Of a stretch of 64,000 nucleotides of DNA, positions 1 through 64,000 are shown in pieces; positions within the stretch are counted from its first letter, which is position 1; each line of letters starts with the position of its first letter. The stretch is from assembly GCF_003947415.1 (NCBI RefSeq), contig NZ_QHKL01000003.1:186001-250000 (forward strand), written 5' to 3'. A program made the translations under genes and the position numbers. The notes below the pieces were generated by a model. The model did not search any database and had not been told where the DNA came from. It was given only the letters and a program-made list of their open reading frames with translations. This DNA comes from Amycolatopsis sp. WAC 01376. GTDB lineage: Bacteria; Actinomycetota; Actinomycetes; Mycobacteriales; Pseudonocardiaceae.

Positions 1-18
1 CGGATCGGGGGAGCTTCG

Positions 19-762
19 ATGACACCGGACGAGTACCTGGAACGGCTGCGGGAACTCACCACCGGTTTCGCGCGGGTGGTACGCACCGGCGACCACGCCG
101 CGCCCGTGCCGTGCTGCGGCGACTGGCGCCTGCGTGACCTGGTCGTCCACCTCGGCAACGTGCACCGCTGGGCGGCGGGCGTCGTGCGCACCGGCGACCC
201 CTCGCAGCAGATCTTCGAAGCCGAACCGGGCGCGGATCTCGCCGCCTGGTACGGCGAATGCGCGGATGACCTCATCGAGGCGTTGCGTGCGGCTTCCCCG
301 CAGGACGGCGCCTGGAACTTCACCGCCGCCGCCAAGACCAAGGCCTTCTGGTTCCGCCGCCAGGTCCACGAGACCGCGGTGCATCTGCTCGACGCGCACC
401 GCGCGGCGGGGACCGAGTACACCCTCGACCCGTCCATCGCCGCAGACGGCGTGGACGAGGTCCTCCTCGGCATGCTGCCGAAGGTGAAGCGCTGGCACAC
501 CCCGCCCGTGGTCACCGTTCCGTTGCTGCTGAAGACATCCGACACCGGACACGCCTGGTTGATCACACCACCGGGCGAAAACGACGTCCCCGGTTCGCGA
601 ACGGCCGATCCCGCCGAGACCGCGGAAGCCGTCGTCGAAGGGCCCGCGGAAGGGCTGGACTTGCTGCTGTGGCAACGGGTCGGGCTCGCCGAGTCGGGCC
701 TTCGGAGCACCGGTGACGTCGCGGCGGCGGAGACGTTCCTCGCCGGGCCTTTCACGCCCTGA
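19..762 (+). CDS. Maleylpyruvate isomerase / DinB-like mycothiol-dependent family protein
   Basis: A 247-aa protein with the N-terminal four-helix pattern of the actinobacterial maleylpyruvate isomerase family (DinB/YfiT-like metalloenzymes that often use mycothiol). Seen: the segment around residues 33-50, CGDWRLRDLVVHLGNVHRW, is the family's hallmark (W-x-V-x-D-L-x-x-H-x-x), and HETAVHLLDAH near residue 120 supplies a second histidine cluster that could bind metal. The start follows GGGGGAG at a good distance. The substrate cannot be told from sequence. The gene stands alone, about 110 bp before the next gene on the same strand. The family call is fairly sure, the reaction is not. Confidence 0.8.
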   Translation: MTPDEYLERLRELTTGFARVVRTGDHAAPVPCCGDWRLRDLVVHLGNVHRWAAGVVRTGDPSQQIFEAEPGADLAAWYGECADDLIEALRAASPQDGAWNFTAAAKTKAFWFRRQVHETAVHLLDAHRAAGTEYTLDPSIAADGVDEVLLGMLPKVKRWHTPPVVTVPLLLKTSDTGHAWLITPPGENDVPGSRTADPAETAEAVVEGPAEGLDLLLWQRVGLAESGLRSTGDVAAAETFLAGPFTP

Positions 763-872
763 CCTTCGGCGCCCTACGCCGTTCGGTTCACGTTCACCTC
801 CGGGTCTTCTCCTGGCGGCTCGCGTCCGCTGTGCTGAGCGGAGCTGCCTGTCACTCGATCGTGGGGTATTTC

Positions 873-3800
873 GTGAGAAGATCACGCCTGTTGCTGCTCG
901 CTGCCCTGCTGCCCGGATTGTTCGTCGCCGCACCGGCGCACGCCGATCCTCTGGCCGCGCCACTCGGCCCCGCGCCCATCGAAGCCGCCCCCGCGGGCTC
1001 CTCGGCGAAGGAGGGGCCGTCCGCGTACGCCGTGGCCGCGCCCGACGACGGTCTCGTCACCACCAGCGCGACTTCGCGCGTGGCGCCGGGCCTGAGCCTG
1101 ACCGAGTTCGACCGCTACGACCCGGCGGGCTGGATCCGCGGCGACACCCTCGCCGTCGACCTCACCAGCAAGACGCTCAAGCCGACGTATCTCAGCCCTG
1201 GCACGGTTTCCGCGCGGACACCGCTTTCGCAGCAGGTGTCCAGGGCGAGCGCGGTCGCCGGGGTCAACGGGGACTTCTTCGACATCAACGCCAGTGGCGC
1301 GCCGATCGGCGTCGGCATCGACGCCGGGAAACTCCAGACGGCGCCCGCGCGCGGTCACAACCTGACCGCGTCGATCACCGAAGAAGGCAAGGCACGGCTC
1401 GCGGAGGTGTTCCTCGACGCGTCGGTCACCCTGCCCGACGGCCGGGTCGTGCCCGCGTCGAACTTCAACAGCCCTGTGCTGAGCGGTGACGCGATCGGCG
1501 TCTACACCCCGCTGTGGGGCGCGTCTTCGCGACGGACTTCAGTCGCCGGAGCCCAGCGTGTCGTCGAAATCGAGGTTTCCGACGGCGTCGTCACGCAGGT
1601 GCGTCCGCAGCCCGCGGACGGTCCGATCGCGGCAGGCGCGACGATCCTGCTGGCCCGTGACGGCGGCGTGGACACGTTGTCCGGCTTGAAGACCGGCGAC
1701 AGGGTGGGCGTCGCGTACGCGCCGAAGAGCGACGCGGGCAAGCTGTCCGTGTCGATCGGCGGAAACAAGGTCCTGGTGCGGGACGGCGCGATCCAGCCGG
1801 TCGACAACGTCGCCATGCACCCCCGGACCGCGGTCGGGTTCTCCGCCGACGGCACGAAGATGTGGCTGGCCACGGTCGACGGCCGTCAGGCGGACAGCCG
1901 CGGCATGACCGAACTGGAACTCGCCCGCCACCTGAAGTCGCTCGGCGCGGACGACGCGATCAACCTCGACGGTGGCGGCTCGTCGACCATGCTCGCCCGC
2001 GAGGAGGGCGAGAAGTCGCCGCTGGTGCGCAATGCGCCGTCGGACGGCGGGGAACGCCTGGTGCCCAACGGCATCGGCGTCGCCACCGTACCGGGAAGCG
2101 GGCGCCTGACCGGTTTCTCGCCCCGTCCCGCGCAGGACACCGCCGACGCGACGCGTGTGCTCTCCGGGCTGACGCGGAAACTCGCCGCCGGAGGCCACGA
2201 CGAGACCGGCGCCGCCGTCGACGGCAAGGTCCAGTGGCTCAGTACGAATCCTGTCCGCGGCACCGTGACCGGTGGCGTGTTCACCGCGCACGCAGACAGG
2301 CTCCGCCCGGACGCGCCCGCGAACGTCGACGTCTACGCCAAGCGCGGCGGCGTCATGGGCAAGGCGACGCTGAACGTCCTCGGCTCACCGGTCCGCTTGG
2401 GCACGAGCACCGAGCAGGTCGCGTTGTCCGGCGAAGGCGCGAAGAGCACCTTCAAGGTGTTCGGCTACGACGCCGACGGCTACGGCACGTGGATCGAGCC
2501 CGACGACGTCAAACTCGACTACGACCCCGCGGTGGTGCGGATCGAACCGTCCGGCGACGGGTTCGCGGTCACCGCGCTGAAGGCCTCGGGTGCTTCGGCG
2601 ATCACCGCCACCGCCGGCGGGAAGGTGACGCATCTGGCGGCGTCCGTCGGCACGGAATCCCGGGTGGCGGCGTCGTTGGACGGCCCGGCGGGCTGGACCG
2701 CCAGCGTCTTCCCCGCCGTCGTCGGCGCCGCGCTTTCCGAGGCACCCGGGCGTGACGGCGGACGCGGTCTCGCACTGGACTACCGGCTGAACGGGACCAA
2801 CGCCACGCGCGCCGCGTACGTCAACTCTGCGTCACCGGTCGCGTTGCCGCCCGGCACCCAGCGGGTCGGCTTGTGGGTCAACGGCGACGCGAAGGGCGCC
2901 TGGCTGCGGGCGGAACTCCGCGACGCCGCCAACGTCCCGTCCGTCGTGGACCTTTCGCTGAGCGTCGACTGGACGGGCTGGCGCTACGTCCGCGCGGCGA
3001 TCCCGGCCGGGCTTCCCGACGGGCAGCGGCTGACGAAGTTCTACGCCGTCGAAAACGTCCCGGACCAGCAGTACGAGGGACGTTTGGTGTTCGACGACCT
3101 CACCTTCGAGGTCGCGCCCGCGGCCGCCGTCCCGGCCGACCCGGCGCCGCGTGACCCGGCGCTGATCATCGACGGCGCCGCGACCGGTGGCCTGCGGATC
3201 GCCGTGGTCAGCGACGCGCAGTTCACCGCGGACCAGCCTGATGGCCCGCTGGTCGCCCAGGCCCGGCGCGCGCTGCGCGAGGCGGTGGCGGCGAAACCCG
3301 ATCTCGTGCTGATCAACGGCGACTTCGTCGACCGCGGCACGGCCGCCGATTTCGTGCTGGCGAAGTCGATCATCGACGAGGAACTGGTCGGCAAGGCACC
3401 CTGGTACTACGTTCCCGGCAACCACGAGGCCGACGGCGGGCACGGGCTCGCGGAGTTCCGGGCGGCGTTCGGGGAGACCCACCGCGTCGCCGACGTCGCG
3501 GGCATCCGACTGGTACTGATGGATTCCTCGCGCGGTTCGCTGCGCGCGGGCGGATTCGACCAGGTCCGGATGCTGCGCGAGGCGCTGGACAGTGCGAAGA
3601 CGGACAGGCGGATCCGCGGCGTGGTCGTCGCGATGCACCATCCGGTCAAGGACCCGAGCCCGGCCGGGAACTCGCAACTGGCCGACCGCAAGGAAGCCGC
3701 CATGCTGACCGGCTGGCTGACCGCCTTCGAACGCGAGTCCGGGAAGCAGACGGCCGCGATCGCCTCGCACGCGGGCGTTTTCTCCCTTTCGCGTGTCGAC

Positions 3801-4235
3801 GGCGTGCCGTATCTGGTGAACGGCAACTCCGGGAAGTCGCCCGCGGCGGCTCCCGGTGACGGCGGCTTCGTCGGCTGGACGATGGTCCGGTTCGAGCCGG
3901 GCGACAAGGCGCAGCCGGTGCGGTTCGAAACGCGGCCGAACGTCGACGCGCTGACGCTGTCCGGGCCCTCGTCGCTGGCACGCGGGGAGAAGGCGGACGT
4001 GCGGGCGGTGGTGACGCAGGGAGCGCGTCAGGTGCCGGTTTCGTACCCGGTCAGCGCGGACTGGAAGGGCGGCTGGGGCACGCATGTCGCCGGCGGGTTC
4101 GTGCCCGCGATGCCGTGGGATGTCGCGTCGTTCGATCCAGCGACCGGGGTCCTGACCGCGCTGCGGGCTGGGGTGGCGAGCCTTTCGGTCACCGTCAACG
4201 GGGTGACGCGGAGTTTGTCGGTCACCGTCCGCTAA
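873..4235 (+). CDS. Secreted phosphodiester glycosidase / metallophosphatase fusion
   Basis: A 1120-aa exported protein. I chose GTG 873 because it begins a clean signal peptide (MRRSRLLLLAALLPGLF...AHA) behind GTGGGG; an in-frame GTG at 831 gives a poor leader. Domain 1 (about residues 100-390) is a NAGPA/DUF2233 phosphodiester glycosidase with GVNGDFFD and LDGGGSSTM, family motifs. A beta-rich linker with Big-like and carbohydrate-binding-like stretches follows. Domain 2 (about 770-1010) is a calcineurin-type metallophosphatase: VSDAQF, NGDFVDRG, GNHE, MHHP and a late SHAG. A last beta domain ends the chain. It probably acts on phosphodiesters of wall glycopolymers or lipids outside the cell (inference). 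Confidence 0.85.
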   Translation: MRRSRLLLLAALLPGLFVAAPAHADPLAAPLGPAPIEAAPAGSSAKEGPSAYAVAAPDDGLVTTSATSRVAPGLSLTEFDRYDPAGWIRGDTLAVDLTSKTLKPTYLSPGTVSARTPLSQQVSRASAVAGVNGDFFDINASGAPIGVGIDAGKLQTAPARGHNLTASITEEGKARLAEVFLDASVTLPDGRVVPASNFNSPVLSGDAIGVYTPLWGASSRRTSVAGAQRVVEIEVSDGVVTQVRPQPADGPIAAGATILLARDGGVDTLSGLKTGDRVGVAYAPKSDAGKLSVSIGGNKVLVRDGAIQPVDNVAMHPRTAVGFSADGTKMWLATVDGRQADSRGMTELELARHLKSLGADDAINLDGGGSSTMLAREEGEKSPLVRNAPSDGGERLVPNGIGVATVPGSGRLTGFSPRPAQDTADATRVLSGLTRKLAAGGHDETGAAVDGKVQWLSTNPVRGTVTGGVFTAHADRLRPDAPANVDVYAKRGGVMGKATLNVLGSPVRLGTSTEQVALSGEGAKSTFKVFGYDADGYGTWIEPDDVKLDYDPAVVRIEPSGDGFAVTALKASGASAITATAGGKVTHLAASVGTESRVAASLDGPAGWTASVFPAVVGAALSEAPGRDGGRGLALDYRLNGTNATRAAYVNSASPVALPPGTQRVGLWVNGDAKGAWLRAELRDAANVPSVVDLSLSVDWTGWRYVRAAIPAGLPDGQRLTKFYAVENVPDQQYEGRLVFDDLTFEVAPAAAVPADPAPRDPALIIDGAATGGLRIAVVSDAQFTADQPDGPLVAQARRALREAVAAKPDLVLINGDFVDRGTAADFVLAKSIIDEELVGKAPWYYVPGNHEADGGHGLAEFRAAFGETHRVADVAGIRLVLMDSSRGSLRAGGFDQVRMLREALDSAKTDRRIRGVVVAMHHPVKDPSPAGNSQLADRKEAAMLTGWLTAFERESGKQTAAIASHAGVFSLSRVDGVPYLVNGNSGKSPAAAPGDGGFVGWTMVRFEPGDKAQPVRFETRPNVDALTLSGPSSLARGEKADVRAVVTQGARQVPVSYPVSADWKGGWGTHVAGGFVPAMPWDVASFDPATGVLTALRAGVASLSVTVNGVTRSLSVTVR

Positions 4236-4239
4236 CGCT

Positions 4240-4286
4240 ATGAACGGTCCGTTCCTTGCAAAATTTGCAAGGAACGGACCGTTCAT
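4240..4286. terminator. 23-bp perfect palindrome between convergent genes
   Basis: Arms at 4240-4262 and 4264-4286 are perfect reverse complements around one unpaired base, with TGAACGGTCCGTTC-type sequence at the outside and TTGCAAA inside. It lies 4 bp after the stop of the glycosidase gene and 8 bp before the stop of the opposing carboxypeptidase, so it can act as a bidirectional terminator. The outer part recurs at 24033-24047, so it may also be a dispersed intergenic repeat. Confidence 0.7.
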
Positions 4287-4294
4287 TGCACGCG

Positions 4295-5338
4295 TCAGGC
4301 GGCTTCGTGCTCCTCTTCGACCGTACCCGGCAGCGCCGGACCCCGCGGGGGGATCGCCTCGGCGGCGGCCGGGTCCACCTTCCGCACCGAACCGTCGGCC
4401 GCGGTCCGCGCGATCGCGAGCATCGAGGCCAGCGCGTCCTGGATCTGCTGCTGCTCCCGCTCCGGGATGAGGCTCAGTTCGATCAGCACGCTGCCGTTGC
4501 CGAGCAGCCCGTACCCGTTGCGCGCGATGCCCTGGTAGTCACCGCCGGGGTACTGCGAGACGTAGCCGCCGTTGCCGTCGATCGACCGCTGCACCACGAC
4601 CGCGATCTGCTTCGCGAAGTCCACATCGGACGGTTTCACGCCCGGATGCGTCGGCCACATCGTCGAAGCGGTGATCTCCTTGCCGTCGGCGTCCCGGTAC
4701 CGGCCCTGCATGTGGTAGTCGACCATGATGTCCGGCTTGAACGACGCGTTCCGCCGCTGGATCAGGCCCGCCTCGGTGGCCGGGTTGTCCTCGGGCGCGA
4801 CGGCCGGGTCGTGATAGCGGTTGATGTCGTAACCCTTGCCCTTCTCACCGTATTCGGGAGTGGCCGTCGGGTCGTAGTTGTAGCGCCAGTCGCGCTCGTG
4901 GCCGTCCGGGTTGGCGCGCACGATGATGTCGACGGTCACCTTCGCGAGCAGTTTCTGCTGCCACGCGCTGTGCCCGACGCCGACCTTGCGCAGGAACTCG
5001 AGCGCGGCGGGCGTGCCGAGCGGCTCGTCGCCGTGCTGCTGGGTGACGTACTGGATCCGGGTCTTGCCGTGGCCGACCCTGGCCGCCCACACCGGACGGC
5101 CCTCGTTGCTGCGGCCGATCCTGTCCACCCGGATCTTCCCGTGGCTGAGCACGGCCAGCTTGTGCAGTTCGAAGGCCAGCTTGGCGGTGGAGGGCCGCGG
5201 GTCGACGGTCCGACCGTCCACAGTGGTCGCCGTGGTCTCGGTGGGCGCAGCGGTCTCGGCGGCCTGAGCGGCGGGCGCCACCAGGAGCCCGGCGCTGACA
5301 AAAACGGACAACAGGGCGGTTCCGGTCTTGAGCCTCAT
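4295..5338 (-). CDS. Secreted M14 family zinc carboxypeptidase
   Basis: A 347-aa protein with a signal peptide (residues 1-26, ending AQA). Seen: HGDE (H102, E105) is the HxxE zinc pair; the third zinc histidine is in VDYHMQGRY; ANPDGHER matches the family's N-P-D-G loop; VLIELSL near the C-terminus supplies the catalytic glutamate. It should cleave C-terminal residues of peptides outside the cell or at the wall. Start: ATG 5338 begins the signal peptide; the frame stays open to 5725 but that extension is antisense to the ABC gene and is rejected. Divergent from the ABC exporter. Confidence 0.85.
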   Translation of the reverse strand: MRLKTGTALLSVFVSAGLLVAPAAQAAETAAPTETTATTVDGRTVDPRPSTAKLAFELHKLAVLSHGKIRVDRIGRSNEGRPVWAARVGHGKTRIQYVTQQHGDEPLGTPAALEFLRKVGVGHSAWQQKLLAKVTVDIIVRANPDGHERDWRYNYDPTATPEYGEKGKGYDINRYHDPAVAPEDNPATEAGLIQRRNASFKPDIMVDYHMQGRYRDADGKEITASTMWPTHPGVKPSDVDFAKQIAVVVQRSIDGNGGYVSQYPGGDYQGIARNGYGLLGNGSVLIELSLIPEREQQQIQDALASMLAIARTAADGSVRKVDPAAAEAIPPRGPALPGTVEEEHEAA

Positions 5339-5416
5339 GGTCGGTGAGTATCGACGAGCCGGGGCCGTCCAACAAGGGTGCCGGTAAACCGGTCGAATTT
5401 TGTCGGTGGCAGGTCC

Positions 5417-5422
5417 TAGGGT
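5417..5422 (+). promoter_or_regulatory. Candidate -10 box TAGGGT for a leaderless transcript
   Basis: TAGGGT ends 7 bp before GTG 5430, the spacing expected when transcription starts at or next to the start codon, which is common in actinobacteria. No convincing ribosome binding site precedes GTG 5430, and no good -35 box was seen. The same TAGGGT-close-to-start arrangement occurs before the Fic gene at 58355. Confidence 0.45.
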
Positions 5423-5429
5423 GCCAACC

Positions 5430-6371
5430 GTGGGCGACTCAGAGCACGAACCGGCGATGGTGCAGGCGAAGGCGTTGGTCAAGCGTTTCGGCGATTTCGA
5501 GGCCGTACGCGGGATCGATGTCGAGGTCCGGCCGGGGGAGGCGTTCGGCTTCCTCGGGCCCAACGGCGCGGGCAAGTCCTCCACCATGCGGATGATCGCG
5601 AGCGTCTCCCCGCGCAGCGACGGCGACCTGCGGGTCCTCGGCATGGATCCGGACGTCGAGGGGCCGAAGATCCGTGCCCGGCTCGGGGTCGTGCCGCAGC
5701 AGGACAACCTGGACACCGAGCTCACCGTCCGGCAGAACCTGCAGATCTACGGCCGCTACTTCGGGCTCTCCCGGTCACACGTGCGGAGCAAGGCCGAGGA
5801 GCTGATGGAGTTCGCCCAGCTCACCGACCGGGCGAACGCGGAGGTCGATTCGCTCTCCGGCGGGATGAAACGGCGGCTGACCATCGCCCGCTCACTGGTC
5901 AACGACCCGGAACTGCTCCTGCTCGACGAACCGACGACGGGGCTGGACCCGCAGGCCCGCCACCTGTTGTGGGACAGACTGTTCCGGCTCAAGGCAGGCG
6001 GGACCACGCTGATCATCACCACGCACTACATGGACGAGGCGGAGCAGCTCTGCGACAGGCTGGTCGTGATGGACAACGGCCGGATCGCCGCCGAAGGTTC
6101 GCCAGCGGATCTGATCAGCCGGTATTCCACCCGCGAGGTCGTGGAGCTGCGCTTCCCCAACGGCGAGCAGGAGGCGGCCGCGAAGCAGATCGAGGGCCTC
6201 GCCGAACGCGTCGAGGTGCTGCCGGACCGAGTCCTGCTCTACACGATGACCGGTGAGGCCACTCTCGAACAGGCGCACGCACGCGGGCTGCGTCCCCTGT
6301 CGAGTCTGGTCCGCCGCAGTTCGCTGGAGGACGTCTTCCTCCGCCTCACCGGCCGGACGCTGGTCGACTGA
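5430..6371 (+). CDS. ABC transporter ATP-binding protein (DrrA-like)
   Basis: A 313-aa ATPase that powers the two membrane proteins encoded next. Seen: Walker A GPNGAGKS (residues 43-50), Q-loop VVPQQDNL, signature LSGGMKRR, Walker B LLLLDEPTTGLD, switch histidine in ITTHYMDEAE. The 80-residue C-terminal tail is typical of DrrA/NodI drug or polysaccharide exporters. GTG 5430 is chosen over TTG 5400 because a -10-like TAGGGT lies between them. The stop overlaps the next start (TGATG), so the two are translationally coupled. The substrate is unknown; multidrug or lipid export is likely from the family. Confidence 0.9.
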   Translation: MGDSEHEPAMVQAKALVKRFGDFEAVRGIDVEVRPGEAFGFLGPNGAGKSSTMRMIASVSPRSDGDLRVLGMDPDVEGPKIRARLGVVPQQDNLDTELTVRQNLQIYGRYFGLSRSHVRSKAEELMEFAQLTDRANAEVDSLSGGMKRRLTIARSLVNDPELLLLDEPTTGLDPQARHLLWDRLFRLKAGGTTLIITTHYMDEAEQLCDRLVVMDNGRIAAEGSPADLISRYSTREVVELRFPNGEQEAAAKQIEGLAERVEVLPDRVLLYTMTGEATLEQAHARGLRPLSSLVRRSSLEDVFLRLTGRTLVD

Positions 6372-7186
6372 TGACGACAGCACAGACGAAGGCGTCGACG
6401 GGTCGTGTGGTCTCGCGCTGGGCGGGAGCCTGGTTGCGGGTCGAGGGCCATTGGATGTGGTACCGCCGGTACTGGGTGTCCACCTTGTATTCGACGGGTC
6501 TCCAGCCGGTGCTGTTCCTGGCCGCGATGGGGCTCGGATTCGGCTCCCAGGTGCAGGCGGGCGCGGCGACGAGCGGGTTCTCGTACCTCGAGTACGTCGC
6601 CCCGGCGCTGCTCGTCGCCGGCGCGGCGCAACTGGCGGTGGGGGAGTCGAGCTATCCCGTGCTGTCGGGGTTCAAGTGGCAAAAGGACTACCTGGCCGTC
6701 ACCGCCACCCCGATCACCCCGGGGCAGGTGCTCGGCAGCCAGATCATGTGGGTGAGCCTGCGGCTGACCCTGGCGGGCACGATCTACGCCGTCATCGCGG
6801 CGCTCTTCGGATCCTGGACCGGATTCGGCGTTCTCGCCGTCATCCTGATCGGGACGCTCACCGGGATCGCGTGCGGCACCCCGGTGATGGCGCTGGCCGC
6901 GACCACCTACGACGAGGGCACCCGGTTCGGCCTGGTGTTCCGGTTCGTCCTGATCCCGATGACGTTGTTCTCCGGCACGTTCTTCCCGATCTCGCAGCTG
7001 CCGGATCCGCTGATGTGGATCGCCTGGATCTCCCCGCTGTGGCACGGCAACGAAGCGGCGAGGGCGGTCAGCCTCGGCACCGTCGGCCCGCTCGCCACCC
7101 TGGGCCACCTCGCCTTCCTGGTGGTGCTGGCCGGGGCGGGCTGGGCGTTGGCGCACAAGTACTTCTACCGACGGCTGGTGGTCTGA
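6371..7186 (+). CDS. ABC-2 type transporter permease (DrrB/NodJ-like)
   Basis: A 271-aa integral membrane protein with about six hydrophobic segments and the ABC-2 signature region near residues 190-240 (FRFVLIPMTLFSGTFFPIS, then LPDPLMWIAWISPLWHGNE). The start is coupled to the ATPase stop, and the gap to the second permease is 1 bp. It should pair with the following gene to form a heterodimeric pore. Substrate unknown. Confidence 0.9.
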   Translation: MTTAQTKASTGRVVSRWAGAWLRVEGHWMWYRRYWVSTLYSTGLQPVLFLAAMGLGFGSQVQAGAATSGFSYLEYVAPALLVAGAAQLAVGESSYPVLSGFKWQKDYLAVTATPITPGQVLGSQIMWVSLRLTLAGTIYAVIAALFGSWTGFGVLAVILIGTLTGIACGTPVMALAATTYDEGTRFGLVFRFVLIPMTLFSGTFFPISQLPDPLMWIAWISPLWHGNEAARAVSLGTVGPLATLGHLAFLVVLAGAGWALAHKYFYRRLVV

Positions 7187-7187
7187 A

Positions 7188-8015
7188 ATGGCAGTGCTCA
7201 CCGAAGCCCCGCGGCGTGGGGTGCTGCTGCGTGTCCTGCCGTCCGCGCTGTACAGCGGCCGGTCGACGGCGGTGCTTGAGCGCACCTTCCTGACGTATTC
7301 GCACGCCTGGATGCTGTTCGTGTCCGGCGTCTTCGAGCCGCTGTTCTACCTGATGGCCTTCCAGCTGGGCTTCGGCAAACTCGTCGGCGAGGTCGTCGGG
7401 CCCGGCGGGCAGGCGATGAGCTACGTCGCCTTCGTCGCGCCCGGCCTGCTCGCGGCGTCGGCGATGAACGGCGCGATCCTCGACTCGACGTACAACCTGT
7501 TCTTCAAGCTGAAGTACGCCAAGCTGTACGACGCCATGCTCGCCACCCCGATCGGGCCGCTGGACATCGCGCTCGGCGAGGTCGGCTGGTCGGTGCTGCG
7601 CGGCGGGATCTACTCGGCGACCTTCCTCGGCGTGATGACCGTGATGGGGCTGCCCGGGTCGTGGTGGGCCCTGCTGATGATCCCGGCGGCACTGCTGATC
7701 GCGATGGCGTTCTCGGCCATCGGCATCGTGCTGGTGACCTTCCTGCGGTCGGTCTCGCAGTTCGACTACATCAACCTCGTGCTGATGCCGCTGTTCCTGT
7801 TCTCCACCACGTTCTACCCGCTTTCGGTCTACCCCGCGGGAATCCAGTGGATCGTGCAGATCTTCCCGCTGTACCACGGGATCGAGCTGATGCGCGGCCT
7901 CTCGGTCGGCGTCCTGTCGTGGGGTATGGCGGGGAACGTGGCGTATCTGCTGGCGCTGGCGGCCGTCGGGATCTACGCGTCTTCGAAGCGGTTCGGCAAG
8001 CTCCTGCTGCGCTGA
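7188..8015 (+). CDS. ABC-2 type transporter permease, second subunit
   Basis: A 275-aa paralogue of the preceding permease, with about six membrane segments and the same C-terminal pattern (LVLMPLFLFSTTFYPLSVYP, then IFPLYHGIELMRG). It starts 2 bp after the first permease stop and ends the operon. Two permeases per ATPase implies a heterodimer, as in DrrAB-type exporters with duplicated membrane subunits. Confidence 0.9.
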   Translation: MAVLTEAPRRGVLLRVLPSALYSGRSTAVLERTFLTYSHAWMLFVSGVFEPLFYLMAFQLGFGKLVGEVVGPGGQAMSYVAFVAPGLLAASAMNGAILDSTYNLFFKLKYAKLYDAMLATPIGPLDIALGEVGWSVLRGGIYSATFLGVMTVMGLPGSWWALLMIPAALLIAMAFSAIGIVLVTFLRSVSQFDYINLVLMPLFLFSTTFYPLSVYPAGIQWIVQIFPLYHGIELMRGLSVGVLSWGMAGNVAYLLALAAVGIYASSKRFGKLLLR

Positions 8016-8040
8016 CCCGTACGGACCTGCCGCGGGTACG

Positions 8041-8104
8041 CCCAGTTCCGTGAAGGCCTCCTTGAGGGACTCTGGGGCCCTCAAGGAGGCCTTCACGGAC
8101 TGGG
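8041..8104. terminator. 27-bp stem-loop between convergent genes
   Basis: The left arm 8041-8068 and right arm 8078-8104 pair along about 27 bp with one bulged T; the loop is 9 nt. The core of each arm reads GTGAAGGCCTCCTTGAGGG or its complement. It sits between the ABC operon and the opposing protease gene, so a bidirectional terminator is likely. There is no T-run, so it may instead be an intergenic repeat. Confidence 0.6.
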
Positions 8105-8154
8105 TGATCGCCACGTGCGCCCCATAGGCACAGCAGTCACAGCGGCCCTGCTGC

Positions 8155-9585
8155 TCAGCGGGCCGGGTTCGAGCTGGATCGCCGCGGCGCCACGGCGGCC
8201 AGCGCGTCGACCATGCCGTGCCCGTAGAAGCCGTTGAACCCCGCGTACCCGGTGCAGTACGCGTCCTGAGAGCCGTCACCGGTCAGGTCGTAGTCGGCGG
8301 GACACGCGATCGGGGTGGCCTGGCCGTTCAGCGTCCGCCTCAGCTGGCGGGCGCTGTGACCGGGGTGTTCCGAAGCGAGCAACGCCGCGACACCGGCGAC
8401 GTGCGGTGCCGCCATCGACGTCCCGCAGAGCGGCGCGTACCCGCCGGGAACGGTCGAAAGCACGCACCGCCCGGCCTCGCCGCCGGGAGCGGTCACATCG
8501 ATCACGCCCAGCCCGTACGAGCTGTAACCGGCCTTGACCCGCTCTTCGCTCACCGACGACACCGTGACGACGTCACGGAGGCCGGCGGGCAGCGCCTGGC
8601 AGCCTTCGCTCTGGGTCCGCGCACCCGAGGGCGGCGAGGGCACCAGCGCGACGGCTTCGTTGGTCGCCGCCGCGACGGTGAGCGTGCCCGCCGAGGTCGC
8701 GTACTCGACGGCGCGGGCCATGACCTCGTTCACCACGCCCCGTTGATCGTCGTGGGCACACGAGAGCGACCACGGATCGACGAAGTAGCTGCTGTTCGTC
8801 ACGGCCATGCCCTGTGAGGCTGCCCACATCAGCCCGCAGACGGCGGCCTCCGGGTCGGCGTACCCGCGATCGTCGATCACCTTCACCGAGGCGATCCGCA
8901 CGCCGGGCGCCACCCCGGTGACACCTTTGCCGTCGTCGGCGGCGGCGATGATCCCCGCGACGTGGGTGCCGTGCACCGACGTCGTCGCGGCCCAGTTCCG
9001 GTCGGGCGCGCCGGTCAGGCAGCCCGCGGACTTGCCGGGATCGAGGGCGCTCGCCAGTTCGGGGTGGGTGGGGTCGACGCCGGAGTCGAGGACGCCGACG
9101 ACGACGTCCCGGCTGCCGGGCTCCCGCTCACGGGCCCTGTCGGCGCCGATCGCGCGCATGTCCCATTGCTCGCCGGTGCGGTCCGCGGAAGGCACCTTCG
9201 CCGGATCCGTCGGTTCGAGTTCGGCGCGCGCGGGCGCCGATCTGGCCGGTGACGTGCCGTTGGCCCGCTGCACGGCCAGCCGTTCCGCCTGCGCGCTGAA
9301 CGCGGCGGCCGGCCGGACCAGCTCGGCGAAGTCCTTGTCGGCCGAGGTCGCCACGGCCACCGCGATCTGCGGGTAGTAGATCGTCGTGCTGCCGCAGCCG
9401 CCGGTGACGGCCGCCCTGGCCTCGGCCTCGGAGGTGCCGCGGTCGAAGGCGATGACGTAACGCAGCGCACGTCCCTGGGGATGACACGATGGCTCCGCCT
9501 CGGCCGTCGCGACAGCGGCGACCGAGCCGCAGAGCACCAAGAAGGCGCACGCGGCCGCTCGCAGGGGCCGCCCCAGCAGGGACAC
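8155..9585 (-). CDS. Secreted S8 subtilisin-like serine peptidase
   Basis: About 476 aa. Seen: signal peptide (MSLLGRPLRAAACAFLVLC..AEA), an inhibitor-I9-like prodomain, then the triad motifs VGVLDSGVDPTHP (Asp), HGTHVAGIIAA (His) and GTSMAAPHVAG (Ser), in the usual order and spacing. The GTG at 9585 follows GGGAGGT but with a short spacer; GTG 9597 in the same frame is the alternative. It is predicted to be exported and self-activated, with no sign of a C-terminal membrane anchor. Convergent with the ABC operon. Confidence 0.88.
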   Translation of the reverse strand: MSLLGRPLRAAACAFLVLCGSVAAVATAEAEPSCHPQGRALRYVIAFDRGTSEAEARAAVTGGCGSTTIYYPQIAVAVATSADKDFAELVRPAAAFSAQAERLAVQRANGTSPARSAPARAELEPTDPAKVPSADRTGEQWDMRAIGADRAREREPGSRDVVVGVLDSGVDPTHPELASALDPGKSAGCLTGAPDRNWAATTSVHGTHVAGIIAAADDGKGVTGVAPGVRIASVKVIDDRGYADPEAAVCGLMWAASQGMAVTNSSYFVDPWSLSCAHDDQRGVVNEVMARAVEYATSAGTLTVAAATNEAVALVPSPPSGARTQSEGCQALPAGLRDVVTVSSVSEERVKAGYSSYGLGVIDVTAPGGEAGRCVLSTVPGGYAPLCGTSMAAPHVAGVAALLASEHPGHSARQLRRTLNGQATPIACPADYDLTGDGSQDAYCTGYAGFNGFYGHGMVDALAAVAPRRSSSNPAR

Positions 9586-10124
9586 CGGACCTCCCACCGG
9601 AGAACATCGGACAACGGGGGTCGCCGCGACCTGGGCCTGCCTGGACGTCGGTACCCCCGAGCGGCACGGTAGCCACCCTCGGCCGGGTCGACAAGCTCTC
9701 CCGCGAAGTTCGCTCGGCCGGTGGTCGCGGCGCGCCCGGGAGCCGGGTCTGTGGCACCGAGTACACCGGAGTGGGGCCGGGGTGTGGGATACTCACGATG
9801 GCCGCTGGCCGACGGGCACACGTGAGAGGTGGCGCTCGCGGTCTCGTGGCCCGGTGGTGTGCTGCACATCCTCCACACGCGTCGCCGCTTGTATGCGGCT
9901 CGACGACGTGGCGGGCGGCCCGATGTCGCGAACGTGGCCAGCGCTCCGCCGAGTAGACCTTCAGCCGTATGCGGCGCCCGGACAACCCCGGCGCGCCGTC
10001 GCGGTGCCGGGCAAGGATTCCCGCTGCTGGTGACCACCACGGCGGAACGAACAGAAAGGGGCCCCTGCGCGGCCGCGTCGAGCCGGTGTGAGCCAGCCGA
10101 CGCGCCCGGGGGCGGAGGAGATAT
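9586..10124 (+). other. Long leader/intergenic region upstream of the RNase E/G gene
   Basis: About 540 bp without a convincing gene; the short frames here are GC-driven. GATACT at 9788-9793 is a possible -10 box, and the remaining 330 bp up to the RNase gene are GC-rich and able to fold. RNase E genes in other bacteria are autoregulated through long 5' untranslated regions, so a regulatory leader is plausible, but no specific structure was proven by eye. Confidence 0.35.
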
Positions 10125-13100
10125 ATGTCGAACGCGGACACACCCGCCGTCACCGGCGGGAATACCGCCACACCCATCGCAGCCCAGCTGGGCGAACTGC
10201 CTCCCCGGATCCGGGTGCACGCGCTGGCGAAGCTGCTGGGATCCAACAGCCGTGAACTGATGGCCAAGCTCGGTGAGCTCGGCGAGACCGTCCGGAGCGC
10301 GCAGTCCAGCGTCACTCGCGATGTGGCCTTCAAGCTCGCCGAAGCCCTTGCCGGCGGAGACGAGCCCGAGGCGGCCCCCGCTGCGGAGGCTCCTGCGGTC
10401 GAGGCACCCGTCGCCGAGACCCCGGCGGCTCCCGAACCCGAGGCGAAGCCCGAGGCCGAGCCGGAGCCCGCTCCGCAGGTGGAGGCCCCTTCGCGGCGTG
10501 TTCCGCCCGCGCTGGCCGCCCCGGTGACCCCGGAGCCGCCGCAGACGACGACCCGGCGATCGAAGGCCGCCGTGCACGTCCCGGTGTTCGCCGCGCCGTC
10601 GCCGGTGTTCCTGCCGCCGGAGCCCGTCTCGGCGAAGCCCGTCCGCAAGCCGGAGCCGGCCTTCACCGAAGAGACGGCTTCCGACGAGGACGAGACGCAG
10701 AACGACCAGGCCGAGGGCCACGGCACCGACGAGGACGGTGACGACGCCAACGGCCGTCGCCGCCGTCGTCGCGGACGTCGTGGCCGTGGCCGCGGCAAGG
10801 GCGGGGACGAGAACTCGGCCGAGTCCGAGAACGAGAACGAGGACGAGCAGCCCGAAGCCCCGCGCGGTCGTCAGCAGCGTGCGAAGGACAAGGAGAAGGC
10901 CGCCGAGGCCGAAGAGGCCGCGGCCGAGAACGCCGAAGAGGCGTCCGCCGACTCCGATTCGGACAACGACGCCGATTCCGACAACGGCAGCAAGCGCCGC
11001 CGTCGCCGTCGCCGTCGCAAGGGCGGGGACGACGACGCCACCGAGGCCACCAGCGACGACCCGCCCAACACGGTCGTCCACGTGCGCCAGGCCAAGGCCG
11101 CCGCCGAGACCGAGCGTCCCGCCAGGGACGAGGTCCGCAGCGTGCGCGGCTCCACCCGGCTCGAGGCCAAGCGCCAGCGCCGCCGGGACGGCCGCGAGGC
11201 GGGCCGGCGTCGCGCGCCGATCCTGTCCGAGGCCGAGTTCCTCGCCCGCCGCGAGTCGGTCGAGCGCACCATGGTCGTCGCCGAGAAGGGCGAGTCCACG
11301 CAGATCGGCGTGCTCGAGGACGGTGTCCTGTGCGAGCACTTCGTGACCTCGTCGGGCACCGGCTCGATCGTCGGGAACGTGTACCTCGGCCGCGTGCAGA
11401 ACGTGCTGCCGTCGATGGAGGCCGCCTTCATCGACATCGGCCGCGGCCGCAACGCCGTGCTCTACGCCGGTGAGGTCGACTGGGACTCCGCCGGTCTCGA
11501 GGGCAAGGCCCGCAAGATCGAGCAGGCGCTCTCCAGCGGCGACTCCGTGCTGGTCCAGGTCACCAAGGACCCGGTCGGGCACAAGGGCGCCCGGCTGACC
11601 ACGCAGATCTCGCTGCCGGGCCGCTTCCTGGTCTACGTGCCCGCGGGCGGTGCCACCGGCATCTCCCGGAAGCTCCCGGAGAACGAGCGCCGCCGCCTGA
11701 AGGACATCCTCAAGCGCATCGTCCCCGAGGACGCCGGTGTGATCATCCGCACCGCTTCCGAGGGCATCGCCGAGGAGGAGCTGGACCGTGACGTCCGCCG
11801 CCTCAAGGCACAGTGGGACGTCATCAAGGAGAAGGCCGAAGCCGGCAACGGCGGCAAGAAGAACAGCGCCCCGGTCATGCTCTACGAAGAGCCGGACCTG
11901 CTGGTCAAGGTCGTGCGTGACCTGTTCACCGAGGACTTCGCCAAGCTGGAGATCCAGGGCGACAAGGCCTGGAACACCATCTACGACTACGTGCAGCACG
12001 TGGCGCCGGATCTGGCCGACCGGGTCAAGCGGTACACGGGCACCGGTTCGGCCTTCGCCGACCACCGGATCGACGAGCAGATCACCAAGGCGCTGGACCG
12101 CAAGGTCTGGCTGCCCTCGGGTGGCTACCTGGTCATCGACCGCACCGAGGCGATGACGGTCATCGACGTCAACACCGGCAAGTTCACCGGATCGGGTGGA
12201 AACCTCGAGGAGACGGTGACCAGGAACAACCTGGAGTCGGCGGAGGAGATCGTCCGCCAGCTCCGGCTCCGGGACATCGGCGGCATCATCGTCATCGACT
12301 TCATCGACATGGTGCTCGAATCGAACCGTGAGCTGGTGCTGCGCCGCCTGACCGAATGCCTCGGCCGCGACCGCACCCGCCACCAGGTCGCCGAGGTCAC
12401 CTCGCTCGGCCTGGTGCAGATGACCCGCAAGAAGATCGGCACCGGCCTGCTCGAGGCGTTCTCGACGCCGTGTGAGCACTGCAAGGGCCGCGGCGTGGTC
12501 GTCTCGACCGAGCCGCAGCGCACCGCCGGCGGTGGCAACGGTCACAGCCACGGCGGCAGTGGCGGCAGCAGCAGTGGCGGTGGCGGTGGCAAGGAGCAGG
12601 GCTCCCGCCGGTCCCGCGGTCGCGGCAAGGGCGAGGACCAGGGGCAGAACGAGCCCGCGGCGGCCAAGACCGAGGCTCCGCAGGCCTCCGGCCAGCGTGA
12701 GTCGGTGGTTTCGGCGGTCCAGGCCGTGGCCAACGCCGCCAAGGCGGCCAAGGGCGAGCACCCGCACGAGGTCACCGAGAACACCGAGGGCGCCGCGCTC
12801 AACGGCCACGCCCCGCAGGCGGCGGAGCAGCCCGCTGAGACGGTGAAGGAAGCTTCGGAGCCCGTTGCCGAGGCGACCGTCGAACAGGCGGCCGAGGCGG
12901 CAGCTGAGCCGGTTTCGGAGCCGGTCGTCGAGCCGCCCGCGACCGAACTCGCCGGTGAACCGGTGACGACTCCGGACGACGAGGCCCCGGCCGCGCGGGA
13001 CGAAGAGATCGCCGTCGTCGGGGAATCGGGCCCTGAGCCCGAAGCTCCCGAGGTTCCGGTGACTCCTGAGAACGTTGTGACACCAGAGGTTTCCGAGTCC

Positions 13101-13208
13101 GAGGTGGACGTTCCGGCCCCGGCCGGTCCCGCCACCACTCGCCGTCGTCCGCGACGGGCGGCCTCGCGGCCGGCCGGTCCGCCGGTCAAGGCGTCGGAAA
13201 AGAGCTAG
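10125..13208 (+). CDS. rne: Ribonuclease E/G
   Basis: A 1027-aa endoribonuclease for mRNA decay and rRNA processing. The first 380 residues are acidic and basic low-complexity (Glu/Ala/Pro runs, [13 protein letters not shown] and [11 protein letters not shown] patches), as in actinobacterial RNase E, where disordered arms flank the core. The core starts near residue 382 ([18 protein letters not shown]) with an S1 domain; DVNTGKF near residue 681 and DFIDM hold catalytic aspartates; CEHCKGRG near 782 is the zinc-link. A second long disordered tail follows. GGAGGAG precedes ATG 10125. It lies upstream of rplU-rpmA, as in other actinobacteria. Confidence 0.95.
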
Positions 13209-13218
13209 TGAACACCTA

Positions 13219-13252
13219 GGGGCACCCCGGTGTGATCGCACCGGGGAGCCCC
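13219..13252 (+). terminator. Stem-loop after rne
   Basis: Arms 13219-13232 (GGGGCACCCCGGTG) and 13239-13252 pair over 14 bp with one mismatch around a 6-nt loop. It starts 10 bp after the rne stop and has no T-run. It probably ends or attenuates rne transcripts before rplU, which then has its own 125-bp leader. Confidence 0.6.
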
Positions 13253-13377
13253 ACGTAACCTGTAGAACGGCCCGCCACCTAGAGCGGGCACCTTGCGCAG
13301 CATCTGGACCACCGAGACTTTCCTGGTGGGCCGATCACGCAAGCCCCCACCCGTTGTCGAGTAAGCAGGAGACTTCC

Positions 13378-13692
13378 GTGTCGGCGTACGCGATCGTCAA
13401 GACTGGCGGCAAGCAGTACAAGGTGGCCGTCGGCGACGTCGTCGAGGTCGAGAAGCTCGAAGGCGAGCCGGGTACCGAGCACACCTTCCCCGCAGTCCTT
13501 TTTGTGGACGGTGGCGACGTCACCACGGACGCCGATGCACTGGCGAAGGTCTCGGTCACCGGCAAGGTCGTCGAGCAGACCAAGGGTCCGAAGATCCGGA
13601 TCCACAAGTTCAAGAACAAGACCGGCTACCACAAGCGCCAGGGTCACCGGCAGAAGCTGACCCGCGTCGAGGTCACCGGCATCTCCAAGTAG
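13378..13692 (+). CDS. rplU: 50S ribosomal protein L21
   Basis: 104 aa, full length for L21. Seen: the N-terminal [14 protein letters not shown] signature, and the C-terminal [18 protein letters not shown] match to the family. It binds 23S rRNA domain II. GTG 13378 is chosen because AGGAG lies at 13368-13372 and the protein then aligns with the family; the frame's earlier TTG is not needed. L27 follows 38 bp later in the usual rplU-rpmA pair. Confidence 0.97.
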
Positions 13693-13730
13693 GACTTTCT
13701 CCGGATCTTCGTCAGAAAGAGGACTGAGCC

Positions 13731-13988
13731 ATGGCTCACAAGAAGGGTGCGTCCAGCTCCCGCAACGGTCGCGATTCGAACGCGCAGCGACTGGGCGTCA
13801 AGCGTTTCGGTGGTCAGGAAGTCAACGCGGGCGAGATCTTGATCCGCCAGCGTGGCACCAAGTTCCACCCCGGCGTGAACGTCGGACGTGGCGGCGACGA
13901 CACGCTGTTCGCCCTGGCCGCCGGTGCGGTCCAGTTCGGCGAGAAGCGTGGCCGCAAGACGGTCAACATCGTGCCGTCCGAAGCCTGA
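13731..13988 (+). CDS. rpmA: 50S ribosomal protein L27
   Basis: 85 aa, complete. Seen: [19 protein letters not shown] at the N-terminus, whose end reaches the peptidyl transferase centre, and [20 protein letters not shown] in the middle. No N-terminal cleavage extension of the Firmicutes type is present. AGAAAGAGG precedes the ATG. A strong terminator follows at 14015. Confidence 0.97.
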
Positions 13989-14014
13989 GTTTCGGCTTCA
14001 AGCTAGACCTCTGA

Positions 14015-14059
14015 CGAGGGGTGGGCCGGAATATCCGGGCCCACCCCTCGTTTGTTTTG
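14015..14059 (+). terminator. Rho-independent terminator after rpmA
   Basis: Arms 14015-14027 (CGAGGGGTGGGCC) and 14038-14050 are perfect complements around a 10-nt loop, followed by TTTGTTTTG. It separates rplU-rpmA from obg, whose ATG is 38 bp beyond the T-run, so obg expression must rely on readthrough or on a promoter overlapping this site. Confidence 0.85.
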
Positions 14060-14096
14060 TGTATCCCTTTTTTTCGCGAGTGAATAGAGGCAAGTC

Positions 14097-15554
14097 ATGG
14101 CGTCCCGGTTCGTGGACCGTGCGGTGATCCATCTGGCCGCCGGTGACGGTGGGAACGGCTGCGCCTCGGTGCACCGCGAAAAGTTCAAACCCCTCGGCGG
14201 CCCGGACGGCGGCAACGGCGGCAACGGCGGCGACGTCCTGCTGATCGTCGACCCGAACGTCCACACGCTGCTCGACTTCCACTTCCGTCCGCACGCCCGC
14301 GCCGGCAACGGCAAGCTGGGCCAGGGCGGCAACCGCGCCGGTGCGGCGGGGGAGACGCTGGAGATGCGGGTCCCGTCCGGCACCGTCGTGATGACGGAGG
14401 ACGGCGAGATCCTGGCCGACCTGGTCGGCCCCGGCACCACCTTCGTCGCCGCGCAAGGCGGCCGTGGCGGACTCGGGAACGCGGCGCTGGCCTCCAAGGC
14501 CCGCCGGGCGCCCGGGTTCGCGCTGCTCGGCGAGCCGGGGCAGGCTCGCGACCTCGTCCTGGAGCTGCGTTCGGTCGCCGACGTCGGCCTGCTCGGCTTC
14601 CCGTCCGCGGGCAAATCGTCGCTGATCTCGGTGCTGTCCGCGGCCAAGCCGAAGATCGCCGACTACCCGTTCACCACCCTGGTGCCGAACTTGGGCGTGA
14701 TCACCGCCGGGTCGACCGTGTTCACCATGGCCGACGTGCCGGGCCTGATCCCCGGCGCGAGCGAGGGCAAGGGCCTCGGCCTCGACTTCCTGCGCCATAT
14801 CGAACGCTGCGCGGTGCTGGTGCACGTCATCGACTGCGCGACTTTGGAGCCCGGACGCGACCCACTGTCCGATATGGACGCTCTCGAAGAGGAACTCGCC
14901 CGCTACACCCCGAGTCTCGGCGGCGACCTCGCCGACCGGCCCCGCGTGGTGGTGCTCAACAAGATCGACGTCCCGGAGGCCGCCGAACTCGCGGAGTTCG
15001 TGCGCCCCGACCTGGAAGCCCGCGGGCTCAGTGTGTTCGAGATCTCCACGGCGACGAGGCAGGGACTCAAGGAACTGACCTACGCGCTCGCCGCCGTGGT
15101 CGAGAAGTACCGCGCCGACCAGCCCGCCCCGGAGCCGGCGAAGGTCGTGCTGCGCCCGATGGCTGTCGACGACGCGGGCTTCACCGTCGAGCACGACCCG
15201 GAGGAGGAAGGCGCCTTCATCGTCCGGGGTGTCCGTCCCGAGCGGTGGATCCGCCAGACGAGCTTCGGCAACGACGAGGCCGTCGGCTACCTTGCGGACC
15301 GGTTGCAGCGGCTCGGCGTCGAGGAGGCGCTGGCTCGCAAGGGCGCCGTACCGGGGAGCCCGGTCACCATCGGCGACGTCCAGTTCGAGTGGGAGCCGTC
15401 GACCCCGGCGGGCGTCGCGGTGCACCTTTCGGGCCGCGGCACGGACGTGCGGCTGGAGAACACCGACCGGATCGGTGCCGCCGAGCGCAAGGAAGCCCGC
15501 CGGATCCGTCGTGACGGCCCGGACGGTGTCGAAGACGAGATGGACGACGAGTGA
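14097..15554 (+). CDS. obg: GTPase Obg/CgtA
   Basis: 485 aa. Seen: the glycine-rich Obg fold (residues 1-158, e.g. [14 protein letters not shown]), the GTPase domain with P-loop [18 protein letters not shown] (G3) and NKIDVPEA (G4), and a C-terminal OCT domain (about 340-420). The acidic tail is usual in actinobacteria. It acts in 50S ribosome maturation and stress control. The start follows GAGG. Its stop overlaps proB (GTGA). Confidence 0.96.
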
Positions 15555-16660
15555 GCTCGACCCGTGGTGCGATCGCCGACGCGAAGCGGGTGGTCGTCAA
15601 AGTCGGTTCCTCCGCGCTGACCACCGCCGGCGACGGTCTCGACGTCGCCAGGCTGGACGCGCTGGTCGACGCGATCGCCGACCGGGTGTCCCGCGGCACG
15701 CAGATCGTGCTGGTGTCTTCGGGAGCGATCGGCGCGGGACTCGCGCCGCTCGCGCTCGGAAAACGACCGCGTGACCTCGCCACCCAGCAGGCCGCGGCCA
15801 GCGTCGGCCAGCTCGCGCTGGCCCATGCCTACGCCGAGTCGTTCGGCCGGTTTTCCCTGACCGTCGGCCAGGTCCTGCTGACCTCGGACGACGTCGTGCG
15901 CCGTGCGCACTACCGCAACGCGCAGAACACGTTCACCCGGCTGCTGGCCCTCGGCGCGGTGCCCGTGGTCAACGAGAACGACACCGTGGCCACCGAAGAG
16001 ATCCGCTTCGGCGACAACGACCGGCTGGCCGCGCTGGTGGCCCACCTCATCGGCGCCGACGCCCTGGTCCTCTTGTCCGATGTGGACGGTCTGTACGACG
16101 GGGATCCGCGTGACGGCGCGACTCGTAAGATCGCCGAGGTCGCCGGAGACTCCGATGTGGACGGCATCACCGTCGGCATGTCGAGCTCCGGGCTCGGTAC
16201 CGGAGGAATGGTCTCGAAGCTCGCCGCGGCCCGCACCGCCGCCGGCGCCGGCATCCCGGTCCTGCTCGCCGCCGCTTCCGAGGCCGCGCGAGCCCTCACG
16301 ACCGCCGAGGTCGGCACGGCGTTCGCCGCCGCGGACTCCCGGCTGTCGGCCCGCCGGTTCTGGCTGGGCTACGCCGCGGGCGCGTCCGGGAAACTGCATC
16401 TCGACGACGGCGCGGTCGCGGCCGTCGTCCGTCGTCGCCGCTCCCTGCTCGCCGCCGGGATCACCGGCGTCGACGGCGACTTCCAGGCGGGCGACGTCGT
16501 CGACCTGGTCGACACCCGGCAGCGGACCGTGGCGCGCGGCGTCGTGGCTTTCGACGCGGGCGAACTGCCCGACCTCATCGGCCGCTCCAGCCACGACCTC
16601 CCCGCCGAACAGCGACGCGAGGTCGTCCACGCGGACGACCTCGTCCCCCTTCGTCGCTAG
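15551..16660 (+). CDS. proB: Glutamate 5-kinase
   Basis: 369 aa; phosphorylates L-glutamate in the first step of proline synthesis. Seen: amino-acid-kinase start [13 protein letters not shown], catalytic loop [31 protein letters not shown], and a C-terminal PUA domain (about residues 280-365). GTG 15551 overlaps the obg stop by 4 bp. The expected next gene, proA, is not here: a TetR/monooxygenase block follows instead. Confidence 0.96.
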
Positions 16661-16685
16661 GGCACCAGGCCCCACCGAAAGGCTC

Positions 16686-16717
16686 AAGCGAATAGCAGGG
16701 GGCCTTTACTATCGCTT
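16686..16717. terminator. Weak stem-loop between proB and the TetR gene
   Basis: AAGCGAATAG at 16686-16695 pairs with CTATCGCTT at 16709-16717 with one unpaired base, across a 13-nt loop. It overlaps the TetR stop codon. Position between convergent genes suggests a terminator, but the stem is short. Confidence 0.35.
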
Positions 16718-17344
16718 CCCCGGATCGGCGAGGTGGCCGACGAGCCGTGCCAGCTGTTCGCCGTACGCCTCGGCGAACTCGGCCGAGTCGGGCTCCTGAC
16801 CCGAGACGGCTCTCACGATCCGGGGCAGGGCCAGCGCGGCGCTGGACGCGGCCATGAAGATCACCAGCAGGAACGCCGGATCGAGGTCGGCGGGAAAGTC
16901 GCCCGCGGCCTGGCGGGCCCGGACGTACTCGACCTGCCGCCGGAGGAATTCGCGCTGGTCTTCGACTCCGATCGCGCCCGGGGCGCCATCGGTCAGGTTC
17001 TCCCAGAGGAACAGTTTGGCGAGATCGTGGTCCCGGACCCCTGACTGCACGAAGAACCGGACCACTTCGGCGAACGGCCTGTCGTGGTCGGCGACCGCGG
17101 CGTAGCCGTCGTACATCGTCGCGGTCAGCGCGTTGTACAGCCCTTCCTTGCCGCCGAAGTAGTACGAGATCAGCTGCTTGTTCACGCCCGCCTTCGCGGC
17201 GATCTCGCTGACTCGTGCCGCGGCGTAACCCTTCGCGCCGAACTCGGCCTTCGCCGCCTCCAGGAGCTGCGTCTTGGTGCGCTCGGGGTCGCGCTGGCGT
17301 TCGACGGGGGCGCGGCGTGGGCTGCGCGGGGCGGCTTCGGACAT
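16709..17344 (-). CDS. TetR/AcrR family transcriptional regulator
   Basis: 211 aa. Seen: an N-terminal helix-turn-helix (residues 20-70; LLEAAKAEFGAKGYAAARVSEIA, then GVNKQLISYYFGGKEGLYNAL), the family signature. The rest is an all-helical ligand/dimer domain. It is divergent from a FAD monooxygenase 89 bp away, so repression of that gene and of itself is the simplest model. A possible operator lies at 17370-17385. The ligand is unknown. Confidence 0.9.
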   Translation of the reverse strand: MSEAAPRSPRRAPVERQRDPERTKTQLLEAAKAEFGAKGYAAARVSEIAAKAGVNKQLISYYFGGKEGLYNALTATMYDGYAAVADHDRPFAEVVRFFVQSGVRDHDLAKLFLWENLTDGAPGAIGVEDQREFLRRQVEYVRARQAAGDFPADLDPAFLLVIFMAASSAALALPRIVRAVSGQEPDSAEFAEAYGEQLARLVGHLADPGKR

Positions 17345-17369
17345 GGGATCACCTTAGCCGCTGACTCTT

Positions 17370-17410
17370 TCAAACGTATGGTTGACTTAATTATCCACAC
17401 GGTTGATAGT
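17370..17410 (+). promoter_or_regulatory. Monooxygenase promoter with overlapping candidate TetR operator
   Basis: TTGACT at 17382-17387 and GATAGT at 17405-17410 have a 17-bp spacer, a good sigma-A-type promoter for the monooxygenase. TCAAACGTATGGTTGA at 17370-17385 is an imperfect dyad (5 of 6 bases in each half) overlapping the -35 box, a likely TetR site. GGTTGA recurs at 17401. Confidence 0.55.
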
Positions 17411-17433
17411 GGACGGCGGAGAGAGGAGAACCC

Positions 17434-18708
17434 ATGACCACGAGAATCGCGATCATCGGCGGCGGAACGGGCGGGCTCTGCCTGGCGCACGGGCTGCGCA
17501 AGGCGGGAATCGACGTGTCCGTCCACGAGCGCAGCCGCACCCGGACCGAACGCCTGCAGGGCTATCGCGTGCACATCAACCCGCACGGCTCGGCCGCACT
17601 GCACGAATGCCTGCCGCCCGAACTCTGGGAACGGTTCTTGGCCACCGTCGGTACCACGAGCGGTCCGTTCACCTTCGTGACCGAGCGGTTGCGGGAGCTG
17701 ATGGTGATCGACAGCGAACTCACGTCGAGCCCCGATCCCGCGTCGAACCACCACTCGGTCAGCCGGATCAGCCTGCACCAGGTGCTGTCCGACGGGCTCG
17801 ACGGAGTTCTGCACCACGGCAAGGAGTTCGTCGGCTACCGCCGCGAGGGCGAAGCGGTCGTCTGCGAGTTCGCCGACGGCAGCACGGTCGAGGCCGACCT
17901 GGTCGTCGGCGCCGACGGGGCCAACTCCCGGGTTCGCGGACAGCTCCTGCCCGAAGCCGGCCGAGTGGACACCGGGATCGTCGCGATCGCGGGCAAGCAT
18001 CCACTGAACGACGAGACCCGCAAGCGTTTGCCTTCCCGGCTCACCGACGGCCCGAGCATGGTGATGCCGCGAACCGGCGCGGGACTGTTCAGTGCGCCGC
18101 ACGAGCTGACCGACGCTTCGTCGGTCAACGACGAGACCGCCGGCCACGACCCCGTCCTGTTCGACAACACCTCGAGCTACATCATGTGGGCGTTCGCGGC
18201 GGACAGCCGGCGCTATCCGGAGAACTTGTCCTCATTGGACGGTGAAGCGCTGCGGGCCTTGGTGCTGGACCTGATCGACGGCTGGGACCATGCGTTGAAG
18301 GAACTGGTCGCCGGCTCGCCCGGAGGGACCGTGTCCCGGCTGCCGATCTTCACCTCGAAGCCCGTCGAGCCATGGCCGACGAGCAACGTCACCCTGCTCG
18401 GCGACGCGATCCACAGCATGACCCCGTTCCGCGGCATCGGCGCGAACACCGCGCTCCGGGACGCGCAACTGTTGTGCCGCAACCTCATCGAAGCGCGGAA
18501 GACCGGCACGCTGCTTCCCGCGATCGCCGACTACGAGCGGCGAATGCGGGACTACGGCTTCGCGGCGGTGCGCGACTCGGAACGCAGCGCCCGTCAGTTC
18601 GTTTCGGAGAACCGGGCGGGTCGCACGATGGCGCGAGGGATGTTCCGCTTCTTCCAGGCGGTGCCTCCGTTGAAGCGCAAGGTCTTCAGCGACCACGGCG
18701 ACTCATAG
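17434..18708 (+). CDS. FAD-dependent monooxygenase
   Basis: 424 aa of the PHBH/UbiH-type flavin hydroxylase family. Seen: N-terminal Rossmann motif IAIIGGGTGGLCLAHGL with the dinucleotide-binding glutamate in VHER, middle motif VVGADGANSRVR (DG motif), and GDAIHSMTPFRGIGANTAL (GD motif). It should hydroxylate a small, perhaps aromatic or drug-like, substrate with NAD(P)H and oxygen; similar proteins inactivate antibiotics, but nothing here fixes the substrate. GAGAGGAG precedes the ATG. Its stop overlaps the end of argS by 6 bp. Confidence 0.88.
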   Translation: MTTRIAIIGGGTGGLCLAHGLRKAGIDVSVHERSRTRTERLQGYRVHINPHGSAALHECLPPELWERFLATVGTTSGPFTFVTERLRELMVIDSELTSSPDPASNHHSVSRISLHQVLSDGLDGVLHHGKEFVGYRREGEAVVCEFADGSTVEADLVVGADGANSRVRGQLLPEAGRVDTGIVAIAGKHPLNDETRKRLPSRLTDGPSMVMPRTGAGLFSAPHELTDASSVNDETAGHDPVLFDNTSSYIMWAFAADSRRYPENLSSLDGEALRALVLDLIDGWDHALKELVAGSPGGTVSRLPIFTSKPVEPWPTSNVTLLGDAIHSMTPFRGIGANTALRDAQLLCRNLIEARKTGTLLPAIADYERRMRDYGFAAVRDSERSARQFVSENRAGRTMARGMFRFFQAVPPLKRKVFSDHGDS

Positions 18709-20427
18709 CCGGGCAGGGGTGGAGATGCCCAGCAGGGACAAACCCAGCGTCAAGGTCTTCGACGTGAGTTCGGCCAGCAGCAGACGAGAGTCGCGGACGC
18801 CGTCGCCTTCCGCGTCCAGCACCGGACACAGTTCGTAGAACCGCGAGAACACGACGGCGGTTTCGTACAGGTAGGTGCACAGCTTGTGGGGGAGATGCCC
18901 GGCGGTCGCCGCGCCGACCGCCTCGGGAAAGCGGGTCAGCGCGAGCGCCAGTGCCCGTTCCGCGGGATGGCCGAGCAGGATCCGCGCTCCGGTGAGGTCC
19001 TGATCCGCCCTCGCCAGCACGGAACGGATCCGTGCGTTGGCGTACTGCAGGTAGACCGACGTGTTCCCGTTCTTGGAGAGCATGCGTTCCCAGGAGAAGA
19101 CGTAGTCACGCTCGCGATCGCCGGAAAGATCCGCGTATTTGAGCGCGCCGATCCCGACCGCCCTGGCGACCTCTTCCCGGACCTCGGGGGAGAGGTCGCC
19201 TCGGCCCTCGATCACCTCGGCGGCATGGGAAACCGCCTCGGTGAGCAGATCGAAAAGACGGACCGATTCACCCGCGCGGGTCTTCATGGCACGGCCGTCC
19301 TCGCCAAGCACCGAGCCGAACCCGATGTGCTCGGCCCGATGCTCCTCGCTGAGCCAGCCAGCGGCCCGGCAGACGGCGAACACCATCGCGAAGTGCTGTG
19401 CTTGTGGCGTTCCGACGACGTAGAGCAGATCGGTGACACCACGTTGTTCCGTCCAGTAGCGCAGGGTCGCGAGGTCGGTGGCGGCATAGCCGTAACCGCC
19501 GTCCCGCTTCCGCACGATGAGCGGCAGCGGCTCGCCTTCCCGGTTGCGGAAACCGTCGGGAAAGACGCAGACCGCGCCATCGCTGATCTCGGTCGACCCG
19601 GCGGTGGTCAGGTCGTCCACGACCGCGGCGAGAAACGGGCCGTAGAAGCTCTCGCCGTAGATGTCCTCGCTCGACAGGCCGATCCCGAGGAGTTCGTAGA
19701 CCTGGCTGAAATGCCGGGTCGACTCGTCGACCAGACGCCGCCACAGCGACAAGGTCTCGTCGTCGCCGCCTTGAAGCAGCACCACACGTTCCCGTGACCG
19801 GGTCGCGAAGTCCTCGTCGGTTTCGAACTTCGACCGGGCGGCCCGATAGAAGCCGTTGAGGTCTCCGATCGTGTAAGGACCTGACGGGCGTTCGTCGAGC
19901 AGGTGCTCGATCAGCATGCCGAACGGAGTGCCCCAATCGCCGAGATGGTTGTGCGGGATCACTTCGTGCCCGGCGAACCGCGACAGCCGCGTGATGGCGT
20001 CACCGATGACGCTCGACCGCAGATGCCCGGCGTGCATTTCCTTCGCCACGTTCGGGCTGCTGTAGTCGATGGCGATCCGCCGCGGTCGCGGCGTCACCCC
20101 GACGCCCAGCCGTGGGTCACCGTTGAGCGCGGTCGTCCGCTCTGCAAGCCAGGACGAGCGCAGCGTGAAGTTGAGAAAGCCCGGCCCCGCGACCTCCGGC
20201 GGCTCGGCGATATCGGCGACGTCGAGCCGTGCCGCGATGTCGGCGGCGATTTCCCTCGGCGGCTTGCCGAGCCGTTTGCCCAGACTCATCGCCAGATCGC
20301 ACTGATAGTCGACCCCGCTCTGCGAGGAGACCCGCACCAGTGCGGACGGCGGCTCGATGTCGGTGACGTGACGGAGGGCTTCCACCACGCGTCGCGCCAA
20401 TTCCTCGCTCACATCGCCGAACAACAC
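18703..20427 (-). CDS. argS: Arginyl-tRNA synthetase
   Basis: 574 aa, class I synthetase that charges tRNA-Arg. Seen: N-terminal Arg-S domain, HIGH-type motif HAGHLRSS within SSPNVAKEMHAGHLR, the KMSKS equivalent MKTRAGE, and a C-terminal DALR anticodon-binding domain (YLQYANARIRSVL). GTG 20427 follows AAGGAGGGG, better than the frame's first codon at 20472. The setting (monooxygenase on one side, MFS transporter on the other) is not the usual argS neighbourhood, so a second, perhaps specialised copy is possible (inference). Confidence 0.92.
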   Translation of the reverse strand: MLFGDVSEELARRVVEALRHVTDIEPPSALVRVSSQSGVDYQCDLAMSLGKRLGKPPREIAADIAARLDVADIAEPPEVAGPGFLNFTLRSSWLAERTTALNGDPRLGVGVTPRPRRIAIDYSSPNVAKEMHAGHLRSSVIGDAITRLSRFAGHEVIPHNHLGDWGTPFGMLIEHLLDERPSGPYTIGDLNGFYRAARSKFETDEDFATRSRERVVLLQGGDDETLSLWRRLVDESTRHFSQVYELLGIGLSSEDIYGESFYGPFLAAVVDDLTTAGSTEISDGAVCVFPDGFRNREGEPLPLIVRKRDGGYGYAATDLATLRYWTEQRGVTDLLYVVGTPQAQHFAMVFAVCRAAGWLSEEHRAEHIGFGSVLGEDGRAMKTRAGESVRLFDLLTEAVSHAAEVIEGRGDLSPEVREEVARAVGIGALKYADLSGDRERDYVFSWERMLSKNGNTSVYLQYANARIRSVLARADQDLTGARILLGHPAERALALALTRFPEAVGAATAGHLPHKLCTYLYETAVVFSRFYELCPVLDAEGDGVRDSRLLLAELTSKTLTLGLSLLGISTPARL

Positions 20428-20499
20428 GGTGCCCCTCCTTCGCGCTCGTCGTAGGAGCGCGAGGGTAGCCACCTCACCGCGTTGTCGGCGACGGAGTTT

Positions 20500-21786
20500 T
20501 CAGCGCAGGTCGCTGCCCTTGGTCTCCGGCAGGGTCCGGATGACGAAGAACGCGATCGCCGCTCCGGCGGCCACGTACCAGAAGAACAACGTCGACAGTC
20601 CGGCGTCGGACAGCGCGGTGAGCACCAGGGGAGCGGTGCCGCCGAACAGCGCGACGGTCAGGTTGTACCAGGCGCCGATGCCCAGCCCGCGTAGTTCGGT
20701 GGGGAACAGTTCGCTCATGATCGCGGGCGCGATGGACGTCATCGCCGTGTACAGGCAGAGCCCGACGCAGAACACGACCAACAACCCCGGCAGTCCCGGC
20801 CGGACCAAAGTGGACAGTGGGACGATGAGGATCGCGGTCGCCGCCGACCAGAAGAGCAGCTGTGGTTTCCGGCCGAAGCGGTCCGACAACGCACCCATCG
20901 GGTATTGAAGCGCGACGAACAACGCCGTCGCGATCGACAACGCGAGGAACACGTCGACGTCGTCGGCCTTGCGGGTCTTGACCGCGAACGACGTCAGGGC
21001 ACTGAAGAACGTGTAGTAGCAAAGGGTCGAGAGCATCGAGAAACCGACGAGCTGCACGACGGCCCGAGGGTGCTCGCGAAGAGTGGTGCGCAGCGGCCGT
21101 TCGACCCGGCGCGCCGTCGACTTCTTCGCCTCGAAGATCTCCGTCTCGGCGAGACTGCGCCGGAGCCACAGGCCGATGATGCCGAGAACGCCGCCGAGCA
21201 GGAACGGGATCCGCCAGCCGTACGCGGTCAGATCCGCCTTGGACATCGTCCGCGCGAGCACGAACCCGAGGATCGAGGCGAGCAGGACGGCGGAACCGGT
21301 CGAGATGTAGAAGAAGGCGGAGTACCGCCCGCGCCGGGTGGGCGGGGCGATCTCACCCAGGTACGCCGAAGCATTGGAGACCTCGCCGCCGAGCGACAAT
21401 CCCTGCGCCACCCTCGCCAGCAGCAACAGGATCGGGGCCAACCAGCCGACCTGGTCGAACGTCGGCAGCAGGCCGATCGCCACCGAACCGCCCGCCATCA
21501 GCACGATGGTCAGGATCATCGCGGGCTTCCGGCCTCTGACATCGGCGAAGCGGCCGAGCAACATCCCGCCGAGCGGCCGGAAGAAGAACGCCAGCGCGTA
21601 CGTGGCGAAGGTGTTGATCAACGCGAGGGCTTCGTTGCCCTTGGGGAAGAACTCGCTGGCGAAGTAGATGCTGAAGGTCGCGTAGATGGTCCAGTCGAAC
21701 CATTCCAGCGCGTTCCCGACACTGGCGGCGAACAGTTTCTTCACCGGCAGCCGATGCTCTAGCCGCTCCGTCGTCGCCTCCGCCAT
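20500..21786 (-). CDS. MFS transporter, metabolite:H+ symporter (MHS) family
   Basis: 428 aa with 12 predicted membrane segments. Seen: ASVGNALEWFDWTIYATFSIYFASEFFP at the start and GRFADVRGRKPAM in loop 2-3, both typical of ProP/ShiA/KgtP-type MHS symporters, and a second GALSDRFGRKPQ in loop 8-9. Likely imports an organic acid, osmolyte or aromatic compound with protons. ATG 21786 follows GGAGGTGCC. The substrate is not predictable. Confidence 0.88.
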   Translation of the reverse strand: MAEATTERLEHRLPVKKLFAASVGNALEWFDWTIYATFSIYFASEFFPKGNEALALINTFATYALAFFFRPLGGMLLGRFADVRGRKPAMILTIVLMAGGSVAIGLLPTFDQVGWLAPILLLLARVAQGLSLGGEVSNASAYLGEIAPPTRRGRYSAFFYISTGSAVLLASILGFVLARTMSKADLTAYGWRIPFLLGGVLGIIGLWLRRSLAETEIFEAKKSTARRVERPLRTTLREHPRAVVQLVGFSMLSTLCYYTFFSALTSFAVKTRKADDVDVFLALSIATALFVALQYPMGALSDRFGRKPQLLFWSAATAILIVPLSTLVRPGLPGLLVVFCVGLCLYTAMTSIAPAIMSELFPTELRGLGIGAWYNLTVALFGGTAPLVLTALSDAGLSTLFFWYVAAGAAIAFFVIRTLPETKGSDLR

Positions 21787-21877
21787 CGGCACCTCCGTAC
21801 TCGCGCGTGGACGGAACCTTGCCAGAAAGTTCCCGCGCGGGAAAGAACCTGTCGAATGCCGGGATCGGGCTCCTCGG

Positions 21878-23983
21878 TCACGAAGTGCTGGCGAGAGCGA
21901 ACGGCAGCACCGCACGGGCTCCGGCTTGGCGGAGCAGACGCGCGGACAACGTCATCGTCCACCCGGTGTCGATGAGGTCGTCGACCAGCAGGATCGGGCC
22001 CTCGGCCGCGGCGACCTCGGCGGCGAGCTCGTCGGGAAGGCTGAGGCGTTTCCACAGATCGGCCAGCCGTTGCGCGCTGTTCGCCTGCCGCGGAGGCGGC
22101 CCCGCCGAGGTGATGGCGCCCAGATAGTCCAGCCGTCCGATCGAGGCCAGCTTCATCGCGAGACTGTGCACCAGCTGGGGCCGCGTGGCGGAGGGCACCT
22201 CCACCACCGCGACCGGACGTTCCGTCCACTGCCAGCCCTTGAGCACCTCGATACAGGCCTGGAACACCGGATCGGGGAGTTCGGCGTCCGCCGCGGCCGG
22301 GCCGACGAGTTCACGCAGCCGTGTGCCCCAGCCGACGTCGGTGACACGGCCGACGACCTGGCCGGTCTCGGCCTGCTCGCCTGCCGGCAGCCGTCCGGAA
22401 AGCGGGACGTCCAGCCCGGCCATCCCGGTCGGCCACATCTTCCGCGGCGCGACCTCGACCCCCGGACGGCGGAGCCGTTGCCGGGTGGCGTCGACGACGT
22501 CGTCGGAAATCGTGGTGTCCCAATGCTTTCCGGTGCAGTTGTCACAACGTCCGCAGGGAGTGGCTTCGGGATCGTCGAGCTGCTTGCGCAGGAATTCCAT
22601 CCGGCAGCCGGTGGTCTCCAGGTACGCCAGCATGGCGTTCTGTTCGTTGGTCCGCGCAGCGCTCACTCGCGCGTAGCGTTCCTTGTCGTAGCGCCACTCT
22701 TCGCCGGTGCCTTCCCAGCCGCCCTTGACCCGGCGCACGGCGCCGTCGACGTCCAGCACCTTCAGGACCATCTCCAGCCGGGAGCGGGAGAGCTCGACGA
22801 ACGGTTCGAGCGCCGGTGTCGACAGTGGACGGTCCGCGTACGCCAGCGCGTTGAGCACCTGGGTCACCCGAAGTTCGTCCGGGAACGCCAGCGAACCGAA
22901 GTACGCCCAGATGTCCTTGTCCTCGTGACCCGGCAGCAGGATCACTTCGGCGCGATCGACACCACGACCGGCACGGCCGACCTGCTGGTAGTACGCGATG
23001 GGGGAGGACGGAGCGCCGAGATGGACGACGAAGCCCAGGTCCGGCTTGTCGAACCCCATGCCCAGCGCCGAAGTGGCCACCAGTGCCTTGACGTTGTTGT
23101 TCAGCAGATCGTCTTCGGCCGCTTGCCGGTCCGCCGGGTCGGTCTTCCCGGTGTAGGCGGCGACCGGATAGCCGCGCTCGGTCAGCAGGCCGGCCACATC
23201 GTGCGCGGCCGCGACGGTGAGCGTGTAGATGATCCCGGATCCCGGCAGCTCCGCCAGGTGTTCGGCCAGCCAGGCGAGCCGGGCCTGCGACGTCGGCAGC
23301 TTGGCCACCGACAGATGCAGGCTTTCGCGGTCCAGGCTGCCGCGCAGGACGAGGGTGTCGCCCCCGTTGCCGATGCCGAGCTGCTCGGCGACGTCGGTCG
23401 CCACGCGGTCGTTCGCGGTCGCGGTGGTGGCGAGTACCGGGACGCCGTCGGGCAGATCCTTCAGCAGCGTCCGCAGCCGCCGGTAGTCCGGCCGGAAGTC
23501 GTGGCCCCAGTCCGAGATGCAGTGCGCCTCGTCGACCACGAGGAGGCCGGCCGTCGCGGTCAGCTTCGGCAGGACGGTGTCGCGGAAGTCCGGGTTGTTG
23601 AGCCGTTCCGGGCTGACGAGGAGGACGTCGACCTCGCCCGCCGCGATCGCGGCCTGGACCTGATCCCACTCCTGCGGGTTCGCGGAGTTCATCGTCACCG
23701 CGCGGATACCCGCCCGCGCCGCCGCGGAGATCTGGTTGCGCATCAGCGCGAGCAGCGGCGAGATGATCACGGTCGGGCCGTTGCCGCGTTCCCGCAGCAA
23801 CGCGGTGGCCAGGAAGTACACCGCGGACTTCCCCCAGCCGGTGCGCTGCACGACGAGCGCGCGACGGCTGTGCGCGACCAGCGCTTCGATGGCCGTCCAC
23901 TGGTCGTCACGCAGGCGGGCGCCGTCGCCCGCCAACGACTGGAGGAGGGTCTCGGCGCGGTCCCGGAGAGTCGATGTGTCCAC
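21878..23983 (-). CDS. recQ: RecQ-family DNA helicase with C-terminal PRTase-like domain
   Basis: 701 aa; 3'-5' superfamily 2 helicase. Seen: P-loop TGWGKSAVYFL, DEAH box VVDEAHCISDWGHDFRP, motif VI QQVGRAGRG, and a zinc-binding cysteine cluster CGRCDNCTG near residue 500. The last 130 residues are unlike standard RecQ and carry ILLVDDLIDTGWT, a PRPP-binding loop of type I phosphoribosyltransferases. GTG 23983 follows AGAGGTGGGG. Divergent from nadD. The helicase call is sure; the role of the PRTase-like domain (perhaps nucleotide sensing) is not. Confidence 0.9.
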   Translation of the reverse strand: MDTSTLRDRAETLLQSLAGDGARLRDDQWTAIEALVAHSRRALVVQRTGWGKSAVYFLATALLRERGNGPTVIISPLLALMRNQISAAARAGIRAVTMNSANPQEWDQVQAAIAAGEVDVLLVSPERLNNPDFRDTVLPKLTATAGLLVVDEAHCISDWGHDFRPDYRRLRTLLKDLPDGVPVLATTATANDRVATDVAEQLGIGNGGDTLVLRGSLDRESLHLSVAKLPTSQARLAWLAEHLAELPGSGIIYTLTVAAAHDVAGLLTERGYPVAAYTGKTDPADRQAAEDDLLNNNVKALVATSALGMGFDKPDLGFVVHLGAPSSPIAYYQQVGRAGRGVDRAEVILLPGHEDKDIWAYFGSLAFPDELRVTQVLNALAYADRPLSTPALEPFVELSRSRLEMVLKVLDVDGAVRRVKGGWEGTGEEWRYDKERYARVSAARTNEQNAMLAYLETTGCRMEFLRKQLDDPEATPCGRCDNCTGKHWDTTISDDVVDATRQRLRRPGVEVAPRKMWPTGMAGLDVPLSGRLPAGEQAETGQVVGRVTDVGWGTRLRELVGPAAADAELPDPVFQACIEVLKGWQWTERPVAVVEVPSATRPQLVHSLAMKLASIGRLDYLGAITSAGPPPRQANSAQRLADLWKRLSLPDELAAEVAAAEGPILLVDDLIDTGWTMTLSARLLRQAGARAVLPFALASTS

Positions 23984-24032
23984 GTCCCCACCTCTACCCC
24001 ATGCCACCGACGAAGTCGCGATCGGCATGTCG

Positions 24033-24047
24033 TGAACGGACCGTTCA
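24033..24047. repeat. Palindrome TGAACGGACCGTTCA, second copy of the 4240 motif
   Basis: A 15-bp dyad in the recQ-nadD intergenic region, followed 5 bp later by GGAACGGAC. It matches the outer arm of the palindrome at 4240-4286. Here the genes are divergent, so a terminator role does not fit; it could be a protein-binding site or a dispersed repeat. Confidence 0.5.
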
Positions 24048-24144
24048 TCCATGGAACGGACTGTAATGTGACCCAGATCACCACCGGTCGGTGGGTCCGG
24101 CGACCCGCGCGTGAAGCCGTGCGCGCTGTATAGGCTCACGACCC

Positions 24145-24777
24145 ATGTCACCACGCAGGATCGGGGTCATGGGCGGCACGTTCGACCCCATTCACCACGG
24201 GCACCTCGTCGCGGCCAGCGAAGTCCAGTCCCGGTTCGCGCTCGACGAGGTCATCTTCGTGCCCACCGGTCAGCCGTGGCAGAAGTCCGACAGAGTGGTC
24301 ACCCGGGCCGAGGACCGCTACCTGATGACCGTGATCGCGACGGCGTCCAACCCCGTGTTCTCGGTCAGCCGCGTCGACATCGACCGCGTCGGGCAGACCT
24401 ACACCGTCGACACCCTGCGCGACCTGCGTGCGGAGTATCCCGACGACCAGCTGTTCTTCATCACCGGCGCGGACGCGCTCGAACAGATCCTCACCTGGCG
24501 CAACGCCGACGAGCTGTTCGACCTGGCGCATTTCATCGGCGTCACCAGGCCTGGCTACCGGCTCAATTCGCAGCATCTGCCGAGCGGGAAGGTGAGCCTC
24601 GTCGAGGTGACCGCGATGGCGATCTCGTCCACCGCGTGCCGTGAGCGGGTCGAGGCCGGGGAGCCCGTCTGGTACCTCGTCCCCGACGGTGTGGTGCGCT
24701 ACATCGCCAAAAAGGACCTCTATCGGAAAGACCGGGGTTCCCCACCGGGTACCCTCGTCGGGCGCACCCGCGAGTAA
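24145..24777 (+). CDS. nadD: Nicotinate-nucleotide adenylyltransferase
   Basis: 210 aa; makes deamido-NAD from NaMN and ATP. Seen: [15 protein letters not shown] with the HxGH nucleotidyltransferase motif near the N-terminus, and the SSTACRERV motif (ISSTxxR type) near residue 160. TATAGG about 12 bp before the ATG looks like a -10 box for a short-leader transcript. It heads the nadD-rsfS-gpgP-octT-degV series found in mycobacteria and relatives. Confidence 0.96.
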
Positions 24778-24799
24778 AGCCATCTGTTTGAGGAGAACT

Positions 24800-25219
24800 G
24801 TGACAGCCACGTCCGAGGCACGAGAGCTGGCCGTAGCGGCCGCCCATGCGGCGGCGGACAAGAAGGCGAGCGACGTGGTCGTGCTGGACGTGTCCGACCA
24901 GCTGGTGATCACCGACGCCTTCGTTATCGCGTCCGCGCCCAACGAACGCCAGGTCGGCGCCATCGTCGACAACGTCGAGGAGCAGCTGCGGCTCGGCGGG
25001 CACAAGCCCGTCCGCCGTGAAGGCGCCCGTGAGGGCCGCTGGGTCCTGCTGGACTACGTCGACGTCGTCATCCACGTCCAGCACCAGGAGGAACGCTCCT
25101 TCTACGGTCTCGAGCGGCTCTGGAAGGACTGCCCGCGGATCGAGGTCGCCGGTCTGGCAGTGCCGGATCATCAGGACCCAGCCGAGGAGGACCCCGCCGA
25201 CGCGCAAGGCGCCCCATGA
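24800..25219 (+). CDS. rsfS: Ribosomal silencing factor RsfS
   Basis: 139 aa; binds L14 and blocks subunit joining under starvation. Seen: DVVVLDVSDQLVITDAFVIASAPNERQV and the GLERLWKDCPRIEV end of the domain, both typical of the Iojap/DUF143 family. GTG 24800 follows AGGAG at 24791-24795. The 22-bp gap after nadD and the ATGA overlap with the next gene indicate one operon. Confidence 0.95.
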   Translation: MTATSEARELAVAAAHAAADKKASDVVVLDVSDQLVITDAFVIASAPNERQVGAIVDNVEEQLRLGGHKPVRREGAREGRWVLLDYVDVVIHVQHQEERSFYGLERLWKDCPRIEVAGLAVPDHQDPAEEDPADAQGAP

Positions 25220-25830
25220 GCCCGCGGCGGCTGGTGCTCTGGCGCCACGGTGAGACCGATTACAACGCGGCGGGCCGGATGCAGGGGCATCTGGACTCCG
25301 CGTTGACGCCGGTCGGCTGGAACCAGGCCAGGTTCGCCGTGCCCGCGCTCGCCCGGTTCTCGCCGGATCTGGTGATCGCCTCGGATCTGCGCCGCGCGAC
25401 CGACACGGCCACCGTGCTCACGGAGGCCATCGGCGTCCCGCTGCGGATCGACAAGCGTCTTCGGGAAACCCATCTGGGTGAATGGCAGGGCTTCACCGGC
25501 CAGCAGGTCGACGAGTCGTACCCGGGTGAACGCGCACGCTGGCGCGTCGACGCGACATGGGCCCCGCCCGGTGGCGAGTCGCGGGTGGACGTCGCCGAAC
25601 GCGCGATGGAGGTCGTCGCGGACCTGGACCTGCCCAATTCCGACGCGGGCGACGCCGTGCTGCTCGCCACGCACGGTGGCCTGATCATCGCGCTGACCGC
25701 GAAACTGCTCGGTCTCCCGGTCACCTCCTGGCCGGCGCTGGGCGGCATCGCGAACTGTCACTGGGTCGAGCTGACCCGGCGCGACGGCAACTGGCGGCTG
25801 GCCGCCTACAACGCGGGCATCACCGGCTGA
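25216..25830 (+). CDS. gpgP: Histidine phosphatase (glucosyl-3-phosphoglycerate phosphatase-like)
   Basis: 204 aa of the phosphoglycerate mutase-like histidine phosphatase superfamily. Seen: catalytic LWRHGETDYN, RRATDTATVL, ETHLGEWQGF, and the second histidine in LLATHGG. In mycobacteria the gene at this place (after rsfS, before octT) encodes GpgP, which dephosphorylates glucosyl-3-phosphoglycerate for methylglucose lipopolysaccharide; the assignment here rests on synteny plus family. It overlaps rsfS by 4 bp. Confidence 0.85.
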   Translation: MSPRRLVLWRHGETDYNAAGRMQGHLDSALTPVGWNQARFAVPALARFSPDLVIASDLRRATDTATVLTEAIGVPLRIDKRLRETHLGEWQGFTGQQVDESYPGERARWRVDATWAPPGGESRVDVAERAMEVVADLDLPNSDAGDAVLLATHGGLIIALTAKLLGLPVTSWPALGGIANCHWVELTRRDGNWRLAAYNAGITG

Positions 25831-25833
25831 CCC

Positions 25834-26559
25834 ATGGCCCCGCGCCTGCTGGTGTTCGGCGATTCCCTCAGCTTCCACGGCCCCGACGGCCCGCACGCCG
25901 CCGACGACGCGCGTCTGTGGCCCAACATCACCGCCGAAGCGCTCGGTGGCGTCGCGGACCTCGTCGCCGGGTTCGGCTGGAATGCCCGTGACGCCTGGTG
26001 GTCGTTGATCGGTGATCCGCGTGTCTGGGCCGACCTCCATCACGTCGACGCCGTCGTGCTGGCCATCGGGAGCATGGACACCCTGCCCTCGCCGCTGCCC
26101 ACCTACCTGCGCACAGGTCTCCGCTATCTGCGGCCCGACCCGCTGCGACGCGTGGTGCGGAAGGCGTACCTGGCCGCTCAGCCCCGGCTCGCGATCGCAC
26201 TCCGAGGTCGTCCGGTGGTCTTGCCGTCGAAGCTCACCGTCCAGTATCTCGACACCGCTGTCGGAGCCTTGCGCGCGCTGCGACCGGAACTGCCGATCTT
26301 CGGCATGCTGCCCTCCGTGCATCGATCCGACTCGTACGGCCGCGTCCACACCGCCCGCGCCGGTGCCGCCGCCGCCCTCGCCGACTGGGGCCGTCGCGCG
26401 GACGTCCCGCTGCTCGATCTCGAAGCCGTCGTCGGCGAACACGTGCTGAGCGGCCGGGGCAATCCGGACGGCATGCACTGGGGTTGGGAAGGACATGCCG
26501 CCGTCGGCGCGGAAATGGCCCGCCTGATGGCCCCGGTGCTCCGCCCCGCGGCAACGTAG
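25834..26559 (+). CDS. octT: SGNH-family octanoyltransferase/hydrolase (OctT-like)
   Basis: 241 aa. Seen: block I LLVFGDSLSFHGP with the nucleophile serine, an RTGLRYLRP middle, and a late block V NPDGMHWGWEGHA carrying Asp and His. It begins 3 bp after the histidine phosphatase. In mycobacteria the syntenic gene acylates diglucosylglycerate with octanoate during methylglucose lipopolysaccharide synthesis; I infer the same role from position and fold. A plain lipase/esterase is the alternative. Confidence 0.75.
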   Translation: MAPRLLVFGDSLSFHGPDGPHAADDARLWPNITAEALGGVADLVAGFGWNARDAWWSLIGDPRVWADLHHVDAVVLAIGSMDTLPSPLPTYLRTGLRYLRPDPLRRVVRKAYLAAQPRLAIALRGRPVVLPSKLTVQYLDTAVGALRALRPELPIFGMLPSVHRSDSYGRVHTARAGAAAALADWGRRADVPLLDLEAVVGEHVLSGRGNPDGMHWGWEGHAAVGAEMARLMAPVLRPAAT

Positions 26560-26569
26560 GCTGGCTGCC

Positions 26570-27415
26570 GTGTCGGTCGCCGTAGTCACGGATTCCACCG
26601 CCCACCTGCCGGAAGGCTTCGCCGAACGGAACGGGATCCGGGTGGTCCCGCTGCACGTCCTCGTGGACGGTGTCGTCTTTCTCGACGGCGTCGAAATGGG
26701 GCCCGCGGCCTTGGCCGAGGCGCTCGGCAAACGCAGTCTGGTGACGACGTCCCGGCCGACACCCGCCGAGTTCGTCAAGGAGTTCCGGGCGGCGCTGGCC
26801 GAGGGCGCGGACGCCGTCGTGTCGGTCCATCTGTCCCGTGAGTTGTCCGGGACCTGGGAGGCGGCGGTGCTTGCCGCTCAGGAGGTCGGGCCGGACAAGG
26901 TGCGGGTGGTCGATTCACGCAGCACCGCGATGGGGCTCGGCTTCGCCGCCTTGCGAGCGGCGAGCGCCGCCGCGGACGGGGCGGATCCGGCCGAAGTGGA
27001 GGCCGCGGCGGTCGACGCGGTGAGCCGCTCGGAAACCCTGTTCGCCGTCGAGACCCTCGAATACCTGCGCCGTGGCGGGCGGATCGGCCCGGCCGCCGCC
27101 CTCCTCGGCACCGCGCTCGCGGTGAAACCGGTGCTCCACATATCCGAAGGCAGGATCCAGCCGCTGGAGAAGGTCCGGACGATGAATCGCGCCGTGGCTC
27201 GCCTGGTCGAGCTCGCCGTGAAGGCGGCCGAAGGTGGACTCGCCGACATCGCCGTCCATCACCTGGCTTCCCCGGAACGCGCCGTCGAATTGGCCAACCG
27301 GTTGGAGGAGGCCATCAGCTGCCCGGAGGGGTGCGTGGTTTCGGAGATCGGCGCGGTCATCGGGGCCCACACCGGCCCCGGTGTGCTCGGTGTCGTGATC
27401 CAGCGCGCGGGTTAG
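26570..27415 (+). CDS. DegV family protein (fatty-acid-binding)
   Basis: 281 aa. Seen: VAVVTDSTAHLP at the start, LVTTSRPTPAEF, VVSVHLSRELSGTWEAA and VVDSRSTAMGLGF, the fatty-acid-cradle motifs of DegV/FakB proteins. In Firmicutes FakB presents fatty acids to a kinase; in actinobacteria the role is not settled. It starts with GTG 10 bp after octT, so it is likely in the same operon. Confidence 0.9.
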   Translation: MSVAVVTDSTAHLPEGFAERNGIRVVPLHVLVDGVVFLDGVEMGPAALAEALGKRSLVTTSRPTPAEFVKEFRAALAEGADAVVSVHLSRELSGTWEAAVLAAQEVGPDKVRVVDSRSTAMGLGFAALRAASAAADGADPAEVEAAAVDAVSRSETLFAVETLEYLRRGGRIGPAAALLGTALAVKPVLHISEGRIQPLEKVRTMNRAVARLVELAVKAAEGGLADIAVHHLASPERAVELANRLEEAISCPEGCVVSEIGAVIGAHTGPGVLGVVIQRAG

Positions 27416-27481
27416 GGCAATCCGCCAGCTTCCCATACGGCACCGACGGAAACCGGTGATCCGGCCTCGGCAGGGGCCGAG

Positions 27482-27508
27482 TTGTCCACAACACCCCACT
27501 TGTCCACA
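27482..27508 (+). promoter_or_regulatory. Two direct TTGTCCACA DnaA-box-like sites
   Basis: TTGTCCACA occurs at 27482-27490 and again at 27500-27508, same strand, 18 bp apart. This 9-mer is the preferred DnaA box in Streptomyces and relatives. The pair lies 54 bp before comEA. Two perfect copies this close are unlikely by chance, but whether DnaA binds here is untested. Confidence 0.45.
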
Positions 27509-27561
27509 GCCCCGGGATTTGCCACTGCCGCCCGCCATCCCCGCTCCGTAGCGTCGTTCAC

Positions 27562-28287
27562 GTGTTCGACCAAACCGCCCGTCCACCGGGTCCCTCCGTC
27601 AACGCCAGGCTGGCGTGGCTGACCGCGCAGCTGTCGTCGCCCAGCCAGGGCCCGCCCGTGGGCAGGCTCGCCCGCCGCTGGGTGCCCGCCCGGTTCACGG
27701 CGGACGGGATCCCGGTGAACAGGCGGTGGTTCGCCGTGGTGGCCGTGCTGATCGCGGTGGCCGTGATCGTGACCGGCGCGATCGCCTTGTTCGGACACCG
27801 GCCAGGGGCGGAGACCGCGCCGCCCCTGCCGTCGGCGAAGGCCGCCGGAGACGCCCCCGCCGCCGCGGCGGCCAAGGCACCTCTGGTGGTCAGCGTCGTC
27901 GGCCGGGTGCTCAAACCCGGCCTGGTCACGATCCCTCCGGGCGCACGGGTCGCCGATGCCCTCACGGCGGCCGGTGGGCCACAGCCCGGAACGGATCTGA
28001 CCGGGGTGAACCTGGCCAGGCGGCTCACCGATGGCGAGCAGGTGGCCGTCGGCGTCGCCGTTCCGGCCGCGGCCGGAACGGCGGCACCGGTGGGGCCGCT
28101 CGACCTGAACACGGCCACGGCCGAGCAACTCGACACCCTGCCCGGGGTCGGCGAGGTGATGGCGAAACGCATCGTCGACTGGCGGTCCGGGCACGGCGGG
28201 TTCACCAGTGTCGAGCAACTCCGTGAAGTAGAAGGGATCGGCGAATCTAAATTCAAGAAGGTCCGGGAATTGGTGTCCGTCGGATGA
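27562..28287 (+). CDS. comEA: ComEA family helix-hairpin-helix DNA-binding protein
   Basis: 241 aa. Seen: one membrane helix (about residues 55-75), a SLBB-like region (VVGRVLKPGLVTIPPGARVADAL), and a C-terminal double HhH domain LDLNTATAEQLDTLPGVGE with GIGESKFKKVREL. ComEA is the double-stranded DNA receptor at the cell surface in competent bacteria. The cytoplasmic N-terminal part (about 50 residues) is Pro-rich. The start of comEC overlaps by 4 bp, so the two are co-translated. Confidence 0.9.
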   Translation: MFDQTARPPGPSVNARLAWLTAQLSSPSQGPPVGRLARRWVPARFTADGIPVNRRWFAVVAVLIAVAVIVTGAIALFGHRPGAETAPPLPSAKAAGDAPAAAAAKAPLVVSVVGRVLKPGLVTIPPGARVADALTAAGGPQPGTDLTGVNLARRLTDGEQVAVGVAVPAAAGTAAPVGPLDLNTATAEQLDTLPGVGEVMAKRIVDWRSGHGGFTSVEQLREVEGIGESKFKKVRELVSVG

Positions 28288-29089
28288 ACCCGTCCGCCGA
28301 TCCGTCCGAAGTGGACACCGCGTCGTGGCGAGGGCAGGACCTGCGGCTGGTACCGGCCGCGGCGACGGCCTGGCTCGGCACTCTTTCCGGGCTGCTGGGC
28401 GGCTGGTGGATCACGATGCTCTGCGGTGCGGTCGCCGTGGTGCTCGCGATCACCGCCGGTGTCCGTGCCCACCGGACGGCGTCCCGGTGGGTGGTTGGCC
28501 TCGGCGCGCTCGCGGTCCTCGGCGTGCTCACCGCCGGTCCGGTGGCGCTGCGGATCCGGGCCGCCGAGCACGACGACCTCCGTGCCGCCGCCGCACGGGG
28601 GAGCGAAGTCACCACGAAGGTGGTGGTCACCGAGCGGCCACGTCCGGTCCGCGGTGCCGGATACGCCGATCGCCGGGCAGGCACCCGCCTGGTGGTCATC
28701 GCCGCGACGGTGGACACCGTGGTGACGGGTGAGCGGGCGGTGGATTCGGCCGGCCGGATCCTCCTGCTCGCTCCCGCCGAGGGGTGGACGGACCTGCTGC
28801 CCGGGCAGCAGGTCACCGCCTCCGGGCGGCTCGCACCGGCGAAGGGGGCCGAGCTCACGGTCGCGGTCCTCTCGGTGCGAGGTCCGCCCTCGGCCCTCGG
28901 ACCGGCGCCCTGGTGGCAGCGAGCCGCGGAATCGCTGCGCACCGGGCTCCGGGAGCTGTGCGCCGTCCTCCCGGAGGAGCAGGCCGGTCTGGTGCCAGGA
29001 CTGGTCGTGGGGGACACGAGCACACTGTCCCCGAGGGTCGAACGCGAGTTCACGGACTCCGGCATGTCCCACCTGATGGCCGTGAGCGG
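28284..29089 (+). pseudogene. comEC: comEC, 5' part, interrupted by the prophage
   Basis: The first 268 codons of ComEC, the DNA-uptake channel: N-terminal membrane helices, then an OB-fold-like region (LLPGQQVTASGRL) and EEQAGLVPGLVVGDTS. The reading frame reaches HLMAVSG and then enters the element, where it runs 35 foreign codons to a stop at 29193. The rest of the gene resumes at 63867. The product lacks the pore (competence) domain and the metallo-beta-lactamase-like end. Precise excision would restore VSGGNVAIV without change, so this is a reversible split rather than decay. Confidence 0.93.
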
Positions 29090-29105
29090 AGACATTGTTC
29101 GTGCT
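29072..29105. other. attL attachment site (comEC/element junction)
   Basis: The GG core is at 29088-29089. To its left is comEC (GATGGCCGTGAGC), to its right the element arm AGACATTGTTCGT (29090-29102). That arm is the inverted partner, 11 of 13 bases, of ACGAACATTGTCA at 63854-63866 on the other end. The recombinase gene starts 28 bp further on, as is usual for serine integrases. Confidence 0.88.
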
Positions 29106-29116
29106 ACACATGGGGC

Positions 29117-30601
29117 ATGTCAAGTGGCATCGTGCGCGTCGGCCAGTACGGCCGGGCCTCCCACCTCAACGAACGCTCCGTCGACGACCAGCTGATCGAA
29201 AACGATGCCTGGGTCGCGCGGGAGCCCACGTGGCGCACGGTCTGGGTCAAGCGCGACGACGGCCGCTCCGCTTCGAAGTTCGCCACCAAGGCCCGGCCGG
29301 GCTGGGAACAGGCGATGACTTCGATCGAGGCCGGGGAGATCGACCTGTTGCTCTGCTGGGAGCTGAGTCGCGCTTCCCGTGACCGTCGAGTCTTCGCCGC
29401 ACTGTTCGCCGCGTGCGAGGAGAACGATGTCAAGATCGGCGTCGGCGGCCGGGTCTACGACCTCGCAGACGAAGAGGACGCGTTCCAGCTCGACCTGCAA
29501 GCCGCGCTTGCCGTTCGCGAGTCGGGCAAGACTCAACGCCGCGTGAAGCGCGGCAGCCGATCGTCGCTCGCCTCTGGCCGCCCGACCGGGAAACCCCCGT
29601 TCGGCTACCGCCCCATCCGCAGCCCCGAGACCGGGAAACTCGACAATTGGGTCGCTGACGAAGAAACGGCGCCGATCGTCCGGGAAATCGCGAAGCGCGC
29701 GCTGGCCGGGGAACCGCTGGCCACGATCGCCACCGACCTCAACGAGCGCGGCATCCGTACCCGCCCGACGAAGAAATTCCCTGAAGGCGCGCGATGGGAC
29801 GGCATCCGCGTTCGGCGCGTGGCGATCAACCCGACCTACGCCGCGTATCGCGTGCACAACAACGAGATCGCCACTGGCGTGGAGGCCAGCTGGCCGGCGA
29901 TTCTCGACGATGACGATGATCCCGGCGAGGCGCGCAAGAAGTCCCGCGATCTGCACGACCAGCTTGTCGCGAAGCTGTGCGACCCTCGCCGTAAATCGTA
30001 CGCGGACGGCAGCACAAAGCATCTGCTCGTGAACATCGCACGCTGCGGAAAGACTCTGGAAAACGGCGAGATGTGTGGTGCCCGGTGCCGCCGGATCAAG
30101 AACCGCGGAACGCCCTCGTATGCGTGCGAGAGGAAGTTCTGCGTCGCCCGCACACAAGGGCTGGTCGACACGTTCGTCACCGAGGTCGTCATCGGCCGCC
30201 TGGAGCGCGAGGATGCCCTGGAGTTGCTGGTCCCCGACGAGAGCGGACAGGCCAACGCCGCACGGCAGGAAGCTGCGGTTCTGCGGGCTCGCCTGGAGAA
30301 GTTTTATAGCCGGGGCGCGCGCGGCGAGATTTCGGACGAGGGCGTCGCCCGGATCGAGAAGGAGTTGATCCCGCTGATCCGGGCCGCTGAGCGGCGCGCT
30401 GAGCAGCACGCTGCCGCCGCGTCCCCTCTGCTCGCACAGATCGCCGGACCGGGCGCGCGTGAGCGTTGGGAGCGGCTGACCGTTCCGCAGCGGCGCGAGG
30501 TGATTCGCGTGCTCGGCGTGCCGGTGATCCTGCCGACTGGGCGCGGCCGGTGGCGCGATCCGGCGGCGCTGGACTTCTTGTGGCACCACGAGGCGAAGTA
30601 A
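29117..30601 (+). CDS. Large serine recombinase (integrase)
   Basis: 494 aa. Seen: N-terminal resolvase domain with catalytic S15 in VGQYGRASHLNERSVDDQ, and LLLCWELSRASRDRR with active-site arginines; a Recombinase domain (about residues 160-270; GKPPFGYRPI); a zinc-ribbon with cysteines in CGKTLENGEMCGARC and YACERKFC; then a coiled-coil stretch (about 385-450). It catalyses attP x attB integration at comEC and, with an accessory factor, excision. ATG 29117 is the first start after attL; the frame is also open upstream into comEC, which is not used. A terminator follows at 30620. Confidence 0.95.
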   Translation: MSSGIVRVGQYGRASHLNERSVDDQLIENDAWVAREPTWRTVWVKRDDGRSASKFATKARPGWEQAMTSIEAGEIDLLLCWELSRASRDRRVFAALFAACEENDVKIGVGGRVYDLADEEDAFQLDLQAALAVRESGKTQRRVKRGSRSSLASGRPTGKPPFGYRPIRSPETGKLDNWVADEETAPIVREIAKRALAGEPLATIATDLNERGIRTRPTKKFPEGARWDGIRVRRVAINPTYAAYRVHNNEIATGVEASWPAILDDDDDPGEARKKSRDLHDQLVAKLCDPRRKSYADGSTKHLLVNIARCGKTLENGEMCGARCRRIKNRGTPSYACERKFCVARTQGLVDTFVTEVVIGRLEREDALELLVPDESGQANAARQEAAVLRARLEKFYSRGARGEISDEGVARIEKELIPLIRAAERRAEQHAAAASPLLAQIAGPGARERWERLTVPQRREVIRVLGVPVILPTGRGRWRDPAALDFLWHHEAK

Positions 30602-30619
30602 CGATTTCGTCGCGACGGC

Positions 30620-30651
30620 AAGGGCTGCTCCCGCTGGGGGTGGCCCTTTTT
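30620..30651 (+). terminator. Terminator after the integrase gene
   Basis: AAGGGC at 30620-30625 pairs with GCCCTT at 30643-30648, with extra pairing inside the 17-nt loop, followed by T residues to 30651. It isolates the integrase from the replication operon. Confidence 0.55.
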
Positions 30652-30687
30652 CGTGCCCGGTTTCGTAAACGTGCTGGTCAGAATTTT

Positions 30688-30748
30688 CGAGCCGATTTCG
30701 GGGCGGCTAATAAATGGGTGAATTAATAGCCGCCCTCAAATCGGCTCG
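30688..30748. repeat. 22-bp inverted repeat in an AT-richer gap
   Basis: Arms 30688-30709 and 30727-30748 pair at 20 of 22 positions (ends CGAGCCGATTT / AAATCGGCTCG) around a 17-bp AT-rich loop. No T-run follows, so a terminator is unlikely. It lies in the 260-bp gap between integrase and replication operon and may bind a regulator or excisionase. TTGCGG (30772) and TTTAAT (30794) just after it could be the promoter of the next gene. Confidence 0.55.
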
Positions 30749-30862
30749 TATTCCCAATGCTGTTTACGGCCTTGCGGGTGGCCATTTAATGCGTTTAATC
30801 TGGAGTCACATCAACCGGCAATCGCAGCCGGGAATCCACCTTATTCGAGATGGTGAACCTTC

Positions 30863-31120
30863 ATGTCTGAAAACGCCAGCAGTGCCGCGCGTGCGTTAGC
30901 GCGTAGGCGCTGGGACAACGCTGGGCCGCAGGAACGCCGTGCTCACGGTGCCGCCGTCCAGGACGGCCTCCGCCGCCGCTTCGCCCGCGAGATCGACCCG
31001 GAAGGCCTGCTCGACGCCGAGGAACTGGCCGTACTCGTCGAACAGCGACGGCACCGGCACTACGTCGAGATCGGCCGGAAGGCCGCTGCCGCAGCGTTCA
31101 AACGAGCCAAGGAGGAATGA
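30863..31120 (+). CDS. Small hypothetical phage protein
   Basis: 85 aa, highly charged (many Arg and Glu), predicted all-helical, no membrane segment and no recognised domain. It opens a chain of four genes that overlap or touch, leading to the helicase. The ATG follows GATGG/GAACC, a weak ribosome site. Its stop overlaps the next start (ATGA), which supports its reality. An early regulatory or replication accessory role is only a guess. Confidence 0.65.
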   Translation: MSENASSAARALARRRWDNAGPQERRAHGAAVQDGLRRRFAREIDPEGLLDAEELAVLVEQRRHRHYVEIGRKAAAAAFKRAKEE

Positions 31121-31248
31121 GTCAGCCACCCGAGGAAATCAAGGACCGGCTGGCCGCGCGCATCGCCGAAGTCCTCGCAGCCGCACCGCCCCTCTCGGTG
31201 ACGCAGAAGCAGAAACTCTCAGTACTTCTAAAGGGTGGTGCCAGGTGA
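31117..31248 (+). CDS. 43-aa hypothetical protein
   Basis: Very short frame (MSQPPEEIKDRLAARIAEVL...) with a strong GGAGG just before ATG 31117. It overlaps the preceding stop by 4 bp and the following start (GTG 31245) by 4 bp, so it fits the coupled operon. Predicted helical; no domain recognised. Confidence 0.6.
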   Translation: MSQPPEEIKDRLAARIAEVLAAAPPLSVTQKQKLSVLLKGGAR

Positions 31249-31787
31249 CCAACGACAAGAACGCCGCCCCGGCTGGTATCCGGGGCGGCGGGGGACCAGC
31301 TCGCAGGAAAAGTAGCGGTCGTAACGAGTCTAGCGTGTTGCGCCTCGTTGATGGACCTCTCGACCGAGAAATTGAGGCAACAATGGCGCGCCACCCTGCC
31401 GGGAAACGTTCCAAGTGCATCGGCTGTCACCTGGAGCGAAACGGCAGCCAGATGCCGAGCTGGCACCACAGCTGCGCCCGCAACCTGCCTATCCGGCGTG
31501 TCCTCGCCGAAGACTTCCGTGCCCTCGTCGACAACGGCGGCGAAGGCTACGAACGGCCCCTCACTCACCACGAGCTGACCGACTTCGCCCTTCAAGACGT
31601 TCTCCACGGCCGCGCCCGCGACCTCATCGACTCATGGGCCGAGATCGAGCCCACCGAGGACTACGGGATACGCCGCCGGTACTGCGCCACCGACGCCGAC
31701 GACCCCGACGACTTCCCCCGCGTCGTCGTGCTCGACAACTGGACGTCGGTCAGCGGTGCTGCGGCACGCAAGTGGGTGACCCCGTGA
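31245..31787 (+). CDS. Zinc-finger-like protein of the replication operon
   Basis: 180 aa. Seen: a cysteine/histidine cluster CIGCHLERNGSQMPSWHHSC near residues 65-85 that could hold one zinc ion, then acidic C-terminal sequence. No family recognised. It overlaps both neighbours by 4 bp, directly before the SF3 helicase, so a DNA-binding or primase-accessory role in replication is plausible (inference). ATG 31384 is an alternative start. Confidence 0.65.
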   Translation: MTNDKNAAPAGIRGGGGPARRKSSGRNESSVLRLVDGPLDREIEATMARHPAGKRSKCIGCHLERNGSQMPSWHHSCARNLPIRRVLAEDFRALVDNGGEGYERPLTHHELTDFALQDVLHGRARDLIDSWAEIEPTEDYGIRRRYCATDADDPDDFPRVVVLDNWTSVSGAAARKWVTP

Positions 31788-33511
31788 CCACCATCGACCA
31801 GTGGCGGGCTGCCGCGAACGCCGTCACCGTGCCCGGATACGGCACCCTGGCCCGCCCCGGCGCACTCGACGACCTCGCCGACCGACTTCACCTGCTCGCC
31901 GCACAAGAGGATCAGCTTGACGGCTTCCGCCGGATGTTGGCGCACCTCGCTTACCACGAGATCCCCAACGACGACTGGGCCCGTTTCGCACCGCTGCATC
32001 CCGCCACCGCCGGGCGCAACCCCGCCACCGTGCTCACGATGATCGCCGGTCGCATGGAGGACCGGGCACTCACCGAACTGGGCCTCGCCCGACGCATCGC
32101 CGACCAACACGGCGCAGACCTCGCGTGGAGCAGGAGTCTCGGCGGCTGGGCCACGTGGGACGGGAAACGCTGGCGCACTGACAACGGCGACCACCTCGCG
32201 CAAGGGCTCGCCGTGCGCACTGTCGACGCGCTCGCCCGCGAAGTCGTCCGGGCCGAGGCGGCGGCCAAGGTCGCCGCCGAAGACGCCGCTCAGGCCGACG
32301 AGGTCACGAAGGAGGCGGCCGCTGCCAAGGTTAAGAGCGGCGAGGCTCACGCCAAGGCCGTGCGCAACTTCGCCCGTGACGCACAGAAGGCGCGCACGAT
32401 CGCCAACGCGCTTACCCTCGCCCGCTCCGAGGGGCTTGCCGTCGACGCCGAGCAGTTCGACGCCCGGCCCGAGCTGCTCACCGTCGCCAACGGCACCGTC
32501 GAACTGGGCGAGACCGCCACGGTGCGCGAGCACCGGCGCGCCGACCGGCTCACCCGCGTGGCCAAAGCGGCCTACGACCCCGACGCCACCTCGGCCGAGT
32601 GGGACGCCTTCGTCGCGCACGTCATCCCCGACGCCAAGGCGCGCGCCTATGCGCAAAAACTTATGGGGTACTCGCTCTTCGGGGAAAACAACAAGCGCAA
32701 ACTGATCTTCCTGATGGGGCCGACCAGCAGCGGAAAAAGCACTCTCCTGAAGGTCATCGGCAAAGTACTCGGTGACTATGCCGGTCCCTTCGCCATCAGC
32801 CTGTTCGCCGGAAAACAGACCGACGCCGCCAGGCCCGACATTCTCAAAGCACTGCCTCGGCGCATCATCCACGCCGACGACCCGCCAGAGCGCTGGGTCA
32901 TGTACGCCGACGAGATCAAGGCCTTGGCGGGCAACGTTAAACAAGAAGCGCGCCGGATGCGCTCCGACGAGTTCACTGAGCGGATTCCCGCATTCACCGG
33001 ATGGATCGCCTGCAACAAGCCGCCGACCATCGTGGGCGCCGACCAGGCACTCTGGACCCGCCTCATCGCCATCCCCTGCGGCGATACCATCGAAAAAGAA
33101 GACACGTCCAAAGAGGCGCGGCTGGGCGGCGAACACGGCTCAGCCGTCCTTGCCTGGCTCATCGAAGGCTGGAACCTCTATCAGGCCGAGGGAATCGATG
33201 ACATCCCCCACGCTGTTGTTGACGCAACTATGCGGCTTCGCGATAACCTGTCGCCCATTGACGTGTGGCTGTCCGAAGCCACCGAGAAAGACGCCGAATA
33301 CATCACGCCCATGGGCGACCTCTGGGACGCCTTTAATGACTGGTGCGACTACGCGCGCATCAAGGACGACAAACGGCTCACCCTGACAGCGTTCGGACGC
33401 GGTCTCACCGACCGCGGATTCACCACGCGTCAGGTGGGCCCGAAGCGCGTCAAGGCGCGCACCGGGCTACGTCTGGTCGCCACCGAACACGCGGGGGGCA
33501 CCGTCCTCTGA
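31784..33511 (+). CDS. SF3-type phage/plasmid DNA helicase (P4-alpha/D5-like)
   Basis: 575 aa. Seen: an N-terminal D5_N-like region (residues 90-290, with a charged Ala/Lys helix), P-loop GPTSSGKST near residue 311, Walker B-like RRIIHADDPPERW, a sensor ACNKPPT (motif C) and a C-terminal winged-helix-like end. These match the helicase half of phage/plasmid primase proteins of the P4 family; a clear primase active site was not seen. It should unwind the element's origin, for which the iteron palindrome directly downstream is the candidate. Confidence 0.88.
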   Translation: MTTIDQWRAAANAVTVPGYGTLARPGALDDLADRLHLLAAQEDQLDGFRRMLAHLAYHEIPNDDWARFAPLHPATAGRNPATVLTMIAGRMEDRALTELGLARRIADQHGADLAWSRSLGGWATWDGKRWRTDNGDHLAQGLAVRTVDALAREVVRAEAAAKVAAEDAAQADEVTKEAAAAKVKSGEAHAKAVRNFARDAQKARTIANALTLARSEGLAVDAEQFDARPELLTVANGTVELGETATVREHRRADRLTRVAKAAYDPDATSAEWDAFVAHVIPDAKARAYAQKLMGYSLFGENNKRKLIFLMGPTSSGKSTLLKVIGKVLGDYAGPFAISLFAGKQTDAARPDILKALPRRIIHADDPPERWVMYADEIKALAGNVKQEARRMRSDEFTERIPAFTGWIACNKPPTIVGADQALWTRLIAIPCGDTIEKEDTSKEARLGGEHGSAVLAWLIEGWNLYQAEGIDDIPHAVVDATMRLRDNLSPIDVWLSEATEKDAEYITPMGDLWDAFNDWCDYARIKDDKRLTLTAFGRGLTDRGFTTRQVGPKRVKARTGLRLVATEHAGGTVL

Positions 33512-33579
33512 CTGTTCCCAGCACATGCCCCCGAGATGCCGTCGATACGGCGTCCGGGGGCATTGTGCTGGGTGCGGGG

Positions 33580-33848
33580 TGAGCGGGTTTGAGCGGGTTG
33601 TGAGCGGGTTTGCCGCACAACCCGCTCACCCGGTTTCCGCAGGTCAGAGCACACTTCTGCGACCAGGTGAGCGGGTTGAGCGGGTTTTGAGTGGTTCAGG
33701 CCTATCGAGAATCTCCGGAGCGGGCTACTGCTTATGGGGCGCAAACGGCCGAAAACCCGCTCAACCCGCTCACCTCGCGTGCCTCCGTGCTCTGACCTGC
33801 GGAGACTTTGTGATCGTCGTCTGGGCAAACCCGCTCACAACCCGCTCA
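33580..33848. repeat. Iteron array in nested palindrome; candidate replication origin
   Basis: Ten perfect copies of TGAGCGGGTT: plus strand at 33580, 33590, 33601, 33668 and 33677; minus strand at 33619, 33754, 33763, 33828 and 33839 (left ends). They are arranged in three nested perfect inverted repeats sharing one centre near 33719-33720: 25 bp (33590-33614 with 33824-33848), 16 bp (33637-33652 with 33787-33802) and 24 bp (33665-33688 with 33752-33775). It starts 69 bp after the SF3 helicase gene; P4-type alpha proteins bind iterons beside their gene, so an origin is likely. No gene was found in 33512-33981. Confidence 0.75.
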
Positions 33849-33895
33849 GGCCCGCTCGCGTCGGCATGTGGCCGGCGGGGTTCGTGCGGTACTGC

Positions 33896-33927
33896 TTGAC
33901 ACTGGCACCTTGACGTAACCGTCTAAA
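33896..33927 (+). promoter_or_regulatory. Candidate promoter after the iteron region
   Basis: TTGACA at 33896-33901 is a perfect -35 hexamer. The best -10-like string, TCTAAA (33922-33927), has a 20-bp spacer, longer than ideal. A second TTGACG lies at 33910. It would drive the zinc-ribbon protein gene at 33982 and possibly the genes beyond. Confidence 0.35.
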
Positions 33928-33981
33928 CAGGAACGTCGGTTATGCTGATCTTGCGATGTTGTTGCTGGTCGGGAGGTCACG

Positions 33982-34506
33982 ATGTCCGAGTTGATCGAGT
34001 TGCTGGACCACGTCGTCGCCCGCCAGGCGGTGACCTCTCGGCCGGGAGCGATCGGCACGAAGTCCGGTTTCGGCTCGGCGCCGCCGATCGACCTCGACGC
34101 GCTGGAGCTGCGTGACGCGCTCGCTGGCGCTGCCGGTCCGCGGTACTTCGAGCTGGAGGCGGCCGCCATGGCGCGGATCGAGCGGCCGCTGCGGGTTCCT
34201 CTCGGACTGTGCGAGTGCGGCTCGCCGGTCGTGTGCGAGTTCGACCGCGTGGCCGCGCAGTGCCCCGCCTGCGGCGAGTGGATGGACCGCGCGGAATCCG
34301 TTGCTGCTGCGCGGGATTACGTCGAAACCACATGGCTCACGCCCGTCGAGATCGAGCAGGAGACACGCACCTGGGGAACCCCGGTGTCCGCTGGTCGCGT
34401 GCGGGTCTGGCGGCACCGAGGGCGAATCAGTGCCGATCCGTATGGGCGCTACCGGCTCGCGGACGTCCTGGCCCTGATCGACGCAGCGGCAGGAGTTGCG
34501 GCCTAA
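33982..34506 (+). CDS. Zinc-ribbon / helix-turn-helix phage protein
   Basis: 174 aa. Seen: four cysteines in CECGSPVVCEF and CPACGEWMD (about residues 75-100), a zinc ribbon, followed by a MerR-like helix-turn-helix end (WLTPVEIEQETRTWGTPVSAGRVRVWRHRGRI in two parts, then DPYGRYRLADVLALI). Such proteins are common next to the packaging genes of actinophages and are likely DNA-binding regulators. Start ATG 33982 follows GGGAGG. Confidence 0.75.
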   Translation: MSELIELLDHVVARQAVTSRPGAIGTKSGFGSAPPIDLDALELRDALAGAAGPRYFELEAAAMARIERPLRVPLGLCECGSPVVCEFDRVAAQCPACGEWMDRAESVAAARDYVETTWLTPVEIEQETRTWGTPVSAGRVRVWRHRGRISADPYGRYRLADVLALIDAAAGVAA

Positions 34507-34624
34507 TGCGACCCGTGTTGCATTAGTTGTCGCGGTCGCGTACGTTTCAGCACGAGGCACCGTCGTGCCCGAAGATCCCAGTTGCCCGCTCGGGGGTTCC
34601 TGGAACGGCGAGACGACGGCCCGT

Positions 34625-34660
34625 GAAGCCCCTGAACGCGTCGGTGTTCGGGGGCTTCCT
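34625..34660 (+). terminator. Stem-loop before the small terminase gene
   Basis: GAAGCCCCTGAAC (34625-34637) pairs with 34646-34658 over 13 bp with one G-T pair and an 8-nt loop. It lies between the zinc-ribbon gene and the terminase small subunit gene and probably ends early transcripts; the T-run is poor. Confidence 0.6.
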
Positions 34661-34680
34661 CTATGTCGGAGGTGGTGGCG

Positions 34681-35241
34681 ATGTCGAGCGGCGGAACGAA
34701 TCATCAAGCCTCCGGCGCCGTCGCGGCCAGGGCCGAACGCCAGGTGCGTGCCTTCGAGCTGTCGCTGGCGGGTCACAGTCTCCGCGCTGTCGCGGCGATC
34801 ATGTCCGCCGAGGGCGAGCGCATCTCGCACGAATCGGTGCGTGGCCTGATCTCGGCCGAAGCCATCGAGCGCGTCGCCGGTCCGGCCGAGGAGTACCGGG
34901 CTGTCCTGCTCGCGCAGCTGGAGGACGCCCGGCGCGTCGTGCTGGCGAAGCTGGAGCTGATGCCCGCGCCCGTCACCGCGGGCCGTGAAGGCGGTGTGGT
35001 CTATGACCCCGAGACGGGCGAGCCAGTTCGCGACCACTCGGCGCACCTCGCCGCCGTGGACCGGCTGCTGCGGATCAACGAGCGGGTCGCCAAGCTGACC
35101 GGCGCCGATATGGCGCAGAAGATCGAGGGCAACCTCAACGCCGTCGTGACCGAAGTGCCGGCCGACGTCGCCGAGTTGATGCGGCAGGCGCGGGAGAGGA
35201 ACGAGGCCCGGCGCGGCGAGATCAGCGGCGAGGCTGGTTAG
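34681..35241 (+). CDS. Putative terminase small subunit
   Basis: 186 aa. Seen: an N-terminal helix-turn-helix-like part (AFELSLAGHSLRAVAAIMS, then ERISHESVRGLISAEAIE) and a helical middle and C-terminus, as in small terminase subunits that recognise pac/cos DNA. ATG 34681 follows CGGAGGTGG; ATG 34663 in the same frame would overlap that site. It is 3.8 kb from the large subunit, separated by accessory genes, which makes the assignment less sure; a general phage DNA-binding protein is the alternative. Confidence 0.6.
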   Translation: MSSGGTNHQASGAVAARAERQVRAFELSLAGHSLRAVAAIMSAEGERISHESVRGLISAEAIERVAGPAEEYRAVLLAQLEDARRVVLAKLELMPAPVTAGREGGVVYDPETGEPVRDHSAHLAAVDRLLRINERVAKLTGADMAQKIEGNLNAVVTEVPADVAELMRQARERNEARRGEISGEAG

Positions 35242-35602
35242 GTCGCAGCTCCAGTCGCTCTCGGGCTGCGAACCACACGAACTCATCCGGACTGTCGCCA
35301 TAGGGCATCTGCCCGCCGCCAGGCATCACGATGATGATCCGGTCAGCGCTGCGCACGTGCCATTCGTTGCCGGTCTGCGGATCGGCATAGATGCCCGGGA
35401 CTGGCCGGAAGCGCTCGCGCAGCTCCTCCTTGGAAATACCGAGCGCGTGGGCGATGAGGGTCCACGGCTGGTTGTTGCGGACGCACTCGGCCAGGGCGTC
35501 CGTCCAGATCTGCTCGTCCTTCATGCCCGCCATCGACGCGACCGCGCTCAGGTGGCGTAGGTCGTGATCGGTGTCGGCAAGCGGCTCTTCGTTCTCGGTC
35601 AT
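35222..35602 (-). CDS. Hypothetical protein with helix-turn-helix-like segment
   Basis: 126 aa on the strand opposite to the late genes, overlapping the 3' end of the terminase small subunit gene by 20 bp. Seen: PWTLIAHALGISKEELRERF, a sigma-70-region-4-like helix-turn-helix, and a C-terminal beta part with GTG-like PGGGQMPYG. No family recognised. With the next minus-strand gene it forms an insert in the packaging region, a likely moron expressed in the lysogen (inference). Confidence 0.65.
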   Translation of the reverse strand: MTENEEPLADTDHDLRHLSAVASMAGMKDEQIWTDALAECVRNNQPWTLIAHALGISKEELRERFRPVPGIYADPQTGNEWHVRSADRIIIVMPGGGQMPYGDSPDEFVWFAARERLELRPNQPRR

Positions 35603-35690
35603 GCCGGTACGTCGCGCGTCGGCGTCCAGCCGTTTCGCTTGTGCTGATCACGATCGGAGCAAGGAAGGCGAGCGTCACCAGGCGGGCAGA

Positions 35691-36383
35691 TCATGACCAT
35701 CCTTCGCAAGGCTTCAGCTTGCCTTCGTGTGTCCGGGTCCACCGCTGTCCGTTGCTGTCAGAGAAATGCACCTCCAGCCAGCCGAACGGAACGATGTTGC
35801 GGGCGGCGCTCTCCCCGACCTTAGACAGCAACGTCTGGCCCCCCGGGACCCTGATGAGTGCCTCCCGCCCCAGGTGGTCCTCGGCCAGGTCACTGATGTA
35901 CCTCGTTAGGTACTCCGTTGCGTAGAGGTGCACGTATGGTTCGGGCTGCGGACCGACGGTGTCGATCCTGATTACCGACTTCATGCGGGCTGGTGACCCC
36001 TTGTCCAAGTTGGCTGTGAGTTTCCCCGGATGCGGGAAGTCGAAGCCCAGCTGAACCTCGTACATGGGTAGCGGGCCAGTGTTGGCCACCATGACCTTCG
36101 GTGCCAGGAGATCTTCGCGATCGATCCACGCCCCGAACTTCGAGGCAAGGTCTTGCTCGGCCTTCTCGCGATACTGAGCGTCGGACTTCTGCCACCCCAC
36201 GACGGCGATCCAAACGGCAACCGCCGCAGCCGCAATGCTGCCGATTCCGCCGACCCACTGGCCCCAGGCGGCCCACCAATCGGTGCCCTTCTTGAAGGCG
36301 ATGCTGAACGCGGTCAGCGTGATCATTCCAATGATCGCCGCAGTGCCAGCAGCTCCCGCCCAACGGCGCCAGTTGTCATTCAC
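35691..36383 (-). CDS. Two-helix membrane protein of unknown function
   Basis: 230 aa. Seen: two N-terminal membrane helices (AAIIGMITLTAFSIAF and GGIGSIAAAAVAVWIAVVGW), then a cytoplasmic or external beta-rich domain of about 160 residues. No family recognised. GTG 36383 gives the protein a natural N-terminus (MNDNWRRWAG); ATG 36419 is an alternative, and the much longer open frame to 37328 is antisense to the glycosyltransferase gene. It may alter the host envelope, for example superinfection exclusion (guess). Confidence 0.6.
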   Translation of the reverse strand: MNDNWRRWAGAAGTAAIIGMITLTAFSIAFKKGTDWWAAWGQWVGGIGSIAAAAVAVWIAVVGWQKSDAQYREKAEQDLASKFGAWIDREDLLAPKVMVANTGPLPMYEVQLGFDFPHPGKLTANLDKGSPARMKSVIRIDTVGPQPEPYVHLYATEYLTRYISDLAEDHLGREALIRVPGGQTLLSKVGESAARNIVPFGWLEVHFSDSNGQRWTRTHEGKLKPCEGWS

Positions 36384-36437
36384 CGGGCGAGTATGCCGCC
36401 CCTCGATGCGAACGCGCATGAACGACAAGGGGGCGAC

Positions 36438-37448
36438 ATGAAGATCTTTTACTGGCTCGCCGACTACTCCGGCTGCGGCTTCTACCGCGCCCTGCTGCCC
36501 GGCTCCGAGCTGGCGAACCGCGGCCATGACGTCATGGCCGACGGCCGCGTGGTCCCCGCCGAGGTGCACGCCGGGGAATGCGATGTGGTCGTCGGGCAGC
36601 GGGTGTGCAACGAGGCGGCCTCGGTCACCTGGCAGAAGCTCGCCCGCGCAGGCCACACGAAGCTCGTCTTCGAGACCGATGACCTGCTGTCCGCCGTGGA
36701 CCCGTCCAACCGGCAGGCCGCCGGGTTCTACGACAGCGAGACTGTCGAGCGATACCACCAGAACATGGCCGTGGCCGACGTGATCACGGTGACCACGGAC
36801 CGGCTGGCCGACTACGCGTGCTCGATCAACGCCACCGCCGCGATCCACGTGCTGCCCAACCAGGTGCCTGGCTGGCTGCTTGACCACGAGAAGCCTGCTA
36901 CCCCGGACCCGGAGCTGCTGACGATCGGTTGGCGCGGCGGGCTGTCGCACAACCGTGACTTCGGCGAGCTGGCCCGGCCGCTGCGTGCCTTCCTTCAGCA
37001 CCCGGCGCACCGAGGCCGCGTCGAGTTCCACGCGATGGGCGCCGACTACACGTCCCGGGTGGCCAGCAACCACGGCCGCACCCGGTGGACCGGCTGGCAC
37101 GAAGCAGTCGGCGACTTCCTGCGCGCCGTCGACTTCGGCCTGGCCGTGATCCCGCTGCGGCCGTCGATCTTTAACGAGGCGAAGAGCGACCTGGCGCTGG
37201 TGGAGATGTCCGCGCTCGGCATCCCCTCCATCGTCTCCGGCTGGCACGGGTCGCCGTACCGCGTGCTCAAGGGCTACGCCGACCCGGTCGCGCACCTGGC
37301 CAGCAAGGCCAGCGATTGGACCGAGCACCTGCGGTACCTCGTCGACAACCCCGAGGCGCGCGAGCAGCTCGGGAAAGAGGCTCGGGAGTGGGCCGCCGGC
37401 CGAACCATCGAGGCGAACGTAGGTCTGTGGGAGTCGGCTTACAGCTGA
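36438..37448 (+). CDS. GT-B glycosyltransferase, phage-encoded
   Basis: 336 aa with two Rossmann-like halves. Seen: MKIFYWLADYSGCGFYR...LPGSELANRGHDV at the start, KLVFETDDLL in the middle, TIGWRGGLSHNRDF opening the second half, and FNEAKSDLALVEMSALGIPSIVS, the E-x7-E nucleotide-sugar region of GT4 enzymes. AAGGGGG precedes ATG 36438. It may decorate virion proteins or host wall polymer. The second glycosyltransferase lies 250 bp downstream. Confidence 0.82.
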   Translation: MKIFYWLADYSGCGFYRALLPGSELANRGHDVMADGRVVPAEVHAGECDVVVGQRVCNEAASVTWQKLARAGHTKLVFETDDLLSAVDPSNRQAAGFYDSETVERYHQNMAVADVITVTTDRLADYACSINATAAIHVLPNQVPGWLLDHEKPATPDPELLTIGWRGGLSHNRDFGELARPLRAFLQHPAHRGRVEFHAMGADYTSRVASNHGRTRWTGWHEAVGDFLRAVDFGLAVIPLRPSIFNEAKSDLALVEMSALGIPSIVSGWHGSPYRVLKGYADPVAHLASKASDWTEHLRYLVDNPEAREQLGKEAREWAAGRTIEANVGLWESAYS

Positions 37449-37513
37449 GTTATGTGTAACGAACCGACATACGTTGGGGTCAAGTTACGGCCTAGCGGTC
37501 TTACCGTCCCCGT

Positions 37514-37657
37514 ATGGATATCTGCCCGAAGTGCCGAGAAGGCGAAATCGTCTGGCTGCGTATGGATGTGCCCGGAGGCGGCTGGTGGCATTGCAGTGCC
37601 TGCCAGAGCCAGTTCACCAAGGTCGCGCCCGGCAACTACGTGGAATTGAAGGACTAG
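37514..37657 (+). CDS. 47-aa zinc-ribbon protein
   Basis: A short frame (MDICPKCREGEIVWLRM...) with two CxxC pairs, CPKC at residues 4-7 and CSAC at about 27-30, the plain pattern of a zinc ribbon. It ends 45 bp before the second glycosyltransferase. The ribosome site is weak. The cysteine pattern makes it believable despite its size; partner unknown. Confidence 0.6.
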   Translation: MDICPKCREGEIVWLRMDVPGGGWWHCSACQSQFTKVAPGNYVELKD

Positions 37658-37664
37658 CCAATAA

Positions 37665-37700
37665 GCCCGTCCTCCAGCTCTTCAGAATTGGAGGACGGGC
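37665..37700 (+). promoter_or_regulatory. Hairpin that hides the ribosome binding site of the next gene
   Basis: GCCCGTCCTCCA (37665-37676) pairs perfectly with TGGAGGACGGGC (37689-37700), 12 bp, 12-nt loop. The right arm contains the GGAGG ribosome site, and the ATG of the glycosyltransferase is at 37703. Folding would block translation; there is no T-run, so a terminator fits less well. Confidence 0.6.
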
Positions 37701-37702
37701 GT

Positions 37703-38353
37703 ATGGCGGTCGCAGTCATCGTGCCCTGGGGTACCGACAACGGGCCGCGCGAACGCGTGTGGACGAAGGTCCGCGCCCTGTGGGAGAAGAGCGGCTGCGA
37801 CCTGATCGTGGCCGCCGACCCGCTGTTCACCCTGCGCGGCAAGTTCGCCGTAGGCCGGGCGATCAACCAGGCTGTGCGGCTCGCCCCGGCCGGGTACGAC
37901 CGGTTCGTGTGCTTCGGCGCGGACATGCTGCCGTGCACCACGACAGTTCGATGGGCGGCCGCCGAGCTGGACCGTCAGCCGTGGACGCTGCTGTTCGACC
38001 GAGGTGTGGGCTTGTCCGAAGAGGACACAGCACGCTGGATCGAGGGCGGTGGCGGACACGTCGCCGCCGGGTTCGGCGAACGGTTCGCCTCGCCGTGCGT
38101 CGGCCCGATCGCTTTCACCCGCGCGACGTTCGAGAAGGTCGGCGGCTTCGACGAGCGGTACGAGGGCTGGGCCTACGAGGACGTCGACCTCTGGTACCGG
38201 CTCCAGCGGGACGTCCCGCGCGCAGCGCCACAGACATACCCCGGCACGCCGCTGATCCAGTTCTGGCACCCGGAGACGCACCACGACCTGTCGCAGGAGA
38301 ACCCGAATGTTCGGCTGTTCCACGACACGTGGCTGGTGCGCTCGGGCAAATGA
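37703..38353 (+). CDS. GT-A glycosyltransferase, phage-encoded
   Basis: 216 aa. Seen: VAVIVPWGTDNG at the start, CFGADMLPCTT (DxD-like position), and GGFDERYEGWAYEDVDLWYRL near the C-terminus, the acceptor-side motif of galactosyltransferase/GT2-GT27 enzymes. The histidine in FWHPETHHD is a usual metal ligand. ATG 37703 is preceded by GAGGACGGGC inside a hairpin. Together with the GT-B enzyme it could build a short glycan on a virion or host component. Confidence 0.82.
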   Translation: MAVAVIVPWGTDNGPRERVWTKVRALWEKSGCDLIVAADPLFTLRGKFAVGRAINQAVRLAPAGYDRFVCFGADMLPCTTTVRWAAAELDRQPWTLLFDRGVGLSEEDTARWIEGGGGHVAAGFGERFASPCVGPIAFTRATFEKVGGFDERYEGWAYEDVDLWYRLQRDVPRAAPQTYPGTPLIQFWHPETHHDLSQENPNVRLFHDTWLVRSGK

Positions 38354-38551
38354 TCACGGTTGTCCTGGCGTCTTCCTTTTGACTGTCGCCACACCGCCCT
38401 TCGTGGCTGACGACCAGCTGCCGGGCGCGAAAATGCCCAGGACCGTGCCGCCGGAACCTCTGACGGACAGATGTCCCTCGTTGTGCACGTCAACGTCCGT
38501 GCCCGCTTCGAAGGTGTGTGTCGCGTTCCCAGTGTGAACTTCCACAGACAT
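38354..38551 (-). CDS. Small hypothetical protein
   Basis: 65 aa (MSVEVHTGNATHTFEAGTDV...), beta-rich and with no membrane helix. AAAGGAGTG precedes ATG 38551. No family recognised. It and the next small minus-strand gene lie between the glycosyltransferases and the large terminase gene, opposite to the late direction. Confidence 0.55.
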   Translation of the reverse strand: MSVEVHTGNATHTFEAGTDVDVHNEGHLSVRGSGGTVLGIFAPGSWSSATKGGVATVKRKTPGQP

Positions 38552-38689
38552 GTGATCACTCCTTTGTGGGTGCACGTAAGTCGTCGATCTTGCTTCGTCT
38601 GTTACGACAAATCCTCGCCATGAGGCTCCCCTGCGGAGCGGGGGAGCGCCGTCGGCCCAGGCTCGCGCACGAGCGGGGCGTGGAGCGGC

Positions 38690-38726
38690 CCGCCGTCCGG
38701 GCGGCTGTGGGCTGCCCGGACGGCGG
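38690..38726 (-). terminator. Stem-loop after the 50-aa membrane protein gene
   Basis: CCGCCGTCCGGGC at 38690-38702 pairs perfectly with 38714-38726 (13 bp, 11-nt loop). It starts 7 bp beyond the stop of the minus-strand gene at 38734. A weaker 7-bp hairpin (GCTCCCC, 38625-38631 with 38641-38647) follows. Confidence 0.6.
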
Positions 38727-38733
38727 ATATCCT

Positions 38734-38886
38734 TCACTCCTCCGCGTTGGTGACGATCACGGCGACGAGGATGGTCGCCACGCCCATGAACGCGATCGCG
38801 TTCTCGGGGTAAGACCTGCCGATGATGAACCCGACGGTGGAGATGTAGCTGGCGATGATCGCCAGGCCGATCCTGTTGTCCGACAT
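38734..38886 (-). CDS. 50-aa membrane protein
   Basis: Starts MSDNRIGLAIIASYISTVGF and has two hydrophobic segments (IGLAIIASYISTVGFIIG and IAFMGVATILVAVIVT) joined by a short SYPENA turn. GGAG precedes the ATG at good distance. Too small for the usual holin sets and far from the endolysin; it may be an exclusion or regulatory membrane peptide (guess). Confidence 0.55.
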   Translation of the reverse strand: MSDNRIGLAIIASYISTVGFIIGRSYPENAIAFMGVATILVAVIVTNAEE

Positions 38887-39039
38887 TGCTGCTCCTGAGT
38901 GAGCCGAGCCGGGCGCTGAGCGCCGCAGGAGCGTTGCCCGCTTCTGCGCGTATTGGCTGCTGAGAAGCGCGGTTCGACAGGACTACGGAATTTCGGCCAA
39001 TCACTGTGGCGTTCCGCACAGGGCATGGGCAGGTGAGCG

Positions 39040-40545
39040 ATGTTCGATCTCGACGCTCACCTGGCCAGCCTCGACGAGAGGCTGCTGGCGCTGCCCGAGG
39101 GCCGCCGTGTCCTGACCGAGATGGACCCGCTGCTGTTCGCCGTGCTCTACCTCCCGCACCACCTGCGGGCACAGGAGACCGGCGAGAACATCACGTTCAG
39201 CGAAGCCCACCTCGAATGGTGCGAGCTGGCCCAGCGCTACGTCGCGCCGATCACCGCCTTCGAACCAGGCGCCCTGCGGGACGCGATCATCGCCCCACGC
39301 GGACTCGGCAAGAGCACCTGGTGGTTCTTGATCATCCCGATGTGGCTCGCCGCGCACGGGCACCGCAAGTTCATCGCTGCCTTCGCGAACAGCGACACGC
39401 AGGCCACCGACCACCTCGGCAGCTTCAAACGCGAATTGGAGAACAACGCGCTGCTGCGGTCGGACTTCCCGAAGCTGTGCACTCCGGCCCGGCGCCCCTC
39501 GGGCACCACAGTGTCGGATTCGCAGCACATGTACGTCGCCGCCTCGGGGTTCGTGTTCACCGCGCGCGGTATCGACTCGCAGGTGCTCGGCTTGAAGATC
39601 GGCACTCGGCGGCCGGATCACCTGATCCTGGACGACGTCGAGGGCACCGAAGGCAACTACAGCCCGACGCAGAAGGAATCCCGGCTCAAGACGATCACGT
39701 CGGGCATTCTGCCGATGAACAACCTCGCCTCGGTGACGATGGCGGGCACCGTCGCCATCCCCGGCGCGATCATCGACGACATCGCGGCGAAGCAGCGCGG
39801 CGAGCAGTACCCGGACTACGTCGACGACGAGCGGTTCATCCCGCGCTACTACGACGTCATCCAGACCGGCGAGGACGGCACCGAGCGCAGCCTGTGGCCC
39901 GAGCGCTGGACGATGGCGTGGATCAACACGGTCCGCCACACGCGCTCGTTCCAGTCGCAGATGCGCAACGACCCGATGGCCGCGGACACCGCGTTCTGGT
40001 CCGGTGACGACTTCGTCTACCGCGCGGATCTGCCGATCGTGCGGCAGCTGCTGTCGATCGACCCGGCCGTGACGACCAAGGCGAAGAGCGACTTCACCGC
40101 CTTGGCGGTGATCGGCGCGACGCTGCCGGGCCCGGACCGCGTGTGCGTGGTCCGGTTCGCCCAGCAGGTGAAGATCCCGCCGGGGGAGAAGCTGCGCCTG
40201 CGCGTGCTGGAGATCTTGAACGAATACCCGGATATCACGGGCGTCGTCGTCGAGACGAACCAGGGCGGCGATACGTGGCTGGCGATCCTGCACGACTTGC
40301 CGGTCCAGGTCCGCACCGTCCACCAGGACCGGCCGAAGGAAGTCCGCGCCGGATCGCTGCTGGCGAAATACCAGCGCGGCCGCGTCTTCCATGAGAAACG
40401 CTTGCACCGCCTCGAAGCCCAGATGTTGAAGTTCCCGCTCGACGCGCACGACGACCTCGTCGACGCCGTCGGCACCGGGGTCGAGGTGTTCCTGAAAACC
40501 GATGCCCCGCCGCAGCGGGCAAGCGCACGTGAGGGGGCTGCCTGA
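39040..40545 (+). CDS. terL: Terminase large subunit
   Basis: 501 aa; packages DNA into the prohead. Seen: ATPase P-loop PRGLGKST near residue 86, Walker B HLILDDVEG near 194, and RNase H-like nuclease acids in SIDPAVTT near 339, VVETNQGG and DAHDDLVDAV near 467. GGGCAGGTGAG precedes ATG 39040. It starts the rightward structural operon, and its stop overlaps the portal start (TGATG). Confidence 0.93.
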   Translation: MFDLDAHLASLDERLLALPEGRRVLTEMDPLLFAVLYLPHHLRAQETGENITFSEAHLEWCELAQRYVAPITAFEPGALRDAIIAPRGLGKSTWWFLIIPMWLAAHGHRKFIAAFANSDTQATDHLGSFKRELENNALLRSDFPKLCTPARRPSGTTVSDSQHMYVAASGFVFTARGIDSQVLGLKIGTRRPDHLILDDVEGTEGNYSPTQKESRLKTITSGILPMNNLASVTMAGTVAIPGAIIDDIAAKQRGEQYPDYVDDERFIPRYYDVIQTGEDGTERSLWPERWTMAWINTVRHTRSFQSQMRNDPMAADTAFWSGDDFVYRADLPIVRQLLSIDPAVTTKAKSDFTALAVIGATLPGPDRVCVVRFAQQVKIPPGEKLRLRVLEILNEYPDITGVVVETNQGGDTWLAILHDLPVQVRTVHQDRPKEVRAGSLLAKYQRGRVFHEKRLHRLEAQMLKFPLDAHDDLVDAVGTGVEVFLKTDAPPQRASAREGAA

Positions 40546-42065
40546 TGTCAGATCTTGACGACGCCCTGGAGGCGATGCGCGGCGCAGAGGACGGCTACGA
40601 CACGGCGAAGGCGTACAGCGACGGTCCGGTGGAAGAGGTGTTCACCTCCCGCCGGGTGCGGCGTCTGCTGCGCAACCAGGGCGTCAGCTTCGAGACCCTG
40701 ATGGGCGACGTCGTGATCGACGCCGTGGCCGACAAGCTCACGATCGAGGCAATCACCAGCGACACCGAGCCGCGCACGAAGCTGATCGCCGACGTCGACG
40801 AGGCGAACAATATGGCGCTGGTTCGGCCGGCGGTGATGCGCCGGGCGCTCCAGCTCGGTGACTCGTATCTGTCCGCCTGGCCCGTGCTCGACGCGGCAGG
40901 CGAGCCGGTACCGGGCAAGGTGCTGATCTCGGTGCACTCGCCGAAGGCGATGCGGGTGCTGTACGACGAGGACCAGCCGGGCACGCCGCGTGTCGCGATC
41001 CAGAAGTGGACCGTGAAGACGCCACTGGGTGCGAAGCGCGTTCGTGTGGATCTGCTGTACGACGACCGGATCGAGCACTACATCTCGCAGGGCGCGCGGT
41101 CGAGCCGGGCGGGCGACTTCAAACCGTACGAGGCCGACGACCGCGACGCTGTCGAGGAGAACCCCTACGGCTTCCCGGTGTTCCACTTCCATGGCACCGG
41201 CTTGCCGGGTGAATACGGCACGCCGGAGCACAAGTGCTTCATCGGTACGCAAAACAAGCTGCTAAAGCTTGAGATCAGCCACATGGCGGGCGTGGACTTC
41301 AACACGCTCCCGCAGCGGCTTGGCCTGCGTGACGCCGGAACGCCCGGCCCGTCGCCGGTCGACGACCTCGACGAGGATGAGTTCCTCGCCAGCCCGGACG
41401 GCCAGCGCACCAGCTCGACGACCGGTGACCGGAAGTCGAAGCTCTCCAGCGAACCCGGCTCGTTTTGGGACCTGGAGGGCTATCGCGACGTCAAGCAGCT
41501 GGAGCCGACCACCGCGGCCGTGTTCCTCGACCCTCGCGCGGCGTACCTGCGTGAAGGCTCGGTGGTGTCGAAGACGCCGCTGCACCTGTTCGACCGCACC
41601 GGTCAGATCCCCAGCGGCGAGTCGCTAAAAACAGCGAACGAACCGCTGGACAACAAATCTGGCCGCCGGAAGACGGCGTTCGATCCGACGTGGCGGGCGT
41701 TCTACCGGTTCGTTCTCAAGATCCTCGGCCACGACGACGCGCCGGTGACACTGGCGTGGGCGCCGATCGAGTCGACGGACGAGACCACGAAGCTGGCACA
41801 GGCCAAGCAGAAGCAGGAAATCGGCGTCCCGGTCGATCAGTCGCTGACAGAGCTGGGCTACAAGCCCGACGACGTGAAGCGGTGGATGGAAGACGGCGAC
41901 GGCGGCCTTCCGCAGCGGATCGCGTTGCTGGCCCAGCTCGGCGACGCGGTCGGCGACTTCGCCTCGGCTGTCGCGGCCGGGCTGATGGACCAGGCGACGG
42001 TTCAGCAGGTGATCGCGAAGCTGGTCGGCGACGTGACGGGCCCGGACGATGACGGCTCCGGCTAG
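40545..42065 (+). CDS. Portal protein
   Basis: 506 aa, at the usual place after the large terminase. Seen: RRVRRLLRNQGVSFETLMGDVVIDAVADKL, in two parts, resembling actinophage SPP1-gp6-like portals, and a C-terminal helical region (QKQEIGVPVDQSLTELGY) as in the portal's crown/clip. It forms the 12-mer ring at the prohead vertex. The MuF-like gene overlaps its end by 17 bp. Confidence 0.9.
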   Translation: MSDLDDALEAMRGAEDGYDTAKAYSDGPVEEVFTSRRVRRLLRNQGVSFETLMGDVVIDAVADKLTIEAITSDTEPRTKLIADVDEANNMALVRPAVMRRALQLGDSYLSAWPVLDAAGEPVPGKVLISVHSPKAMRVLYDEDQPGTPRVAIQKWTVKTPLGAKRVRVDLLYDDRIEHYISQGARSSRAGDFKPYEADDRDAVEENPYGFPVFHFHGTGLPGEYGTPEHKCFIGTQNKLLKLEISHMAGVDFNTLPQRLGLRDAGTPGPSPVDDLDEDEFLASPDGQRTSSTTGDRKSKLSSEPGSFWDLEGYRDVKQLEPTTAAVFLDPRAAYLREGSVVSKTPLHLFDRTGQIPSGESLKTANEPLDNKSGRRKTAFDPTWRAFYRFVLKILGHDDAPVTLAWAPIESTDETTKLAQAKQKQEIGVPVDQSLTELGYKPDDVKRWMEDGDGGLPQRIALLAQLGDAVGDFASAVAAGLMDQATVQQVIAKLVGDVTGPDDDGSG

Positions 42066-43200
42066 CGTCATCCCGGCGGTCATCGTCGAGCACGACGGCG
42101 AAGCCCTGACGCTGGAGGACGCGGCCGTTCTGGCCGCTGCCTGGCCGGTGCGTGAGGCGTTGAAGGCAGCTCTTTCGTGGGCGCACGTGGCTTGGTCGAA
42201 GCGATTCGGCGCGCCGCGCGGGCTGCGGTCCGGCGAAGAGTTCGACGCGTACACCGCCGAGGTGGCCGCCCGTCTCCGTGCCGTGGAGATCGACCCGGCG
42301 CCCGTGCTGCTCGACTTCGCGCAGCGGGCCCGGGTGCTCGGCGTCTCGCAGGGCCTGATCGAGGCGGGTGCTCCACAGCAAAATCTCGAGGTTTGGCTTC
42401 GCGAGGAGACACGACGGCACATTGACGAAGCCACGACGTCGGCGCGGGCGAAGCTGGCACAAGCGGCTGACCTCGTCGAGGCGTTGAACCGCGGCAGCTT
42501 CAAGACGATCAACCGGCAACTGGCCGTCGCCGACCAGGCCGGGAACCTCGTCGAGCGGGCCGCGCGCACGGTCACGAACGCTGAGCTGAACGAGGGCCTG
42601 GCCGACGCCGCCAAGCACATCGGCGGCCGCCTGCTGTGGATCGCCGAGCGGGATGCCTGCGTGGCGTGCCTCGCGTTGTCCGGCCAGGTCGTCGAGCCCG
42701 GCGACGTCTTCGACTGGCGGCTGACCTTCGGTGCCAAGGCGTACCAGCCGAAGGACTACAACACCGCCGGTGAACTCGTCGACATCGAGCTGGAGCGGCC
42801 GCCCCGGCATCCGTACTGCCGGTGCCGGGTCTCGCCCTGGCTCGGCCACGACGAGGCCACCGCGCGAGCCGTGACCCACGACTGGGCGCAGGCGATCAAG
42901 GACGCACAGGCGAACGGCGACCAGGCGGCCGTCGACGCGGCGCGCAAAGCGGCTGCGGCAGCCCAGTCCTCTGCCGCGTTCGACCTCCCGGCGGCGCTGC
43001 GGCGCGAGGCCGAGCGGTCGATCCTGCGCGGCGACGCACTGCCGGCCGAATCGGAGAACGTGCGCCTGGCCGCCGCCGACCGGCTGTTGGCCCGGATCGG
43101 GTCCGGCAAGAACTCGCCCGCGCCCTCTGGGTGGCGGGTGCCCGCGTCGGTGAAGACGCGGGCCGAGCGGGCCGTGAAGCGCGGCCGGTTCACCAGATAG
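42049..43200 (+). CDS. MuF-like minor head protein
   Basis: 383 aa. Seen: a helical N-terminal half and the MuF (phage_Mu_F) region with DACVACLALSG near residue 203 and HPYCRCRVSPW near residue 253; the C-x-x-C and H-P-x-C-R-C pattern is the family signature. Minor head proteins of this kind bind the portal and are packaged in small numbers. The last 110 residues are basic and helical. Starts inside the portal gene end. Confidence 0.87.
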   Translation: MTAPASVIPAVIVEHDGEALTLEDAAVLAAAWPVREALKAALSWAHVAWSKRFGAPRGLRSGEEFDAYTAEVAARLRAVEIDPAPVLLDFAQRARVLGVSQGLIEAGAPQQNLEVWLREETRRHIDEATTSARAKLAQAADLVEALNRGSFKTINRQLAVADQAGNLVERAARTVTNAELNEGLADAAKHIGGRLLWIAERDACVACLALSGQVVEPGDVFDWRLTFGAKAYQPKDYNTAGELVDIELERPPRHPYCRCRVSPWLGHDEATARAVTHDWAQAIKDAQANGDQAAVDAARKAAAAAQSSAAFDLPAALRREAERSILRGDALPAESENVRLAAADRLLARIGSGKNSPAPSGWRVPASVKTRAERAVKRGRFTR

Positions 43201-43231
43201 CCCGTGAGGGCAGACACGAGGAGATGCCGAG

Positions 43232-43780
43232 ATGGCTGACGACCCCACCCCTACGCCGGACCCGACGCCCGCAGCCCCACCGGCTCCGGCCTCTGAGCCC
43301 GCTCCGGCCGAGTGGACGCCTCCGACGAAGGCTGAGTACGAGGCGAAGATGGCCGAACTCGCGCGTGTGAACGCCGAGTCCGCTGGCCGCCGCGTCAAGC
43401 TCAAGGAACTGGAGCAGAAGAACGAAACCGACGCCGAGAAGGCCAAGCGCGAAGCGCTTGAGGCCGCGACGGCGCTCTACAAGCCGACGGCGATCAAGGC
43501 GTCGGCGAAGTCGGCGCTGCTGGAAGCCGACGCCAAGACGGAACGCGTGGCCGCGTTGGCTGGCCTGCTCGATGTGTCCAAGCTGGACATCGACGACAAG
43601 GGCGAGATCACAGGCCTGGACGCCGAGGTGAAGCGCGTCAAGGCCGAGTACCCCGAGTTCTTCAAGACCGAGGGCGAAGGCGAGCGGCCGCGTCCCGGCA
43701 AGCTGACTCCCGGCGGCAAGACCACCGCCGCCACCGAGAAGACGGCGGGCGAGATCATCGCCGCCCGCTACGGCGGCTGA
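43232..43780 (+). CDS. Capsid scaffolding protein
   Basis: 182 aa, directly before the major capsid gene. Seen: Pro-rich N-terminus (PTPDPTPAAPPAPAS), a coiled-coil middle (MAELARVNAESAGRRVKLKE and on), and a short basic end with GEIIAARYGG, the typical C-terminal capsid-binding tail. No protease domain seen; it should be released or degraded during maturation. Confidence 0.82.
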   Translation: MADDPTPTPDPTPAAPPAPASEPAPAEWTPPTKAEYEAKMAELARVNAESAGRRVKLKELEQKNETDAEKAKREALEAATALYKPTAIKASAKSALLEADAKTERVAALAGLLDVSKLDIDDKGEITGLDAEVKRVKAEYPEFFKTEGEGERPRPGKLTPGGKTTAATEKTAGEIIAARYGG

Positions 43781-43889
43781 TCCGAGCCCGCCACACCAGA
43801 ACCATGAGCAGCCCGTGAGGGCGTCCAACCGCACCCGTGATGGGAAGCGGTGACTTTCCCTTTAATCCCAACAGAAAAGGAGAGCCATC

Positions 43890-44831
43890 ATGGCTGTCGC
43901 TTTCACCGGGGCGGGCTGGATCCCGATCGAGACCAACCCCGACGTCATCCAGAAGGTCAAGCAGTCCTCGGCGGTGCTCCGCTTCGGCCACCCCGTGCCG
44001 ATGGGCAGCAACACGAAGTACACCCCGCGCTCGGGCGGCGTCGTGATCGGCCGGTGGGCACGCTCCACCTCGGCTCCGGCCGACAGCAGCCCGAACGACT
44101 CCGTGCTGCTCAACACCGACAAGTTCGGCGGCAAGGTCGTCGTGCAGGCCGAGGACATGGAGGACTCGCTGGCGTCCATCGTGGACACCAAGTCGGGCGA
44201 CGCCGGTACCTCGTTCGCGAAGCTGTTCGACAACGTGACCCTCGGGATCACGGCGGCGAAGGGCACCAGCGGGTGGGGCTTCGACTCGCTGTACTACGTC
44301 CTCACCCAGGCCGACGCGACCACCGGCTACACCGCGAACGCGAACCTGACGCTGGCGGGCACGGGCGGGATCACCTACGACAACCTGTCGGCGTCGCTCG
44401 GCCTGTACGAAGTCGGCGACTTCTTCGACGAGGCCGAGACCGTGGTGATCGCGCACCCGTCGTTCAAGCAGGTGCTGCGCGGGATCAAGGACAGCACCGG
44501 TGCCCCGATCCTGAACGAGTCGACCGCGGGCGTTGCCGGTGGTGGCCAGGGCGGCACGCCGAAACTGTTCGGCTACGACCTCCAGTGGTCGATGGGCGCC
44601 AAGACGTCCGCCGCTGGCTCGGCCACCCCGACTGGTTTCCCGTTCATCGTGTTCGGTAACCGGCAGTTCCTTCAGGTCGGTCACCGCACCGGCGGTGAGC
44701 TGGCGGTCAACTTCCAGGACACCGACACCGGAATCGGCGTCGACACCGACGAGAACCTGCTGTACTTCCGTGCCCGCAAGGCCTTCGCGGTCGGCGCGCC
44801 CGGCGCGTTCTCGATGCTGGTGAAGAACTGA
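43890..44831 (+). CDS. Major capsid protein (HK97 fold)
   Basis: 313 aa. Seen: GWIPIETNPDVIQKVKQSSAV at the start, a long E-loop region (SAPADSSPNDSVL), and spine/A-domain elements DNLSASLGLYEVGDFFDEAE and AHPSFKQVLRGIKD, as in the phage major capsid family. AAAAGGAGAG gives a strong ribosome site. A terminator-like hairpin follows, fitting its high expression. Confidence 0.9.
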   Translation: MAVAFTGAGWIPIETNPDVIQKVKQSSAVLRFGHPVPMGSNTKYTPRSGGVVIGRWARSTSAPADSSPNDSVLLNTDKFGGKVVVQAEDMEDSLASIVDTKSGDAGTSFAKLFDNVTLGITAAKGTSGWGFDSLYYVLTQADATTGYTANANLTLAGTGGITYDNLSASLGLYEVGDFFDEAETVVIAHPSFKQVLRGIKDSTGAPILNESTAGVAGGGQGGTPKLFGYDLQWSMGAKTSAAGSATPTGFPFIVFGNRQFLQVGHRTGGELAVNFQDTDTGIGVDTDENLLYFRARKAFAVGAPGAFSMLVKN

Positions 44832-44845
44832 CCGAGGCCGTGATG

Positions 44846-44880
44846 GGGCCGCGCGACTTCTCGTTGCGTGGCCCCGTTTC
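44846..44880 (+). terminator. Hairpin after the major capsid gene
   Basis: GGGGCCGCGC (44846-44855) pairs with GCGTGGCCCC (44867-44876) with one G-T pair, 11-nt loop, then GTTT. It starts 14 bp after the capsid stop inside the late operon, so it likely lowers expression of the downstream connector genes relative to capsid. Confidence 0.65.
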
Positions 44881-44895
44881 CGGAAGGAGGGCGTC

Positions 44896-45324
44896 ATGCC
44901 GGACACCTGGGCCACCGTGGCCGACGTTCTCACCTACGCCAAGGCCACCGTCGACCAAGACGAGGTGCTGTCGGCGCAGGCCGTGATCAACACTTACGCC
45001 GGCCGATTGCCGGTGGACGCCGACCGGATCGGCGCCCGGGACCAGTACTGGTTGAAGCTCGCCGTGGCCTACCAGGCCGCGTGGCAGCTCGCGCAGCCCG
45101 ACCAGTTCGAGCGGCAGGACATCACGTCCACCGGCGGCGGGCAGTCGACGCAGGGCACCGAGACCTGGCTGACTCTGGCCCCGCACGCGGCGCAGGCGCT
45201 GCGGCGCGTGTCCTGGCTCGGCTCCGGTTCACTACACGTCCGGGCCTCGGGCGAGACCTCGGACGGGCCGCGCGAGGTGTACGGCGATGACGACGGCGAT
45301 CCTGGCACCTGGCGGACAATCTGA
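44896..45324 (+). CDS. Head-tail connector (adaptor) protein
   Basis: 142 aa, mostly helical. Seen: TWATVADVLTYAKATVDQDEV and YAGRLPVDADRI, the pattern of Gp6/gp15-like adaptors that sit under the portal. AAGGAGGG precedes ATG 44896. It overlaps the next gene by one base (TGATG). Placement between capsid and HK97-gp10-like genes supports the call. Confidence 0.78.
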   Translation: MPDTWATVADVLTYAKATVDQDEVLSAQAVINTYAGRLPVDADRIGARDQYWLKLAVAYQAAWQLAQPDQFERQDITSTGGGQSTQGTETWLTLAPHAAQALRRVSWLGSGSLHVRASGETSDGPREVYGDDDGDPGTWRTI

Positions 45325-45668
45325 TGTGGGCACGGGCGACGTGCCGGGCATCGATCTACCGGGGCACCACGCCGTCGGACTTTGGCGATCCGGTGCCGAA
45401 CAACCTCATTCCGGCGGCCAGCGGCGTCCTCGCCGCGATCGAGGAACGCGACTCCCGGGTCTGGGACCCGGCGACGCAGACCGCGCGCGTGGTCCGCGTC
45501 GCCAAGGCAGCGCTTCCGTCCACGACGGACATCCTCACCGGCGACCGGCTCAAAGACGACACGCACGGCGTGCTGTACCTGGTCCAGAACGTCACGCGCC
45601 CACGCACGGCAGGCCGTGTCCCGGACGTGCAACTGGACCTCAAACGGGTCGGCGACGACGGGGGGTGA
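45324..45668 (+). CDS. Head closure (stopper) protein
   Basis: 114 aa, beta-rich (YLVQNVTRPR, VPDVQLDLKRV). The size and position, second after the capsid, match head-closure proteins of SPP1-gp16/HK97-gp7 type. No sharp motif, so the call rests on synteny. Coupled to its neighbours by TGATG and a 3-bp gap. Confidence 0.68.
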   Translation: MWARATCRASIYRGTTPSDFGDPVPNNLIPAASGVLAAIEERDSRVWDPATQTARVVRVAKAALPSTTDILTGDRLKDDTHGVLYLVQNVTRPRTAGRVPDVQLDLKRVGDDGG

Positions 45669-45671
45669 GCC

Positions 45672-45995
45672 GTGGCGGAGTACCGCGAGACCCCGGACTG
45701 GCGGGAGCAGATCACCGCCGACGTCCGCGAGTTGTTCGGCCGCCTGGTCGGCGAAGTCCTCGACGACGCGAAGCGCCTGGTTCCAGTGGATACCGGGCAC
45801 CTGCGGGAATCGCTGTCGGCTGAGATCAACGGCGACACCGCCCGGATCGGCTCGGAGCTGAACTACGCCTTGTACGTCGAGGAAGGCCACCGGGTCGCGT
45901 ACGCCGGGCCGGACGGCGAGACCGTCTTCACCGGTGACGTGGTGCCGCCGCAGCCGTACCTGCGTCCGGCGCTCTACCGACGGCGGGGTGCGTGA
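45672..45995 (+). CDS. HK97 gp10-like tail completion protein
   Basis: 107 aa. Seen: DDAKRLVPVDTGHLRESLSAEI and YALYVEEGHR, then QPYLRPAL, the clear signature of the HK97-gp10 family that joins head and tail. It starts at GTG 3 bp after the previous gene, and its stop overlaps the tail terminator start. Confidence 0.88.
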   Translation: MAEYRETPDWREQITADVRELFGRLVGEVLDDAKRLVPVDTGHLRESLSAEINGDTARIGSELNYALYVEEGHRVAYAGPDGETVFTGDVVPPQPYLRPALYRRRGA

Positions 45996-46456
45996 TGACG
46001 GCCCCGTTCCTGTACGCCTCGGACGAGGCGGTGACGCTGGCCTGGCTGACGCAACTGGACGGGTTCTCGGCCGGGATGGTCGGAGAGACGCTTCCCCGCG
46101 ACACCAGTGCCTGGGCGACATCGGGGTTCGTGACCGTGGCGGTGGCCGGCGGTTCGACGGTGCCGGAGTTCCGGCTGGAGTCGCCGGTAATGGACGTGCG
46201 CGGGTGGGCGACCACACCGGGCACGGACGCGCCACCGTGGAACAAGGCGCGCAACCTCGCGCTGAGCGTGCAGGCGGGAACCTACCGGCGGGAGCCGTGG
46301 TTCGTGCCGCTGACCGCGTGCAGTGAGAACGCCGTCGTGAAGACGGCCTACGTCCTCGGGAAACCGAGGCGGGCGTATGGCGACTTCGGCGACTACGCCG
46401 TGTACGCCCTGGATCTGGTTCTGAACTGGGTTCCGGTCGCCAAGAGCACCCCGTGA
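45995..46456 (+). CDS. Tail terminator protein
   Basis: 153 aa, alpha/beta. Seen: WLTQLDGFSAGMV, VTVAVAGGSTVPEFRLESPV and the late YAVYALDLVLNWVP. The position between gp10-like and major tail genes and the size match tail terminators. ATG 45995 (TGATG with the previous stop) is preferred over GTG 45992. Confidence 0.72.
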   Translation: MTAPFLYASDEAVTLAWLTQLDGFSAGMVGETLPRDTSAWATSGFVTVAVAGGSTVPEFRLESPVMDVRGWATTPGTDAPPWNKARNLALSVQAGTYRREPWFVPLTACSENAVVKTAYVLGKPRRAYGDFGDYAVYALDLVLNWVPVAKSTP

Positions 46457-46513
46457 GGGGACTGACCACCAACCTTTCGGGCCACAAGGCCCTCAGTCCT
46501 CTTTGGAGTGATC

Positions 46514-47122
46514 ATGGCCGACACCTTTGGCCTCCAGCCGGGAAACCTGGTGATGGGGCCCGCCCGGCTCTACATCTATCGTTTCGCTTTCGACCCGACG
46601 CTGTCCTACGAGCCCGCGCTGGCGGACATCAACATCGCCCCGGCCGCGTCGGCCTGGTACGACACGGGCATCACGCTCGGCGGCACGAACGTCAGCATCA
46701 GTCCGACGTGGACGCCGCTCACCGGTGACCAGCTCGTCGACAAGCTCGGCGCGAGGCTGACCGACCGCGACATCAAGGCGACGGTGAACTTCGCCGAGAT
46801 GACGCGCACGAACCTCGCCTACGCGTGGAACATGACCGCGGGCCCGACCGGCTCGAACTACCGGGTGTCGGACCTCAACGCCGGGCAGACCGCGAACCGG
46901 GCGCCGTACCGGACGCTGCTGGTCGACGGTCTCGGCCCGGACGTCGAGGACGGCTCGGTGTCGCTGAAGCGGCGTGCGATCTTGCGGAAGTCGCTGCCCT
47001 CGGGCGACACCGCGCTCAACTGGGAGAAGGCGAACCAGCAGGCGCTGGCCGCCGAGTTCCAGGCGTTCTTCGTCACCGAGGCCATCAGCCCGATCCGGGT
47101 CATCGACGAAGACGAAGTCTGA
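46514..47122 (+). CDS. Major tail protein
   Basis: 202 aa, beta-rich tube subunit. Seen: VMGPARLYIYRF at the start and VSISPTWTPLTGDQL plus AFFVTEAISPIRVIDED at the end, typical for actinophage tail tubes. TTGGAGTG precedes ATG 46514. A terminator-like hairpin follows at 47137, as after the capsid gene, consistent with the second most abundant virion protein. Confidence 0.82.
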   Translation: MADTFGLQPGNLVMGPARLYIYRFAFDPTLSYEPALADINIAPAASAWYDTGITLGGTNVSISPTWTPLTGDQLVDKLGARLTDRDIKATVNFAEMTRTNLAYAWNMTAGPTGSNYRVSDLNAGQTANRAPYRTLLVDGLGPDVEDGSVSLKRRAILRKSLPSGDTALNWEKANQQALAAEFQAFFVTEAISPIRVIDEDEV

Positions 47123-47136
47123 TCCATCCCCAAGAC

Positions 47137-47192
47137 GCAGCCTCGTTCCGCGCGCACCTGACGGCGTGCGGGGCGGGGCTGCCCCCATTTTT
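47137..47192 (+). terminator. Hairpin with T-run after the major tail gene
   Basis: A long imperfect GC hairpin, GCAGCC at 47137 to GGCTGC ending 47182 with inner GC pairs, followed by ATTTTT (47187-47192). It lies between the major tail and tail chaperone genes and should reduce transcription of the minor tail genes. Confidence 0.65.
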
Positions 47193-47218
47193 CCTTGTCC
47201 TGTCAGGAGGACCACCTC

Positions 47219-47623
47219 ATGGCCGCATCCACCCCGCGCAAGACGACCACCCGCAAGACCGCACCGCGTAAGAGCACGCCCACGAAGCCGAAGGCCGATC
47301 TCGGTGTCGTGCTCGACGACGCCGAAGCGCAGGCCGAAATCGACGCCCTGATCGCCGACCGGGAGCCGCTGTTCACCATCGGCGGCGTCACGTACACGAT
47401 CCCGAAGCGGGTCCCGCCGTCGTGGTCGTTGCAGGCGTACAGGATCGCCGTGGAGCAGGGCAGCGCGGCGTCGCTGCATTTCGCGGCGGAGAAGCTGCTG
47501 ACCCCGGAGGCGTGGAACGCGCTGGTCGAGTGCGAGACCGTCACCGAGTCCAAGATGCGCACCGTGCTCGATGCGCTGGTGGACCGGATTCTGCCGGATG
47601 GGGTTCTCGGCCCAAAAGCGTGA
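47219..47623 (+). CDS. Tail assembly chaperone, short form
   Basis: 134 aa. Seen: a Lys/Thr/Pro-rich start (TTTRKTAPRKSTPTKPK), then YTIPKRVPPSWSLQAYRIA and a helical end, as in actinophage G-type chaperones that coat the tape measure. The frame ends in GGC CCA AAA GCG TGA, containing a slippery heptamer. AGGAGG precedes ATG 47219. Confidence 0.85.
   Translation: MAASTPRKTTTRKTAPRKSTPTKPKADLGVVLDDAEAQAEIDALIADREPLFTIGGVTYTIPKRVPPSWSLQAYRIAVEQGSAASLHFAAEKLLTPEAWNALVECETVTESKMRTVLDALVDRILPDGVLGPKA
47611..47617 (+). promoter_or_regulatory. -1 programmed frameshift site CCCAAAA
   Basis: The zero-frame phasing is C CCA AAA, an exact X XXY YYZ heptamer, 4 bp before the stop of the short chaperone. 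Slipping back one base continues as P-K-S-V-M-D-A-W into the open frame that ends at 47976. This is the conserved G/GT tail-chaperone arrangement. Confidence 0.88.
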
Positions 47624-47976
47624 TGGACGCCTGGCACGCGCGGCTGTCGGCGGTGGGCTGGTTCTTCGCCCACATCGAGGACGTGTTGAGCGACATGTCC
47701 GTGTTCCACCGTGTCGACGAGCTGGACCAGCTGCCCGCGTCGGTGTTCCTGCCGCGCATGGTCCGCCTGACGCTCTACGACGGCGCCGTGCGCCACGCCC
47801 TGCGCCGCGACGCCGAGCTGTCCGCAATACCCGCGCCACAAGCAGAAACCCGGCCCGCTGACGCGCCGCCGGAGCCGGTGCGTGCGCACACCGCCGACGA
47901 GTTGAAGGCGCTGAACAAGACCCGCGAATACGGGCCGCTGGGCGTGAACCAAGCCGGGGTCTTCGACTTCGGCTGA
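47617..47976 (+). CDS. Tail assembly chaperone, frameshift extension (T part)
   Basis: About 120 residues (KSVMDAWHARLSAVGWFFAH, then HIEDVLSDMSVFHRVDELD...) made only by the -1 frameshift, giving a GT-type fusion of about 250 aa. Seen: helical, with an acidic C-terminal segment (HTADELKALNKTREYG). No ribosome site of its own. It ends 18 bp before the tape measure gene, exactly where the T part lies in lambda-like phages. Confidence 0.85.
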   Translation, partial: SVMDAWHARLSAVGWFFAHIEDVLSDMSVFHRVDELDQLPASVFLPRMVRLTLYDGAVRHALRRDAELSAIPAPQAETRPADAPPEPVRAHTADELKALNKTREYGPLGVNQAGVFDFG

Positions 47977-47994
47977 CCGGGGAGGGGGCACGCG

Positions 47995-50900
47995 GTGACC
48001 GCACCTGGTGGCGACTTCAAACTGGCAGGCGCCTACGTCGAAGTCCGTTTGAAGGACGAAACGTCCGGCGACGAGAAGCGCATCCGGGCGAAGATCGAGG
48101 GCGAGAAGCCTGTTTCGCTCGACACGGCGCTGAAGGACCCGAAGAACACCCGCCTGATCAAGGAGAAGATCGAGCGGGAGACGAAGCCGGTTCTACGGCC
48201 GGAGGTCGACGAGAAGTCCACGCGCGACTCCGCGCGCAAAGCGGGCAAGGGCGCCGAGGATGAGCTGAGCCGTTCGGCGCGGCGCGCTAACGCGCAGTTC
48301 GACGCCTTGAAATTCCTCGGCTTGTCGGTCGGATTGCCTGCTGCCGCAGCGGTTGGCGCGGCCGGGGCGACGGCGTCGCTCGCGCTGGTGGCCGGCGGAT
48401 TCGCCGCACTCGGCGTGTACGCGGCCTCGTCCTCGGACCAGGTGCAGGCGGCCGCCAAACGCATGGCCAACGGCGTCCTCGACGACGTGACCAGCATGGG
48501 CAGCGCCCTGGAAGACGACATCGTCGGGGCGCTGGGGCACGCTGGGCAGGCATGGGACCGGCTGGCGCCGCAGGTCCACAGCGCGGTGAACGCCTCCAAG
48601 CCCGCTGTGCGCGAGCTGACGGGTTCGGTGACCGACTTCGCCGAGAACGCAATGCCCGGGATGGTCACCGCGGTCAAGGCCTCGGAACCGGCCCTCAAGG
48701 GCTTGCACAGCCTCGCCTCACAGGCAGGCACCGGGCTCGGCCTGTTCTTCGCGAACGCCGCACAGGGCAGCGAAGGCGCGCAGCGTGGGTTCGTCGTGCT
48801 CGGCTCGACGGTCGCCTTGCTGGAAGCGCGGCTCGGGACGCTGTTCGCGAACCTCGCGCGCGGAAGCTCGGGCCCGCTGTCGTCGCTGTACGTCCTGGTC
48901 GATCAGGCCACGGGCGCGTTGAACGACATGACCGCGCAGGGTTCGGCGGCGATCGGGTTCCTCGGCGGCTTCACCAACACCGGTGTCGGCGCGGTGTCGA
49001 TGCTGCGGCTGCTCGTGTCGCTGCTGTCGATGCTGCCGCCGGGGATCGGCCAGTTCGCCGGATCACTGACTGCGGCGGCGATGATCGCGAACCGGTTCGG
49101 TGTGGACGTCGGCGCCGGGTTCCGGGGCATCGGGGACCAGGTCCGCAACGCGCAGGGCGCGGGGAACAAGTTCACGACCTTCCTCGGCGGCCTGGCGGGC
49201 GGGTTCACCCCGGCCACCCTGGCGGTGGGTGCGTTCGGGCTGCTGCTCTCGATCCTCGGGCAGAAGCAGGCCGAAGCTGCCGAGCGTGCCTCGCGGCACA
49301 CGCAGGCGGTCAACGACATGACCGAGGCGTACCGCCGCGACAACGGCGTCATCGGCGAGAACGTCCGGCAGACCGCATTGAAAGCGTTGGCGGACAAGGG
49401 CGCGTTCCACTCGAACGAGCGGCTGGGCGTGTCGATGGGCACCGTGTCAGCGGCTGGCTTCGGCCAGGCGGACGCGCTCAAGACCGTCAACGACAGCTTC
49501 CGTGGCTACCTGACCAACCTCGTCCAGTCCCACCAGGTCGGTGGCGACGTGCTGGACATGGTCCTGCGCCAGGCGGACGCCTACGTGAAGGAAGGCGGAT
49601 CGGCAGAGGACACCGTCGACGCGATGACCGCGCGGCGCATGGCGTCGCTGGAGTTGTCGGACGCCGAAGAGGCGCAGCTGGTCTCGACGTTGAAGAACGT
49701 CCGCGCGATCAACGAGCAGGCCGGGGCATCCGCCGAGGGCGCACGCAAGGCGGCCGAGCTGGAAGCCGGGCTACGCAAGATCGAATCCATCGCCGCACGG
49801 GGCATGCCCCCGGCGATGTACGCGGCGAAGGCCGCTTCGGCGGATCTGGAGGCCGCGTTCGAGACGCTGAACCAGACCGGCGGAGACGTGGCAGCCAAGG
49901 GCCAGGCGATCATCGACGTGATGCTGCGGCTCTCCGGCCAGACTCCGAGCGTCGAGGAAGCGTTGCAGGCGTGGAACGACGGGCTGCGCGGCATCGGGGA
50001 ATCCTTCAAGGGCGCCAACATCCCGGGCCATGCGAAGGATCTCGTGGATGCTTCCGGCGCGATCAACACCGTGTCCGACGCGGGGTCGAAGCTCCAGGAC
50101 ACCGTGCAGAAGGGAGCGACCGACTTCGCCGCCTACGCCCAGTCCCTCAAGGACGCGGGCACGCCGGTGGAGGAGATCAAGGGCAAGCTCACCGGCATGC
50201 GCGGCGAGTTCGCCGCGCAGCTGAAGCAACTCGGCCTGAACGACACCCAGATCGGGAAGATCCTCGATCACTACGGGATGTTGCCGGACAAGGTGATCAC
50301 GCAACTGGGCCTCGAAGGTGACGCCGAGACCCAGCGGCAGCTGACGGACATCCGGTCGCAGCTCGCCGCTGTGCCGGACAACAAGGGCATCGCGGTCAAG
50401 GCGCTGACCGACCCGGCGATCCGTGCGCTCGGCGAGCTGGGCATGAAGGTCGTGAAGCTGCCGGACGGAACGTTCCGAGTCTTCGCCGACACCGAACCCG
50501 GTAGGGCGGCGGCGGCCAAGCTGCTCAACGACGTCGGGAACAGTGACGCGACCGCCACCGTGTTCGCCAACACGAATCCGGCGGACAGTGCGGTGACGAA
50601 CTGGAAGAACGTCACCACGGCCACAGTCGGCAACACGACCACGTACACGAGCACCGACCCGGCCACCGGAGCGGTACGGCAGTGGAAGGCCACCACGGAC
50701 GCGACGGGCGCCATCACCCGGACGTTCTCCGACATCAACCCGGCCACAGGAGCGGTGCGAGTCTGGAAGCAGCAGGCCGACGGTACATGGGCTGAAGCCC
50801 ATGCCCGCGCAGATGTGGCGGCGGCCGAGGCAGCGCTCAACCATGCCGCGCGAGACCGGACTGCCTACATCCGCACCATCACCGTCGGTACGCCAGGCGG

Positions 50901-51264
50901 TGGCGGGGGCGGCAGCCTGAACGGGCCGAGGGTCCCGAACGCGCAGGGCAACATCCTGAAGTTCTTCGCGGGCGGTGGTTTCGAGGGCCTGACCCCGATG
51001 TCGTCGATGGCGCAGATCGTGCCGCCGAACACATGGCGCGTCGTCGGGGACAACATGCGCGTGCCCGAGTCCTACATCCCGCTTGACCCGCGCTCGGCGC
51101 GATCACAGCGGCTGCTGGACGAGACGAACGCGCGCATGGGCCGCACGCCGGTGGCCGGCGGTGGGGTGACCAACCACATCACCGTGCACACCGCCGCGAT
51201 GGAGCCCTATGCCGTAGCCGCGGCGGTCTCGGCGGAACTCGGCTGGGCCATGAGGGGAGGCTGA
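47995..51264 (+). CDS. Tape measure protein
   Basis: 1089 aa, the longest gene of the late operon. Seen: a charged helical start, hydrophobic helices (VGLPAAAAVGAAGATASLALVAGGF and LVSLLSMLPPGIGQ), long Ala-rich helices, and at about residues 850-930 three related units with NPATGAV..WK. Length sets tail length, here roughly 160 nm by the usual 0.15 nm per residue. No clear peptidase domain seen. GGGAGGGGG precedes GTG 47995. Confidence 0.92.
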   Translation: MTAPGGDFKLAGAYVEVRLKDETSGDEKRIRAKIEGEKPVSLDTALKDPKNTRLIKEKIERETKPVLRPEVDEKSTRDSARKAGKGAEDELSRSARRANAQFDALKFLGLSVGLPAAAAVGAAGATASLALVAGGFAALGVYAASSSDQVQAAAKRMANGVLDDVTSMGSALEDDIVGALGHAGQAWDRLAPQVHSAVNASKPAVRELTGSVTDFAENAMPGMVTAVKASEPALKGLHSLASQAGTGLGLFFANAAQGSEGAQRGFVVLGSTVALLEARLGTLFANLARGSSGPLSSLYVLVDQATGALNDMTAQGSAAIGFLGGFTNTGVGAVSMLRLLVSLLSMLPPGIGQFAGSLTAAAMIANRFGVDVGAGFRGIGDQVRNAQGAGNKFTTFLGGLAGGFTPATLAVGAFGLLLSILGQKQAEAAERASRHTQAVNDMTEAYRRDNGVIGENVRQTALKALADKGAFHSNERLGVSMGTVSAAGFGQADALKTVNDSFRGYLTNLVQSHQVGGDVLDMVLRQADAYVKEGGSAEDTVDAMTARRMASLELSDAEEAQLVSTLKNVRAINEQAGASAEGARKAAELEAGLRKIESIAARGMPPAMYAAKAASADLEAAFETLNQTGGDVAAKGQAIIDVMLRLSGQTPSVEEALQAWNDGLRGIGESFKGANIPGHAKDLVDASGAINTVSDAGSKLQDTVQKGATDFAAYAQSLKDAGTPVEEIKGKLTGMRGEFAAQLKQLGLNDTQIGKILDHYGMLPDKVITQLGLEGDAETQRQLTDIRSQLAAVPDNKGIAVKALTDPAIRALGELGMKVVKLPDGTFRVFADTEPGRAAAAKLLNDVGNSDATATVFANTNPADSAVTNWKNVTTATVGNTTTYTSTDPATGAVRQWKATTDATGAITRTFSDINPATGAVRVWKQQADGTWAEAHARADVAAAEAALNHAARDRTAYIRTITVGTPGGGGGGSLNGPRVPNAQGNILKFFAGGGFEGLTPMSSMAQIVPPNTWRVVGDNMRVPESYIPLDPRSARSQRLLDETNARMGRTPVAGGGVTNHITVHTAAMEPYAVAAAVSAELGWAMRGG

Positions 51265-51265
51265 T

Positions 51266-52141
51266 GTGCCTACCTCGGTGATCCTGCCGGTGTACTCGAT
51301 CGGTGGCTGGTCGGCCAATGTGGACGACGACTTCGGCTGTCGGTGGGTAGTCACAGCACAGACGCTCAATAGCGGCTCAGGCCGCAAGTTGCACGTGACG
51401 GAGCGGCCGTTCGGGATGGGTGCATACCGCGCGCGCTCGTACTCGGCGGCCCGCTCCGACACCTTGCGAGGCTGGTGCCAAGCACCGGACTTCGCGGGAG
51501 CGGCAGCAGCACGAGACCGGTTGCTCGGCCTGTTCCCGGACGGTGCGCAGCTCGCGCTCGTGAAGTCCGACGGCATTTCGGCGCGGCAGCTGCTGGTCGA
51601 GTTGGACGCGGATGCGCCGAAGCTCGACGGTTGGGCGGATGCACAGGGTTTCGACTGGCAACTGCCGCTCTACGCAGCCGATCCGCGCTGGCTCGACACA
51701 GCTGTGCAGACGGCCGGGCCGTTCACCGTCGGCGGCGCGGCGACCGACGGCCTCGACTGGGGTACCGGCGGCCTGGACTGGGCGAACGGCGGCCTGGACT
51801 GGGGCACCAGCGGGAACGGCGGCGTGCTGTCGCTGAACAATCTCGGCACCGCGCCAACGTGGCCGGTCTTCACCATCGTCGGACCTCTGACGAACCCGAC
51901 ATTCACCAACCCGGCGACCGGCGACGTGATCGCTTACACCGGCACCGTCGAGGCCGGACAGACGTTGGTGATCGACACCAGCCCCTTCACCCGCTCGGTC
52001 GCGCTCAACGGCGTCGACCGTTTTGGGTTCCTCGCCTCTGCCCAATGGATCGAGATCCCGCCCGGCGGGCAGGTGACTGTCCAGTTCTCCGGCACCGGCG
52101 CGGGAACCGTCACCGCCACCTGGCAATACGCCTACAACTGA
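51266..52141 (+). CDS. Distal tail protein (Dit-like)
   Basis: 291 aa, beta-rich, directly after the tape measure. Seen: YRARSYSAARSDTLRGW in the N-terminal hub-type domain, a central triple repeat GLDWG-TGGLDWA-NGGLDWG (about residues 152-172), and a beta-sandwich end (GVDRFGFLASAQWIEIPPGG). It should form the ring at the tail tip. GTG 51266 overlaps the ATG at 51264 in another frame; the protein starts MPTSVILPVYS. Confidence 0.78.
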   Translation: MPTSVILPVYSIGGWSANVDDDFGCRWVVTAQTLNSGSGRKLHVTERPFGMGAYRARSYSAARSDTLRGWCQAPDFAGAAAARDRLLGLFPDGAQLALVKSDGISARQLLVELDADAPKLDGWADAQGFDWQLPLYAADPRWLDTAVQTAGPFTVGGAATDGLDWGTGGLDWANGGLDWGTSGNGGVLSLNNLGTAPTWPVFTIVGPLTNPTFTNPATGDVIAYTGTVEAGQTLVIDTSPFTRSVALNGVDRFGFLASAQWIEIPPGGQVTVQFSGTGAGTVTATWQYAYN

Positions 52142-52152
52142 GAGGGGGCCTG

Positions 52153-53289
52153 ATGCCCACCAACGCGGCAGCGACCGGCTTCTGGTCAGCGATGCCCGGC
52201 GGCTCGCGCGCCAACAACGCCCGCCAGGGTCGTGCCCTGCTCCAGGGCGTCTACCAGAACAACGACGCGACCCCGATGAACGGCACGCGCTCCGGTGTCG
52301 TGCCGACGACGTGGGACGCGGCGAACACCCGTTTCGCCGACCTGCTGGTGACGGTCACGTCCGGGCTGACGATGAGCGTGGCGCCCGGCTCGGCCGTGGC
52401 GCACCGGTCCGGCCAAGGCCCTTACGAGGGCTGGCTGCTCGCGGCGGCGTCGGTGACGTGCGACCCCGCGCCCGCCTCGAACCCGCGCAACGACTTGGTC
52501 GTCATGCGCTGGTACGACTCGACGCAGGGCGACACATCGCCGGACGGCAATCCGTGCCGGATCGAGATCATCACCGGCACGCCGGGCGCGGTACCTGTGG
52601 ACCCGATCACGGCGAACAGCCTCGGTGTCTACACGAGCTTCCCCACCACGGGCGGCGGGATCGGTATCCCTCTCGCGCGAGCGCAGGTGTCCACCGGCGG
52701 AGTGATCACGCTGACCCGGCTGCGGCGCTCGGTCGGCGTCATCGGCGCGACCCGCGCGCTGATGGAAGGTGACAGCGACACCGCGGGCAACGTCGGTGAC
52801 ACCCGATACAACCCGGCGACCGACACGTTCGAGGTGCGCGACAGCGCCGGGAACTGGCGGAAGATCCGCTTCGGCTCGGACATCGGCGGTGAATGGCGGG
52901 CGAATGCCGCGCAGTCGCTGACCAACGGCGGCGCCGTGCGGCTGAACTTCCCTACCGCAGTGGTCGCGGGCAACGGGATCACATTCAACGGGACGAACAC
53001 GTGGACCATCGGGTCAGACGGCGTGTACTCGTTCTTCGCGCAGGCGCGGAAAACCGTTGCTGCGGCGCAGGACGCGATGCACATCACCGGCACGACCTAC
53101 AGCGACTCCACGCTGATTCTGCCCGGATCGTCGGTGAGCGGGTACGGCGACGTGCACGTCTCAGGATCGGTGTATCTGACCGCAGGCACTCAGGTTTGTG
53201 CCTGGTACTACTCCGGCAGCGCGACGGCGAACAGCTACACCACCCGCTATCCGATGTTCAAGATCTGGAAACAGCAGGCCGCTGCATGA
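52153..53289 (+). CDS. Minor tail / receptor-binding-type protein
   Basis: 378 aa. Seen: an N-terminal FWSAMPGGSRANNARQGRAL part resembling baseplate-upper-type proteins, and a C-terminal jelly-roll-like domain (about residues 240-378; GVYSFFAQARKTVAA, then YLTAGTQVCAWYYSGSA) similar to C1q/TNF-like phage tips. It may contact host surface glycans. ATG 52153 follows GAGGGGG. Confidence 0.65.
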   Translation: MPTNAAATGFWSAMPGGSRANNARQGRALLQGVYQNNDATPMNGTRSGVVPTTWDAANTRFADLLVTVTSGLTMSVAPGSAVAHRSGQGPYEGWLLAAASVTCDPAPASNPRNDLVVMRWYDSTQGDTSPDGNPCRIEIITGTPGAVPVDPITANSLGVYTSFPTTGGGIGIPLARAQVSTGGVITLTRLRRSVGVIGATRALMEGDSDTAGNVGDTRYNPATDTFEVRDSAGNWRKIRFGSDIGGEWRANAAQSLTNGGAVRLNFPTAVVAGNGITFNGTNTWTIGSDGVYSFFAQARKTVAAAQDAMHITGTTYSDSTLILPGSSVSGYGDVHVSGSVYLTAGTQVCAWYYSGSATANSYTTRYPMFKIWKQQAAA

Positions 53290-53305
53290 CAGAACGGAGA
53301 AGTCG

Positions 53306-53548
53306 ATGAGCTGGGTTCCCGTGATTCCGAAGTACCGCTTCCTGGCGTGGACCGGCAGCAACCTTTCCGAGTGGCAGGAACGGTTTCCGAATGCCAAGGT
53401 TGTCAACGTCAACCAGTTGAGCTACGGCCCGTCGATGGGGCCGATCGACATCGGCGACGGCGTGGTCGAAGGCCCCGGCGGGATCACCACGTGGTGGATC
53501 ACCCCCGGCGATCTCGCCGTGCAGTTCGACGTCGTGGCCGAGGAATAG
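53306..53548 (+). CDS. Small tail-region protein
   Basis: 80 aa (MSWVPVIPKYRFLAWTGSN...), mixed alpha/beta, with GGITTWWITPGDLAVQF at the end. GGAGA precedes ATG 53306. Position among tail genes only; similar short proteins occur next to Gp37-like tail proteins of actinophages, function unknown. Confidence 0.65.
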   Translation: MSWVPVIPKYRFLAWTGSNLSEWQERFPNAKVVNVNQLSYGPSMGPIDIGDGVVEGPGGITTWWITPGDLAVQFDVVAEE

Positions 53549-53551
53549 GCC

Positions 53552-54709
53552 GTGGCCGCCGCCGAGCGCGCGTACACAGCGCTGGCTTACGACACGGTCA
53601 CCGGCCGCGTCCTGTTCGAACTGGACCTGACCACTGATCCGGAATGGTCAGCCCGGATCAACGACGTCGGCGGCTGGAAGATCACCGTGCCGCTGCACGG
53701 TCTGGAGCGCACGGCGAAGGTGCGAGAGTGGTGCGTGCCGTGGCGGTTCTCCGTCGCGATCGTGCGCGGGCGAGGCGTTCCCTCTGACACGGTGTGCCAG
53801 GCCGGGCCGATCGTCCCGTATGCGCCGGACGACGACAGGCCCGTGCATACGGTGTCCGGCAAAGGTTTCTGGGAACTGCTGAATCGCCGGGCGCTGCACA
53901 ACAGGGCGTGGAACCCGGGCGCGAAGCGAATCACGGACGCCTCGGCTGACCTGACGATCAACGACAGCCTGCCGAACATCGCCCGGGAGATCGCCGACCA
54001 CGCCACGTCGATGACCTACCGAGCGGGCTCGGCGCTGCCGCTGGACCTGCCGACGCCGACCGCGACGGGAACGCACACGCGGACCTACCACGGCTACGAG
54101 ATGGCGTTCGCCGGTCAGCGACTCCAGGAGCTGACGCAGGTTGACGGCGGTCCTGACGTCCTGTTCCAGCCGTACCTGACGGTGATCGGCGGGCTCCGCT
54201 ACATCCGGCACCGGATGCTGATCGGGAACGCGTACCTCGTGCAGCCCGGCGTGCCGGTGTTGTTCGACTACCGGTCGAACCTGGTGAAGCTCACCATCGC
54301 CGGTGACGGCTCGAACCAGGCGAACACCTCCTTCGTCAAGGGCACCGGGAACGAGGCCGGTCAGCTCTACGGCTACGCCACCGACACGTCGCTGACTTCG
54401 GCGGGGTGGCCGATGCTGGACATGGTCGACTCCGGCCACACCTCGGCCTCCGAACAGGCCACATTGGACGGATGGGCCTCCGCCGATGTGGCGCTGTACA
54501 ACTCACAACCCGAGCAGTGGCAGGCCACAGTGCTGGCCGACACGGAACCGCGGCTCGGCTCGTACCTGCCCGGCCACTTCGCCGACTATTCGGTGAAAGA
54601 CCACCACTGGCTGCGCAATGGCAAGTACTCCTACCGCATTCTTGGCGTGTCGAATGCCTCCGAGCGGGACAAGGTGCTGCACCAGCTCCAAGCGGTGAGG
54701 GGGTCCTGA
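53552..54709 (+). CDS. Minor tail protein, Gp37-like (tail hub)
   Basis: 385 aa. Seen: YDTVTGRVLFELDLTTDPEW at the start, VSGKGFWELLNRRAL, and TLDGWASADVALYNSQPEQW with a late YRILGVS, typical of the ReqiPepy6 Gp37-like minor tail family. It likely forms part of the tail-tip hub that opens on infection. Starts GTG, 3 bp after the small protein, and abuts the next gene without a gap. Confidence 0.8.
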   Translation: MAAAERAYTALAYDTVTGRVLFELDLTTDPEWSARINDVGGWKITVPLHGLERTAKVREWCVPWRFSVAIVRGRGVPSDTVCQAGPIVPYAPDDDRPVHTVSGKGFWELLNRRALHNRAWNPGAKRITDASADLTINDSLPNIAREIADHATSMTYRAGSALPLDLPTPTATGTHTRTYHGYEMAFAGQRLQELTQVDGGPDVLFQPYLTVIGGLRYIRHRMLIGNAYLVQPGVPVLFDYRSNLVKLTIAGDGSNQANTSFVKGTGNEAGQLYGYATDTSLTSAGWPMLDMVDSGHTSASEQATLDGWASADVALYNSQPEQWQATVLADTEPRLGSYLPGHFADYSVKDHHWLRNGKYSYRILGVSNASERDKVLHQLQAVRGS

Positions 54710-55399
54710 GTGGTCGCCAACCAGCCGATCGAGCGCCCGAAATCGCTGGACTACCTGATCAACCAGCTCCGAGACCTCCAGCAGACCGTGGACGAGCTGA
54801 CCCGGCAGTCGAAGTTCCCTTTCGTCGTCTCACACGGCGGGGTCGTCGACTTCGCCGTGGTGCCCCGGGCCAGCGCCGACGGCGCGGTGGTGCAGGTCTT
54901 CGACGGCACCGGAAAGCTGGTGCTCGGATCGGACGCTGACGTGGGCTACGGGCTCGCGCAGCCGTTCATCCAGGTGCCGATGTACCCGACGAACCCCGGC
55001 TTGATCTTCAACAGCGGTGGTTCGTTCGTCTCCTATTACACCGGGCAGGCGCAGCAACTCAACAGCTGCTTCCTCGCCCAGTGGCGCATGAACAACTCGT
55101 GGGGCGGTGCGGGAGCGGCCTCGGTCGTCGAGAGCTACGTGAAGATCACCGACTCGGTAACCGGGTGGGACTGGACCAGCCCGACCGTGACGGCGCCTGC
55201 GTCTACGACGACCGCACCCGGCGTGCTGACCACCTGTGGCCCATACGCCGTGCAGGTGCCCGACACCTCGATCGGCAACTCCATCGGCGTCGACATCTTT
55301 TCCCGGGTCGTGTCCGGCGGCGCCAGCTCGGCCGTCGCGGTCACCCCCGTCTCGATGCTGGGCACGTCGAAAGCGTTCGCGGCGTCCTGGCTCACCTGA
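54710..55399 (+). CDS. Minor tail protein
   Basis: 229 aa. Seen: an N-terminal helix (IEQ/YLINQLRDLQQTVDELTRQ), a coiled-coil for trimerisation, then a beta-rich Gly/Ser/Thr domain without cysteine clusters, like a short fibre. No enzyme motif. Next in line are the lysis genes. Confidence 0.68.
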   Translation: MVANQPIERPKSLDYLINQLRDLQQTVDELTRQSKFPFVVSHGGVVDFAVVPRASADGAVVQVFDGTGKLVLGSDADVGYGLAQPFIQVPMYPTNPGLIFNSGGSFVSYYTGQAQQLNSCFLAQWRMNNSWGGAGAASVVESYVKITDSVTGWDWTSPTVTAPASTTTAPGVLTTCGPYAVQVPDTSIGNSIGVDIFSRVVSGGASSAVAVTPVSMLGTSKAFAASWLT

Positions 55400-55418
55400 A
55401 CCTGAAAGGGGGTGGCTC

Positions 55419-55811
55419 GTGATCACGAGTACCCGAAATCCGTTCGAGACACTGATCGTCGCCGCGTTCGGCCTGTACTGCGCGGTGGCACTGTCGATGT
55501 TCGACAAGGTCGCCACCACGACCCTGCGCGGCTACCCGCCGCCATTCGGCCACGTGTTCCTCGCCATCGGACTCATCACGTGCTCGGTGGCACTGACCGG
55601 AATCATCCGGGCCGCCACCGTGCGCGGCGTGCTGCTCGAACGCGCCGGGCTCACCGGTTTGGCCGGCGTCGGCTTCGCCTACGCGTGCTGGGGCCTCGGC
55701 ACGACCGGCGTGAGGGCGTTGGCGTTCTGCCTGTTCCTGCTTGCGATGGCCATCGCCGCAGCGTGGCGGGCGCGGCAAATCTCGAGTGCGAGAAAGGCGG
55801 CGCTGCGGTGA
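55419..55811 (+). CDS. Membrane protein, putative holin
   Basis: 130 aa with four hydrophobic segments: LIVAAFGLYCAVALSMF, VFLAIGLITCSVALTGII, GLTGLAGVGFAYACWGL and ALAFCLFLLAMAIAAAW, and a basic C-terminus. AAAGGGGGTGG precedes GTG 55419. Its place between the tail genes and the endolysin suggests a holin or holin partner. Overlaps the next gene by 4 bp. Confidence 0.7.
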   Translation: MITSTRNPFETLIVAAFGLYCAVALSMFDKVATTTLRGYPPPFGHVFLAIGLITCSVALTGIIRAATVRGVLLERAGLTGLAGVGFAYACWGLGTTGVRALAFCLFLLAMAIAAAWRARQISSARKAALR

Positions 55812-56143
55812 ACGAACTTCTGACCTGGCTCGGCGGCGCGGGCGGTGTAGGCGCGGTCGCGAAGGCCATCTTCGATCTCGTCAAGAGCCGGGCTGATGCC
55901 CGGAAGGTCAACGCCGACTCCGCTGCCGTGCTGATCCAGACCGCCGCCGAGTCCAATAAGGACCTCGGTGACGACCTGCGGGAAGTTCGCGCTGAACTGC
56001 GCGAGGTCAGGACCACGCAGCGCCGTCACGACGACGTGCTGCGCGTGCATCACCGCTGGGACGAACAGGTCGTCGACCAGCTTCGTCAGCTGGGCGGCAC
56101 GATCGTCGACCCGCCGCCGCTCTACCTGCCGGAGGTGCCGTGA
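55808..56143 (+). CDS. DUF2746-like holin-associated coiled-coil protein
   Basis: 111 aa. Seen: a short hydrophobic N-terminus (LLTWLGGAGGVGAVAKAIFDLV) and a long coiled coil (DLREVRAELREVRTTQRRHD and on). Such proteins often sit beside endolysin genes of actinophages as second holins or spanin-like factors. It overlaps the endolysin start by one base. Confidence 0.6.
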   Translation: MNELLTWLGGAGGVGAVAKAIFDLVKSRADARKVNADSAAVLIQTAAESNKDLGDDLREVRAELREVRTTQRRHDDVLRVHHRWDEQVVDQLRQLGGTIVDPPPLYLPEVP

Positions 56144-56856
56144 TGGCGCAGTGGCCTTTCCCTTGGTACATCGCTGAATCGCTGGAGGTACTCAGGCGTC
56201 AGCTGAACGCGCTCGCGCCGGACCGGAGTACCGCGAGCGACGGCGGGATCGGCGACTCTGCGCACCAAGGCCGGGCCTCCGAACACAACCCGAACAACTA
56301 CCGGCGTTGGGACGGCGCCCGCCAGGTGTGCGCCCGGGACTTCACCCACGATCTCGGCGGCGGCCTCGATTGCAACTGGCTGGCCGCCGCGCTGATCGCG
56401 TCGGGTGACAACCGGATCAGGTACATCATCTGGTGGGACCGCATCTGGACGCCCGGCGTGGGGTGGAAGCCGTATGAGGGCGAGAACGATCACAGGAAGC
56501 ACCTTCACCTCTCGGTGAAGGCCGGGGCCATCGGCGACCTCGCAGCAGCGTGGCATCTCGGTCCCGCAGGATCAGACCAGGAGGACGAATTGACCCCGGA
56601 CGAAAAGCTCATGCTCAAGCGGATCTACGGCCAGCTCACGGGCACCGAGGACGTCAAGGCCGGGTTCCCTGGCTTCCCATCCAAGAAGTACCCGCACATC
56701 AAGCTCACGGCGGTCGACTTCCTCCGCGCGTCGAACAAGGACGCCATCGACTTCAAGCAGGAACACGACAGCCGGTTCGCCGCGGTCGAGAAGGCGCAGG
56801 CCGAACTGGCGGCGAAACTCGACCGGGTCCTGGCCGCGCTCGCCGTGAAGGCGTGA
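56143..56856 (+). CDS. Endolysin, M15-type peptidase-like
   Basis: 237 aa. Seen: SAHQGRASEHNPNNY, CARDFTHD and DHRKHLHLSV, a His/Asp/His zinc set resembling phage peptidase M15-like domains (residues 20-135); the rest is a linker and a helical C-terminal part (YGQLTGTEDVKAG, then a coiled coil) perhaps for wall binding. It should cut peptidoglycan peptides at the end of the lytic cycle. No signal peptide, so holin-dependent. Confidence 0.78.
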   Translation: MAQWPFPWYIAESLEVLRRQLNALAPDRSTASDGGIGDSAHQGRASEHNPNNYRRWDGARQVCARDFTHDLGGGLDCNWLAAALIASGDNRIRYIIWWDRIWTPGVGWKPYEGENDHRKHLHLSVKAGAIGDLAAAWHLGPAGSDQEDELTPDEKLMLKRIYGQLTGTEDVKAGFPGFPSKKYPHIKLTAVDFLRASNKDAIDFKQEHDSRFAAVEKAQAELAAKLDRVLAALAVKA

Positions 56857-56882
56857 CACCGCATAAGGAAAGGAGCCTGCCC

Positions 56883-57116
56883 GTGAGCGAGCAGGAGTAT
56901 CACCCCAGCGCCCAGTTCAATCCCGCTCACCCGGATAACGCCGCGTGGGCGAACGGCTCGAAGCCGGTGGACATGCCGGCCGAGGCTGGCATCGTCGAGC
57001 AGTTCAAGGGCGATGAGGCCGCCTTGGCGAACGCCCCGGCCGAGGCCGGGATCGTCGCGGCGCACACCGATGCCGAGGACGACGGCGGCAAGCCGAAGAC
57101 TTCCCGCAAGCGCTGA
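56883..57116 (+). CDS. Small hypothetical protein, end of the late operon
   Basis: 77 aa, acidic, no membrane helix. Seen: the 9-residue motif PAEAGIV occurs twice (about residues 33 and 55) in AEAGIVEQF and AEAGIVAAH. GGAGC precedes GTG 56883. No family recognised. Followed by a strong terminator. Confidence 0.65.
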   Translation: MSEQEYHPSAQFNPAHPDNAAWANGSKPVDMPAEAGIVEQFKGDEAALANAPAEAGIVAAHTDAEDDGGKPKTSRKR

Positions 57117-57124
57117 ACAGCGAT

Positions 57125-57162
57125 AAGGCCCCATCCTCCTTGGCAGGAGGGTGGGGCCTTTT
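57125..57162. terminator. Bidirectional terminator between late operon and Fic gene
   Basis: AAGGCCCCATCCTCC (57125-57139) pairs with 57146-57160 over 15 bp with one G-T pair, 6-nt loop, then TT. It stands between the last late gene and the stop of the opposing Fic gene. Confidence 0.85.
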
Positions 57163-57176
57163 GCCGTGTCCGGTGG

Positions 57177-58355
57177 CTATTTCACTCGCATCGGCAAGAA
57201 CGCGTCGATGACAGCTGTGTTGGCGATATAGCCTTTAGGGGTGGCCACGACGAGTCCGAGTTCTTCGAGGCGGTGTAGGTCGCGGCTCAGGGTTTTCGGT
57301 CCACGGGTGGCGTACATTCCCGCTATCTCTGCGGTGACCGTGGGAATCTTCCGTTTCGGAATGGCCTGATCCGGAGGAAGCGCTAGGACCACCCCACAGC
57401 GTCGTTTGTATGTTTCCCCTGTGGGCTCGCTGCGGAAAGTCTGGTGGACGTAATTGACCCAGGCAGTGTGGCGTTGCATGAGCTGGACGTCGTGGATCTG
57501 CTCGCGGAGCATGTCGACATAGCCTGCTGCGGAGTAGGAGATGAACCCATCGACGTCGCCGTGGCGGGAGGCGTTGGACAGCTTCTGGTAGTAGCGGGAC
57601 CTAGTACGGTTGTAGTGGTCCGAGAGCAGGTTGCTGGACACCCAAGGCACGATTCCGCAATGGGCGAGGATGGCGCACTCGACCATCCGGGCAGTGCGGC
57701 CGTTGCCGTCGCCGAAGGGGTGGATCCAAGCGATGTAGAGGTGCGCAAGGGTGGCAGCGTAAAACGCTTGGGTGAAGCGGAGATCTTCCGCATTGTTGGT
57801 GTCGTTGACCACGTCGAGCAACTGTGCGATCCAGTCGCATAACTGGTCAATCAAGAACTCGACGTCAGCTGGAGGTGCACCCCGGTAGTTTCCCGCCGCG
57901 ACACGTTCGACGGTGAACTCGCCGGGAACAACGTGGGGTTCGACTTCGAGACCGTCGAGCACGATCTTGTTCTGTGCTTTGATCCACTCTGCGGTGATCG
58001 CCAGGCTTTCACCGCGGCGGGATGCCTGATCGATGAGCTGCAAACCATGCAGCACGTTCCGGATCTCCTGCTCCAGATACTGCTGAGTTGGCGGCAGCTC
58101 CTTGCGGCCCTCCAGGATGTCGTGGACTTCGTCCTCTCGGAGAGTGTTGCCCTCAATCGCGGCTGTGGCGACGGCGCCCTTCACGAGATAGACGCCAGCG
58201 AGCTTCTTGGCGAGAGAGGGCTGCAAGGGCGTCCCCGCCAGATGGCGGCATTTGGAGTACGCCTCACCAAGCTTCGCGCTTGTCGCGTTGAACCGCACCT
58301 GGTACTTGAAGGTGATCCACGGATGCGATGATTCATACTCTCTACCTGCGGACAT
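57177..58355 (-). CDS. Fic family AMPylation/NMP-transferase protein
   Basis: 392 aa. Seen: Fic/DOC_N-type N-terminus, the full active motif HPFGDGNGRTAR (H212), and upstream TAAIEGN (T64-N70), which fits the inhibitory [S/T]xxxE[G/N] helix, so it is a self-inhibited class II Fic. A winged-helix end (YATRGPKTLSRDLHRLEELG) resembles those of Fic regulators/antitoxin-like proteins. It may modify a host or phage protein in the lysogen. It ends a minus-strand chain of small overlapping genes, and has its own promoter. Confidence 0.9.
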   Translation of the reverse strand: MSAGREYESSHPWITFKYQVRFNATSAKLGEAYSKCRHLAGTPLQPSLAKKLAGVYLVKGAVATAAIEGNTLREDEVHDILEGRKELPPTQQYLEQEIRNVLHGLQLIDQASRRGESLAITAEWIKAQNKIVLDGLEVEPHVVPGEFTVERVAAGNYRGAPPADVEFLIDQLCDWIAQLLDVVNDTNNAEDLRFTQAFYAATLAHLYIAWIHPFGDGNGRTARMVECAILAHCGIVPWVSSNLLSDHYNRTRSRYYQKLSNASRHGDVDGFISYSAAGYVDMLREQIHDVQLMQRHTAWVNYVHQTFRSEPTGETYKRRCGVVLALPPDQAIPKRKIPTVTAEIAGMYATRGPKTLSRDLHRLEELGLVVATPKGYIANTAVIDAFLPMRVK

Positions 58356-58500
58356 GTCTCCACCCTAGGATTTCAGGCCGTATTTTGTCCATCTCCCTGA
58401 CCGCTTTGTTGTCCACTCGTTCAGGTAGAACGGGCGGGAACGTGGAGTTCGGCCGGCGCGTCTGTGTGGCGGCGCCCAGCGGGAGATGCAGGTAGGTCAT
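58342..58500 (-). CDS. 52-aa protein linking the small-gene operon to Fic
   Basis: Starts MTYLHLPLGAATQTRRPN; Arg/Pro-rich, no domain. ATG 58500 overlaps the preceding stop by 4 bp (ATGA), like the other junctions of this operon, and its end overlaps the Fic start by 14 bp. The Fic promoter boxes lie inside it. Small and without family support, so tentative. Confidence 0.4.
   Translation of the reverse strand: MTYLHLPLGAATQTRRPNSTFPPVLPERVDNKAVREMDKIRPEILGWRHVRR
58362..58391 (-). promoter_or_regulatory. Promoter of the Fic gene
   Basis: On the minus strand TGGACA (58391-58386), an 18-bp spacer and TAGGGT (58367-58362), then GGAGAC and ATG 58355. The -35 matches TTGACA at 5 of 6. Transcription should begin about at the ATG, a leaderless or near-leaderless message, allowing Fic expression apart from the upstream small genes. 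Confidence 0.5.
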
Positions 58501-58730
58501 GAGCCCGGCGGTGAGGCGATGTTGTGGCTTCGTCGGTAGGCCTTGTCGCACTCCCAGCACGTCTTGAGAGCGCCGGGGCGCAGCGCGGCGGGCTTGTACT
58601 CGATGTCGTCGGTCTCGCCGCACAGAGTTGTCAGGGTCCCGTCGGAGAAGCTGATCATGGCGACCCTGTGCCAGGCATCGTCAAGGACCGGTTGAAGTCG
58701 AGCCTGATCGAGGAACAGGACGACGCTCAT
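58497..58730 (-). CDS. Small hypothetical protein of the Fic operon
   Basis: 77 aa (MSVVLFLDQARLQPVLDDAW...). Seen: a C-terminal TCWECDKAYRRSHN with paired cysteines and an earlier TLCGE, a possible metal site. ATG 58730 overlaps the upstream gene by 4 bp. No family recognised. Confidence 0.6.
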   Translation of the reverse strand: MSVVLFLDQARLQPVLDDAWHRVAMISFSDGTLTTLCGETDDIEYKPAALRPGALKTCWECDKAYRRSHNIASPPGS

Positions 58731-58885
58731 GGCCAGTACCCACAGACGGGCACACGGACTTCGGTTCCATCTTCGTAGGTCTCGACCCTGACCCATGCCG
58801 GTTCGTTGTCACACGGGCACTTCTCGTCCGGCAACGGACGGTCGTTGCGGGTCCTGACGACGGCGGGAGGCTCCTCGGTCTTCAT
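58727..58885 (-). CDS. Small Cys-containing protein of the Fic operon
   Basis: 52 aa (MKTEEPPAVVRTRND...). Seen: KCPCDNE and a late VCGYWP, so three cysteines that may bind zinc. Overlaps both neighbours by 4 bp (ATGA). No family recognised. Confidence 0.55.
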   Translation of the reverse strand: MKTEEPPAVVRTRNDRPLPDEKCPCDNEPAWVRVETYEDGTEVRVPVCGYWP

Positions 58886-59169
58886 GACGGTCGTCCCTGC
58901 CGCATCTCGTGCCGCTCCTGGGCACACGGCGGGCAGGCCTGGTGCTTGGAGTGGCGCGCGACCGGGTGTCTGTCGACCTTCCGTCGCAAGTGCTGAGTGG
59001 GAAGGAGCTTGCCCCGCTGGCACCACGGAGTGAGGTGGACGAAGCCGGGGTCAGCGAGTTCACGCTTGAGGTAGTCGTGAACCAAACCGTCGTCCGTGTA
59101 GTAGCGCTGTGCGTAGTCGGCTTCGGTGACCCGGTTCAAGCCTGCCGCTTCGGTGACGTTCGTCCCCAT
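58882..59169 (-). CDS. First gene of the Fic operon, hypothetical
   Basis: 95 aa. Seen: VHDYLKRELADPGFVHLTPW in the middle and a basic end with CPPCAQERHEMRQG, a CxxC-like pair. GTGAGG precedes ATG 59169, better than ATG 59196. Divergent from the GntR gene, with shared operator-like repeats between. No family recognised. Confidence 0.6.
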   Translation of the reverse strand: MGTNVTEAAGLNRVTEADYAQRYYTDDGLVHDYLKRELADPGFVHLTPWCQRGKLLPTQHLRRKVDRHPVARHSKHQACPPCAQERHEMRQGRPS

Positions 59170-59198
59170 GGCTGCATCCTCACCGCTACTCGTCATGA

Positions 59199-59246
59199 CG
59201 TCTTGACCACTTAAAGGTGACATGTGCCGAGCAACTGGTCAAGACG
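59199..59246. promoter_or_regulatory. Candidate GntR operator, 11-bp inverted repeat
   Basis: CGTCTTGACCA (59199-59209) and TGGTCAAGACG (59236-59246) are perfect reverse complements with a 26-bp gap. The centre lies midway between the Fic operon and the GntR gene, which are divergent, so one regulator could control both. Confidence 0.55.
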
Positions 59247-59271
59247 AGTTGGCGAGTGGAGAATGCTTGCC

Positions 59272-60033
59272 ATGATGGATCGCACGAGTGGAGTGCCAGC
59301 GTTCCGGCAAGTCGCGACCGATCTTCGGAAGAAGATCCACGCCGGTGAGTACCCACCTGGCGCCAAGCTCCCGAGTGAACGCGAACTGATCGATACCTAC
59401 GGCGTATCTCGACCGACCGTCCGCGAAGCGGTCAACCTGCTCCGCTCCGAAGGCGTGGTCAACGTCGAGCATGGACGCGGCGTGTTCGTCCGTCCGCCGT
59501 CGAATATCCAGCGTCTGGCGCGTTCGCGGTTGTCGCGTGCCGCACGCGAACGGAACGAAGGCGCCTTCCTGGCGGAGGCCGCGGCAAAGGGCTTCGCTGC
59601 TTCGAGCAACGTCAAGGTCCGCTTCGAGCGCGCCGATGAGCGAGCGGCCGAATTCCTCCGGGTGGACGCCGGAACCGAACTGACCGTGAGAGATCGGGTG
59701 ATGCGGGCCGATGGGCTGGTTGCTCAGCTCGCGGTGTCGCGCCTACCTCGTGAACTGACGCGCGGCACCCTGATCGAGAAGGTCAACACCGGCGAAGGTG
59801 GCGCCTACGCACGCCTCGAAGAGGCCGGTCACACCATCGGCTCATTCGCCGAACACGTTGGCGCGCGAATGCCGAAGCCGGACGAAGTGACGCTTCTCCA
59901 GCTGTCGGGCGGCGTGCCGGTCATGACCATCACGCGGGTCGCGTACAGCACGGACGGCAGGCCGCTGGAGATGAACGACATCGTCCTTCCGGCGAACTTG
60001 TACGAGCTGACCTACGAATGGCCTGCCGAATGA
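59272..60033 (+). CDS. GntR/HutC-type transcriptional regulator
   Basis: 253 aa. Seen: N-terminal winged helix (FRQVATDLRKKIHAGEY, then LPSERELIDTYGVSRPTVREA) and a C-terminal UTRA ligand domain (about residues 95-250). In Streptomyces plasmids and AICEs, GntR proteins of this class (KorA/KorSA/TraR type) repress transfer and replication genes; a similar role over the Fic and transfer operons is inferred. ATG 59272 follows GTGGAG. Confidence 0.85.
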   Translation: MMDRTSGVPAFRQVATDLRKKIHAGEYPPGAKLPSERELIDTYGVSRPTVREAVNLLRSEGVVNVEHGRGVFVRPPSNIQRLARSRLSRAARERNEGAFLAEAAAKGFAASSNVKVRFERADERAAEFLRVDAGTELTVRDRVMRADGLVAQLAVSRLPRELTRGTLIEKVNTGEGGAYARLEEAGHTIGSFAEHVGARMPKPDEVTLLQLSGGVPVMTITRVAYSTDGRPLEMNDIVLPANLYELTYEWPAE

Positions 60034-60045
60034 GCAGTCCGTAAA

Positions 60046-60078
60046 GACGCCCCCGGCAACGTGCCGGGGGCGTCTTTT
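60046..60078. terminator. Strong terminator after the GntR gene
   Basis: GACGCCCCCGGCA (60046-60058) and 60062-60074 are perfect complements, 3-nt loop, followed by TTTT; an AAA run before the left arm serves the other strand. Between convergent genes. Confidence 0.88.
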
Positions 60079-60085
60079 GTGTTGA

Positions 60086-60436
60086 TCAGTCGAGGTCGTC
60101 CAGCGCGTCCTCGATCGCTTCCACGAGTGCCTCGATCTGCGGGAGGTTCTCCTTCGAGAACCAGAAGGCGTTGGTCGGAGCCTTCGAGGACATTGCGGGC
60201 ATGATGCTGGGCAGATCGGGCGGTTCCCCGGACAGACGGAACGTGAGCATGCCGCCGGGGTCCAGCCTGGACGGGCGCCTGACCTCGATGGCCTGAATCT
60301 TGCGTAGACGGAAGCGGTGCACCAGCTCGGCCCGGGAGACCCAGCTTCCGGTGACGATCGTGATCGTCACCGCCTTGCCGTCGAACTTGATGCTCCGGTA
60401 CTTCCCCAAGATCTCGTGGATCGCTGTGTCCGGCAT
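60086..60436 (-). CDS. DUF4429-like protein
   Basis: 116 aa. Seen: YRSIKFDGKAVTITI, HRFRLRKIQAIEV and GMLTFRLSG, matching the pleckstrin-like DUF4429 fold seen in actinobacteria; the acidic end (EALVEAIEDALDDLD) may be a peptide tail. Its function is unknown. It stands alone, on the same strand as the transfer operon behind it. Confidence 0.6.
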   Translation of the reverse strand: MPDTAIHEILGKYRSIKFDGKAVTITIVTGSWVSRAELVHRFRLRKIQAIEVRRPSRLDPGGMLTFRLSGEPPDLPSIMPAMSSKAPTNAFWFSKENLPQIEALVEAIEDALDDLD

Positions 60437-60545
60437 GTCGTTGCTCCCTCGTCCTCAAACCTGGTCACTAGCTCGGTCCGACCTGGCCAGCTGTTACAGA
60501 TTCAGCCGTTCACCTGAGGCTTCGCGTCACTTTCTGTGATCTCTG

Positions 60546-60615
60546 AACGCTCACCGAGCGCTCAACGCTCGCCCTCGCCTGCGCATATGAGGCCGAGCGT
60601 GAGCGTTGAGCGCTC
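60546..60615. repeat. GAGCG-rich inverted repeats after the TraB-like gene; candidate clt
   Basis: GAGCGCTCAACGCTC (60556-60570) and GAGCGTTGAGCGCTC (60601-60615) are perfect complements with a 30-bp gap. Octamers of the type (T/C)GAGCG(T/C)T occur about six times in 75 bp. Streptomyces TraB proteins bind 8-bp repeats (clt) near traB, so this may be the transfer site. The stop of the translocase gene lies 11 bp beyond. Confidence 0.45.
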
Positions 60616-60625
60616 TGCGAGCTGA

Positions 60626-62491
60626 TCACTCAGCGTGGACCCACTTTCCCCGGCCCTCGCGCCGCGCCCGGCCCTCGGCCTCCAGTTCGGTGAGCAGCCG
60701 CCGAAGCGTCGAGTCGGCGAAACCGGTGGCTTCACGCAGCTGTGCTGGGCTCACGGGGGCCGCGCTCAGCAGACCGGCGACCTGGTCGCGCTTGCTGGCC
60801 ACGCGCTGCACCGGCACCGTCGGCATGGCCAGCGGCACCACGCCCTCTTGCTGGATCCGCTCCGCCTCGGCGTGCACCGGCTCGCCGTCGGCGCCGAGCA
60901 GCCTCGCCGTCGACCCGCCATCCAGCAGCCGGGCGCCGGACAGCCCGGCGAGGAACCGCGCTCGCTCCGCCGGGGTCACGAAGAACCCCTTCGACTGACG
61001 CGGGACATCGTGCTCCTGGTCGTACAGAAGGAAAACGCCCGTCGGTAGCCCCACGGACGTGTATCCGCGGCCGCGCAGCTCACCCCACGACGTCTTCGAC
61101 TGCTGCGAGTCCAACCGGAACCCGGCCATCCCGAGCTGAGCACGCAGCTCCGTCGATCCCATATCGGTCTTCGTCGAGTTCTGCGCCGCCAGCACGAGCG
61201 TCGTCTTCGTCTTCCGCGCCCGCTTCGCGATCCGGCCCACCAGCTTCACCACCTGTTCGCCGCCCTCGGCGACCAGATCAGGGAACTCCTCCAGGATCGC
61301 CACCAGCCACGGCACCTCCGGCGACACCTCCAGGACGTCCGGCCCGCCGCCACCGGCCGCGCGCTTGCCGTCGGCCAGAAGCCCCTCGCGGTACTGCACG
61401 ACCTGCTCCAGCCCCACCAGCAGCCGGACGGCGTCCTCGGTCGTCGTCGCCAACGGGGCCGCCAGCGCGGACTCCCAGGCGCCGAGCGTGGCCCCGGCCG
61501 CCATGTCCGCTCCGATGACAGCGGCGTCCACACTGGACAGCAGCCACACCAGCAGCGACTCCAGGAACGCCGACTTTCCCGAGCCGTTCTGTCCGACCAC
61601 GGCCAGGTGCCGCAGCTGGAACAGCTGGTCCCGGCCGTCGTCGAGCACGCCCATCGGCAGCAGCGACGACTCGGCCAGCGAGTGCGGGCGAGGGTTCGCG
61701 ATCAGCGGGTGCTCGATCCGCGCTTGCCACGGGTCGCGCGGCAGGATGCGCACCGCCACCTGCCGCTCGGTGCGGCCGGGGGAGATGGTGACCGCGCCCT
61801 TTCGCAGGTTGAAGACCGAGCCGACCGCCGGTGCCCGGTAGGCGACGTCCTCGATCGTCTTGCCCGAGGCCAGCTTCACCGAGAGCACTGTGCCGCCCTT
61901 CGTCCCGGCGATGGTCTCCACGCCGGTCGGCAGCACCTTCGAATCTTTGAACGCCAGGACGTCCTCGGTGACGACCGGCCAGCGGCGGGCGAACCGGTTA
62001 CCTCGGCCGGTGCGCCGGATGCGGCGGTGCCACCACCAGGGCGCGGCCAGGAACAGGAACAGCAGCCCACCCAGCTGCCAGATGCCCGGCGTGGAGAGTC
62101 CGCGCGCGCCCAGAATCGCCACCCAGCCGCCACCGACCGCGAGCAGCACCGCCAGGTATGCCCGCTCGACCTCCCGGTCCAGCACACCCTTGCGTCCCTC
62201 GTCGAAACCGTCCGGCACGAAGAACGCCAGGACACGCTGGAGAGGCTGGGACAACCGGGCGCCCCACACCTGGACGGCGACGCCGGCCACCGGGCCGCCG
62301 ATGGCGGGCACCAGCCACCAGGCGCCGGGCACCAGGAACAGCACCAGTCCGGCGATGGTGAGCCCGGCGGCGACCCAGACCGGTGCCAGGGCGGCCCGGT
62401 GACGCCAGGCTCGCCGCACCAGCCACCCGGCTAACCACCTGGCGGCTTTCCCGATCAGCGACCGCCGCCGGGTGCGGTACCGGCGGCTCAC
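60626..62491 (-). CDS. TraB-like FtsK/SpoIIIE DNA translocase
   Basis: 621 aa. Seen: about four N-terminal membrane helices (APVWVAAGLTIAGLVLFLV, then GGLLFLFLAAPWWW), P-loop GQNGSGKSA near residue 300, Walker B-like VPWLVAILEEFPDL, and a C-terminal winged helix (PAQLREATGFADSTLRRLL). In Streptomyces TraB this winged helix recognises clt and the motor moves double-stranded DNA between hyphae. It overlaps the DUF2637-like gene by 4 bp. Such a gene is unexpected in a siphophage. Confidence 0.85.
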   Translation of the reverse strand: MSRRYRTRRRSLIGKAARWLAGWLVRRAWRHRAALAPVWVAAGLTIAGLVLFLVPGAWWLVPAIGGPVAGVAVQVWGARLSQPLQRVLAFFVPDGFDEGRKGVLDREVERAYLAVLLAVGGGWVAILGARGLSTPGIWQLGGLLFLFLAAPWWWHRRIRRTGRGNRFARRWPVVTEDVLAFKDSKVLPTGVETIAGTKGGTVLSVKLASGKTIEDVAYRAPAVGSVFNLRKGAVTISPGRTERQVAVRILPRDPWQARIEHPLIANPRPHSLAESSLLPMGVLDDGRDQLFQLRHLAVVGQNGSGKSAFLESLLVWLLSSVDAAVIGADMAAGATLGAWESALAAPLATTTEDAVRLLVGLEQVVQYREGLLADGKRAAGGGGPDVLEVSPEVPWLVAILEEFPDLVAEGGEQVVKLVGRIAKRARKTKTTLVLAAQNSTKTDMGSTELRAQLGMAGFRLDSQQSKTSWGELRGRGYTSVGLPTGVFLLYDQEHDVPRQSKGFFVTPAERARFLAGLSGARLLDGGSTARLLGADGEPVHAEAERIQQEGVVPLAMPTVPVQRVASKRDQVAGLLSAAPVSPAQLREATGFADSTLRRLLTELEAEGRARREGRGKWVHAE

Positions 62492-63168
62492 CGGGCGTCC
62501 TGGCGAACGACCGCCAGCCGGGCAGGCGGCGCCTGGCGCAGCTCGTCGAGCACCTGGCGGACCTCGTACTCGCTGGCGTCGAGCTGGCGGGCGATGGCGA
62601 CGCGACCAGGCGGGCGCTGACCCGCGGCTTCGGCCTCCGCCAGCATCTCGGCCACCCGAGTGTGCAGCGGGGGCACGTCCTGGTGAGCGTTCTCGCTGGT
62701 CACCAGGTTTTCACCAGGCTCCTGGTGAGCGTCACCAGCCTCCTGGTGCGGCTCCTGGCAGGCTGGTGACTCCTCGCCAGATGCCTCGGCCGGGCTGGCG
62801 TCGACCTGGCGGACGAGCGACATCACCAGCTCGAAGGCGAGCGCGAACGCCAGCGGCGGCCACGCGGCCACCAGGCGACTCGCCAGATCCGGACCGGCCG
62901 CCGCCACGTTCGCCACCAACGACACCAGGATGCCGACCACGACCGCCAGCCACGCCAGCCACGGCGCCCGCCCGCCATCGCGGCGGGCGCGCAGGATCGC
63001 CAGGCTGGCGACCACCAGGAGACCGTCGACCGACAGCGGGCTCAGCCAGGACAGCCAGTCCTCGCCGTGCTTCGCCGCCAGCGTCCGCATGTGCGTGTAC
63101 GAGGCGACGGCGGCGACAACCGCCACCAGGCCGCCGAAGGCGATGCCGCTCGTGCGGTAACCGTTCAC
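62488..63168 (-). CDS. DUF2637-like membrane protein of the transfer operon
   Basis: 226 aa. Seen: four membrane helices (GIAFGGLVAVVAAVASYTHM, LLVVASLAILRAR, WLAWLAVVVGILVSLVANV, and one near AFALAFELVMSLV) and a cytoplasmic end with a helix-turn-helix (RVAIARQLDASEYEVRQVL). These match the DUF2637 type that often accompanies TraB/FtsK genes on actinomycete plasmids and AICEs. Function probably in transfer or spread. Overlaps both neighbours by 4 bp. Confidence 0.75.
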   Translation of the reverse strand: MNGYRTSGIAFGGLVAVVAAVASYTHMRTLAAKHGEDWLSWLSPLSVDGLLVVASLAILRARRDGGRAPWLAWLAVVVGILVSLVANVAAAGPDLASRLVAAWPPLAFALAFELVMSLVRQVDASPAEASGEESPACQEPHQEAGDAHQEPGENLVTSENAHQDVPPLHTRVAEMLAEAEAAGQRPPGRVAIARQLDASEYEVRQVLDELRQAPPARLAVVRQDAR

Positions 63169-63623
63169 GCGGACCTCACCCGGCAGGCGAGGGTGTGCGT
63201 GTTCTCCAGCGGCACCGGCTCGGACTGGGCGATGACCCGCCCGTCGAAGGTGACCGTGCAGCTGGCCGAGTCGTCGCCGATCGGCGCGGCCACGTACACG
63301 ACGAGGTCGAGCTGAGCGGACGACTTCGCCGTCTCGAACCGCGCCTTGTCACGCCCGGCGGCCGGGAGATCGATCGGGCCGGTGTCGCCGAAGACCTCGC
63401 CGAGCACCCGGAACTGAGTGCCGGGCGCGCCGGTGATCGAGATGACGACCTCGTGCTGGGGCGCGGGCGACGGCGCGGTGGTGCTCGAAGCGACTGTCGG
63501 CTGCGGGACGGGGCGGCTGGAGACGGAGAGCGCGCCGGACGCCCACAGCGCCAGCAACGCCAGGACGACGATGAGGACGACGAGACCGAGGAGAGCAGCG
63601 ACGACGGCCGCCGCCCGCTTCAT
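63165..63623 (-). CDS. MmpS-like anchored protein
   Basis: 152 aa. Seen: one N-terminal membrane helix (VVAALLGLVVLIVVLALLALW), a Pro/Ser/Thr linker, and an outside beta domain (VVISITGAPGTQFRVLGEV, then CTVTFDGRVIAQ and ACRVRSA with two cysteines) resembling the MmpS/transport-accessory fold. Hedge: similarity judged by eye only. An unusual member of a transfer operon. Confidence 0.6.
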   Translation of the reverse strand: MKRAAAVVAALLGLVVLIVVLALLALWASGALSVSSRPVPQPTVASSTTAPSPAPQHEVVISITGAPGTQFRVLGEVFGDTGPIDLPAAGRDKARFETAKSSAQLDLVVYVAAPIGDDSASCTVTFDGRVIAQSEPVPLENTHTLACRVRSA

Positions 63624-63811
63624 CGGGCATCCCCCGCCCGGTTGGCGAGCGCGACCACGACGCGGCCGACGAGCCAGCCGACGCCCATACCCGCGACGAT
63701 GCCGCCCAGCGCGGCGAGCGCGGGCAGTACTCCGAGGAAGACCGGCACGATCACCGCGACGGCGCTGACCAGCACCGCGATCGGCGTGACGTGCCACATG
63801 AACCCTGACAT
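63620..63811 (-). CDS. Small two-helix membrane protein, Spd-like
   Basis: 63 aa; hydrophobic segments VTPIAVLVSAVAVIVPVFL and LAALGGIVAGMGVGWLVG. First gene of the transfer operon; GGGAGC precedes ATG 63811. It overlaps the next gene by 4 bp. Small membrane proteins (Spd) near traB help plasmid spread in mycelia; this role is an inference from position. Confidence 0.6.
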   Translation of the reverse strand: MSGFMWHVTPIAVLVSAVAVIVPVFLGVLPALAALGGIVAGMGVGWLVGRVVVALANRAGDAR

Positions 63812-63849
63812 TCAAGCTCCCGGGGTCGGGGTCCGTCAGGTCTCATGTG

Positions 63850-63885
63850 CCTGACGAACATTGTCAGGTGGGAACGTGGCGATCG
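63850..63885. other. attR attachment site (element/comEC junction)
   Basis: The GG core is at 63867-63868. On its left is the element arm ACGAACATTGTCA (63854-63866), on its right comEC (TGGGAACGTGGCG). Combined with attL it defines attP and attB. GTCAGG also occurs at 63835-63840 and CCTGAC at 63850-63855, possible accessory sites for recombinase or excisionase. Confidence 0.88.
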
Positions 63886-64000
63886 TCTGCGGCTCGATCC
63901 TTCTCCTGCTGAGGGTGCTCCGGGTCGGGCCGCGGACGTCCGCCGCCGCGGCCGCCGCGGGGCTCGCCGGGTTCGTGGTCCTCGCCGGGCCCGCGCCCAG
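63867..64000 (+). pseudogene. comEC: comEC, resumed 3' part
   Basis: Frame GGT GGG AAC GTG GCG reads G-G-N-V-A-I-V-C-G-S-I-L-L-L-L-R, the start of the ComEC competence (channel) domain, directly continuing MAVSG at 29086. Hydrophobic residues follow (LAGFVVLAGPAP). The gene runs out of the window. While the element is integrated this part has no start of its own, so it is probably silent. Confidence 0.9.

Follow-up and report, generated by a model that had tools for sequence, protein, structure and literature searches.

Phage genes and conjugation genes have been described on a single replicon in pZL12/phiZL12, a Streptomyces plasmid-phage (relevant passages of PMC4487206, PMC5431353, and PMC3583192), and the section of PMC3583192 on transfer states that the theta-type plasmids SCP2 and pZL12 require neighbouring genes besides tra. 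The same section places the experimentally required clt of plasmid pWTY27 in the final 16 bp of traA together with the adjoining 159 bp. Here we describe an att-bounded element of 34.8 kb, inserted in the host comEC gene of Amycolatopsis sp. WAC 01376 at positions 29088-63868 of the window, i.e., the whole stretch of 64,000 nucleotides that was analyzed. The initial annotation had proposed that a rightward siphovirus operon and a leftward TraB-like operon form one unit here, and our analysis confirmed this: comEC is rejoined when the element is removed, both operons lie within one att pair, and the frames are open, those of the translocase and structural genes included. The combination of phage and tra genes is real and recurrent, but, contrary to what had been implied, it is not unprecedented, given pZL12 and the FtsK-like translocases annotated in other phages.

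The comEC gene is broken after GTGAGCGG (28284 to 29089) and picks up again at GGTGGGAACGTGGCG (from 63867), and rejoining both flanks in silico gives a single open ComEC frame. In a relative (G157), the comEC site is empty and reads as the uninterrupted GCCGTGAGCGGTGGGAACGTGGCG. Using a 164-aa junction-spanning probe, we observe that comEC is continuous at the junction in 78 of 80 genomes of the same genus and split in two, WAC 01376 itself and G376. The attP obtained from the rejoined ends is, by inspection, a near-palindrome centred on GG.

Within these borders, the region 39040-56856 encodes TerL, portal, scaffold, major capsid, tape measure, and tail families in one operon (Table 1), and together with the integrase and the att sites in a host gene whose site is empty in relatives, this is the gene content of a temperate siphophage. 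We read the gene at 34663 as a possible small terminase subunit because its homologues sit shortly before TerL in relatives. The names given within 44896..47976 follow mostly from gene order and homologues. The roles of holin and endolysin are inferred from position; neither protein has a Pfam match, and the endolysin-like protein contains what we take to be an M15-like motif.

Table 1. Features of the element inserted in comEC, with positions in the window
Feature	Position	Strand	Evidence
attL core GG, element start within comEC	29088..29089	.	comEC split, rejoined flanks, empty site in G157
Large serine recombinase (integrase), first gene inside attL	29117..30601	+	PF00239 3.9e-15, PF07508 4.5e-10; phrog_95 integrase 2.4e-70; 62% identity to G376 integrase
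D5_N/P4-family primase-helicase (replication)	31772..33511	+	PF08706 3.8e-27; TIGR01613 153.4 bits vs cut-off 108.7; phrog_1156 DNA primase 2.1e-99
Iteron cluster with ten copies of GAGCGGGTT (five on each strand)	33574..33857 (copies 33581-33847)	.	Word count
Possible small terminase subunit	34663..35241	+	phmmer matches in G229, G237, G330, G306; phrog_645 3.9e-13, named RNase E
Terminase large subunit	39040..40545	+	phrog_38 2.7e-67; 48% to Streptomyces phage Dryad and relatives
Portal protein	40545..42065	+	phrog_104 8.9e-44; PF05133 9.7e-8
Head maturation or minor capsid protein	42049..43200	+	phrog_595 3.1e-5
Scaffold	43349..43780	+	phrog_194 8.1e-14
Major capsid protein	43890..44831	+	phrog_10 2.8e-11; PF05065 8.6e-11
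Head-tail adaptor, stopper, tail terminator, major tail protein, tail assembly chaperones	44896..47976	+	phrog_22288, phrog_2175; same-order homologues in G237, G330
Tape measure protein, 1089 aa	47995..51264	+	phrog_10780 6.9e-28
Distal tail and minor tail proteins	51266..55399	+	phrog_5577, phrog_33, phrog_3398, phrog_1885, phrog_9849
Holin-like membrane protein and endolysin-like protein	55763..56856	+	Position; phrog_9090 membrane protein; phrog_32486 unknown function
Fic/SoFic-family protein (cargo)	57177..58355	-	PF02661 1.1e-14; PADLOC SoFic 9.4e-48
GntR-UTRA regulator	59272..60033	+	PF00392, PF07702
DUF4429-like small protein	60086..60436	-	PF14472 0.0013, below cut-off
clt-like block directly 3′ of translocase gene	60540..60625	-	15-bp perfect inverted repeat GAGCGCTCAACGCTC around CATATGCGCAGGCG; 70/88 first aligned columns identical to G376
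TraB/FtsK-like DNA translocase, 597 aa	60626..62419	-	PF01580 1.8e-8, PF17782 2.6e-6; NF041214 plasmid_TraB 3.1e-15
DUF2637 protein (SpdB-like by position only)	62488..63168	-	PF10935 9.2e-22; phrog_733 2.9e-24, labelled excisionase
Two small proteins at operon start, 152 and 63 aa	63165..63811	-	ORFs; hydrophobic by inspection
attR core GG, element end, comEC resumption	63867..63868	.	Rejoined flanks, G157 empty site

The integrase has PF07508 over cut-off, one of the two domains (PF00589 or PF07508) by which the relevant section of PMC3218068 recognizes an AICE integrase, and patterns derived from it found no relative among viral contigs. The helicase and iteron region seen earlier is present as a D5_N primase-helicase followed by the GAGCGGGTT cluster (11 copies of this word in the 64-kb window, with 0.95 expected), which is the probable replication origin. 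The label of AICE-type replication, however, was not borne out. The protein encoded for replication belongs to the P4 primase family and in Pfam was over cut-off for D5_N only, and Pfam scans of 26 of the 42 proteins predicted for the element found neither RepAM (PF12307) nor Prim-Pol (PF09250), the domains named for AICE replication proteins in that section of PMC3218068. By its sequence, the replication module is of the P4 type, a D5 primase-helicase with iterons. Phage-plasmids replicate as plasmids and often carry partition genes; here, iterons and a D5 primase are present, no ParA/ParB family was found among the proteins scanned, and the element lies integrated in the chromosome.

At the right end, the TraB-like gene, the DUF2637 gene, and the GntR gene of the initial annotation were recovered as FtsK_SpoIIIE, PF10935, and PF00392/PF07702 matches. 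The translocase has hydrophobic N-terminal segments (by inspection), an FtsK-like motor, and a C-terminal winged helix, with both PF01580 and PF17782 over cut-off in this protein and in that of G376; its PF01580 score of 34.5 bits (cut-off 24) is what marks an AICE Tra protein in the relevant section of PMC3218068. Its score against the curated family NF041214 (plasmid_TraB, NCBIfam) is 55.7 bits, far below the cut-off of 800. Among solved structures, a profile of five translocases matched FtsK at 1e-23 and 6o1w, a DNA translocase coupling protein, at 1.4e-17; the AlphaFold model is poor (pLDDT 50, pTM 0.41). Of the small membrane proteins proposed here, two ORFs are hydrophobic by inspection, and neither matches a Pfam or NCBIfam family. 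The GntR-UTRA protein is a possible tra repressor; exact 10-mers from its upstream region do not recur in 63801-63868. We rejected DUF2637 alone as proof of conjugation because 174 phage records also match it, all of them Mycobacterium phages or Fromanvirus; for example, mycobacteriophage Benedict has a DUF2637-like protein opposite a serine integrase, and none of its annotated neighbours is an FtsK.

The translocase stop codon is followed directly by a block that the initial annotation did not report and that looks like a clt, located where the proven clt of pWTY27 lies relative to its transfer gene. The presence of this candidate adds weight to a transfer function. Both 15-bp arms of its inverted repeat are perfect, and 91 of 122 columns (75%) are identical between the window and G376, with an alignment score of 54; none of 1000 dinucleotide shuffles scored above 28, and none of 1464 other G376 windows above 26. 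The aligned TraB codons are approximately 59% identical (position differences 0.39, 0.36, and 0.49), and conservation of the block, also in its middle, exceeds that of the adjoining coding sequence. Rfam gave no match in 29000-64000. Repeat word counts are not extreme: the window block is matched by 207 of 1708 windows and the G376 block by 605 of 951, and after the translocases of G328, G329, G330, G237, G229, and G180, counts as high occur in 92/558, 560/560, 381/559, 490/490, 35/80, and 228/518 windows, respectively. In the phage records G306, G308, and G325, 6-mer arrays of 8, 8, and 10 copies in 170 nt occupy the equivalent place, and these are equalled by 0/485, 0/559, and 0/559 other windows of their loci. 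Repeats or GC-rich palindromes also follow the related TraB genes of G002, G048, G180, and G043, elements in which 20 kb were examined and gave no phage gene match; the words for core-word scoring were picked after the sequences had been seen, and G043/G076, G048/G002, and G308/G325 are near-identical or closely related pairs, i.e., not independent.

The other element found at this comEC site, that of G376, shares with the window element a related integrase, a DUF2637-like gene, and the 3′ non-coding block, and both its translocase and its DUF2637-like gene lie inside it. The TraB-like proteins are 45% identical over 604 aa (47% in a pairwise alignment), with Walker-type motifs and the C terminus conserved; dN (0.53) and dS (0.82) are uninformative, and their ratio was not used as evidence. 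At the nucleotide level (blastn, 1e-3), similarity between the two elements is confined to the integrase, the 3′ part of the TraB-like gene, and the block that follows it. Another relative, G237, has the layout of the window element from end to end in another host gene, with the translocase and DUF2637-like genes probably inside (att sites placed by eye). In the circular prophage, integrase, attP, DUF2637/TraB-like operon, and clt-like block are contiguous, and since G376 combines a related integrase, translocase, and block with a terminase of another family (phrog_9 versus phrog_38), this int-attP-tra-clt segment looks like one exchangeable cassette.

We lean toward the view that the element is a temperate siphophage whose integration cassette doubles as a conjugation cassette, and that the prophage may spread both by virus particles and by cell contact. 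The excised prophage would replicate from the iterons, and a TraB-type ring, bound to the clt-like repeats via its C-terminal winged helix, would drive double-stranded circles of the prophage into adjacent cells or compartments. DUF2637 and the small hydrophobic proteins would assist DNA transfer, the GntR protein would restrain expression, and virion production would provide a second, lytic route. It seems unlikely that the translocase instead works within one mycelium only, spreading or segregating the excised prophage across septa with no new recipient. Such a role would suit the DUF2637 protein, which by position could be a partner like SpdB2 of pSVH1, a membrane protein of intramycelial spreading that binds DNA and interacts with TraB (relevant passages of PMC4170104), and no ParA/ParB family was found among the 26 of 42 element proteins scanned; against it stand the clt-like block and the finding, in the sections on transfer of PMC4170104 and PMC3218068, that TraB is the sole plasmid protein required for conjugation in Streptomyces plasmids.

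We consider it less probable still that the FtsK-like protein serves phage takeover or DNA handling unrelated to transfer, with the block as a terminator or operator. PHROGs class FtsK-like proteins as host takeover, the G330 translocase has matches in 69 of 50,697 phage records, of which 49 are Mycobacterium phages, and the block might be a terminator because its hairpin is strong (z -5.95; the G376 stretch z -2.64, with 2 of 200 shuffles as low). However, a terminator scan, which allows short loops only, called none at the block, its conservation exceeds that of neighbouring coding sequence, and plasmid pSLUN2 shows a similar gene order, with GntR, small genes, DUF2637, and a translocase match that is not annotated. 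Two neighbouring or nested elements, a prophage and an AICE remnant, can largely be dismissed in spite of the opposite strand of the tra operon and the AICE accretion at a single site described in the relevant part of PMC9513070, because only one att pair encloses both modules, comEC is restored exactly, and the same one-unit arrangement is found in G376 and probably in G237.

Beyond these elements, ten further members of the TerL group, phages or phage-plasmids, have translocase-like genes, with several weak matches, and the PF01580 cut-off is reached near TerL only in G229, G317, and G330 among these relatives. The translocase profile was built from the window, G237, G330, G306, and G229, so that G237 and G306 necessarily match it; separate support is weak for G237 (no Pfam match, NCBIfam TraB 2.4e-4) and for G306 (PF01580 0.017, blastp 26% over 251 aa). 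The TerL count leaves aside five loci (L113-L117; one archaeal MAG contig and four, two of these partial, from Rhodococcus or Rhodococcoides), with no translocase in the locus of any, and the tree holds 27 of the 28 intended rows, phiM2 being absent. The nearest structural relatives, L024 (95% TerL) and L025 (79%), have no translocase in their records. This would speak against a tight coupling of phage and tra genes, although these records end at or shortly after the lysis genes. A tyrosine-integrase-like gene is visible by eye in L025. As the window translocase had no tblastn match at 1e-5 in the phage or plasmid collections, the translocases of relatives then served as queries.

Tentatively, we propose a class of conjugative phages, in which an int-attP-tra-clt module would circulate among unrelated temperate phages as a virion-independent route for double-stranded DNA, and in which the site after traB would be an undescribed clt of related integrative elements too. 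If transfer works, one element would have two routes of spread, virions and cell contact, with different limits, the prophage could move without lysis, and the boundary between phages and AICEs would be blurred.

Among known systems, Dryad, related Streptomyces phages, and the satellite MiniFlayer are, by TerL (48% and 39%), some of the closest isolated relatives, and Dryad, MiniFlayer, and OscarSo have no translocase match. Gilgamesh, Mischief19, and Mycobacterium phages such as Baka encode an FtsK-type ATPase, as the window element does, but these proteins are annotated as translocase only, and the window protein has no tblastn match in the phage collection (1e-5); we know of no conjugation in large phages with FtsK-like genes (Gilgamesh, Baka). 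Like AICEs, e.g., pSAM2, the window element has a site-specific integrase beside att and an FtsK/TraB-type gene, and GntR and DUF2637 neighbours occur in related elements (G002 and G180; G043), but it differs from AICEs in its virion genes and in a replication protein without a RepAM or Prim-Pol domain. The Streptomonospora litoralis plasmid phiM2 has a related TerL (44%), with capsid, tape measure, and DUF2637 annotated on one 90 kb circle and a translocase profile match at 4730-5530 (3.6e-17); it differs in being extrachromosomal, in its ParB-family genes, and in a translocase-like protein without an FtsK Pfam match. Compared by description, pZL12 (Zhong et al. 2010) likewise joins phage particle genes and conjugal transfer, which depends on a major tra gene and its neighbours, on one replicon, but is a plasmid of approximately 90 kb, whereas the window element is a 35 kb prophage integrated in comEC.

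We observe that comEC in Amycolatopsis sp. WAC 01376 (G000; a 9.07 Mb genome of 30 contigs, with the window at G000:C22:186001-250000) is interrupted after GTGAGCGG, and that the remainder of the gene resumes at GGTGGGAACGTG. The ComEC frame is open once both flanks are joined, the junction sequence is present unbroken in the relative G157, and a protein probe across the junction gave a continuous comEC match in 78 of 80 same-genus genomes, with the gene split only in G000 and G376. We therefore place the element at 29088-63868, the limits proposed in the initial annotation. The attP reconstructed from the rejoined ends is, by inspection, near-symmetric around GG, and both comEC insertions detected in the 80 genomes have the same integrase type. 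As the attB is within comEC, the insertion hits a gene of the competence family; PMC12637031 discusses how mobile elements disrupt com genes in pneumococci.

Of 42 proteins predicted in the element, 26 were scanned with Pfam, and the gene content is summarized in the table. The TerL is nearest, among isolated phages, to that of Streptomyces phages PHTowN, Lizz, and Dryad (48%), and also matches MiniFlayer (39%) and Mulchroom (41%). The translocase contains an FtsK motor and a winged-helix C terminus; since its match to NCBIfam plasmid_TraB is significant, yet far below the curated cut-off, we call it TraB-like and not a curated TraB.

Location of features in the window element and in the loci compared with it
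Feature	Sequence	Coordinates	Strand	Place and details
Serine integrase	Window			Left part of element
D5_N primase-helicase	Window			Left part, upstream of iterons
Iterons	Window	33574-33857	five per strand	Ten GAGCGGGTT copies in 267 bp, shortly after primase-helicase
Two glycosyltransferase-like genes	Window	36438-38353		Shortly upstream of TerL; homologues at same place in loci L024, L028, and L029
Siphophage operon	Window		rightward	Middle; families recognized: TerL, portal, scaffold, capsid, tape measure, tail
Fic protein	Window	57177-58355		Right part; prophage cargo, SoFic family (PADLOC 9.4e-48)
GntR-UTRA protein	Window			Right part
DUF4429-like protein	Window			Right part
clt-like block	Window	60540-60625	-	Non-coding, directly 3′ of translocase gene
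FtsK/TraB-like translocase	Window	60626-62419	-	Right part
DUF2637 protein	Window			Right part
Two small hydrophobic proteins	Window			Right part
Dense TGCTCA/TGCTCG arrays	L034 (phage record, 76.6 kb)	2427-2600		Directly 3′ of translocase
Dense TGCTCA/TGCTCG arrays	L054 (phage record, 70.9 kb)	5374-5550		Directly 3′ of translocase
Rep_1 gene (PF01446 2.5e-15) and translocase gene	G229 (L095; L088)	18582-19886 (L095); 1321-2475 (L088)		Adjoining genes, beside TerL-group phage operon
DUF2637-like gene	Phage Benedict (L156)	2242-4378		Interval in which this gene lies divergent from serine integrase

The second comEC element, an insertion of approximately 30 kb in G376, occupies the identical point. 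Its serine integrase shares 62% identity with that of the window over 475 aa, its translocase shares 45% over 604 aa (47% in pairwise alignment), and it also contains a DUF2637-like gene (phmmer 9e-8). The phage genes differ, with a phrog_9 terminase and a phrog_305 tape measure in G376 vs phrog_38 and phrog_10780, respectively, in the window, and an iteron cluster of the window type was not found in G376. At 1e-3, blastn similarity between the two elements is confined to the integrase and to the 3′ part of the translocase gene plus the block downstream of it. In circular form, both elements have the order translocase, DUF2637, attP, integrase, and the simplest reading is that one cassette has been joined to two different phages. 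The combination of phage and transfer genes in one element, as claimed in the initial annotation, is real and recurs, with open frames. Three of 80 same-genus genomes contain a translocase match at 1e-10 (G000, G376, and G374), with that of G374 weak (29-30% identity). The two comEC insertions have opposite orientations (G376 junction loci L145 and L146), and the attP core in G376, read in integrase orientation, is CC vs GG, which is the outcome expected from the polarity rule of serine integrases; the two insertions are a natural pair bearing on this polarity.

Directly past the translocase stop codon, both elements contain GAGCGCTCAACGCTC, then a core, CATAYGCGCAGGCG, and then the first arm again in inverted form, as a perfect copy in the window and a partial one in G376. 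An alignment of the two blocks over 122 columns has 91 identities, of which 70 fall in the first 88 columns, and scores 54 compared to a maximum of 28 in 1000 dinucleotide shuffles and 26 in 1464 other G376 windows. Since aligned translocase codons share only ~59% identity, this non-coding block is better conserved than the gene itself. The block forms a strong hairpin in the window (z -5.95), and the G376 stretch folds less strongly (z -2.64); a terminator scan called none at the block. The place of the block corresponds to that of the proven clt in pWTY27, which is made up of 16 bp from traA plus the adjoining 159 bp and in which TraA binds direct repeats of 7 bp as well as inverted repeats (PMC3583192). 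The word TGAGCG is common to the iterons and the clt-like block.

Repeats following the translocase vary between loci. In the TerL group, i.e., relatives by terminase large subunit, 170 nt after the translocase contain dense 6-mer arrays in three phage records (8 copies in G306, 8 in G308, and 10 in G325), counts reached in no other window of the respective loci. Word counts at this position are not extreme in G328 (92 of 558 windows as high), G329 (560/560), G330 (381/559), G237 (490/490), or G229 (35/80), or at the block itself in the window (207/1708) and G376 (605/951). Outside known phages, we found nine loci with related translocases (L006-L014), four of which we read in 20 kb context (G002, G180, G048, and G043), where phage structural reference proteins had no match. 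In this context, both G002 and G180 contain a serine recombinase (Pfam) together with a GntR match, whereas the match to a recombinase is weak in G048; G043 contains a tyrosine integrase and DUF2637. All four contain repeats or GC-rich palindromes 3′ of the translocase gene, with word counts as high in 1, 228, 3, and 7 of 518 windows, respectively. A GC-rich core word, picked after the fact, follows the translocase in 8 of 39 rows, namely those of the window and 7 of the 9 loci.

Among 13 TerL-group chromosomal prophages placed (G000, G277, G229, G237, G289, and G327-G334, with 10 kb either side of TerL covered in G327 and G331-G334), six contain a translocase-like gene within ~21 kb of TerL (G000, G229, G237, G328, G329, and G330); that of G277 is 35 kb distant and may not be part of the prophage. 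Five loci excluded as partial, more distant, or on a MAG contig (L113-L117) contained none in the stretch scanned. Within the stretch read, 4 of 43 viral loci contain such a gene (G306, G308, G325, and, weakly, G317). Plasmid phiM2 gave a translocase profile match (3.6e-17) without an FtsK Pfam match; Dryad, MiniFlayer, and OscarSo gave no translocase match. Besides the window, ten TerL-group records thus carry a translocase-like gene on uneven evidence: three (G229, G317, and G330) reach the PF01580 cut-off near TerL, and the profile was built partly from G237 and G306, both among the ten. The layout nearest to the window is that of G237, which opens on the left with a serine integrase; structural genes follow, then translocase (-), DUF2637 (-, PF10935 1.1e-9), and a host gene that is phosphatase-like by motif. 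As the first bases of this gene resemble the left border, the att site probably lies there.

We infer that the TraB-like ring would bind the block and move double-stranded circles, with DUF2637 and the small proteins assisting transfer, GntR acting as a repressor, and virions providing the other route of spread. The odds for this dual spread rest mainly on the G376 element and the conserved block; the idea is testable because two different phages share one cassette and a candidate transfer site is present. The main rival, in which the role of the translocase would be limited to one mycelium, we consider unlikely. Less probable still is a phage DNA-handling role. Annotations of FtsK-like translocases exist for the Streptomyces phages Gilgamesh and Mischief19 and for phages of Mycobacterium, and 69 phage records (49 of them Mycobacterium) match the G330 translocase. 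A 27-row translocase tree, with several long branches of unsure placement, groups G330 with Mischief19 (98/97), G306 with plasmid pSLUN2 (94/85), the window with G376 (100/100), and G229 with three uncharacterized chromosomal genes (100/100); parsimony requires five changes of the phage label and, on branches with good support, no fewer than three, with gains and losses undistinguished.

DUF2637-like genes match in 174 phage records. In mycobacteriophage Benedict, such a gene lies opposite a serine integrase, and its annotated neighbors include no FtsK; it is labeled excisionase, a label for which we saw no support. From titles and abstract openings, we recognized no paper on an integrated phage that carries a transfer cassette of AICE type, which is weak evidence of absence as subscription journals lie mostly outside this coverage. 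Term searches found no FtsK, conjug-, or TraB in the main text of a 2023 survey of actinobacterial prophages (PMC10023795), and no FtsK or TraB in the text on PhiNon1 (PMC5431353), a self-replicating, integrating element reminiscent of pZL12. The latter is a described plasmid-phage whose transfer requires a tra gene and adjacent genes (PMC4487206, PMC5431353, PMC3583192). An AICE survey dropped fragments carrying no more than two of the genes int, rep, and tra, and took some of them for prophages (PMC3218068). The AICE likeness proposed for the window element does not extend to the remainder of the element, but it holds for the transfer and integration half.
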